27,741 nucleotides of DNA, from IMG/VR virus record IMGVR_UViG_3300036939_000073, positions 1 to 27,741 of that record; one strand, 5' to 3'. Numbering within the stretch: position 1 is the stretch's first letter; every line of letters begins with the position of its first letter. This DNA is from a virus. The notes below the pieces were generated by a model, which was not told the origin of the DNA, ran no database searches, and saw nothing but the letters and a program-made list of their open reading frames with translations. Of the stretch, positions 1 through 27,741 are shown one piece after another. The translations under genes and the position numbers were made by a program.

Positions 1-1
1 A

Positions 2-29
2 GTGGCCACTTCCCACTGAGTGGGAAGTC
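2..29. repeat. Palindromic repeat copy 1
   Basis: This is the first of three copies of a repeat beginning GTGGCCACTTCC. Its core at 8-28 is a perfect 10-bp inverted repeat (ACTTCCCACT, one central base, AGTGGGAAGT). The leading GTGGCCAC is itself self-complementary. It lacks the GATCCG extension present in copies 2 and 3. It looks like a protein-binding site or a small dispersed repeat; the function is unknown. Confidence 0.75.
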
Positions 30-96
30 CATGAATGACCCTGATGGTTGGAACTGGTAGGCCTACCTGTTTCGGTGGCCAGTGCATGGAAGGTGC

Positions 97-134
97 GTGG
101 CCACTTCCCACTGAGTTGGAAGTGCTGATCCGCC
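97..134. repeat. Palindromic repeat copy 2
   Basis: This is the second copy. The left arm matches copy 1, while the right arm reads AGTTGGAAGT, leaving one mismatch in the palindrome. GATCCG follows the core. The 23 bases at 102-124 are the exact reverse complement of 165-187 in copy 3. Its centre lies 95 bp from that of copy 1. Confidence 0.75.
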
Positions 135-159
135 GTGGCTCCACTGATGAGGGCAGCGA

Positions 160-196
160 GTGGCCACTTCCAACTCAGTGGGAAGTGCCGATCCGT
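160..196. repeat. Palindromic repeat copy 3
   Basis: This is the third copy, beginning with the same GTGGCCACTTCC and followed by GATCCG. The single substitution is now in the left arm (ACTTCCAACT), so the core is the mirror image of copy 2. Its centre is 63 bp from that of copy 2, close to six helical turns. Confidence 0.75.
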
Positions 197-455
197 CCCC
201 GGCGCTAACCCAGCAGTCACGCCGGGTTATGCGTCGGCAATCGTAGGGATTCTCGAATGAATCACCGCACCCCTGAGTCTCTGCCTCCTCATCCCATCAC
301 CTCTGCGGCATGAGTTGACGGAGGTGGATTCGGTTCTCCCACCAGATATGCCGAGGGGCGCTGCACTCGCGAAGAAATCGCCTGAATAGGTAACCTGTAG
401 GGTAGGATGCCGCGGGAGCACGAGGAAGGTTTACCTCCGCGTCAAGAGGCAGGGC

Positions 456-756
456 ATGGGAAACGAAAGAGCACCTGGCGGGCATGCGTTCTGTCTGCCC
501 CCGGGCACGAGGGTAGGGGACTGGCGGGTGTTGGGTTGCCGGGGCCATGGCGCCTACGGAGTCGTCTATCTGGCGGTCCGAGAGGGCCAGGAAGCAGCGG
601 GGCCCGTGGCCCTCAAGCTGGCCCTATATCCATGGGATCCGCGCTTCATGCGAGAAGTGGCGTTGCTATCGCTGGTTCAGCACCCGGGAGTCCCACGACT
701 TCTCGGCCAGGGCTTCTGGAGGCGCCCGGAGGGCAGCACGCATCCGTACGTAGTAC
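456..756 (+). pseudogene. Truncated Ser/Thr protein kinase (N-lobe only)
   Basis: The frame opened by the ATG at 456 encodes the start of a Hanks-type (eukaryotic-like) kinase domain. Visible are the glycine-rich loop GHGAYGVVY at residues 30-38, the ATP-anchoring lysine in VALK at residue 54, and a helix-C glutamate at about 67. The HPYVV at residues 96-100 normally leads into the hinge. After that point the sequence stops resembling a kinase: there is no hinge, no HRD catalytic loop and no DFG motif. The frame runs on with unrelated residues to a stop at 852-854. The C-lobe is lost, so the product cannot be an active kinase. Such kinases are abundant in myxobacteria, so this is probably a host gene cut by element insertion; an old decayed fragment is the alternative. 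Confidence 0.75.
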
Positions 757-794
757 TTGGACAGGGTTGGTATCTTTCCTTCCCTACATGCTCC

Positions 795-829
795 AACCCC
801 CTGTACTTCCGAGCAGTCCGCAGGGGGTT
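795..829. other. 9-bp inverted repeat at the kinase/phage junction
   Basis: AACCCCCTG at 795-803 and CAGGGGGTT at 821-829 are perfect reverse complements separated by 17 bases. The element sits between the kinase fragment and the first phage operon. It could form an RNA hairpin acting as terminator or leader structure, or be an operator. No U-tract follows it, so an intrinsic terminator is not well supported. Confidence 0.5.
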
Positions 830-924
830 ACCCCAGTCCATCCGCTCAGCCTGAGAGAAAGGGTGAAGGGGGTGAGGTAGAGGCGGAGTGCACCTGCCTG
901 GAGTTCTCACCCCTGGGCCAGGAG

Positions 925-1983
925 GTGCCGTGCCCGGAGCATGACGGGAGCGTGTCGTGCGTCCCCGAGCGCAGCGCCCAGAGCGAAGCGGAGGGCGCGG
1001 AGCGAGGGCCCCTCAACCAGCAGAGTCTCGTGCAGAGCAGCACGGTGGATGTCGACGAACTCCTGCAGGAGTCAGGCGTCGTCGTCGCGCAGGGAATCCG
1101 GCAGCTGGGGCGAGAGCGTGAGGAGGCGCTGCAAGAGGCAGGGCGGCTTCGTGAGGCGCTCGAGGCAGCGCGCCAGGAGAGCCAGGGTGCGGCGGAGGTG
1201 TCCACCGCGCTGAGCCAGGAGGTGGCCGCCCTCCACGGCGAGGTGGAGAGGCTCAAGGCGCAGCAGGCCGCGGCGGTGGGCAAGGAGCGGGCCCGGGCCG
1301 AGCGCCTGGCGCGCGCGGTGCGCAGCGAATCCGAGAAGCGGGAGGCCTCTCAGGACAAGGGCAGGCGCCTCATGGCAGAGCGCCTCAACCTCGAGGCGGA
1401 GGTGGTGCTCCTTCGGGTGAAGCGCAGGCGCACCGCGGCCACCTTCCGGGCCATTCGGGCAACGCTCGCCGAGGAGCGGGCCGTGGCGGCCATTCAGCAG
1501 CACCACAGGAAGGCGGCCGAAGCGGAGCTGGCCGAGGTGCGGCACGAGGCGGAGGCGCTGCTTGCCCAGGGCACGCACTCGGCCCTGTGGGTAGCGCGCC
1601 TCGCGTGGCAGGTGGAGGTGCTGAGGCTCCAGCTGCAGGCGGTGGAGTTCATCCGCGGGGAGGAGCACGCGGCGGCCGAGAGGAAGCAGGCGCAGCTGCA
1701 GGCGCTGCTCCGCCACGAGGCTGCGGAGCGCGAGGCGGCCAGCATGCAGGCGCAGGCCATTGGCGAGCGCGCCGGAGAGCTGGAGGGGCGGCTGGTGGCC
1801 GTTGAAACGAGGGAGGCCCGGCTGCAGGAGCAGTTGCAGGAGGCGCAGGAGGCAGCCCAGGAGCGCATGCGCGAGGCCATCCTGGCAGAGGTGCGCCGGG
1901 TCATGGAGGAAGACGGGCACGGGGATGAGCGTGAGTGGCCGATGGGCCGGCTGCGGAACGCCATCGAGGGGGCCACGCCATGA
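925..1983 (+). CDS. Coiled-coil phage protein (function unknown)
   Basis: This is the first gene of the early-type operon. The product is about 352 residues, dominated by charged, Ala/Glu/Arg/Gln-rich helix from about residue 45 to the end, consistent with one very long coiled coil. The N-terminus carries scattered cysteines. The start is uncertain. The frame is open from a TTG at 757, but coding-like third positions begin only near 877, and the first GTG or ATG after that is GTG 925; GTG 952, 1030 and 1045 are alternatives. None has a convincing ribosome site. The stop overlaps the next start as ATGA. Long helical proteins in phage early regions can be structural, recombination-associated or anti-defence factors; nothing here discriminates between these. 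Confidence 0.65.
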   Translation: MPCPEHDGSVSCVPERSAQSEAEGAERGPLNQQSLVQSSTVDVDELLQESGVVVAQGIRQLGREREEALQEAGRLREALEAARQESQGAAEVSTALSQEVAALHGEVERLKAQQAAAVGKERARAERLARAVRSESEKREASQDKGRRLMAERLNLEAEVVLLRVKRRRTAATFRAIRATLAEERAVAAIQQHHRKAAEAELAEVRHEAEALLAQGTHSALWVARLAWQVEVLRLQLQAVEFIRGEEHAAAERKQAQLQALLRHEAAEREAASMQAQAIGERAGELEGRLVAVETREARLQEQLQEAQEAAQERMREAILAEVRRVMEEDGHGDEREWPMGRLRNAIEGATP

Positions 1984-2351
1984 GTCAGGCGCCCGTGAAG
2001 TGGTTGAGGGTACCGAGCACGTTGCGCGCGCACGCTTTCGCCGAGGGTGCGGCGCTGAGCTGGTGCGGCACCGTGCGGCGCAGCGCGCGGCTCGCCAAGG
2101 TGCTGTTGAGAGCCAGGTATTGCAAGAGCTGTCGGCGGAGGGTGCGCACGCGGGTGGTGCAGGAGATCAGCAGGGCCCTGGCGCAGGCACAGAGGAAGGC
2201 GAAGCGGTTGGCTGAGGCCGGCGCGCCGCTCGCCAACGCGGCCTTCAATCTCAGCCAGAGGCACGGGCCAAATTCAGCGGAGGGGTTGGCGCTGAAGAGG
2301 GCGTACCACAAGTGGGACGAGGCCGTGCGCGGGGAGGGCGAGCACTCATGA
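1980..2351 (+). CDS. Small Cys/His (zinc-finger-like) protein, copy A
   Basis: The product is 123 residues. A conserved block around residues 16-34 reads RAHAF...LSWCG, followed by C48 and C51, giving H18-x10-C29-x18-C48-x2-C51, a plausible zinc site. The rest is basic and helical. The same arrangement recurs in the gene at 5997, with identical H-to-C spacing, so the two are paralogues at opposite ends of the operon. Small proteins with an H...SxCG...CxxC arrangement are common in phages of GC-rich hosts, but their function is not established. The ATG at 1980 overlaps the previous stop as ATGA, which fixes the start and suggests translational coupling. A nucleic-acid-binding role is inference from charge and the putative finger. 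Confidence 0.8.
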   Translation: MSQAPVKWLRVPSTLRAHAFAEGAALSWCGTVRRSARLAKVLLRARYCKSCRRRVRTRVVQEISRALAQAQRKAKRLAEAGAPLANAAFNLSQRHGPNSAEGLALKRAYHKWDEAVRGEGEHS

Positions 2352-3094
2352 ACCTATACACACCTGCGGATGTGCTGGAGGCGCACCGGGCCTGGGGAGC
2401 TACGTGTGGGCCAGCCGCACTCGCTGCAGTGCTCGGCATTCCCGTAATGGAGTTGCAGCGCCACTTTCAAAAGCCGTGGACAACACCCACGGTGATGCAG
2501 GAGGCAGTGGAAGCCAGGAAGCAACCATGGGCCACTCACTCGGGGCCGAAGCTCCCAGGGGAAGTGCTGCGAGGCGTTGCCTTCGTGCAACTCCATGGCG
2601 AGGCATGGGACAAGGCGGCGGAGCGCGAGAAGTACCGGCACACTCACTGGATCGGCATCGCGCGCGAGGGGGTGCAGCGGAGACTCTTCATCTACGACGT
2701 CAACGCTGGCGCGGCCGGCGGCTGGGTATTCGCCGAGGAGTGGAAGAGTCATGTGCTACCGGCGATTGCGGCAAGCCACAAGGGAGCGAGTGGCGGGTGG
2801 AGCATCCGCCTCACGGTTGAACTCAAGAACCCGTCAGGCCCCAAAGCGGCAGCAGTGGGGGCGCCTGGGTGTACCTCGTGCGGTGCACCTCAAGTGCAGT
2901 GCGCCCGCTGCCTGGCGTGGTGGTGTGAGAGGCCGGGGCACCTGCGGCACAGGTGCGAGGAGGGGTGGCTGCGCTGCAGTCACGGTAGCCCCTACTGGGA
3001 GGGACAGCAGGGGCGACCGGTGCCGCCGGACTGCTGCAGGCAAAGCGGCTGGTGGCTTGCCGAGACCAGGGCAGGAAGCGAGGCGGCGCCATGA
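2348..3094 (+). CDS. C39/papain-like cysteine peptidase domain with C-terminal Cys/His-rich domain
   Basis: The product is 248 residues with two parts. The N-terminal part has the signature of a papain-fold cysteine peptidase related to C39: WGATCGPAALAAVLG around residues 16-30 with nucleophile candidate C20, then HTHW with H100, then IYDVNA with D117/N119, a plausible Cys-His-Asp/Asn triad. From residue 175 a cluster follows: C175, C178, C185, C188, C193, H198, H201, C203, C210, H212, C229, C230. Its opening spacing (CxxC, CxxC, then C/H ligands) resembles a treble-clef or B-box-like zinc domain. There is no signal peptide, so it should act in the cytoplasm. It is coupled by ATGA to both neighbours. 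It could be a true protease, an inactive scaffold or an anti-defence protein. Confidence 0.75.
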   Translation: MNLYTPADVLEAHRAWGATCGPAALAAVLGIPVMELQRHFQKPWTTPTVMQEAVEARKQPWATHSGPKLPGEVLRGVAFVQLHGEAWDKAAEREKYRHTHWIGIAREGVQRRLFIYDVNAGAAGGWVFAEEWKSHVLPAIAASHKGASGGWSIRLTVELKNPSGPKAAAVGAPGCTSCGAPQVQCARCLAWWCERPGHLRHRCEEGWLRCSHGSPYWEGQQGRPVPPDCCRQSGWWLAETRAGSEAAP

Positions 3095-4704
3095 GGGCTC
3101 GCCAAAGGCAACGGGGCCTGGTGGTGGACTTGTTCGCCGGAGGAGGCGGGGCGAGCACGGGCATTGAGGCGGCCCTGGGCCGGCAGGTGGACATTGCCAT
3201 CAACCACAGCGCCACGGCGCTTGCGGTGCACAAGGCCAACCACCCGCTGACCCAGCACCTCACCGCAGACATATGGGAGGTGAAGCCAAGGGAGGCCACA
3301 CGCGGGCGGCCGGTGGAGGTGCTCTGGGCCTCGCCGGACTGCACCCACTTCTCCGTGGCCAAGGGCGGCACCCCGCGGCAGAAGAACATCCGTTCGCTGG
3401 CAGAGGTGGTTGTGGAGTGGGCCCAGGCCGTGCGCCCGCGTGTCATCTTCGTGGAGAACGTGGCGGAGTTCCGAGGGTGGGGTCCGCTCGGGGACGATGG
3501 GCGCCCCATCAAGGCGCGCATGGGGGAACTCTTCGAGCGGTGGAGCGCCCGGCTGGAGCTGCTCGGGTACGCGGTGGAGCATCGGATCCTCGACGCCTCC
3601 CTGTACGGAGCCCCTACGCGCCGCCGCCGGCTGTTCATCGTGGCCCGGTGTGATGGGGAGCCCATCCGCTGGCCGGAGCCCACCCACGGGCCTGGGCGAC
3701 TGCCGCTACGCACTGCGGCCGAGTGCATCGACTGGAGCCTGCCCTGTCCCTCCATCTTCGAGCGCAAGCGGCCCCTGGCGGAGAAGACGCTGAGGCGGAT
3801 TGCTCTGGGGATTCAGCGTTTCGTGCTGGAGAACCCAAGGCCGTTCGTCGTAGGCATCGACCACCAGAGCAGTGCAAGCGTTGGGACCGCAGTGGATGAG
3901 CCGCTCTCCACGGTCACCGCCAAGGCCCGGCATGCGGTGGTGTCCCCGTTCATTGCAAAGGTGAACCACGGAGAGGATGCCAAGACGGGACCCAGGGTGC
4001 ACGGGCCCCAGGAGCCGCTCACCACCGTCACCGCCTCGGCGCGAGGCCATGCCGTAGTGGCCCCTACGCTGATTCAGACGGGCTATGGGGAGCGCCCCGG
4101 GCAGCGCCCGAGGCACCTCGACCTGCACGAACCGCTGGGCACCGTGGTGGCGCAGGGCCAGAAGCACGCCCTGGTGGCCGCCTTCCTGGCCAAGCATTAC
4201 GGCGGTGTGGTGGGCGCCCCGTTCGACGGGCGGCCGATGGACACCATTACTGCCACCGACCACCACTCGCTCGTCACGTCCACGCTGGTGAAGCTGCGCG
4301 GGGAGTGCCATGGCGCGGACGTCGAGGAGCCACTGCCTACTGTCACCGCCTCTGGCAACCACCTGGCCGAAGTCCGGGCCTTTCTGACGACGTACTACGG
4401 GAGCGGCTCCACGGGGCAGGCGGTGGACAAGCCGCTGCGCACCATCACCTCCTTGGCGCGGCTGGGGCTGGTGCTGGTGGAGGGCGTTGAGCACCAAATC
4501 ATCGACATTGGGATGCGGATGCTGGAGCCGCATGAACTCCTGCGCGCGCAGTTCGGGAAGTTCGCCGAGGCCTACGACATGAGCGCCGCCACCTCGAAGG
4601 CGGAGAAGGTGCGCCTCATTGGCAACAGCGTCTGCCCCGAGGTGGCAGAGGCGCTCGTGAGGGCCAACCTGGGCGAGCTGGCGGCGGAAAGGAGGGCGGC
4701 ATGA
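3091..4704 (+). CDS. C5-cytosine DNA methyltransferase with internal repeat array
   Basis: This 537-residue enzyme should transfer a methyl group from S-adenosylmethionine to cytosine C5 in DNA, probably modifying phage DNA. Motif I is DLFAGGGGAS (13-22). Motif IV is SPDC with catalytic C84, in place of the usual PCQ; this variant occurs in a group of phage methyltransferases. The ENV of motif VI is at 122-124, and the C-terminal motif GNSVCPEVAEAL at 511-522 corresponds to motif X. Where the target-recognition domain is expected there is a tandem array: PLSTVTA, PLTTVTA, PLGTVVA, PMDTITA, PLPTVTA and PLRTITS at residues 271, 309, 348, 382, 414 and 448. No cognate restriction enzyme is adjacent, so it is a solitary enzyme. 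The ATGA overlap at 3091 defines the start. Confidence 0.9.
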   Translation: MRARQRQRGLVVDLFAGGGGASTGIEAALGRQVDIAINHSATALAVHKANHPLTQHLTADIWEVKPREATRGRPVEVLWASPDCTHFSVAKGGTPRQKNIRSLAEVVVEWAQAVRPRVIFVENVAEFRGWGPLGDDGRPIKARMGELFERWSARLELLGYAVEHRILDASLYGAPTRRRRLFIVARCDGEPIRWPEPTHGPGRLPLRTAAECIDWSLPCPSIFERKRPLAEKTLRRIALGIQRFVLENPRPFVVGIDHQSSASVGTAVDEPLSTVTAKARHAVVSPFIAKVNHGEDAKTGPRVHGPQEPLTTVTASARGHAVVAPTLIQTGYGERPGQRPRHLDLHEPLGTVVAQGQKHALVAAFLAKHYGGVVGAPFDGRPMDTITATDHHSLVTSTLVKLRGECHGADVEEPLPTVTASGNHLAEVRAFLTTYYGSGSTGQAVDKPLRTITSLARLGLVLVEGVEHQIIDIGMRMLEPHELLRAQFGKFAEAYDMSAATSKAEKVRLIGNSVCPEVAEALVRANLGELAAERRAA

Positions 4705-5324
4705 GCCCGCCCCAGGCCTGGCTGCTGGAGACCGAGGCGCCGTTGTTCCGTACCTTCGTTCTCGATCCCCCGTGGCTCGAAGCGGGAGGCGGAGGACGTG
4801 GAGCCCAGAACCACTACCCGCTGCTCAAGGCCGAGGAGATGCCCGCCACCATCCGCAAGTCCGGTCTCTTCAGGCCCTACCCCAACGCCCACATGTACCT
4901 GTGGGTGACCAACAACTTCCTGGAGGACGGGCTGTGGCTCATGCGCCAGCTCGGCTTCCGGTACGTCACCAACCTCCCCTGGAACAAGCCAGGCAAGGGC
5001 ATCGGCCAATACTTCCGGGGCGAGCACGAGCTGCTGCTCTTCGGTGTTCACGGGGATGGCATGAGCCCGGACGTGATGACCGACAGGAGAGACCTCGGCA
5101 CTCGCATCGATGCGGACTGGGTACGGGCAGGAGAAGGCGGGCCGCGCATCCACTCCGCCAAGCCTCCCGAGGCCTACGAGCGCATTCAAGCGCGAAGCAA
5201 TGGGCCGTACCTGGAGATGTTCGCCAGGGGAAAGCCCCGCGGGCCCCAGTGGCAGGTGTGGGGCAACGAAGCGCAGCCAAAGGAAGAGCTGAACACCACC
5301 TCACCGCAGGAGCACATCAGATGA
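4701..5324 (+). CDS. MT-A70 family adenine-N6 DNA methyltransferase
   Basis: The product is 207 residues. The DPPW catalytic motif lies at 22-25, preceded by a hydrophobic strand. Further downstream are WVTNNFL (68-74), NLPWNKPGKG (91-100), the HSAKP segment (151-155) and YLEMFAR (170-176), all typical of phage MT-A70 enzymes. It is expected to methylate adenine N6 in DNA and, together with the C5 enzyme just upstream, may give the phage two kinds of base modification. A strong ribosome site (GAAAGGAGGG) precedes the ATG at 4701, which overlaps the previous stop as ATGA. No nuclease partner is seen, so protection from host restriction is the likeliest role; the recognition sequence cannot be inferred. 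Confidence 0.9.
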   Translation: MSPPQAWLLETEAPLFRTFVLDPPWLEAGGGGRGAQNHYPLLKAEEMPATIRKSGLFRPYPNAHMYLWVTNNFLEDGLWLMRQLGFRYVTNLPWNKPGKGIGQYFRGEHELLLFGVHGDGMSPDVMTDRRDLGTRIDADWVRAGEGGPRIHSAKPPEAYERIQARSNGPYLEMFARGKPRGPQWQVWGNEAQPKEELNTTSPQEHIR

Positions 5325-5596
5325 GCGACAAGGTCTTCGTGCCACTCACCGAGGAAGAGCTGAAGCAGAGGGCGGAGAAGTTGGCCGGCGTCGTCGTGCA
5401 GATGGACGAACTGGCAGAGGAGCGAAAGGAGGCCAACAAGGACTTTGCGGACAGGAAGAAGGCGCTGTCGAGGCACGCGCACGAACTCTCCGCCAGCATT
5501 CGCCACAAGGGAGAGTGGAGGGATGCGCAAACGCCGCTCTTCAAGCTGACGAGCCAAGGAGATGGCGGCGGACGAAAGAGAAAAGACGACGCATGA
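5321..5596 (+). CDS. Small helical protein (function unknown)
   Basis: The product is 91 residues, highly charged and predicted mainly helical, with a Glu/Lys-rich central stretch at about 12-60 that looks like a short coiled coil. It ends in a basic tail with GGGRKRK. No enzyme motif is visible. The start at 5321 overlaps the stop of the adenine methyltransferase gene as ATGA, and its own stop overlaps the next start, so it is co-translated with the modification genes. It may be an accessory subunit or DNA-binding factor, but this rests on position alone. Confidence 0.75.
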   Translation: MSDKVFVPLTEEELKQRAEKLAGVVVQMDELAEERKEANKDFADRKKALSRHAHELSASIRHKGEWRDAQTPLFKLTSQGDGGGRKRKDDA

Positions 5597-6000
5597 GTAC
5601 CCTGCGCTTCCAGGTGCTGAAGGCGCTGGAGAAGGCCCGAGATGCCGTGGCTCGGGGTCACCCCTCGCTGGCGGTGGCCTTCCACTACATGCGCCTCACG
5701 GACAAGGAGTGGACCGAGGTGGACCGGGCCGTGGATGACGTCCGCTTCGAGCCCCGCCCCGCGCCGTTCATCCTCGTGCCGCTCCTCCAGCGAGGAGAGC
5801 CGCCCGAGGTGAGCGAGCTGAGAGAGTTGCTCGAGGCCGCCCAGCGGAACAGCTACCTGCCTTGGGAAGATCCGGGAGGCTTCACCCGTGCCGAGTGTGT
5901 GGCGCTGCTCTCCTGCGCCATCGCTAGAACGAAGTCCCTGCCAGTAGTTGGGGTGGGGCCGTTGCTGCCACATTTGCCGCTGGACCGAGGACGAGCATGA
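5593..6000 (+). CDS. Hypothetical phage protein
   Basis: The product is 135 residues and was not recognised. The N-terminal half is amphipathic (LRFQVLKALEKARDAV). A proline-containing central region follows, then a more hydrophobic C-terminal segment around ALLSCAIARTKSLPVV. There is no clear transmembrane helix, signal peptide or metal site. The ATG at 5593 overlaps the upstream stop as ATGA and its stop overlaps the start of the next gene in the same way, so it is almost certainly expressed within the operon. Confidence 0.7.
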   Translation: MSTLRFQVLKALEKARDAVARGHPSLAVAFHYMRLTDKEWTEVDRAVDDVRFEPRPAPFILVPLLQRGEPPEVSELRELLEAAQRNSYLPWEDPGGFTRAECVALLSCAIARTKSLPVVGVGPLLPHLPLDRGRA

Positions 6001-6215
6001 GCCAGTCCCAGGAGGGAGCCATGGAAACCGAATGGGTGACGTTGTTGCGAACGGCGCGGGCCCACGCCTTCGCCAGGAGTGCCGTGCTGAGCTGGTGCGG
6101 CATGGTCCGGCGCGCGAAGAGTGATTACGGGTGGGCCACCACGCAGGGAGTAGACAGGCGGTGCACGAGGTGCGAACACACCATTCAGCACGCGAAGCGG
6201 CGAAAGCGGGCATGA
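5997..6215 (+). CDS. Small Cys/His (zinc-finger-like) protein, copy B
   Basis: This is the last gene of the operon, 72 residues. It shares the block RAHAFARSAVLSWCG with the product at 1980 (RAHAFAEGAALSWCG), with the same H-x10-C spacing (H23, C34), followed by C56-x2-C59 and a strongly basic tail. It lacks the 60-residue helical extension of copy A. An internal ATG at 6021 is an alternative start, but the ATGA overlap at 5997 favours the first. It is probably a zinc-stabilised, nucleic-acid-contacting small protein; its role is unknown. Confidence 0.8.
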   Translation: MSQSQEGAMETEWVTLLRTARAHAFARSAVLSWCGMVRRAKSDYGWATTQGVDRRCTRCEHTIQHAKRRKRA

Positions 6216-6219
6216 GAAA

Positions 6220-6250
6220 GCCCCGCCCTCCAAGTTGCGGAGAGCGGGGC
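6220..6250. terminator. Hairpin between convergent operons
   Basis: GCCCCGC at 6220-6226 and GCGGGGC at 6244-6250 are perfect reverse complements, and inner bases (CTCC with GGAG) extend the stem. On the minus strand the stem is followed by TTTCTC, giving a fair intrinsic terminator for the lysis-like genes. On the plus strand it lies just after the early operon but has no T-run, so termination there is less certain. Confidence 0.65.
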
Positions 6251-6277
6251 CGATGTGTCGCGAAGCTGGCCAGAGCG

Positions 6278-6523
6278 CTATTGGGCAGGAGGAGGCGCAG
6301 CAGGCACGGGCGCCGGGGCCGGCAGCAGGCAAGCCTGTCCCTGCTGAGCCTTCATCACCTGGCGCATGTACTCGTCCGCCATGGCCCAGGCAAGCTCCGC
6401 CGCGCGCCACGCCTGACAGGCGCCGGGAGTGGGAGGAGAGAGCGGCTGCGGACGGAACGCAGCGCAACCAGCCTGCAGCGCCAATGGCGCGAGCAGCGCC
6501 AGGGCCAACAGCGCAGGCCTCAC
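6278..6523 (-). CDS. Possible internal-start lipoprotein (o-spanin candidate)
   Basis: This is an alternative product starting at the GTG at 6523-6521 within the larger frame. It would be 81 residues: a short basic N-terminus, hydrophobic core, lipobox LQAGC, then a mature domain with two further cysteines and a terminal Pro/Ala run. Size and form fit outer-membrane spanins of the Rz1 type, which are commonly nested within other lysis genes. A GGGGAGG stretch lies about 20 bases upstream, rather far for a ribosome site. Whether this is made separately or as part of the 195-residue protein is unresolved. Confidence 0.4.
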   Translation of the reverse strand: MRPALLALALLAPLALQAGCAAFRPQPLSPPTPGACQAWRAAELAWAMADEYMRQVMKAQQGQACLLPAPAPVPAAPPPAQ

Positions 6524-6865
6524 GGGGCCGGAGGAGGCCTTCACCTCCCCGTGCAGCACCTTGAAGCCGAGCTGGGCGCGCACCTCCTCGCCCGGCTTCA
6601 GCTCACGCCACCCGTTCGCGCGCATCCACTCATTCGCATAGGACAGGCCGGCGCTGGCCTTGTCGAGGTAGGGGAAGGCCTTGCCCGCGGCGCGGCACTC
6701 GGCCGCAACGTCCTCCACGATGTGGAACGCGTGGTAGGTGGCAAGCGCCACGCGGCGGCGGCGCACCACGCCCTTGCCCAGCACAAGGGCGAGCGCGGAG
6801 AGAACGACGGACACGACGGCAACGAGGGCCTCGAAGGAGAGGGCCACGTCAACGAGCTGCTGCAT
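6278..6865 (-). CDS. Holin-like protein with in-frame C-terminal lipoprotein (o-spanin-like) segment
   Basis: The product is 195 residues. Residues 10-31 form a transmembrane helix followed by basic residues. The soluble part (AFHIVEDVA, then ANEWMRANGW, then ELKPGEEVRAQL) resembles the LLH family of phage holins. At residues 115-136 a second hydrophobic stretch begins, RPALLALALLAPLALQAGC, a good lipoprotein signal with lipobox LQAGC, followed by a Pro/Ala-rich tail. The codon at 6523-6521 is GTG, so an 81-residue lipoprotein may start inside this frame; a natural fusion is the alternative. A ribosome site (AGGAGC) precedes the ATG at 6865. With the coiled-coil membrane protein upstream, this suggests a holin plus spanin lysis unit. 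No endolysin is adjacent. Confidence 0.65.
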   Translation of the reverse strand: MQQLVDVALSFEALVAVVSVVLSALALVLGKGVVRRRRVALATYHAFHIVEDVAAECRAAGKAFPYLDKASAGLSYANEWMRANGWRELKPGEEVRAQLGFKVLHGEVKASSGPVRPALLALALLAPLALQAGCAAFRPQPLSPPTPGACQAWRAAELAWAMADEYMRQVMKAQQGQACLLPAPAPVPAAPPPAQ

Positions 6866-6897
6866 GTTGGTGCTCCTGTGGTGCTGCGGGTGAAAGC

Positions 6898-7245
6898 TCA
6901 GCGGCGAGCGCGTGGGGCGGAGTCCTCAGAGAGTCGCTCCAGAGCCTTGGCCAGGCGCTCCAGCTCACGGTGAAGCCCATCGAACTTCGTCGTCATCAGC
7001 AGCCGCGTCCCGGCCTGCTCACTCTCGGCGGTAGCCACGCGGACCTGCAGCGCGGCAACGCTCGCGGAGCAAGCCTGGAGCTGTGCGCGGTCCTCCACGC
7101 GGGAGCGCTCGGCCGCGTCCTGACGGGCGGTGAGCACGCCCCACGTCACGCCGGAGTTCACCAGCACCAGCACGGCGGTGAGCAGGAACGGAGGAGCCAG
7201 CCAGGGCGAGGCGGGCGGAGGCGAGGCGGGGGCGGCCGAGGACAT
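6898..7245 (-). CDS. Membrane-anchored coiled-coil protein (i-spanin-like)
   Basis: The product is 115 residues with a Pro/Ala-rich start, one transmembrane helix at about 17-37 (FLLTAVLVLVNSGVTWGVL), then an Arg/Gln/Glu/Ala-rich helical region to the C-terminus. A single N-terminal membrane segment followed by a coiled coil is the architecture of inner-membrane spanins (Rz), and a lipoprotein candidate is encoded downstream. A general membrane accessory role is the alternative. The start at 7245 is supported by the late-gene element at 7243-7266, identical over 24 bases to the one in front of the small terminase gene. The frame is open far upstream, across the control region and the terminase gene, but that extension lies antisense to a real gene. 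Confidence 0.7.
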   Translation of the reverse strand: MSSAAPASPPPASPWLAPPFLLTAVLVLVNSGVTWGVLTARQDAAERSRVEDRAQLQACSASVAALQVRVATAESEQAGTRLLMTTKFDGLHRELERLAKALERLSEDSAPRARR

Positions 7246-7266
7246 GCCGTGGAGAAGCGGCGGGGC
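7243..7266 (-). promoter_or_regulatory. Late-gene start element (copy 1, minus strand)
   Basis: Read on the minus strand this is CCCCGCCG, CTTCTCCACGGC, then ATG. The core CTTCT begins 12 bases before the start codon. GCCG and CGGC can pair around the pyrimidine loop. It is identical over 24 bases to 7522-7545 on the plus strand, so the divergent control region is bracketed by inverted copies. Confidence 0.7.
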
Positions 7267-7521
7267 ACCCCCACCCTCAAAAACCACAGGTTTGCCTACA
7301 TTTTTGGATTGCTCGGCGCTCAGCGATCGTGAGCGCGCGGTTACCCCACGCTGCCCCACGGCCACGGGCCTGGAAACTGTCCGGTGACCCCCGGAAATTT
7401 TGGGGTTTAATGGGGTACCCAAGGCCGTAAACGCGCGGAACGACTCACGGGGCCGTGGGTGAGGGTGGCAAAAAAACGAGCGCCACACAGCGCGCGCAGG
7501 CGCGTTCCTGGGGCTGTGGCG
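7267..7521. promoter_or_regulatory. Divergent control region between lysis-like and packaging genes
   Basis: No gene is assigned here. The region separates the leftward lysis-like cassette from the rightward late operon and should carry divergent promoters. It contains AT-rich patches that stand out from the surroundings (around 7287-7310 and 7397-7412), the palindrome GGGTACCC, and the pair CCCC...GGGG around GGAAATTTT. No promoter hexamers could be assigned with confidence. A GTG at 7459 could extend the terminase frame leftward but is disfavoured. Confidence 0.5.
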
Positions 7522-7545
7522 GCCCCGCCGCTTCTCCACGGCATG
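7522..7545 (+). promoter_or_regulatory. Late-gene start element (copy 2)
   Basis: GCCCCGCCG then CTTCTCCACGGC runs directly into the ATG of the small terminase gene. CTTCT starts 12 bases before the ATG. There is no purine-rich ribosome site. Twenty-four bases are identical to copy 1 on the opposite strand. Confidence 0.7.
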
Positions 7546-8187
7546 GCCCGCCCCAGGGGAATCCCGCCCGAGCTGCTGCCGCTGGAGGAGAGTGGCCAGG
7601 CGGAGGCCCCAGGTGCGTCCGGGGGCGGAGGGGTGGACCCGCTCGCCGGTTACAGGTACCGGCCGGGCCGGCGCGGCCCTCGAACCACCCTTCGCCCGGA
7701 GATGATTCGCACCATCGCCGAGGGGCTGGCGCGCACTGGCATGCAGCGCATCGCCGCTGCGCAGGCGGGCACCACGGCGGACTGCCTCAGGGCCTGGCTC
7801 TCCAGGGGCCTGGAGGCGAGCAAGCGCCGGAAGAAGAGCATCTACACGGAACTGCTCATGGCCTGTGAGGAGGCGTGGGCCCACCGGTACGCCCACCTCA
7901 TTCAGTTGGGCGAGCTCACCGTCACCGACAGGCACATGAACCCCAGGTTCATCACCTGGCTCATGGCAGTCACCTCCCCCAAGGACTTCACCGTCCCCAA
8001 GGAGAAGGCGCAGGTGGCAGGCAACCGGCTCGGCCCGGCCTTCGAGATGGTCACGCCCGAAGCGGCTGCTGCCTCGCTCGAGGAGAAGTTGGCCCACTTC
8101 CTGGACACCGAAGAGAAGGTGTCAGCCATCCTCGCGGAATCCGCCGCCGCGCCTGAGCCGAGCGCGCCCGCGGCTGAGGCTGAGTGA
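7543..8187 (+). CDS. Terminase small subunit (probable)
   Basis: The product is 214 residues encoded directly upstream of the large terminase. After a Pro/Gly-rich N-terminus comes a basic helical segment (residues about 52-90: LRPEMIRTIAEGLARTG, then AAAQAGTTADCLRAWL) that reads as a helix-turn-helix, typical of DNA-recognising small terminases. It is followed by ELLMACEEAWAHRYAHLIQLGEL and a region with FITWLMAVTSPKDF. The C-terminus is acidic and Ala/Pro-rich, probably a large-subunit contact. The subunit should recognise phage DNA and recruit the packaging motor. The ATG at 7543 is chosen because the late-gene element abuts it; GTG 7459 would add 28 residues. Its stop overlaps the next gene's start region. 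Confidence 0.75.
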   Translation: MARPRGIPPELLPLEESGQAEAPGASGGGGVDPLAGYRYRPGRRGPRTTLRPEMIRTIAEGLARTGMQRIAAAQAGTTADCLRAWLSRGLEASKRRKKSIYTELLMACEEAWAHRYAHLIQLGELTVTDRHMNPRFITWLMAVTSPKDFTVPKEKAQVAGNRLGPAFEMVTPEAAAASLEEKLAHFLDTEEKVSAILAESAAAPEPSAPAAEAE

Positions 8188-9740
8188 TGGTGGCGAGCGC
8201 CGCCATGCTGGGCGAGGAGGATCTCCTCGCGGGACTGGAGCTCATTCACCGGGACACCCACGGGCGCTACAGCCTGAGCGACCGGGTGGGGCTAAAGGCC
8301 AAGGCCCTGCACGGCACCACCCAGGGGCTCGTAGCGCAGCTCGGCCTCACCCCCGCCGAGGTGCTCGCCTGGAGGTACGAGCCCCGCTACCACCTGCGCC
8401 CGGCGCAGCGCTCTCCCGAGGCCTTCAACCGGGTGTGGCGCACGTGGTTCCTGCTGGGCGGTCGCGGCGCGGGGAAGACGCACGCCGGCAGCGTGGGGGT
8501 GCTGGAGGAGGCCCGGCAGGATCCGGACGCGCGCATTCTCATCGTCGGCCCCACATGGAGCGAGATTCGGAAGACGCAGCTTGAGGGCCCCAGCGGCATC
8601 CTCACCCTCGCTCCGCCGTGGTTCCAGCCCGAGTTCAAGGTCTCCAAGAAGGAGTTGCACTTCCCCAACGGAGCCGTGGCCTTCTGCGTGCCAGCCCAGA
8701 GCGCGGCGAAGTTCCGCGGCTACAACTGCAGCTTCGGCTGGGCGGATGAAATCGTCGCCTGGAAGAAGGAGCCCATCGAGATTTACAAGGAGTGCCGGCG
8801 CGTGCTGCGCATCGTCACTCCGCGCATGCGCGCCAAGGGACTGCCCGCGCGCCTGTGCATCACCACCACGCCGGCCCCCACCGAGCTGTTCCGCATCATC
8901 CTCGGGGCAGAGGACCGCAAGGAGCGCGAGGGGCTCATCCTCGCGCGCAGCACCACCCTCGACAACGCCAGTAACCTCGACCCTCAGTACCTGCGGATGG
9001 CGCTGCGCCTGCTCAACACCACCGAGGGCAAGCGCGAGTACGGAGGCGAACTCTTCTTCGCGCTGGATGCGACGCTCTACCGGCGGGTGAACTGGGAGGC
9101 CTCGCGTGTGCGCAACGTGGAGAGCATCCCTGAGCGCAAGGGCGAGAAGTTCAAGGGGCTGCCGCTCTTCGACAAGGTCGTCATCTCCGTGGACCCGGCC
9201 ACCGGGGAGAAGAAGTCCTCGGACCTGCACGGCATCGTGGTGGTGGGCATCCGCGAGGAGGACGATGGGCTGCTGCACACCTACGTGCTGCAGGACTTGT
9301 CACTGCAGGCACCCGAGCCCTCGGCCTATGCCCGGGCAGCGGTGAAGGCTTACCACGCCTGGAAGGAGTACGCCCCGCCCAAGAAGACGTGGATTTTCGC
9401 CGAGACGAACACGGGCGGCTCCCACGTGAAAGCAGTCATTCGCGCCGAGGACGCCACCGTCCGCGTGAAGACGCAGCGGGCCCAGAACTCGAAGGCCGAG
9501 AGAGCCTCGCCGGTGAGCATGCTGGCCGAGGCGGGGCTGGTGCACATGATGGGCAAGCACCACCGGCTTGAGGAGCAGCTCGCCAAGTTCACAGGGGCGG
9601 AGGGCGGCCACGGCAGAGACGACAGGGCGGACGCCTTCGCGTGGCCCATCTACCTGTACGTGGTGCCCAAGAGACAGATGCGCGGCGCGGCTGGGACAGC
9701 AGGACCGCCCCAAGAGCAGGACGAGGAGGAGGACGAGTAG
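8187..9740 (+). CDS. Terminase large subunit
   Basis: This is the DNA-packaging motor, 517 residues. The ATPase domain has Walker A GGRGAGKT at 91-98 and Walker B ending in D187-E188 within GWADE, preceded by FPNGA and KFRGY, typical of terminases. CITTTPAP is the probable coupling motif. The C-terminal nuclease domain shows three acidic clusters: D336 in SVDPATGEK, E406 in FAETNTGG, and D478/D479/D482 in GRDDRADAF, which fit an RNase H-like metal site. The C-terminus is strongly acidic. The ATG at 8187 overlaps the upstream stop (TGATG); a GTG at 8184 overlapping it as GTGA is equally possible and adds one residue. It acts with the small subunit and the portal. Confidence 0.95.
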   Translation: MVASAAMLGEEDLLAGLELIHRDTHGRYSLSDRVGLKAKALHGTTQGLVAQLGLTPAEVLAWRYEPRYHLRPAQRSPEAFNRVWRTWFLLGGRGAGKTHAGSVGVLEEARQDPDARILIVGPTWSEIRKTQLEGPSGILTLAPPWFQPEFKVSKKELHFPNGAVAFCVPAQSAAKFRGYNCSFGWADEIVAWKKEPIEIYKECRRVLRIVTPRMRAKGLPARLCITTTPAPTELFRIILGAEDRKEREGLILARSTTLDNASNLDPQYLRMALRLLNTTEGKREYGGELFFALDATLYRRVNWEASRVRNVESIPERKGEKFKGLPLFDKVVISVDPATGEKKSSDLHGIVVVGIREEDDGLLHTYVLQDLSLQAPEPSAYARAAVKAYHAWKEYAPPKKTWIFAETNTGGSHVKAVIRAEDATVRVKTQRAQNSKAERASPVSMLAEAGLVHMMGKHHRLEEQLAKFTGAEGGHGRDDRADAFAWPIYLYVVPKRQMRGAAGTAGPPQEQDEEEDE

Positions 9741-9765
9741 CCCCGCCCCTTCTCCTGGGGCAATG
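9741..9765 (+). promoter_or_regulatory. Late-gene start element (copy 3)
   Basis: It begins directly after the terminase stop: CCCCGCCC, CTTCTCCTGGGGCA, ATG. CTTCT starts 14 bases before the ATG. GCCCC and GGGGC pair around TTCTCCT, the same shape as copies 1 and 2 with different stem bases. Confidence 0.7.
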
Positions 9766-11094
9766 GCTATCGGCACTCGAATCCTACGCGCCCTGGGACT
9801 GCGCTCGGCTGGCCGCCCGGTGGTGGCGGCCATCCCCATCCAGTCCTTCCCGGTGCGCCGGGGCAGCAGGCAGGTGCTGGCCGCCTTCCGGGAGAACGCG
9901 TGGCTCCAGGCCGTGGTGTCCACCGTGGCCGAGGCCGTGGCCACGCCCAGGTGGCGGGTGTTGAAGGTGGTGGCAACCGGCGCGGAGGGCCGTGCGCTCA
10001 AGTCCGTGCTGAAGAGTGCGCTGTGGGAAGAGCGGGCGAAGGTGGCCAAGGGCGCCATGGCGGACGGGGCGCTGGTGGAGGTGCGTGGGCACGAACTGCA
10101 GCAGATGCTGGACTCACCTCATCCGAAGTTCACCGGGCGCGCGTACCGGCGCCTCATCTGCATCCACCTGGACCTGTCAGGGGAGACATTCCTCTGGCTC
10201 TCTCGCAACACGGGAGGCAGGCCCAACGGCTTCCAGGTACTCCCACCGCACGCGGTGAGCACCACTCCCATGGAGGGCCTGCCGCACTACTCCATCACCT
10301 ACAACCTATTTTCCGGCCAAGTGCCGGAGAGCGAGATGGTGTGGCTGCGGCACCTGGACCCGGAGAACCCAGAAGGGCGAGGCGTGGGGCGCGGGCGCGC
10401 CGCCGGGGACGAGCTCGACTCAGCAGAGGCCATTCAGCGCAGCGTGAAGGCCAGCATGGAGCGAAGCGGCATCCCGACGGCGGTGGTGGGGGTGGAGGCC
10501 GCAGTGGGGGCGGACGCGGAGGACGCGGTTGAAGATCTCCAGAAGCGCTACGAGGCGGGCTTTGGCCGCCCCGAGCAGGCGGGGAAAGTCCTCTTCGTGC
10601 CGCATGGCGTGAGCCTGGCCGAGGTGAAGATTGACCTGCGCGCGCTGCAGATGGCCGAGCTGGACAAGGGCCTCAGAGACTTCGTGCGGCAGATTTACAA
10701 CGTGCCGGCCGAGCTGATGGGGGACCTCACCTCCAGCAACCGGAGCACCTCGGAGGAGGCGAAGTACACGCTGGCTGAGTACGCGGTGATGCCGCGACTG
10801 GAGTTCCTCCGCTCGGAACTGCAGCACCACCTGGTGCCCCTGGTGGACAGCGATGCGCTCCTCGAGTTCGACGATCCCCGGCCCCAGTCTTGGGAGCGCC
10901 AGCACAAGGCGATGACCTCTGCGTTTCACGAGGGCGTCTACATCAACGAGGCCCGCGCGCTCGCGCAGCTGCCGGCAAGGCCAGAGTTCGAAGGGAAGAC
11001 GTTCAAGCCGTTGCCTGGGGCGATGCCGGTGCAGGACGGGCCCGCCGCCGAGCCGCAGAACGCCCCACCCCCGCGGGGGCCAGCGGCCCGGTAA
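9763..11094 (+). CDS. Portal protein (HK97 type)
   Basis: The product is 443 residues, in the canonical place after the large terminase. The middle and C-terminal parts carry features of the HK97-like portal family: a capping-strand region with GETFLWL and GFQVLPPHAV, then ALQMAELDKGLRDFVRQIYNVPAELMGD with a following helix (SEEAKYTLAEYAVMPRLEFL). It should form the dodecameric ring through which DNA enters the capsid and to which connectors attach. The start at 9763 directly follows the late-gene element; the frame is open upstream within the terminase gene, but those residues are unrelated. The C-terminus is Pro/Ala-rich. Confidence 0.9.
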   Translation: MAIGTRILRALGLRSAGRPVVAAIPIQSFPVRRGSRQVLAAFRENAWLQAVVSTVAEAVATPRWRVLKVVATGAEGRALKSVLKSALWEERAKVAKGAMADGALVEVRGHELQQMLDSPHPKFTGRAYRRLICIHLDLSGETFLWLSRNTGGRPNGFQVLPPHAVSTTPMEGLPHYSITYNLFSGQVPESEMVWLRHLDPENPEGRGVGRGRAAGDELDSAEAIQRSVKASMERSGIPTAVVGVEAAVGADAEDAVEDLQKRYEAGFGRPEQAGKVLFVPHGVSLAEVKIDLRALQMAELDKGLRDFVRQIYNVPAELMGDLTSSNRSTSEEAKYTLAEYAVMPRLEFLRSELQHHLVPLVDSDALLEFDDPRPQSWERQHKAMTSAFHEGVYINEARALAQLPARPEFEGKTFKPLPGAMPVQDGPAAEPQNAPPPRGPAAR

Positions 11095-11117
11095 CGCCGC
11101 CACTTCTGTCCGCCATG
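11095..11117 (+). promoter_or_regulatory. Late-gene start element (copy 4)
   Basis: CGCCGCCA, CTTCTGTCCGCC, ATG, directly after the portal stop. CTTCT starts 12 bases before the start codon. A stem is not obvious in this copy. Confidence 0.6.
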
Positions 11118-11891
11118 CGTCGAGCATCCCCCACGAGTGCGCCACCTCTGAGCGTGAAGGCTCTCGGCACCTTGCGCGAGAAGGCCTCTGGAGAGCCAGC
11201 ACCTCCGGGCAGGCCGGTGTTCCGCCTGAGCAGCGAGGTGCTGGACCGTCACGCCGACAGGGTGAAGGCGGACTCCGTCGACAAGACGGAGTTCGACGGA
11301 AACCCCGTGCTGCTGTGGAACCACGATGACTCACGGCCAGCCATTGGCACCGCGCGCGTCTACCGCGAGGGCAATGAGTGGTTCATGGAGCCCACCTTCG
11401 ACCTGATCGGAGACCTCTCGAAGGAGGTGGCCGCCAAGGTGGAGGCGGGGACGCTGCGCACCTGCAGCTTCAAGTTCAGCATCCAGGAGAGCGAGCCCAA
11501 CGCCGAAGGCGGCTTCGACTACCTGCGAATCAAGGTGATGGAGGTCTCCATCACCAACGTGCCAGCCAACCAGGAGGCAGTCCGCGTGAAGAGCCAGCAG
11601 AAGCAGAAGAGCGAGGGTGAGCAGTCGCCGCACGAGGAGATGGTGGGCAAGGCCCTTGAGCAGGGGGACCTGGAGGCCATCAAGGCGGTGGTGGGCGAGG
11701 CGCTCAAGCCGGTGTTGGAGGCGCTCGCCGTGCTACAGGCGGCCCCGGCCCAGAAGAGCCAGACCGAGGAGCCGCCCCCGCCGCCCGAGGAGCCGGCGGA
11801 GGAGAAGGGCAAGGCCGAGGAGCCGCCGCCACCCCCTCCCGAGGAGCCGGTCAGCAAGTCCTTCATCGAGGCGTTTCGCCTGCGCCGCTGA
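11115..11891 (+). CDS. Prohead protease with C-terminal Pro/Glu-rich extension
   Basis: The product is 258 residues. The N-terminal 160 residues match the HK97 prohead protease family: VFRLSSEVLDRHADRV, LLWNHD with candidate catalytic H70, TCSFKFSI with candidate S118, and EVSITNVPAN at 143-152, which closes the domain. It should cleave scaffold and capsid termini during head maturation. The remaining 100 residues are helical and then contain two Pro runs flanked by Glu (EEPPPPPEEP and EEPPPPPPEEP) and a basic end. As no separate scaffold gene lies before the capsid gene, this extension probably acts as a fused scaffold. The ATG at 11115 is set by the late-gene element. Confidence 0.88.
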   Translation: MRRASPTSAPPLSVKALGTLREKASGEPAPPGRPVFRLSSEVLDRHADRVKADSVDKTEFDGNPVLLWNHDDSRPAIGTARVYREGNEWFMEPTFDLIGDLSKEVAAKVEAGTLRTCSFKFSIQESEPNAEGGFDYLRIKVMEVSITNVPANQEAVRVKSQQKQKSEGEQSPHEEMVGKALEQGDLEAIKAVVGEALKPVLEALAVLQAAPAQKSQTEEPPPPPEEPAEEKGKAEEPPPPPPEEPVSKSFIEAFRLRR

Positions 11892-11902
11892 GCGGGTGCC
11901 AT

Positions 11903-11922
11903 CGCCGCCACTTCTTCACTCC
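11903..11922 (+). promoter_or_regulatory. Late-gene element, distal form (copy 5)
   Basis: CGCCGCCACTTCTTCAC lies just after the protease stop, with CTTCT 47 bases before the capsid ATG rather than 12-14. The capsid gene has its own GAGGA ribosome site at 11944-11948, so here the element does not occupy the ribosome-site position. Confidence 0.5.
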
Positions 11923-11957
11923 ACACCAGCATCACCTCCTCGCCGAGGACAGCACTC

Positions 11958-13124
11958 ATGATCATCAAGGGCTTCACCACCGAGCAGCAGAAGAGCATTG
12001 AGGCGTACATCGCCACGCGCGTGGCCGAGGAGCTGGCCTCCCGGCCCGGTGGTGGCACCGCGCCTCCCATCATCACCTCGAAGGCCGTCACCAAGCAGGA
12101 GCGCCGGCAGGCGTTCACTCGCGCCTTCGGCCTGGGGGTGAAGAGCAGCATCCTGGAGCGCCACCAGAGCAACAGCGACGCGCTGAAGCCCCTGCTGGCC
12201 GCCCGCGAGGTGGCCACCAAGGCCTGGGTGGAGATGGCCAAGAGCGTGTTCACGCCCCTGCTGTTCAGCCAGGGCGGGAGCCTGAAGCCCGAGTACTTCT
12301 CGGACGAAATCATCGAGGTGCTGCGAGACGTCACCGTCCTGCTCCAGGCCGGGGCGCGCACCCAGGAGGTGGAGGGGAAGTTCAACATCGGCAAGCTGAA
12401 CTCCGCCGCGGTGGCCGCCTTCGTATTGCCCGGGGAGGAGCCGACCATCCCCACGCCGAATACGGCCAGCGTCATCCTCGACCCGAAGAAGATCATGGGC
12501 GTGGTGCGCTCCACAGGCGACATGATGAGGGATCCGAGCTGGAGCGGCGCCGAGACGCTCACCAACGACATGATGGACGCCATCGGCGTGGAGAGCGACA
12601 AGCAGGGGCTGGTGGGCAACGGCACCGGCGCCAACCCCACGGGAATCATTCGCCAGCTGGACGCCAGCTACAAGTTCAACAAGACGGCGGCCTTCACCCA
12701 GGGAAACCTCACCAGCATCATCGCCGACCTGGACAAGGCCGAGCGCCTGGTGCGCGAGTCGAAGATTCCGTTCCAGGGCAATAGCCCGGGATGGGTGTTC
12801 ACCTCCAAGACGCTCATGGCGCTCAAGAGCCTGCGCGAGAGCGGCATCTGGATCTTCCGGCAGCAGCTGGACCAGGGGATGCTTAATGGCTACCCCGTGT
12901 ACGTGACCGACAGCATCAGCGGCACGGGCGCCAGCGGCGGGGACCCCATCTTCTTCGGCCTCTGGGCGCAGGTGTACATCGGCATCCAGGGCGGGGTGAT
13001 GGTGGACCTGGACTCCAGCCAGGAGTTCACCAAGGACAACATCCTGGTGCGCGGCATCAGCCACATGGACGTGAAGCTGCGCCACCAGAAGGCCGTGGCC
13101 TGCATCGACGCGGTTACCTACTGA
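11958..13124 (+). CDS. Major capsid protein (HK97 fold)
   Basis: The product is 388 residues, encoded between protease and connector genes as expected. The N-terminal 90 residues are helical and charged, like the delta domain removed by the protease in HK97. The body carries hallmarks of the phage capsid family: PGEEPTIPTPNTASVILDPKKIMGV-type P-domain sequence near 160-180, GNGTGANPTGI near residue 220, GWVFTSKTLMALKSL, GYPVYVTDSI, and a C-terminal IQGGVMVDLDSS region. It should form the icosahedral shell. A purine ribosome site (CGAGGACAG) precedes the ATG, unlike most neighbouring late genes. No cross-link chemistry can be judged from sequence. Confidence 0.93.
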   Translation: MIIKGFTTEQQKSIEAYIATRVAEELASRPGGGTAPPIITSKAVTKQERRQAFTRAFGLGVKSSILERHQSNSDALKPLLAAREVATKAWVEMAKSVFTPLLFSQGGSLKPEYFSDEIIEVLRDVTVLLQAGARTQEVEGKFNIGKLNSAAVAAFVLPGEEPTIPTPNTASVILDPKKIMGVVRSTGDMMRDPSWSGAETLTNDMMDAIGVESDKQGLVGNGTGANPTGIIRQLDASYKFNKTAAFTQGNLTSIIADLDKAERLVRESKIPFQGNSPGWVFTSKTLMALKSLRESGIWIFRQQLDQGMLNGYPVYVTDSISGTGASGGDPIFFGLWAQVYIGIQGGVMVDLDSSQEFTKDNILVRGISHMDVKLRHQKAVACIDAVTY

Positions 13125-13156
13125 GCAAGCCACCTCACCCCCACAAGGACCCTCTC

Positions 13157-13597
13157 ATGCACCCCTCCCTTTCGAACATCGGCGCGTACCTGCGCACGGC
13201 GGGCAGCTCCAACGCGGCGCAGGGCTTCACCCCGGAGGCCCTCGCGGCGGGCACCACCTACGGGGATGCCTTCGCCGTGGATGGCGCCAAGAGCTGTACC
13301 CTCACGGGCCTCTCTGGCGCGGCCACCGGCACGCCCACCAGCTACAGCGTGACGTATTCCCTCCAGTCCTCCACGGACTCGGACTCCGGCGGCACCTGGA
13401 CGGATGTGGCCAGCAGCAGCGTGGCCCTCACCGCGGATGACAAGGCGGGCGAGGTGGACGTCAACCTCATGGGCCTCACCAGCGGGCACTACTACCTGCG
13501 GGTGAAGACGGTGGTGGCCATCACCGGCGGCACCTCCCCGAAGGTGCTGGCCGCGGCGAACGTGGCCCTGGGCGGCTTCGAGCGGCTGCCGGCCTGA
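13157..13597 (+). CDS. Probable head decoration or capsid-associated protein
   Basis: The product is 146 residues, rich in Thr, Ser, Ala and Gly and predicted mainly beta (SYSVTYSLQSSTDSDSGG, then AGEVDVNLMGLTSGHYYLRV). No specific family was recognised. Its place immediately after the major capsid gene, its size and its beta-rich composition suggest a head decoration or stabilisation protein; a head-fibre subunit is possible. An AAGGA ribosome site lies 8 bases before the ATG at 13157. Nothing in it suggests an enzyme. Confidence 0.65.
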   Translation: MHPSLSNIGAYLRTAGSSNAAQGFTPEALAAGTTYGDAFAVDGAKSCTLTGLSGAATGTPTSYSVTYSLQSSTDSDSGGTWTDVASSSVALTADDKAGEVDVNLMGLTSGHYYLRVKTVVAITGGTSPKVLAAANVALGGFERLPA

Positions 13598-13686
13598 CGT
13601 AAGCGGCGAGTGCACCTGTACACGGGGCCCGGGAGGAGGCGACGCACGCCGCCGCCCGAGGCCTCGCGTTGCGAGGAGGGCGAAGG
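13598..13686 (+). promoter_or_regulatory. Gap with hairpin over a ribosome site
   Basis: This 89-base gap contains CCTCGC (13662-13667) and GCGAGG (13671-13676), a perfect 6-bp inverted repeat with loop GTT. The right arm overlaps the GCGAGGAGGG ribosome site of the connector gene at 13687, so pairing could limit its translation. The late-gene element is absent. Confidence 0.45.
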
Positions 13687-14370
13687 ATGCCGAGCGAGCT
13701 GGATATGACGACAGCGGCCCGAGCGGCAGCCCGCCTCTCGGTGAGCGCCTCCGAAGCGGAGCTGCCGGTGCTCATCACCGCCGCGAGCTCGGCCCTGGCC
13801 AGGTACCTCGGCTACCCAGCCCACAGAAGGGTGGGCGCGGTGGAGACGGTGCCAGGCCTGGGCGGCGTGCACCTCTTCCTCCGGGCCGGAGCTGTGCAGG
13901 CTATAGCCAGCATCACCGTGAACGGCACCACTCTGGAGAGCACACGGTATGCGCTCGACGGTGAGCAGGGCGCGCGGATGGGCAGGCTTGTTGCGCGGCA
14001 GGGGTACCGCTGGCCCTTCACAGGGGAAGCCTCGGGGGGAGTGTCCTCCACGCCGTACTACTCCTACGACACGGGCGAAATTGAATGCACCTTCACCGCT
14101 GGGTGGGTGACGCCGGGGCAGGTAGCCCTCGCTGCGGCGGAGAGCCCGCCGCGTACCCTCACCAGCGACATGCCGGCAGAGCTGGAGCAGGCGGTGCTCG
14201 AGGTGGTGACAGCGTGGCACTCAGGGAAGGGACGGGACACGCGCGTTGCCTCAATGTCCACAGGCGACGCCTCGGTGAGCTGGGGTGGCGGCGAGCTGCC
14301 GCCGCTGCCTGCCATGGCGCGCCTGCTTGCAGAGCCGTACCGCAAGCCCGTGCGGAGGGCGCTCGGGTGA
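13687..14370 (+). CDS. Head-tail connector (gp6-like adaptor)
   Basis: The product is 227 residues. The N-terminus (SELDMTTAARAAARLSVS, then LITAASSALARYLGY) matches the helical start of phage head-tail connector proteins of the gp6-like group, which bind under the portal. A beta-rich middle (AIASITVNGTTL, then GEIECTFTAGW) and a late helical part (ELEQAVLEVVTAWH) follow, again typical. It should form the first adaptor ring. The ATG at 13687 follows GAGGAGGGCGAAGG; a TTG at 13669 is in frame but is inside the hairpin and less likely. The stop overlaps the next start as GTGA. Confidence 0.75.
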   Translation: MPSELDMTTAARAAARLSVSASEAELPVLITAASSALARYLGYPAHRRVGAVETVPGLGGVHLFLRAGAVQAIASITVNGTTLESTRYALDGEQGARMGRLVARQGYRWPFTGEASGGVSSTPYYSYDTGEIECTFTAGWVTPGQVALAAAESPPRTLTSDMPAELEQAVLEVVTAWHSGKGRDTRVASMSTGDASVSWGGGELPPLPAMARLLAEPYRKPVRRALG

Positions 14371-14705
14371 GCATTGTTGGGGCCACCTTCCTCCTGGAAT
14401 TCACCTACCGGCCCTTTCTCTCGGTGAACCACCGGGGGGATGCGGTGCATGGTGCGCCCGTGGTGGCCCGCTGCCGCTACCAACCCTCCACGCGGCTGGT
14501 GCGCGCCGAGGATGGGAGCCAGGTGGTGGAGCAGGCCATTCTCTTCACCAAGGCCGCGGTAACCGAGAAGGACTTGGTATGGCCTCCAGGGGTGGCTGTG
14601 CCGGAAGACGCGGAGGATCCGACAGGCAGCCTGCGCCCCCTGGCGGTGCATGCGCGCCGGCTGCTCTTCTCCACGGCGGTGGACCATTACGAAGTGCACC
14701 TGTAG
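14367..14705 (+). CDS. Head-closure / head-tail joining protein (probable)
   Basis: The product is 112 residues, starting with GTG and overlapping the connector stop by four bases (GTGA). It is predicted mainly beta, with segments RPFLSVNHRGD, VVARCRYQPSTRLV and ARRLLFSTAVDHYEVHL. No family signature was identified with certainty. Its size and its place between the adaptor and the tail genes match the head-closure or stopper protein of siphoviruses. Overlap and spacing suggest coupled translation with the connector, giving matched ring stoichiometry. Confidence 0.6.
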   Translation: MSIVGATFLLEFTYRPFLSVNHRGDAVHGAPVVARCRYQPSTRLVRAEDGSQVVEQAILFTKAAVTEKDLVWPPGVAVPEDAEDPTGSLRPLAVHARRLLFSTAVDHYEVHL

Positions 14706-14729
14706 CCCCGCCCCTTCTCCCGGGGCATG
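14705..14729 (+). promoter_or_regulatory. Late-gene start element (copy 6)
   Basis: CCCCGCCC, CTTCTCCCGGGGC, ATG, immediately after the upstream stop. CTTCT starts 13 bases before the ATG. GCCCC and GGGGC pair around TTCTCCC. Confidence 0.7.
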
Positions 14730-15191
14730 AGCAGCGAACGCCTCGCCTTTCTGGACTGGGTTGCCGCACGCGCCAAGGAGGCCACCCCCTACTCCTGGCC
14801 CTGCACCGAGAACGCATACGAGGGCAAGGGCCTCACCAACCCCCTGCAGCCAGCTGGCCTGGACTGCTCCGGCACGGTGACGTGCGGCCTGTACGTGGCC
14901 ACCCACGGGAAGGTGGACTGGCGAAGGGAGTACAGCGCCGCGCGCCTCCACGCCGAGCTGCAGCCGGTGGAGAGCCCCCGCCCAGGGGATTTGGCCTTCT
15001 ACGGCCCGCCGGGGCGGGTGAGCCATGTGATGGTGTGGTGGGGGGATGGACGCGTGGTGGGCGCCTCTGGAGGCAACCGCCACACCACCTCGGCCGAGCT
15101 GGCCAGGCGCCTCGGGGCCTGCGTGAAGTGGAAGAAGAGCCACCTGTACCGGCCGGACTTCCGCGGCTTCCGCGCGCTGCCCCTGCCCTGA
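14727..15191 (+). CDS. NlpC/P60-family peptidoglycan endopeptidase
   Basis: The product is 154 residues. The NlpC/P60 papain-like fold is indicated by GLDCSGTV with nucleophile C47, PRPGDLAFYG at about 85-93, and SHVMVWWGDGRVVGAS with general base H100; N117 or H119 could complete the triad. It should cleave peptide stems in peptidoglycan. No signal peptide is present, so it must be delivered by the holin or carried on the virion. The usual siphovirus position for such a tail peptidase is next to the hub gene. Here it lies between connector and tail-completion genes, and it may therefore serve as the endolysin missing from the lysis-like cassette. The ATG abuts the late-gene element. Confidence 0.88.
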   Translation: MSSERLAFLDWVAARAKEATPYSWPCTENAYEGKGLTNPLQPAGLDCSGTVTCGLYVATHGKVDWRREYSAARLHAELQPVESPRPGDLAFYGPPGRVSHVMVWWGDGRVVGASGGNRHTTSAELARRLGACVKWKKSHLYRPDFRGFRALPLP

Positions 15192-15198
15192 GGCACCC

Positions 15199-15642
15199 AT
15201 GGCGCTCAAGGACTGCGAGATGGATGTGGCCGAGTTGCTCGAAGAGGCCGGCGTGGGCAGCACAAGCACCACCCCGCCAACCCTCTACGCGGGGCCCTTC
15301 CCCTCCACCGGGCCGGATGCGCTGGTGAATGTGCAGGACGTGGGGGCCGGAGAGGGCGCAGAGCAACTGCTCGGCGGGGGCGGGCGTGTGGCGCTGGCGC
15401 CCGAGGTAACGGTGCGCGTGCGTGGGGTACGGCACCAGTACGCCGAGGCGCGCACCGCGGCCTTCGCCGCGTGGCAGGCCCTCTGGGAGGCGCGGCCGGA
15501 GGGCTACGTGCGCATGGTGCCGCTGGGCTCAGGGCCGGGCTACGTGGGGCCGGATGAGGTGGGGCGCCACCGCTTCAGCTTCACCGTGCGGTGTGAGTAC
15601 CGCGCCACGGGGGCTGCGGGCACGGTGACGCCGGACGGCTGA
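15199..15642 (+). CDS. Tail-terminator / minor-capsid-like protein (probable)
   Basis: The product is 147 residues with an N-terminal helix (MDVAELLEEAGV), a beta-rich middle (LAPEVTVRVRGVRH), a helix with AFAAWQALWEARPEGYVRM, and a closing strand HRFSFTVRCEYRAT. This order resembles phage minor capsid/tail terminator proteins, which form the ring at the head-proximal end of the tail. Only seven bases separate it from the peptidase stop, and no late-gene element is present. Assignment is by fold impression and gene order, not by a specific motif. Confidence 0.6.
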   Translation: MALKDCEMDVAELLEEAGVGSTSTTPPTLYAGPFPSTGPDALVNVQDVGAGEGAEQLLGGGGRVALAPEVTVRVRGVRHQYAEARTAAFAAWQALWEARPEGYVRMVPLGSGPGYVGPDEVGRHRFSFTVRCEYRATGAAGTVTPDG

Positions 15643-15664
15643 GCCACCCCTTCTCCACGACATG
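15643..15664 (+). promoter_or_regulatory. Late-gene start element (copy 7)
   Basis: GCCACCC, CTTCTCCACGAC, ATG; CTTCT starts 12 bases before the ATG. The 3' half differs by one base from copies 1 and 2 (CGAC for CGGC), which breaks the small stem while the spacing is kept. Confidence 0.65.
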
Positions 15665-16081
15665 GCCAAAGGACGCGTGAGCGTGCAGGTGGACGTGAGG
15701 GCGCTCAAGCGCCTGCGGCAGCAGCCGCAGCAGGTGCTACGCGCCCTGGACATGCCGTGCCGGGACGAGGTGCGGCGCACGCTGGACATTGCCTCCTTCC
15801 TCGTGCCGGTGGGCAACCCCACGGACGAGAGCAACCTGGCGGGCACCACCTTCCTCACGGGCGCCACCTACAACCTGGGCGTGCAGCTCTCCACCACCTG
15901 GTTGGCGGGCTTTGAGCACCCGGCAGCGGGCGCCATTCACGAGGGCTTCCACTGGGGAGCGCAGACGCAGCCCCCGCCGCACTGGCTCCGGCGCTCCTTC
16001 CGGGGAGCCGCCGGGCGCACGCGAAAGGGCGTGGCGAAGGCGCTCATGGAAGGGCTCCGCCACTTCTTCCCGGAGACATAA
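15662..16081 (+). CDS. Minor tail protein, HK97 gp10-like (probable)
   Basis: The product is 139 residues. It opens with SVQVDVRALKRLRQQP and continues through a helical part, SFLVPVGNPTDESNLAGTT, FEHPAAGAIHEGFHWG and PPHWLRRSF. The arrangement of an N-terminal helix, a segment of the type 'VPV.tG.L' and a terminal HWLRRSF helix is that of the gp10-like tail-completion family. It probably contributes to tail assembly before the major tail protein is added. The ATG at 15662 follows the late-gene element directly. Confidence 0.6.
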   Translation: MAKGRVSVQVDVRALKRLRQQPQQVLRALDMPCRDEVRRTLDIASFLVPVGNPTDESNLAGTTFLTGATYNLGVQLSTTWLAGFEHPAAGAIHEGFHWGAQTQPPPHWLRRSFRGAAGRTRKGVAKALMEGLRHFFPET

Positions 16082-16106
16082 GCCCCACCGCGAAGGAGCC
16101 CAGCCC

Positions 16107-16547
16107 ATGCCGGAACCGCAGGTTGCACACGAAGTCGCCATTCACATCACCGCCGCGAGCAACACCGCGCTCACCAACAGCAACAAGCTCGAGGAGAGCA
16201 GCACCTTTCAGCTGGCCATTGCCACGGAGAAGGCAGAGCGGAAGCTGCTCAATTCGGACGGGTGGACCAAGACGAAGGCCGTGCACCACTCCGGCTCCGG
16301 CTCCATGAGCGGCAACGTCATCCGCGGCTCGGCGGCGCAGGGGACGATGCGGACGGCGAGCAGCACGGGCAGCCTGGCCTACGTCCACGTCATCCATACG
16401 CCGGATGCCGAGACGGGCGAGGAGAAGGGCAAGCTCTACACCATCCTGATCGAGAGCTACGAAGAGAGCTTCGAGGCGGGAAGCCTGGTGACTTTCAACG
16501 CCTCCTTCACTCTCGACGGCGCCCCCACCGCCATCCTGGCGAGCTGA
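16107..16547 (+). CDS. Major tail (tube) protein
   Basis: The product is 146 residues, predicted almost entirely beta: HEVAIHITAASNTALT, FQLAIATEKAERKLL, GSMSGNVIRG, YTILIESYEESFEAG, LVTFNASFTLDG. This repeated-strand composition, the typical length and the place directly before the frameshifted chaperone pair identify it as the tail tube subunit, which polymerises around the tape measure. The ATG at 16107 is used; a GAAGGAG ribosome site lies a few bases upstream. No Ig-like extra domain is present. Confidence 0.8.
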   Translation: MPEPQVAHEVAIHITAASNTALTNSNKLEESSTFQLAIATEKAERKLLNSDGWTKTKAVHHSGSGSMSGNVIRGSAAQGTMRTASSTGSLAYVHVIHTPDAETGEEKGKLYTILIESYEESFEAGSLVTFNASFTLDGAPTAILAS

Positions 16548-16575
16548 GCCGGCACCACCACCACCGAGGACACCC

Positions 16576-16959
16576 ATGAACGACAACAGCACCGAGGCAA
16601 TCAAGAAGAGCCTGCTCAACGCCCCCTGGCGGAAGGTGGGCGAGCTCACCGTGGAGGGCGAGGGCGGCCGCGTGGAGCTCATCATCCGCCGGCCACCGCC
16701 GAAGCACTCGGCGGACATGCTCCAGAAGCTGCGCGAGGACAAGCTGGTGGATGAGAAGGGGGACCCAGTCTCCAACGAGGCGGGCCTGGAGATGGCGGCG
16801 CGCATGTTCGCACCGATGCTCTTCCTGCCCGGCGGAGTGCGCGCCCTCCTCAGCCCCGCCGAGCTGCTCGAGGCGCCCTGGTTCGAGGAGGCGGCCGAGG
16901 CCTGCAAGGAAGCCCTCAAGGGCACCAAGGCCATGGTGGAGGACGCGAAGGGAAACTGA
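16576..16959 (+). CDS. Tail assembly chaperone, short form (G-like)
   Basis: The product is 127 residues, acidic and helical (MAARMFAPMLFLPGGVRALL, then EEAAEACKEALKG), encoded between the major tail protein and the tape measure. In siphoviruses this position holds a chaperone pair that coats the tape measure during tail assembly, the longer form being made by -1 frameshifting. The last codons are AAG GGA AAC TGA and contain the slippery heptamer G GGA AAC at 16950-16956. The stop follows at once, with a stem-loop beyond it. The ATG at 16576 has a CGAGGACA ribosome site. Confidence 0.88.
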   Translation: MNDNSTEAIKKSLLNAPWRKVGELTVEGEGGRVELIIRRPPPKHSADMLQKLREDKLVDEKGDPVSNEAGLEMAARMFAPMLFLPGGVRALLSPAELLEAPWFEEAAEACKEALKGTKAMVEDAKGN

Positions 16960-17192
16960 GAGGCGACCCCGACCTGCTCCTCTCGGTGGGGGTCGCCATC
17001 CGCCTGGGACGAAGGCCCGCGGAGGTGCTGCGCTGGCCACTCGAGGAGGTGGCGCTGGTGGCCGCCTACTGCGCCATGGAGGCAGAGGACTTCAAGCAGG
17101 GCAAGCCCACCGCTTCCCCGGGGCCCACGGCGGGCGCCGGGAAGGTGAAGACGGAAACGGTGACGTGGGTGGCAGGCAAGAAGAGGGGCTGA
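16576..17192 (+). CDS. Tail assembly chaperone, frameshifted long form (GT-like)
   Basis: A -1 shift on GGGAAAC at 16950-16956 moves ribosomes into the frame that continues CTG AGA GGC from 16956 and runs open to a stop at 17190-17192. The extension is 78 residues (LRGDPDLLLSVGVAIRLGRRP and onward, with LEEVALVAAYCAMEAEDF), giving a total of about 205 residues. The extension has no good independent start: the first GTG (16986) would cut into a conserved-looking helix and lacks a ribosome site. This matches the known G/GT organisation conserved in tailed phages, in which the T part binds the tube protein and G the tape measure. Confidence 0.88.
16950..16997 (+). promoter_or_regulatory. Programmed -1 frameshift signal
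   Basis: The slippery heptamer GGGAAAC (16950-16956) is in the correct register (G GGA AAC). The stop TGA and two further bases form a 5-base spacer. GGCGACCCC (16962-16970) and GGGGTCGCC (16989-16997) then form a perfect 9-bp stem with an 18-base loop. All three classical parts of a -1 frameshift site are present. Confidence 0.9.
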
Positions 17193-17199
17193 GGAAGCC

Positions 17200-19731
17200 A
17201 TGGCTGGAGCGCTCAAGGCAGGCGGGGTGTACGTGGCGGTGTCCGCCGCCATTGGCGAATTCGCCAAGGCGATGGGGGACGTTGTCCGCACCGTGGAGCA
17301 GACCGCCAAGAAGGTGAAGGAGAGCGCCCAGGCGGTGGCGAACGTGGGCACCCTCTTCGCGGCCGGCATGGGCGGAGCGGTGCTCGCGGCGGCGGAGTCC
17401 AACGCCGCCATGCGAGCGGACTTGGAGAAGCTCAAGAGCTACCTGTACACGCTGGCGGCGGACTTGGGGGATGCCTTCGGCCCCTTCCTCCGGGAGCTCA
17501 CCACCACGGTGGGCTCGGTGGTAGGCGCCTTCCAGCGCCTCTCCCCCGAGGTGAAGGCGAGCGTGGCCCGACTGGTGGTGCTGGTGGCCGCCACGGGTGC
17601 GGTGGCGGGCGTGGTGAGCCGCGGGGCCGGGCTGATGGAGGGCCTGGCCAAGGCAGCCGGCGCCGTGCTGGTGCCGGCCCTCAACGCCGCCTCGGTGGCC
17701 ACCAAGGCCCTGGGGAAGGCGGGGGGCGCGGTGTTCCCCAAGCTCGGCAAGGACGTGGCGGCCATGGAGGCCGGCATGGTGAAGAGCCTGGCGCGCATGG
17801 CCCTGGGCTTCGGCGCGGTGCTGCTGCCCGTGCTGGCTGTGGCTGCCGCCGTTACTGCCCTCGCCCTGCTAGCCGGAGCCCTCTATGAGGCGTGGAACGA
17901 CTCCAGCACCGGCATGAAGGACGCGGTGCTCTCCGCCTGGGAGCGCCTCAAGGGGCTGGGCAAGCGGCTGGCGGAAGCCCTGGCCAGCTGGTGGGAGAGC
18001 CTCAAGGGCTTCGTTCTTGCGGGCCTCAGGCTGGTGCTGGAGGCGGTGGCTGGGAAGGTGCGCGCCATCGGCAAGGCGGTGGCGCCGCTGGCGCGCGGGC
18101 TGGGGCTGGACGGAATCGCCAGCACCTACGAAGACATGCAGCAGCTCACCGGAGACAAGCTGCTGAGCAGCCTGCAGGAGGGCGCCACCTTCCTTGCGGA
18201 CAAGGCCTCGGAGGCGGCTGGCGCCGTGGCGGGCGCGGCCCGAAAAGTGGCCGACAGCGTAGGCAAGGGCTTCGCCTACGCCGGGAAGGGCCTCGGGCGG
18301 GCATGGGCGGACTCCGGCATCGAGGAGAGGCTCAAGCAGCTCAAGGGGTTGTTCCAGGGCGTGGTGGGCGGGCGCGGCCCGGAGATGCGACGCCCGGAGG
18401 AAACGCCCGAGGAACTGGCAGCGGCCGGGGGTTCGGCGCGCACTGTTGGGCGGATGGGTATGCCCGGGGGGTTCGCCGCGATCCGCAATGAGCTGGCCAC
18501 CGGCTGGGGGCTCATGGCCCAGGCCGCGCGCACCCGCTACCTCGCGGCCATGAAGGAGACGCGGGCGCTGGCGGAAGCCATCTACCAGTCCGTCACCGCC
18601 GCGCGCACGGCCATCGTCTCCAGGTTCATCAGCAGGCTGGAGAGCAGCCTCATGGGGCTGGCGGAGGCCGCGCAGCAGGGCTTCACAGCCGGAGGGCCGC
18701 AGGGCGCCGTGGCGGCGGTGGGGGTGGAACTGCTCATGCGGAGCCAGGCCTTCCAGGAGCTCATGAGCATTGTGGCCGCCATCGTCCAGAAGGTGGCGGA
18801 TGCGCTGGGTGCCATCATCACCCCGTTGCAGGAGTGGTACGCCGCCCTCTTCCTCGTGGTGGACGCGGTGCTGCAGGCGCTGGTGCCCGTGCTGCAGCAG
18901 TTCGGGCAGGTGGTGGAGCCGCTGGTGCCCATCGTGGTGCTGGTGGCGGAGGTGCTCTCCGCGCTCGGCCCGGTGCTCACCCTGCTCATGCAGGTGCTCA
19001 ACCCGCTCATGGTGGCCTTCGAGCTGCTGGCAGGCCCCGCCCTCAAGGGGCTGTTCGACGTGGTGAAATTCCTGGCCCGGGTGGTGCTCACCATCGTCAA
19101 GGCTATTGGGGACGTGTGGAACGGAATCCTGGAAGCCATTCAGAGCGTGTTCCGCAGCCTCGCGAAGATTTCGGTGCTGGGCGCCAAGCCCCTGGGCTTC
19201 CTCAACGGGTGGGCGGATGGGCTGGAGGGCGCCATGGTGGACACGGACGCACTGGCCAACAGCTTGCGCCGGCTCAACGGCCTCACCTACGAGGCAGCCC
19301 AGGAGCGCGCCCGGGAGACTGCCGCCGTGCTCCGCAACCGCGAGGCGGTGGCGAAGGCCACCGAGTCGCTCACCAACGTCCCCAACGCGTGGAAGGTGGC
19401 CCTGGCGCGCTTCGAGGCGCAGGATGCGCAGCAGGGCCCCGGCGCCACGCCCACGGTGCCGGTGCCCACCAGCCCCTCCATGCCCGCGGGCAACGGGGCC
19501 ACGTGGACTCCCTCTACTCCTGGCAACCGGCCACCGCCTCCAGGGGCGGGTGCCGGAGGTGGGGACTTGCTGGCCCCAGCGCGTGGGGCCCTGGTGAATA
19601 CGGTGAACATTTCCGCCTTCTCCCCCACCGAGGCCATGGAGCGCTTCACCGGCTTCTTCGACAGGATGCAGTTCCGCGCTACCGGCACCCGCGGCGTGGC
19701 AGGCCGGTACGCGCTGCCGGAGGCCCCGTAG
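17200..19731 (+). CDS. Tail tape measure protein
   Basis: This is the longest gene of the window (843 residues), directly after the chaperone pair as in most siphoviruses. The N-terminal 200 residues are Ala-rich and helical. A hydrophobic segment lies at about 207-229 (VLAVAAAVTALALLAGALY), and a second long hydrophobic region at about 550-640 (LVPIVVLVAEVLSAL, VLTLLMQVLNPLMVAFELL, RVVLTIVKAIGDVW). Such membrane-like stretches are usual in tape measures and may insert into the host membrane during DNA entry. A Pro/Ser/Thr-rich linker is at about 745-790. No peptidase or transglycosylase motif was seen. The ATG at 17200 has AGGAAG upstream. Confidence 0.9.
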   Translation: MAGALKAGGVYVAVSAAIGEFAKAMGDVVRTVEQTAKKVKESAQAVANVGTLFAAGMGGAVLAAAESNAAMRADLEKLKSYLYTLAADLGDAFGPFLRELTTTVGSVVGAFQRLSPEVKASVARLVVLVAATGAVAGVVSRGAGLMEGLAKAAGAVLVPALNAASVATKALGKAGGAVFPKLGKDVAAMEAGMVKSLARMALGFGAVLLPVLAVAAAVTALALLAGALYEAWNDSSTGMKDAVLSAWERLKGLGKRLAEALASWWESLKGFVLAGLRLVLEAVAGKVRAIGKAVAPLARGLGLDGIASTYEDMQQLTGDKLLSSLQEGATFLADKASEAAGAVAGAARKVADSVGKGFAYAGKGLGRAWADSGIEERLKQLKGLFQGVVGGRGPEMRRPEETPEELAAAGGSARTVGRMGMPGGFAAIRNELATGWGLMAQAARTRYLAAMKETRALAEAIYQSVTAARTAIVSRFISRLESSLMGLAEAAQQGFTAGGPQGAVAAVGVELLMRSQAFQELMSIVAAIVQKVADALGAIITPLQEWYAALFLVVDAVLQALVPVLQQFGQVVEPLVPIVVLVAEVLSALGPVLTLLMQVLNPLMVAFELLAGPALKGLFDVVKFLARVVLTIVKAIGDVWNGILEAIQSVFRSLAKISVLGAKPLGFLNGWADGLEGAMVDTDALANSLRRLNGLTYEAAQERARETAAVLRNREAVAKATESLTNVPNAWKVALARFEAQDAQQGPGATPTVPVPTSPSMPAGNGATWTPSTPGNRPPPPGAGAGGGDLLAPARGALVNTVNISAFSPTEAMERFTGFFDRMQFRATGTRGVAGRYALPEAP

Positions 19732-19734
19732 GCC

Positions 19735-20523
19735 ATGGCGCACCTAAGCGTGAATGGCATTGCGCTGGAGTGCAGCACCTCGGCATGGGAGCCGATGCGG
19801 CTGGGCGAGGTGGCGCGCTCGCTCAACGGCGCGCCGCGCAGCTCCGTGCGCGTGCGCAAGCGAGACTACCGCTTCACCACGGACACCACCGGCACCGAGG
19901 TGGAGGAGGCGCAGGCCCTGCAGAGCCTCGTTGAGGGCGAGGGCCATGCGTGGACTTTCGAGAGTGACTTGGCCTCCTCGCGAGGCCTTCTGCCGCTTGC
20001 CACCAGTGGCACGGTGACGGTGGGCCTGGTGGGGGGCGTGCACTCTCAGTGCCTCTTCGCCCAAGCCGGGGCGGAGGTGACGTGGGCGCTCGGTCACAGT
20101 GGCTCATGGACGGCGCTCTACTTCCGCGAGGAGAGCGGAACCTTCGCCCACTACGTGGTGCGCAACACCCTTGGCACGGTGGAGGTGTGGCGCAATGACG
20201 AGAAGACGGATGTGGACCCAGGCGTCATCACGCTGCCGGGCGGCAACCTCCAGCTGGAGGCGGCTGGGGCGGATGAGACGATTGATGATCTCGTCTTCCT
20301 CCCATACGCGGTGCCAGACAACTGGCCTGGGCCCCTCTGGGAGTACCACATGCTCAACGAGTGGCCGGCGCTGCCCTTCGTGCGAGCCTCCGGCCCAGGC
20401 GTGCCCAGCGGCGGCATCGCCGCCATCGGCCAGGTAGGCACCGTGCAGCGGGTGCACATGGTGCAGGAGGATGGCACCTTCGGCGTGGGCGAGGTGTTCG
20501 ACTTCAGCCTCATCGCCACCTGA
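19735..20523 (+). CDS. Distal tail (Dit-like) protein
   Basis: The product is 262 residues, mainly beta. The N-terminus (LSVNGIALECSTSAWEP, then RDYRFTTDTT) fits a small beta domain. The middle has a jelly-roll-like run (VTWALGHSGSWTALYFREES, then TVEVWRNDEKTDVDPG). Lying between the tape measure and the large hub protein, it is best read as the distal tail protein that forms the ring at the tail tip. It starts three bases after the tape-measure stop, with GGAGG upstream. The assignment rests on order and general composition. Confidence 0.65.
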   Translation: MAHLSVNGIALECSTSAWEPMRLGEVARSLNGAPRSSVRVRKRDYRFTTDTTGTEVEEAQALQSLVEGEGHAWTFESDLASSRGLLPLATSGTVTVGLVGGVHSQCLFAQAGAEVTWALGHSGSWTALYFREESGTFAHYVVRNTLGTVEVWRNDEKTDVDPGVITLPGGNLQLEAAGADETIDDLVFLPYAVPDNWPGPLWEYHMLNEWPALPFVRASGPGVPSGGIAAIGQVGTVQRVHMVQEDGTFGVGEVFDFSLIAT

Positions 20524-20527
20524 GCGC

Positions 20528-20549
20528 GCGCCCCTTCTTTAGGGGCATG
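20528..20549 (+). promoter_or_regulatory. Late-gene start element (copy 8)
   Basis: GCGCCC, CTTCTTTAGGGGC, ATG; CTTCT starts 13 bases before the start codon. GCCCC and GGGGC pair around TTCTTTA. It follows the upstream stop by a few bases. Confidence 0.65.
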
Positions 20550-22958
20550 AGGACACTCACCGCCCAGCAGGAAGCAGCCCTGGAGTGCAACGCCGGCTAC
20601 AGCACCTTCGCCCGGGTGAAGGTGCTCAGGGGCGCCACCTGGCATGACTTGACGGAACTCTTCGAGCAGCGCCTGGACTTGCTCGAGGAGGTGACGTGGA
20701 ACGAAGCCGTGGACTCGCCGGTGGCCTCCGCCCAGGTGCGCCTGCGCCGTGAGGTGAATGGCTACTCGCTGGCTCCCCTCATCACCACCAGCGCGGCGAA
20801 CCTCGTAAGCGGCGCCTACAGCCCGCTGTTGCTGGAGGGCCGCACCTTCACCGTTGAGGTGGCCGTGGTGCCGCTCGGCATGCGGCCCACCACCCTCGAC
20901 TGGTGCGAGGCCTTCCGCGGGCGCATTGACGAGGTGGACTCCGGCGAGGAAGGGGTGAGCTTCTCCGGCCGGGACTACGGCGGCGGGCTGCTGCAGGACA
21001 CCTGCATTGAGAGCGAGGTGGAGCGCGGCAGCACCCTGGGCACCGCGGTGCAGACGGTGATGCAGGACATTCTCAACGCGGCCGGCCTCTCGGCCTTCAC
21101 GTTGTACACGCCGCTCAGCCCGAGCTGGAACCTCGGCCGCTACGTGCAGAAGAGCGAGCCGGTGGCGGATGCGCTGGCGGCGCTCGCCCGGCAGCTGGGC
21201 TGGGAGTGGCGCTACAAGTGGCTCTCCTCGGGGCCCGGCACGGGGGCCTGGCGCCTCTGGTTTTGGAGCCCGGACAGGGCCGCCACCGTGCCCGTGTGGA
21301 GCTTCGGCGCCGGCACCTACCGCACCCTGGGCGAGGTGCGCACCAGCATTGAGGATGTGCGCAACGTGGTGGAGGGGGTGTACTGGGACAGGGCGGACTT
21401 GGACGCAGCGGGCAACCCCAAGCGCAAGGTGGTGCTGGTGAGCGATGCCACGAGCATCACCGCCCACGGCCGGCGCTTCATGCGCGTGGCGGAAGGGGCC
21501 ACCTCCAACATCAACACCGCGAGCGAGATGACTACCCTGGTGAGCCGGGCCCTGGCGGACTTGAAGGACAGGCCCCTGGGCGTGGCCCTCGAGGTGGGGC
21601 TGCACCCCGGCCTGGAGCTGGGCGACTTGGTGAGCCTCCCGGGCAACGAGGTGCACTTCACCGCCAGCCAGAGCGCCGCCGTGCAGAGCCTCACGCACAC
21701 GGTGAATGCCACCACCGCCTCCACCAAGGTGGTGCTGCGCGGCAAGCCGAGCACCTCGCGCCGCGTGTGGCTGGGCATGGAGCAGCGGCCGGGCATTGCC
21801 CCGCCCAGCCCCTTCACCGGGCCCAATGCCCCCTCCAACCTCTCCACCGAAACCACCGTGCAAGGCTTTCGGCTGCGCTTTGATCCACCCACGGTGGGCC
21901 CGGGCGCGGCCTCCTACGAGCTGCACGTGAGCACCACCAACGGCTTCACGCCGAGCAGCAGCACCCGGCGCAACACCTCGGACGCCACCGAGTTCCCCGT
22001 GACGGACCTCACCCCGGGCACCACCTACTACGCGCGCGTGGTGCCCAGGGACGCCAAGGGCAACCGCGGCACGGCCAGCGCCCAGGTGACGCTCACCCCC
22101 CGGTACGTGGAGCCGCGCCTGCTGCAGCAGAGGATTTCGTGGGGGAGCCTGCCGCTCAACGGGGATTTCGAGGCAGCCAACCTGAGCGGCGCGCCGCCGG
22201 ATGCCTGGAGAATCAACTCGGGCACCTGGGGCACCAATGCGCTCGCCACGACGGACACCTACTCGGGCAGCGCGGCGGTGCACTTTCCCAACCTCGCCGG
22301 CTCACCGGCCATGATTGGTACGCCGTTCACCGTGCGCGAGGGCGAGGTGTGGATCATGTCCGCCTTCTACAAGCAGAGCGTGGGCGCCACCCTCTCGGGC
22401 GTGCTCGCCTTCACCTACCTGGACGCGAACCTCAATGCCGTTGGGGGTGTGGGGCCGCACCCGAGCGTGCAACTGGGCGTCAGCGCCAGCGCGAACACAT
22501 GGACGCGCGCGGTGACGAAGGCAGTCATTCCCGTGGGGGCTCGCTTCGGGGAAATCTCCTTCACCCGGTGGAGCGGGTATGGCGGCACCCTCACCGTGGA
22601 CAGTGTGGATGCGCTGCGGCTGGCTGCCTTCGAGACGTGGCAGTTGCCCACCTTTCAGAACTCCTGGAGCGACTGGAACCAGGCCGTCTTCGGCCAGGTG
22701 GCCTACCGGAAAAATGACTTGGGGGAGGTGCAGTTCATGAGCCTTGCGCGCGCACCCACGCCCGCGCCGGCCGCCTACTCCACGCTCTTCACCCTGCCAG
22801 CGGCGTACAGGCCCCTGAGTCGGCGGCTCTTCAGCGTGGCGGTGAACGGCACCACGGCGGCGGTGCTGGAGGTGTGGACGGACGGCAGCGTGAAGCTGAG
22901 CGCCTCGGGGGCGGATGCCTTCGTGTCGCTCGATGGCATCCGCTTCTCGGTGGACTAG
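20547..22958 (+). CDS. Baseplate hub / tail-tip protein with FN3 and lectin-like domains
   Basis: The product is 803 residues. Residues 1-420 resemble a tail hub: TFTVEVAVVPLG, FRGRIDEVDSGEEGVSFSGRD, ALAALARQLGWEWRYKW, and SLPGNEVHFTASQS, in the manner of gp27-like hubs that bind epitope-like beta domains. A fibronectin-III-like domain follows at about 428-515 (SNLSTETTVQGFRLRF, YELHVSTTNGF, TPGTTYYARVVPRDAKGN). Residues about 532-690 start with LNGDFE and contain PDAWRI, typical of carbohydrate-binding jelly rolls. The last 110 residues form another beta domain, probably the receptor-binding tip. It should anchor the tail end to the host surface. No separate tail-fibre gene follows. Confidence 0.78.
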   Translation: MRTLTAQQEAALECNAGYSTFARVKVLRGATWHDLTELFEQRLDLLEEVTWNEAVDSPVASAQVRLRREVNGYSLAPLITTSAANLVSGAYSPLLLEGRTFTVEVAVVPLGMRPTTLDWCEAFRGRIDEVDSGEEGVSFSGRDYGGGLLQDTCIESEVERGSTLGTAVQTVMQDILNAAGLSAFTLYTPLSPSWNLGRYVQKSEPVADALAALARQLGWEWRYKWLSSGPGTGAWRLWFWSPDRAATVPVWSFGAGTYRTLGEVRTSIEDVRNVVEGVYWDRADLDAAGNPKRKVVLVSDATSITAHGRRFMRVAEGATSNINTASEMTTLVSRALADLKDRPLGVALEVGLHPGLELGDLVSLPGNEVHFTASQSAAVQSLTHTVNATTASTKVVLRGKPSTSRRVWLGMEQRPGIAPPSPFTGPNAPSNLSTETTVQGFRLRFDPPTVGPGAASYELHVSTTNGFTPSSSTRRNTSDATEFPVTDLTPGTTYYARVVPRDAKGNRGTASAQVTLTPRYVEPRLLQQRISWGSLPLNGDFEAANLSGAPPDAWRINSGTWGTNALATTDTYSGSAAVHFPNLAGSPAMIGTPFTVREGEVWIMSAFYKQSVGATLSGVLAFTYLDANLNAVGGVGPHPSVQLGVSASANTWTRAVTKAVIPVGARFGEISFTRWSGYGGTLTVDSVDALRLAAFETWQLPTFQNSWSDWNQAVFGQVAYRKNDLGEVQFMSLARAPTPAPAAYSTLFTLPAAYRPLSRRLFSVAVNGTTAAVLEVWTDGSVKLSASGADAFVSLDGIRFSVD

Positions 22959-23464
22959 AGCGGCCGCTCGGCCGCGCAGGGCAGCGTCCACTCGCGAGGC
23001 TCAAGAGTGCTGGCGGTGTCCAGGTAGGTGACGATGCTGAGCGCGGCAGCGCCCACGAAGGTGAAGCGGAAGTAGCCGCCCGTGGGCGCATCCACGTCCA
23101 GTTCCACGAAGCACACCGCCCCCTGCTGCCCCGTCTGCCCGAAGCGGTAGGAGGCGCTGGCCGAGGCCCGGCCTGCCGCGCAGCGCGCGGTGGTGGAGCC
23201 ATCACCACCCAAGCTCACCACATGCTCGAGCGGCAGCAGGCCAGCAGGGGCCTTCACCGCGGCGGTGCACCGCACCACCTGCGTGTGGGCAGGAGCACGG
23301 GGGCCAGCATCTCCGGAAGGAGGCGCGCCGGAGTCCGGAAGAGAGGCATCCACCGGCCCTCCGCCATCACCGCGTTGCGAGGAGCGCGAGTTTTCGCACC
23401 CGCCCGTGCAGGCAAGCGTGGTGGCGAAGAGGAGCAGCAGGCGCAGCACGTTGAGCAGGTACAT
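22955..23464 (-). CDS. Secreted lipoprotein, function unknown
   Basis: The product is 169 residues. An N-terminal hydrophobic stretch (LRLLLLFATTL) precedes two candidate lipobox cysteines, C19 and C23, so it is probably a lipoprotein with an unorthodox box. An Asp/Gly/Pro/Ser linker at 29-58 leads to a beta-rich domain with C66, C95, C118 and C163, which may form disulfides in the envelope. Linkers of this sort are common in myxobacterial lipoproteins. The ATG at 23464 has a strong AGGAGGGGG ribosome site. Its stop and that of the hub gene share the palindrome CTAG at 22955-22958. It may be a lysogenic conversion or superinfection factor, but no evidence separates these. Confidence 0.7.
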   Translation of the reverse strand: MYLLNVLRLLLLFATTLACTGGCENSRSSQRGDGGGPVDASLPDSGAPPSGDAGPRAPAHTQVVRCTAAVKAPAGLLPLEHVVSLGGDGSTTARCAAGRASASASYRFGQTGQQGAVCFVELDVDAPTGGYFRFTFVGAAALSIVTYLDTASTLEPREWTLPCAAERPL

Positions 23465-23629
23465 GGGAAGCCCCCTCCTGGGGCATGAGCGCCCGCGAAG
23501 GCGGGCGGCAGCTACTGAAGGCCGAGGAAAGGTGAGGAGCGGCTGGGGCTGCGCGCGCCGACTGGAGGGGTGGTTGCCGAATGCCGGCAGCACCACAGCC
23601 GCTCCTCGAAGAGGAAGAAGCGGCGGCGC
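23465..23629 (-). other. Gap with a long-range 12-bp inverted repeat
   Basis: No gene is assigned. GAGGAGCGGCTG (23534-23545) and CAGCCGCTCCTC (23596-23607) are perfect 12-bp reverse complements separated by 50 bases. A shorter hairpin, GCCCGC (23491-23496) with GCGGGC (23501-23506), lies closer to the lipoprotein start. No T-run follows, so these may be leader structures rather than terminators. Confidence 0.5.
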
Positions 23630-23908
23630 TCAGCACCGGGGCCCGGGTGGAGAGCAGCGCACCTGCCAGCCCGAGGAGGTGCCAGAGGCGCCCGCGTGGG
23701 TGAGCAGCCCCGCCCGCGCCGCCACCCGTGCGCCGCACCTGCACGTGCCGGGGCGCAGGTTGGGGCGGAAGCGCACCGGGCCCAAGCGGCACGTGGGCTC
23801 CACGTGCCGCAGGCCGCCCTCCTGCGTGTACCAGGCCTGCTCCTCCTTCTGCACCGTGCCGCCGCAGGCGGCGCAGGGGCTGGAGCGCTTGGCGGTGATG
23901 AGAGGCAT
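23630..23908 (-). CDS. Small zinc-binding protein
   Basis: The product is 92 residues with CAAC at 12-15, then H35 and C40 in RHVEPTC, a plausible four-ligand zinc site, followed by CRC at 56-58 and further cysteines C85 and C92. Spacing is not that of a classical C2H2 finger; it resembles a zinc ribbon or LIM-like half. The start codon at 23908 abuts the stop of the sigma-like gene (TGAATG), so the two are almost certainly co-transcribed and probably coupled. It could act as a transcription accessory to the sigma-like factor, but that is inference from position. Confidence 0.7.
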   Translation of the reverse strand: MPLITAKRSSPCAACGGTVQKEEQAWYTQEGGLRHVEPTCRLGPVRFRPNLRPGTCRCGARVAARAGLLTHAGASGTSSGWQVRCSPPGPRC

Positions 23909-25207
23909 TCACTCGGACTCCAGGCAGGCACGCAGGGCGGCAAGGCCCTGGAGGTGGAGCTGCTGCACCTCGGCCTCCTCCAGGCCCATGCGCACGGCGA
24001 GCACGCGCACCGGCGTGGCCGGCCCCTCCAACCCCAAGGGCCCCGCCACCGCCTGCCGTACCAGCGCGGGCAGCTTGCGCAAGGCCTCCATGGCGGCCTC
24101 ACCGAGCTGCAGCTGTGCACGGTGCTCAGCTGCTTCCTCGTGGGCCTGTAGCTCGGCGGTGGTGACGAGCGGATCCACCGCGCTGGGCTGGCTGGCGCCA
24201 CCGGTGCCTCTGCGCACGCCGCCACCGCCGCGGCCGAGCCCGCGCGGGGACATGCTCACCACCTCCACCACTCCCTGCTCCAGGGCCAGCACCGAGGCGG
24301 GCGAGGCGCCCTCGGACTCCAGGGCCTGCCGTAGCTCCACGCCCTCGGCGGAGGCGCGGCGCTGGGCACGGCGACGCAGCTTCAGCCCCCAGCTGGTGAG
24401 GGGCACCACCGACCGATTCTCCTGCACCAGGCGGCCCATGGCCTGGCGGGCCACGCGCAGGGCGTAGGCCGGAAACAGGGTGCGCCCCTTGCCCGCGCGG
24501 CCCGGGGTGAAGCGCCGGCAGTGCTCAGCCACGGCCACCAGGCCCACCTGGACGAGCTCCTCCTGCTCCACGCCAAGGCGGCGGGCCCGTGCGGAGTACT
24601 CGGAGCGCGCGGCCCCCACCACCCAGGGCTGAATCCTCCGCAGCACCTCGGTGGTAGCCGCCTTCTCCTGGGCGCTGGCAGGGCGGGAGGCGCGCACCCG
24701 GGCCACGGCGGCCTCGAGGGCGCTGGCGGGAGCGCCGGAGAGCAGCGTGGCGAGGCCGCCTTCCACGGCCTCGGGCGCGGCGGGCGGCAGGGGCGCCGGC
24801 TGTACGCGCACGCGAGGGGGCTTGCGCTCTCGGGCGCGCGCACGCTGGGGGGCGGGCGCCGCGCGGGCAGAGGCGGCCTTGCGAGTGCGGGCCCGGCGGG
24901 GTGCTGCTGGCGAGGGTGGCGGGGTGGAGGCCTTGCCAGGAGCGTCGGGCGCCTTCGGGCGGGGTGCCGCGGCGCGAGGAGAAGGCGCGGGCGGCACGGC
25001 AGCGGCCTTCGCCTCGGCCAGGGCCCTGGCCACCACCGCGGCGCCGCGCACGGCCATGCGGGGCTTGCGTGCGTGCTGCCGGCGGGAGAGGAGCATCTCA
25101 AGGGCGCGCTCCATGCCCTCCGCCACCCCCTCGGCGCGAGCGCGGGCAAGCCTCTCCCGCTCCACGCGCGCCGTGAGGCGCCGCACTGCCACGCTGCTGC
25201 TGCCCAT
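23909..25207 (-). CDS. Divergent sigma-70-family factor with long basic N-terminal linker
   Basis: The product is 432 residues. Residues 190-265 resemble sigma region 2: VVGAARSEYSARARRLG, then ELVQVGLVAVAEHCRRF, then FPAYALRVARQAMGRLVQEN, which is the helix set that melts the -10 element. A basic helical stretch (266-310) may be region 3. Residues 375-430 end in RVLAVRMGLEEAEVQQLHLQGL, a helix-turn-helix like region 4.2. Between them is a Gly-rich linker (RGLGRGGGGVRRG). The N-terminal 180 residues are Ala/Pro/Arg-rich and disordered, unusual for a sigma factor. It may be a phage late-gene factor. The start at 25207 is chosen because sequence upstream is non-coding; a promoter-like site lies at 25278-25304. 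Confidence 0.72.
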   Translation of the reverse strand: MGSSSVAVRRLTARVERERLARARAEGVAEGMERALEMLLSRRQHARKPRMAVRGAAVVARALAEAKAAAVPPAPSPRAAAPRPKAPDAPGKASTPPPSPAAPRRARTRKAASARAAPAPQRARARERKPPRVRVQPAPLPPAAPEAVEGGLATLLSGAPASALEAAVARVRASRPASAQEKAATTEVLRRIQPWVVGAARSEYSARARRLGVEQEELVQVGLVAVAEHCRRFTPGRAGKGRTLFPAYALRVARQAMGRLVQENRSVVPLTSWGLKLRRRAQRRASAEGVELRQALESEGASPASVLALEQGVVEVVSMSPRGLGRGGGGVRRGTGGASQPSAVDPLVTTAELQAHEEAAEHRAQLQLGEAAMEALRKLPALVRQAVAGPLGLEGPATPVRVLAVRMGLEEAEVQQLHLQGLAALRACLESE

Positions 25208-25249
25208 GGTGCCGCTCACCTCTCGTGGCCACCCCGGCCACGGCTGGAG

Positions 25250-25269
25250 CACCGGGTTGTACCCCGGTG
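25250..25269. promoter_or_regulatory. 7-bp inverted repeat upstream of the sigma-like gene
   Basis: CACCGGG (25250-25256) and CCCGGTG (25263-25269) are perfect reverse complements with a 6-base centre, TTGTAC. It sits between the predicted promoter and the sigma-like gene start, so it could be an operator or a leader hairpin in that transcript. Confidence 0.5.
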
Positions 25270-25277
25270 TGTGAAGA

Positions 25278-25304
25278 ATTTTACATGGTAAAAGGCGCTG
25301 TAAA
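25278..25304 (-). promoter_or_regulatory. Candidate promoter for the sigma-like operon
   Basis: On the minus strand, TTTACA (5 of 6 to TTGACA) and TAAAAT (5 of 6 to TATAAT) are separated by 15 bases. That is somewhat short, but this is the most AT-rich patch of the surrounding kilobase. It would start transcription about 60 bases before the gene at 25207. Confidence 0.5.
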
Positions 25305-25305
25305 A
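25279..25305. promoter_or_regulatory. Operator-like TTTTAC/GTAAAA cluster
   Basis: TTTTAC (25279-25284), ATG, GTAAAA (25288-25293) form a palindrome. A further GTAAAA half-site is at 25300-25305, 12 bases away. The sites overlap the candidate promoter, so a repressor or activator bound here could control the sigma-like gene and perhaps the divergent plus-strand genes. Confidence 0.5.
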
Positions 25306-25378
25306 CATGCCCTGGAGGGTAGCCCATGCCCGAGCCCACCCCGCGTGGCTGTGCCTGCCTGCCTGGAGCGCCCCGGCG

Positions 25379-25591
25379 GTGAGGAGCCTGGAGGAAATCG
25401 AGAGGGAGTTGGCCGGCTTGTGCGCGCGGCGCGCGCTGCCGCCCGGCCTGCGCATCACCGTGCGCTGCTCAGCGGCCGAGGCCCCAGGCCGCCCGCGAGA
25501 GGTGGAGCGCGGCCCGGAGGAGAGCGTGGTGGTGGCACACCCCGAGGACTGCGCCGAGCTGCTGCGCGTGCTGCTGGCCCGGGTGAGGTGA
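25379..25591 (+). CDS. Small hypothetical protein
   Basis: The product is about 70 residues if started at the GTG at 25379, which has GGAG about 12 bases upstream. An ATG at 25307 would give 94 residues, but the extra part (AHARAHPAWLCLPAWSA) is of non-coding character. The C-terminal sequence is regular alpha/beta: SLEEIERELAGLC, GLRITVRCSAAE, VVVAHPEDCAELLRVLLARV. No family was recognised. It is the first plus-strand gene after the divergent control region and probably leads the accessory operon. Confidence 0.55.
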   Translation: MRSLEEIERELAGLCARRALPPGLRITVRCSAAEAPGRPREVERGPEESVVVAHPEDCAELLRVLLARVR

Positions 25592-25630
25592 GGCCAATTC
25601 GGGGATCTCCAGGAACATGCTTGCTGACAG

Positions 25631-25653
25631 GCCCGCTCCTTCTCTCCGGCATG
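25631..25653 (+). promoter_or_regulatory. Late-gene start element (copy 9)
   Basis: GCCCGCTC, CTTCTCTCCGGC, ATG; CTTCT starts 12 bases before the start codon. CCG and CGG could pair across the loop. No purine ribosome site is present. Confidence 0.6.
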
Positions 25654-26037
25654 GACGAGAGCCAGAGGAAGCCCGAGGAGGCGCTTCAGCCCCAGCTGGA
25701 GAAGGTGCTCCGGCACCTCCGGGAGGACGGCCAGGCGCGGGTGCTGCTCATCCACACCCAGGCGAAGAGGGTGGCCGAGCAGCTCATGCGCGCCGCGCCG
25801 GAGCTGGCGCCGGTGCTGAGTCCCCTGCACCAGGAGGTGCGCTTCTCCAACGGGGCTCGGCTGCGCCAGGGGCGCCCGGGCCAGCCGGAGAAGCTGCGCG
25901 GGCACCGCGCCAGCATGGCGGCGGTGGAGCAGGGGCTGGGGCTCGAGGTGCTGGAGGCGGTGCGGCGCACCCTCTTCTTCCGCACGCAGCGCATGGAGGC
26001 GGCCGGGGAGAGCCCCGTGCTGCACCTGCTGGAGTAG
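25651..26037 (+). CDS. Short terminase-ATPase-like protein without Walker A
   Basis: The product is 128 residues. RVLLIHTQAKRVAEQL (30-45) resembles the strand and helix that follow the P-loop in terminase ATPases. FSNGARLRQG (65-74) followed by EKLRGHRAS (80-88) resembles the terminase segment 'FpNGs.i.....e.lRG...d'; the window's own large terminase has FPNGA and KFRGY at the matching place. Where Walker B would end in DE there is VEQ (92-94). No P-loop lysine precedes these parts, so it cannot hydrolyse ATP in the normal way. It may be a remnant of a second terminase, or a stand-alone protein that binds or regulates the packaging motor. The resemblance is from reading alone. Confidence 0.6.
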   Translation: MDESQRKPEEALQPQLEKVLRHLREDGQARVLLIHTQAKRVAEQLMRAAPELAPVLSPLHQEVRFSNGARLRQGRPGQPEKLRGHRASMAAVEQGLGLEVLEAVRRTLFFRTQRMEAAGESPVLHLLE

Positions 26038-26057
26038 CCCCGCCGCTTCTTCTCGGC
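26038..26057 (+). promoter_or_regulatory. Late-gene element, distal form (copy 10)
   Basis: CCCCGCCG, CTTCTTCTCGGC, directly after the upstream stop. GCCG and CGGC pair around the pyrimidine loop. CTTCT is 37 bases before the next ATG (26083), which has its own GAGGAGG ribosome site. Confidence 0.6.
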
Positions 26058-26065
26058 ACACCCCG

Positions 26066-26080
26066 TTGCCGAGGAGGCAA
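26066..26080 (+). promoter_or_regulatory. Hairpin presenting a ribosome site
   Basis: TTGCC (26066-26070), GAGGA, GGCAA (26076-26080) form a small hairpin whose loop and right arm contain the GAGGAGG ribosome site of the gene at 26083. It could modulate that gene's translation. Confidence 0.4.
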
Positions 26081-26082
26081 GC

Positions 26083-26715
26083 ATGTCCGCCACGCCCACG
26101 CCGTACACCCCGCCCGCCGAGCTGCTGGAGCGGGCCGCCAAGGAGTTGGAGCACGCCCACGCGAATGAGCTGGAGCGGGCTGCGCTCCTGTATGAGAGCT
26201 ACAACAAGGCAGTCGGAGGCCGCTCGGCGGCCACCGGAGCGCCACTGCCCAGCTGGGAGGGCAACCCCAACGCTCTGGTGAAGCACGGCTGGTTGGAGGC
26301 CGCCAAGGCGCTGCGGGCGAAGGTGCTGGCCGAGGTGGTCAACGCTGTGGGAGGTGCTGGCCTGGCGAGCGCGGGCACCATCGTGCAGCTGCTTGCGAAT
26401 GCGGGCCTCCTGGAGCACGTCGCCGCCGGGGAGTCCTGGGGGGAGGCGTCCGCGGAGGACCACGTGCGCGGGGAGGCCTTCGCATTCGCCCCGTTCCGCT
26501 TCTCCAGAGATGAGGCGAAGCCCTCGGTGGGCATCATCGAGGGCGAGCTGCCCGTGTGCGTGATGACGGAGCCGGAGGCGCGGGAGGGCATCGCCATGAG
26601 CGCGGAGGATGCTCGAGCGCTGGGCGTGGAGCTGATCGACGCCGCGCGCTTCCATGAGTACGAGAAGCGCCGCAAGGCCGGTGGGAGGCTCCCGCCGCAT
26701 GAGGCGAAGAAGTGA
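26083..26715 (+). CDS. Hypothetical phage protein
   Basis: The product is 210 residues and was not recognised. The N-terminal 60 residues are helical (AELLERAAKELEHAHANELERAAL). A middle segment (WLEAAKALRAKVLAEV, GTIVQLLANAGLLEHV) is also helical. A beta-like part with SVGIIEGELPVCVMTEPE follows, and the protein ends in a helix with AEDARALGVELIDAARF and a basic tail. No signal peptide, membrane helix or catalytic motif is visible. Its ribosome site is GAGGAGG. Its stop overlaps the next start as GTGA, so it is coupled to the lipoprotein gene. Confidence 0.7.
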   Translation: MSATPTPYTPPAELLERAAKELEHAHANELERAALLYESYNKAVGGRSAATGAPLPSWEGNPNALVKHGWLEAAKALRAKVLAEVVNAVGGAGLASAGTIVQLLANAGLLEHVAAGESWGEASAEDHVRGEAFAFAPFRFSRDEAKPSVGIIEGELPVCVMTEPEAREGIAMSAEDARALGVELIDAARFHEYEKRRKAGGRLPPHEAKK

Positions 26716-27053
26716 GGCGCCCGCGCCTGATCCTCACCGCGGGGCTGCTGGTGGCCTGCGGCGGCGCGCTGAGCCCGGAGCTGTTCCAGGACTTCACCCC
26801 GGGCAACTACTCCACCGGAGCGGAGGTGGTGGCCGAGATGGGCGAGCCCTGCCACCGCGAGGGTCGCCCGGGCGGCCAAGAGGTATGGAGCTACTGCGCC
26901 GAGGAGTGCACCGAGGGCAGGCGGGGCCAGTGGTGCCGCGCCAGCTGCGAGGGCCCTTGTCCGGGGCAGTGGCACTTCCACCTGGTGGGCGGGCTGGTGG
27001 TGGAGGTGAGCAACCCCGAGGGCACGCCGCCGCCGAAGCCGCGGCCTCGGTAG
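26712..27053 (+). CDS. BamE/SmpA-like cysteine-rich lipoprotein
   Basis: The product is 113 residues, starting with GTG in a GTGA overlap. MRRPRLILTAGLLVAC is a good lipoprotein signal with lipobox LVAC (C16). The mature part has GAEVVAEMGEPCHREGRP then EVWSYC, the pattern of small BamE/SmpA-type lipoprotein domains ('G...eV.~lGeP......g..~W.Y'). Six further cysteines at about 61-83 probably form disulfides in the periplasm. It ends with a Pro/Lys/Arg tail. It could act as an outer-membrane spanin, a superinfection-exclusion factor or a moron altering the host envelope; the BamE resemblance does not prove a role in outer-membrane assembly. Confidence 0.65.
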   Translation: MRRPRLILTAGLLVACGGALSPELFQDFTPGNYSTGAEVVAEMGEPCHREGRPGGQEVWSYCAEECTEGRRGQWCRASCEGPCPGQWHFHLVGGLVVEVSNPEGTPPPKPRPR

Positions 27054-27055
27054 GT

Positions 27056-27075
27056 CCGCCGCTTCTCTTCCAGGC
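27056..27075 (+). promoter_or_regulatory. Late-gene element, distal form (copy 11)
   Basis: CCGCCG, CTTCTCTTCCAGGC, just after the lipoprotein stop. CTTCT is 44 bases before the next ATG (27106), whose own ribosome site is GGAG. Confidence 0.5.
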
Positions 27076-27105
27076 AGCGCCAACCACCAACGACTGGAGC
27101 AAGCC

Positions 27106-27330
27106 ATGCAGAGCAAGCCGAGCGTCGGCCGCATCGTCCACTTCACCTCCCCGCTGAGCGCGAGCGGGAAGCCTCTGGCCGCCATCGTCACCGGGGTGAA
27201 CGATGACGACACTGTGAGCCTCACGGTGTTCCCTCCCGGCACCGGAGAACTCATCTTCGAGAACGTCCCCTGCGCCCCCAACGCCACCGAGCCGGCGCGG
27301 GGCTACTGGAACTGGCCCCCGCGCACGTAG
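27106..27330 (+). CDS. Small conserved phage-type protein
   Basis: The product is 74 residues and predicted beta: VGRIVHFTSP, KPLAAIVTGVNDDDTVSLTVFPPG, ending in YWNWPP. Small proteins of this pattern ('GriVhy...g...AAivt.v......LtVf..G....WhWP') are widespread in phages and look like SH3/OB-like barrels, but their role is unknown. The ATG at 27106 has CTGGAG at a suitable distance. This is the last plus-strand gene before the hairpin at 27411. Confidence 0.75.
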   Translation: MQSKPSVGRIVHFTSPLSASGKPLAAIVTGVNDDDTVSLTVFPPGTGELIFENVPCAPNATEPARGYWNWPPRT

Positions 27331-27451
27331 GCCCTTGCGCCACGCGCCACCCGTGCGCAGCGTGAGCGGCACCCCACTCCAGGGGACTGACAGCGAAACC
27401 CTAAGGCCTCGGCCCCGGCAGAGCATACGCCGGGGCCTTGGTGTTTCTGGG
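27331..27451. other. Gap between convergent genes
   Basis: This 121-base gap contains no gene. Its only clear structure is the terminator-like hairpin at 27411-27437, listed separately. Confidence 0.6.
27411..27437. terminator. Hairpin between convergent genes
   Basis: GGCCCCGGC (27411-27419) and GCCGGGGCC (27429-27437) form a perfect 9-bp stem with loop AGAGCATAC. The plus strand continues TTGGTGTTT, a weak T-tract. It could serve both the plus-strand accessory operon and the minus-strand gene to the right. Confidence 0.75.
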
Positions 27452-27741
27452 CTACTTCCAGCCGTGTTCAATGGTGAAGGCGGCAGTGGCGAGATCGTAG
27501 ATGTAGTCGAACTCGTAGGTGCCGTTGCGTGCCTTCACGGTGACGGGGTCGAACTCACGCGCCTCGCCGAGCGAGACGGCAGTGAAGGTGAAGACAACGT
27601 CCTCACCGCTCAGCGCGAGGATGTTGGCCTTGGAGGTGGCCGTGCGGTTGGAAGGGATGCGCTCTTGCTGAAAAGCAAAGCCTCTCTCGGGGTCGCCGTT
27701 CCGTCCCTGGGTGAGGTAGGCCACGGTAAAGAGCGACTCGG
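27452..27741 (-). CDS. Partial gene at the right edge, function unknown
   Basis: This is a minus-strand frame of at least 95 codons with no stop before the window edge. A GTG at 27724 could be a start giving 90 residues, but the frame continues upstream as ESLFT, so the gene is probably truncated by the window. The visible part is beta-rich: FAFQQERIPSNRTATSKANI, VVFTFTAVSLGEAREFDPV, TYEFDYIYDLATAAFTIEHGWK. No family was recognised. The terminator-like hairpin between it and the phage genes leaves open whether it is host or phage DNA. Confidence 0.6.
   Translation of the reverse strand, partial: ESLFTVAYLTQGRNGDPERGFAFQQERIPSNRTATSKANILALSGEDVVFTFTAVSLGEAREFDPVTVKARNGTYEFDYIYDLATAAFTIEHGWK

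Follow-up and report, generated by a model that had tools for sequence, protein, structure and literature searches.

A CTTCT element before the structural genes of Myxococcaceae prophages as a probable late promoter read by a phage sigma factor

What signal starts the expression of phage genes that carry a short pyrimidine-rich element, and usually no Shine-Dalgarno (SD) site, directly before their ATG? The question is raised by the IMG/VR virus record IMGVR_UViG_3300036939_000073, whose entire 27,741 bases (the window) were analyzed here, and whose genes include those for small and large terminase, portal, head protease, major capsid, tail and tape-measure proteins. Archangium lansinium carries a related prophage and a genome search revealed more relatives, spread over many genomes of that family, which makes a myxobacterium of the Myxococcaceae group the most likely host. 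These relatives were recovered by a two-row alignment and a search of 96 family genomes; a phylum sample of 195 genomes was searched as well. The nearest terminase in INPHARED has about 33% identity and no close phage is present there; one terminase protein, used as query, gave no match in viral contigs, and one scan of genome contigs gave a single locus.

The copies of the element in the window are given below, where "leadered" refers to the same 10-mer situated 30-60 nt upstream of a start codon.

7246..7262, minus strand: CGCCGCTTCTCCACGGC, adjoining the ATG of the leftward gene 6898-7245; leaderless promoter predicted from the sequence
7526..7542, plus strand: CGCCGCTTCTCCACGGC, 5' of the ATG of the small terminase gene (TerS) 7543-8187; start-adjacent in 28/29 orthologues
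9744..9762, plus strand: CGCCCCTTCTCCTGGGGCA, 5' of the ATG of the portal gene 9763-11094; start-adjacent in 26/29 orthologues
11098..11114, plus strand: CGCCACTTCTGTCCGCC, 5' of the ATG of the head maturation protease gene 11115-11891; start-adjacent in 26/29 orthologues
11906..11915, plus strand: CGCCACTTCT, leadered, with 46 nt from TTCT to ATG; major capsid gene 11958-13124
14709..14726, plus strand: CGCCCCTTCTCCCGGGGC, 5' of the ATG of the NlpC/P60 protein gene 14727-15191
15645..15661, plus strand: CACCCCTTCTCCACGAC, 5' of the ATG of tail gene 15662-16081; start-adjacent in 22/25 orthologues
16058..16067, plus strand: CGCCACTTCT, within the upstream gene at its 3' end; perhaps a leadered promoter for the tail-tube gene 16107-16547
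20529..20546, plus strand: CGCCCCTTCTTTAGGGGC, 5' of the ATG of the tail fibre/tip protein gene 20547-22958
25634..25650, plus strand: CGCTCCTTCTCTCCGGC, 5' of the ATG of gene 25651-26037
26041..26050, plus strand: CGCCGCTTCT, leadered; gene 26083-26715, SD site GAGGAGG present
27057..27066, plus strand: CGCCGCTTCT, leadered; gene 27106-27330, SD site GGAG present

An earlier note on this DNA had listed eleven of these copies, all of which are where it placed them: CTTCT begins 12-14 bases 5' of the ATG at 7543, 9763, 11115, 14727, 15662, 20547 and 25651 on the plus strand and at 7245 on the minus strand, while three copies lie farther upstream of 11958, 26083 and 27106, with an SD site between copy and ATG. 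The twelfth, at 16058-16067, had been missed; it precedes the tail-tube gene (start at 16107) by 43 nt and is uncertain because it is absent at 19 of 20 orthologues. By the pattern C[AG]C[CT]NCTTCT-N7-9-ATG, eight copies occur in the window, against a mean of 0.04 and a maximum of one in 300 first-order Markov resamples. The hexamer CTTCTC by itself is frequent (43 occurrences, 13 expected) and hence not specific, and was rejected as the whole signal.

Approximately 140 distinct start-adjacent copies, picked solely by a CTTCT-like core near an ATG, were found in related Myxococcaceae prophages. Their consensus is C-R-CCCC-TTCT-N3/4-GG(G)-Y-ATG, with TTCT at -11/-12 and R being G or A. The C six bases 5' of TTCT is invariant (138/138 copies), and base -1 is C or T in every start-adjacent copy. 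When positional 5-mers were counted, with no motif supplied, upstream of the candidate ATGs of 820 predicted genes of related loci, the top ones were CCCTT at -15, CTTCT at -13 and CCTTC at -14. The distance between element and ATG is accordingly kept in the related prophages, and the claim that start-adjacent genes mostly do without a ribosome site holds across them as well, as any SD core was present in only 13 of 139 distinct copies. Among the 45 leadered copies that were distinct after filtering and de-duplication, such a core precedes the ATG in 37.

Which of the two layouts a gene has is a conserved property of that gene. Start-adjacent copies prevail at the TerS, portal and protease genes and at the tail gene at 15662 (orthologue counts above), whereas the major capsid orthologues are leadered in 18 of 22 cases and start-adjacent in none. 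Large terminase (TerL) genes, whose start overlaps the preceding gene, usually have no element.

Further regularities concern the distance downstream of TTCT. In start-adjacent copies a pyrimidine-purine (YR) step is formed by the C/A of C-ATG, at +11 or +12 from TTCT. In the two copies where the ATG is at +13 (at 9763 in the window and at 15497 in locus L009) the step is kept at +12; in the portal copy 9744..9762, it is still a C/A 12 nt past TTCT, with the ATG one base further. In the leadered copies the step is at +11 in 28 of 45 and within +11 to +13 in 43 of 45, as compared with 17-36 of 45 for other 3-nt windows (those sharing two of the positions +11 to +13 excepted). A YR step at a constant distance from TTCT is as expected of a transcription initiator at a fixed distance. 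In both layouts (80 start-adjacent copies with d=12 and 60 leadered copies) the conserved block extends from -6 to +3 around TTCT, the profile is flat further upstream, and no -35 block is seen. Start-adjacent copies have a strong GG(G) at -4 to -2 and leadered copies a weak one, so part of it may have a role besides promoter recognition.

The best-supported explanation, raised by the earlier note as an alternative to its own preferred one, is a late promoter whose transcripts would start almost at the ATG. With a probability of roughly 80%, we take the CTTCT element to be a phage-specific late promoter read by a phage sigma factor, yielding late mRNAs that would be largely leaderless. The sigma factor, presumably encoded at 23909-25207 on the minus strand, would guide the host RNA polymerase to one 10-bp element, CRCCCCTTCT, and transcription would start roughly a helical turn downstream of it. 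For most marked structural genes the start, as judged solely from the YR step, would be the A of the ATG and the mRNA leaderless, and therefore an SD site would not be needed; for the capsid gene and some others the promoter would lie 30-60 nt upstream and so produce an mRNA leader with an SD site. The element is placed before structural genes, and the function of these genes suggests that it acts late. The 10-mer is unusually G+C-rich for an element to be melted, which counts against a promoter.

The earlier note itself had favored an RNA hairpin or a translational operator in place of the ribosome site, in which the CCCC...GGGG arms pair before the AUG and a phage protein or ribosome component binds them, thereby controlling late-gene translation. 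In most start-adjacent copies the arms do complement each other, conservation of GG(G) is found mainly in this layout, the copies adjoin the AUG and lack an SD site, and the SAS of cluster K mycobacteriophages is likewise a start-associated 13-mer, with GGG/CCC ends (PMC3203893). The reported covariation of the stem bases was not recovered, however. Among start-adjacent copies every register tested gave z <2, and the mean best stem was 3.90 both for the real copies and when right halves were exchanged at random between sites. In the main register, the 80 d=12 copies showed no compensatory changes and 59 d=11 copies showed four pair cells with such changes. The outermost pair, i.e. the purine and the base before the ATG, was G-C in 67 of the 80 d=12 copies, with 3 one-sided changes and 10 mismatches, and the fold energy of real copies was no better than with halves swapped between sites. 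As to the GCCG/CGGC stem pair from which covariation had been proposed, it does exist, but just in the divergent window copies at 7245 and 7543. The halves of the element are complementary because each of them is conserved. Moreover, the 10-mer also occurs 30-60 nt 5' of SD-bearing genes, and a distant prophage lineage (see below) has another left half yet keeps GGG(G)GCA. We consider an RNA hairpin unlikely.

Another reading at the RNA level, in which the pyrimidine element would base-pair with ribosomal RNA in place of an SD site, starts from the complementarity of CRCCCCUUCU to AGAAGGGGYG, a sequence that occurs in other bacterial 23S rRNAs. The host 23S rRNA locus lacks AGAAGGGG, though, and the leadered copies are accompanied by ordinary SD sites, making this the most improbable of the readings weighed here.

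A promoter requires a reader, and for the late promoter proposed here a candidate is encoded within the window.

23909..25207, minus strand: sigma-70-family protein (432 aa) and proposed reader of the element; region 2 spans residues 190-264, and the C-terminus may resemble region 4

This gene is not mentioned in the earlier note, and the protein family was previously unnamed and unannotated. The window protein scores 25.7 bits against Pfam Sigma70_r2 (PF04542; cut-off 24), which matches six of eight family members at E <= 0.01. Pfam region 4 (PF04545) matches weakly, in one of the eight (E 0.0035), while in a profile alignment to RpoS the match runs through region 4. A profile of the eight members matched RpoS structures at E 8e-12 over regions 2 to 4, and SigA, RpoH and FliA more weakly. 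An AlphaFold model (pLDDT 83, pTM 0.45) had sigma factors in RNAP complexes as its top PDB fold matches; the overall superposition is poor (TM about 0.3) because the domains of the model are not placed confidently. Two relatives matched PHROGs annotated "RNA polymerase sigma factor". Pfam searches with the 266-aa, 143-aa, HTH-M78 and other candidate regulators identified no sigma factor or polymerase among them, and tblastn detected no homologue of the window sigma in 50,697 INPHARED phage records.

The sigma gene and the element go together. When the proteins predicted from 18 regions were clustered, the sigma protein was present in 11 prophages that have the element (the window is one of them) and absent from all four regions of the distant lineage. 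Strong sigma matches (E <= 1e-59) numbered 29 in 21 of the 96 family genomes; TerL of the close lineage has 29 copies in the same 21 genomes, with per-genome counts equal to those of sigma. In the phylum sample, sigma was found in 21 of 195 genomes, the identical 21. Two further genomes without a strong sigma match have a damaged terminase, one in fragments (G020) and the other with a stop codon (G016). The prophage of the latter (L072) retains elements while its sigma gene is not intact, which is consistent with decay.

The pattern CCCCTTCT-N2-6-GGCATG was found 137 times in the 21 sigma genomes against 15 for a reversed-pattern control, and 43 times against 41 in the 75 remaining family genomes. 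Outside this lineage, host genomes show no enrichment; by this result and by its constant spacing in related prophages, the element withstood the refutation tests named in the earlier note. In 2.9 million viral contigs the strict element pattern gave 53 stretches, mainly of this lineage. Most of the stretches on contigs with several pattern matches have its TerL or sigma, and the lone matches in lower-G+C contigs have neither. This co-occurrence is partly due to the shared descent of one phage lineage.

Since the link between sigma and element consists of co-occurrence and fold rather than binding, the promoter might be read by a host alternative sigma factor or a phage activator, in which case the phage sigma would act at other genes. 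We regard this as very unlikely, given the lack of any excess of the element in host genomes without these prophages, the fact that few non-structural genes are shared as widely by the compared prophages as sigma (integrase and a 266-aa protein being others), and the different element that goes with the diverged sigma of the distant lineage. The element could also mark RNA processing, whereby a polycistronic late RNA would be cut at the YR step 11-13 nt past TTCT into leaderless or short-leader mRNAs. The geometry would be the same as for a promoter, and the elements do lie between closely packed genes. A processing site would be superfluous, however, at 7245 and 7543, where the element precedes the first gene of each of two divergent operons; its strict co-occurrence with the sigma gene likewise speaks against cleavage, and we know of no nuclease with a 10-nt CRCCCCUUCU site. 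Processing thus appears highly improbable.

The distant prophage lineage, with a terminase match of E about 1e-74, lacks the CTTCT element. Just upstream of its TerL is a diverged sigma gene (Sigma70_r2 E 1e-7 to 2e-11), and before several genes it has start-associated elements of its own, GCATTTACC-GGG(T/G)GC-ATG or GGAAAGYGTCCCCATAAAG, also written as ...CGCACGCATTTACCGGG(T/G)GC(A)-ATG or GCGGAAAGYGTCCCCATAAAG...ATG. Leadered copies of the first keep GCATTTACC-GGGGGCA, but not the ATG. As judged from what is only a handful of copies, the left half of the element therefore differs with the sigma factor, while the CTTCT lineage and one of the two distant subgroups have GG(G)-C-A at the start in common.

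Taken together, the phage may use its own sigma factor to put head assembly under leaderless translation, with promoter placement setting the relative amounts of protein: the abundant capsid would have an SD leader, and the portal, protease and small terminase, which are low in copy number, would be leaderless. Sigma factor and promoter would then have co-diverged, with at least two to three specificities among myxobacterial phage lineages. We put forward this joint reading tentatively, at somewhat less than even odds.

Under the late promoter reading, a phage protein family that lacks annotation gains a likely function and a defined regulon, and it does so in a group of hosts where phage transcription has received little attention. 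As the predicted leaderless structural genes are under one factor, the purpose of leaderless translation becomes testable inside one operon. In addition, the sigma-promoter pairs are a natural series for studying the divergence of specificity, and the G+C-rich promoter is of possible use in myxobacterial genetics.

In the literature searched we found no description of the sigma protein family, the G+C-rich element or the way it coincides with the ATG, while several known systems share parts of the arrangement. In cluster K mycobacteriophages, the SAS and ESAS sequences, the latter later interpreted as containing promoters (PMC3203893, PMC11373665), provide a similar case of a short, asymmetric, phage-specific repeat with complementary ends that adjoins many start codons and is rare in the host. 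SAS, however, contains the SD core AGGAG, belongs to non-structural genes and never lies more than a few nt from the start, whereas the CTTCT element has no SD site, marks structural genes, has 45 distinct leadered copies and goes with a phage sigma. The late promoters of phiKZ, reported as TATG with the start at G (PMC5312081), are likewise minimal phage promoters overlapping an ATG-like sequence, but are read by a phage multisubunit RNA polymerase instead of a sigma factor, and transcripts begin at the G of TATG. Leaderless mRNAs of mycobacteria, where the promoter is placed so that the transcript begins at ATG/GTG and no SD site is present (PMC4633059), resemble the predicted transcripts in both the start at the start codon and the absence of an SD site. 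There they occur host-wide under host sigma factors; here they would be restricted to one phage regulon, the other genes of which use SD sites.

The closest parallel in terms of promoter structure is found in T4 gp55 and phiEco32 gp36, phage late sigma factors with single-element promoters that lack a -35 block (PMC2988020, PMC8948821). As in these phages, a phage sigma-70-family protein is combined with a short element roughly one helical turn, or less, 5' of the predicted start, no -35 block, and presumed late genes, and as between phiEco32 and 7-11, diverged sigma factors go with different promoter motifs. The present prophages, tailed ones of myxobacteria, differ from T4 and phiEco32 in that the element is G+C-rich (CRCCCCTTCT) rather than AT-rich, and in that transcription of most head genes is predicted to begin at the ATG itself; furthermore, unlike phiEco32 gp36, which is reported to be without region 4, the window protein may keep a region 4-like C-terminus.

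The sole exception to the genome-by-genome match between the phage-encoded sigma-70-family protein and close-lineage large terminases was the prophage at locus L072 (genome G016, contig C1, 1224001-1243900), in which several CTTCT elements are present, the large terminase gene contains a stop codon and an intact sigma gene is lacking. This prophage is probably a decaying copy.

Start-associated elements were also found in the second, distantly related myxobacterial prophage lineage, where they are of a separate type, GCATTTACCGGG.. and GGAAAGYGTCCCCATAAAG.., and where a sigma-70-like gene, again the lineage's own, lies near the large terminase gene. The element sites in these prophage loci are as follows.

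L076: 16517, 12658, 3112 (minus)
L077: 15309, 11478, 1296 (minus)
L078: 7398, 11974
L079: 7540, 12579
L080: 6307, 10675
L082: 7375, 11905

At a site outside the prophages, one identical chromosomal copy, CCCCTTCTACGTGGGCATG, recurred in several related genomes, i.e. G017 (contig C480), G018, G019, G020, G022 and G030 (contig C15).

Two methylase genes adjoin each other in the early operon of the window:

3121-4704: C5-cytosine DNA methylase
4701-5324: MT-A70-type methylase

At the left end (2-195) there are three direct repeats of 36 nt with near-perfect palindromes (CACTTCCCACTGAGTGGGAAGTG type), which are possibly host-side or attachment-region repeats. With an E-value of 0.009, which falls short of the cut-off, positions 456-854 weakly matched a protein kinase over its N-terminal part, and may represent a truncated kinase gene close to the prophage end.

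Follow-up and report, generated by a model that had tools for sequence, protein, structure and literature searches.

Upstream of the tape measure gene of this virus, the short tail assembly chaperone gene G is followed by an open frame, T, that lacks an obvious start of its own, and the question raised by the locus is whether T is translated as a -1 extension of G, by programmed slippage of the ribosome, or by some other route. The stretch of DNA analysed (the window) comes from a virus record and has a length of 27,741 bp; positions given below refer to the window, and the features listed for it all lie on the plus strand. A reading of the sequence alone (hereafter the sequence-only reading) had proposed a complete frameshift site for a G/GT pair of tail chaperones, and this proposal was followed up by comparison with relatives.

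Gene order and predicted functions

The genes 5' of G were predicted to encode terminase, portal and HK97-type capsid proteins, with the gene for the major tail (tube) protein (16095-16547, ATG in frame at about 16107) directly before G; the latter was assigned through PF09393 (E 3e-6), PF06199 (E 1e-5) and phrog_1407/158. Gene G (16576-16959) is an open reading frame with a GAGG-type ribosome site and is predicted to encode a zero-frame tail assembly chaperone of 127 amino acids; its match to the chaperone family phrog_344 is weak (E 0.0047) and extends over G alone, and seven of 18 members of the window's family match phrog_344 (best, 9e-6). The tape measure protein gene (17200-19731; 843 amino acids) was assigned through phrog_991 (E 1.6e-17) and ten further matches, mostly to tail length tape measure proteins. 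In the window and in relatives, G and T are preceded by the gene for the major tail protein and followed by the tape measure gene. A profile of the window family gave chance matches only when compared with PDB sequences, and the AlphaFold model obtained for G from its sequence alone was of too low a quality for use (pLDDT 56.6).

A kinase-like fragment at the edge of the window is 79-82% identical to Myxococcaceae proteins, and therefore points to a myxobacterial host for the phage. This truncated serine/threonine-kinase-like fragment (456-854, plus strand) is probably either host DNA at the prophage edge or the remnant of a captured gene. It led to the Myxococcaceae genomes, among which the nearest relatives of the phage contig were then located by whole-genome searches.

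Relatives and the slippery heptamer

Relatives were sought with the predicted G-T protein as query, through protein similarity alone and with no use of the heptamer. Of 145 genomes of the order that were searched whole, 34 gave G-T homologues at E values up to 0.01, and a profile search of the phylum gave such homologues in about 34 of its 195 genomes (Myxococcota); when the 50 distinct junctions obtained were clustered by protein identity, seven clusters resulted at 50% and 20 at 70%. Searches in IMG/VR for close relatives through G, terminase and portal, and tblastn searches of INPHARED phages with G, tape measure and major tail protein, gave nothing usable, and a capsid scan of the genome contigs for relatives was likewise without success.

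The heptamer GGGAAAC occupies positions 16950-16956 (plus strand) and, as read directly from the gene-G codons AAG_GGA_AAC, has the register G_GGA_AAC. The zero-frame stop TGA (16957-16959) abuts it, and G ends in AAG_GGA_AAC_TGA; the spacer of five bases (TGAGA, 16957-16961) opens with this stop, and in most relatives 5-6 nt separate the heptamer from the shared helix. The register, the adjoining stop and the spacer were thus all correctly described by the sequence-only reading. In the window, four in-register heptamers of the type X_XXY_YYZ were counted among 5644 codon positions in 17 chosen ORFs, and a heptamer placed by chance on the final two codons of a gene would be expected about once in 1000 cases; its conservation throughout the family leaves no doubt that the arrangement of the junction is beyond chance.

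For this comparison, the family alignment was split at the junction into a G HMM and a T HMM, each of which was placed independently at every locus. T lies exactly -1 to G in 50/50 distinct junctions, and an in-register X_XXY_YYZ heptamer is located at the join each time (GGGAAAC, 35; GGGAAAA, 10; AAAAAAC, 4; GGGAAAG, 1); at one locus (L096) the end of the G alignment is ambiguous, and the same heptamer is found at the T start. Substitutions in the heptamer among the clusters are confined to these four slippery types, and the glycine codon GGA, which is required for GGGAAAN, represents only ~12% of the glycine codons of the family. The stop follows directly behind the heptamer in 15 of the 50 loci. 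The alignment with relatives, proposed as a check by the earlier reading, hence yielded no relative devoid of both elements, with the heptamer kept at every locus and the stem (see below) at 48 of them; on these comparisons, the predicted frameshift site is real and strongly conserved in myxobacterial prophages.

Three further observations were made on heptamers. In one subgroup (L077, L087, L088, L090-L097) the junction reads G_GGA_AAA_TAG, with a different slippery codon and a different stop, the stop again abutting the heptamer. One locus in a Hyalangium genome (L099; G001:C79, about 16200-19900) has no tape measure gene between G/T and an integrase-like ORF, and looks like a prophage remnant that still retains heptamer and stem. 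Elsewhere in the window, a second in-register heptamer, GGGAAAG (5228-5234, plus strand), is located near the end of the gene at 4701-5324, and the -1 frame behind it continues for 120 codons and extends into the following gene; this is probably a chance occurrence, because that gene is provided with an ATG of its own, which overlaps the stop.

Predicted stimulatory hairpin

Directly behind the spacer, GGCGACCCC (16962-16970) is fully complementary to GGGGTCGCC (16989-16997), and encloses a loop of 18 nt (hairpin, 16962-16997, plus strand). The perfect 9-bp stem of the sequence-only reading was recovered exactly by RNA folding (-29.4 kcal/mol over 54 nt, z -2.66). Once the protein sequence is fixed, the window stem on its own is not an unlikely one (P about 0.08 in synonymous shuffles), and its significance derives from the comparison of the 50 loci, the sequences of which align gap-free. 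At least seven of the nine pairs are formed in the shared register in 48 of 50 loci, and the mean number of Watson-Crick pairs is 8.14 of 9, versus 5.68 in a null model in which the T protein was kept fixed and codons were shuffled by family usage (400 replicates; highest null mean, 6.28). The two exceptions (L046 and L089) retain the heptamer and have lost the shared stem (5/9 pairs); a different short hairpin may be present in its place.

Covariation was also evident in the stem. Paired cells amount to 86.7%, and 38 cells are changed on both sides (shuffled mean, 13.3), counts which are not independent events since the loci share descent, with the pattern being present across deep groups. 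Such both-sided changes were seen at six of ten stem pairs, and the covariation score is 0.297 versus 0.016-0.087 in slid registers. Covariation is clearest where a codon for Asp, His or Asn is paired through its first base with the wobble base of Val on the other side of the stem: His CAC stands opposite Val GTG (21/21), Asp GAC opposite Val GTC (18) or GTT (4), which together make up its Val partners (22/22), and Asn AAC opposite Val GTT (3/3), a codon that accounts for only six of 360 Val codons elsewhere in G. Protein-coding constraint cannot explain this choice of synonymous Val codon across the predicted stem.

It had also been suggested that the 18-nt loop might engage in a pseudoknot. 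The loop is long enough for an H-type pseudoknot as the stimulator, and isolated complementarities do exist (e.g. 9 bp in L047); however, loop-to-downstream pairing across the family (13.8) is matched by codon-shuffled controls (14.2) and has no conserved position, and in several relatives the loop folds as an extension of the stem. This suggestion is thus left unsupported and a pseudoknot is improbable, the conserved hairpin being the preferred stimulator. For an upstream stimulator resembling a Shine-Dalgarno sequence, the pairing with the anti-SD was within the expectation from codon usage (8 of 60 null replicates were as strong).

Predicted translation of the T frame

Starting with the final base of the heptamer, the -1 frame runs through 78 codons (16956-17189) before it is closed by TGA (17190-17192), in agreement with the length first noted; the extension T (16956-17192, plus strand), whose homologues start exactly at this codon in relatives, is predicted to give a fusion protein GT of 205 amino acids. 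The sole T-frame start near the window junction is GTG 16986, located in the 3' stem region and without a Shine-Dalgarno-like sequence, and none was found in the 150 nt upstream of the junction. Similarly, in 29 of the 50 loci ATG, GTG and TTG are all absent from the T frame over 150 nt upstream; two loci have only a weak GAGG-type site near a T-frame start, which is not conserved, and at L025 and L046 only 4-5 codons of open T frame precede the slip site. The lack of a good start, claimed for the window, therefore extends to its relatives, and no convincing T start with a ribosome site was detected in the 50 loci.

These observations bear on the explanation of T as a separate gene, translated from its own start or through coupling at the G stop, with the heptamer being incidental. 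The G stop is close to the T start, and GTG codons occur nearby in many relatives, as does GTG 16986 ten codons into the window T; but these GTGs are without ribosome sites (one exception, L084), most of them coincide with Val codons that are conserved in the helix region, and the conservation of the T protein sets in upstream of them, exactly at the slip codon. The late opening of the frame in L025 and L046, and the heptamer kept in 50/50 junctions, for which a separate gene has no need, also argue against this explanation, which we regard as very unlikely; T is better read as an extension of G.

Slip codon and host tRNAs

The second slip codon is AAC in 39, AAA in 10 and AAG in one of the 50 junctions, whereas AAG greatly outnumbers AAA as a lysine codon (277 versus 21). 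In E. coli, heptamers ending in AAG are far slipperier than those ending in AAC, which has been tied to a single lysine tRNA (PMC5009743). Two genomes with members of the family, G001 (which holds the Hyalangium versicolor locus L003) and G111, each encode tRNA-Lys(CUU) and tRNA-Lys(UUU), as well as tRNA-Asn(GUU) and tRNA-Gly(UCC). As tRNA-Lys(CUU) is not expected to re-pair on AAA, the avoidance of AAG makes sense. We tentatively suggest, from these two genomes and a one-sided count, that the slip codon may be fitted to the host tRNAs, with AAG avoided on account of tRNA-Lys(CUU) and slippage via tRNA-Asn on AAC or tRNA-Lys(UUU) on AAA, and that the stop, in the 15 loci where it abuts the heptamer, may further tune the ratio of products by slow termination; the odds are somewhat against this suggestion as a whole. 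The idea that the hosts lack queuosine on tRNA-Asn, which might ease slippage on AAC, was rejected, as a tgt-family match above the cut-off was found in 138 of 142 genomes.

In each of the same two genomes, about 24 tRNA genes are densely packed into 2.2 kb (L156, G001:C5:67000-69200; L137 in G111); this array is set apart from the ordinary tRNA genes, contains many duplicates of them, and is perhaps located on a mobile element.

Homopolymer runs for transcriptional slippage are usually longer than G3A3 or A6. The runs at the junctions thus fall below this length, and the arrangement of a tandem-slip heptamer with a hairpin 5-6 nt behind it is a ribosomal one, for which reasons a frame change made by RNA polymerase rather than the ribosome is given hardly any weight, even though such slippage replaces ribosomal frameshifting in Thermus dnaX, where there are two lysine tRNAs (PMC5009743), as in the two hosts checked here. 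A sequencing error or decayed gene, conceivable for an uncultivated contig with a remnant-like relative that is without the tape measure gene (L017/L099), is already refuted by the same -1 break at the same codon in 50 distinct loci of about 34 independently assembled genomes, with covariation in the stem.

Proposed mechanism

The G/GT arrangement of tail chaperones put forward for this locus is borne out by the gene order, the PHROG chaperone match, and the conserved heptamer and stem, and the site is almost certainly a working -1 programmed ribosomal frameshift signal of the lambda G/GT type. Slippage itself, its rate, and the roles of G and GT are inferred from the sequence, as follows. The majority of ribosomes would stop at the TGA behind the heptamer and release the 127-aa chaperone G. 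A minority would meet the 9-bp hairpin on the side where the mRNA enters and be paused there while GGA is occupied by tRNA-Gly and AAC by tRNA-Asn; both tRNAs would move back by one base, to GGG and AAA, the next codon would be CTG, and reading would continue through T to yield the 205-aa fusion GT. By analogy to lambda, G would coat the tape measure protein in many copies, the T tail of the few GT molecules would recruit the major tail protein, and the slip rate would set the G:GT ratio for tail assembly.

The frameshift rate is probably a few per cent, judged from the G:GT ratio of 30:1 in lambda (PMC5009743) and from an HK97-like chaperone cluster with about 7% frameshifting, tested experimentally (PMC3711429). 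The rate in the natural host is uncertain, because heptamers with AAC slip much less than those with AAG in E. coli (PMC5009743).

Comparison with known systems

No paper on G/GT frameshift signals in Myxococcales was found in searches of an open-access library, and the junctions described here are new, well-supported members of this group, from myxobacterial prophages, with unusually clean covariation evidence. For annotation, G and T are to be joined in such prophages, and the choice of heptamer provides a natural test of the influence of host lysine tRNAs on slippery sites. The mechanism is the classic one already known from phage lambda, in otherwise ordinary phage biology.

Among known systems, the phrog_344 chaperones are matched by part of the family, in the window through G alone. 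The g-t frameshifts of the haloarchaeal siphoviruses HCTV-1, -2 and -5 (PMC5009743) are also among the closest known systems, with archaeal hosts. The -1 frameshift of E. coli dnaX shares the heptamer and the downstream hairpin; it also has an upstream Shine-Dalgarno-like stimulator, whereas none beyond codon-usage expectation is seen in the window family. Sequence similarity to lambda G or T was not detectable by hhalign profile comparison (probability 0.2-0.3%). In its layout, the lambda G/GT pair (G_GGA_AAG) is like that of the window: G carries a heptamer for -1 tandem slippage at its end, T occupies the -1 frame, and the pair is flanked by the genes for the major tail protein and the tape measure; the window differs in having AAC in place of the lambda AAG as the second slip codon, a stop that abuts the heptamer, and, at 5-6 nt, a strong hairpin that is conserved.
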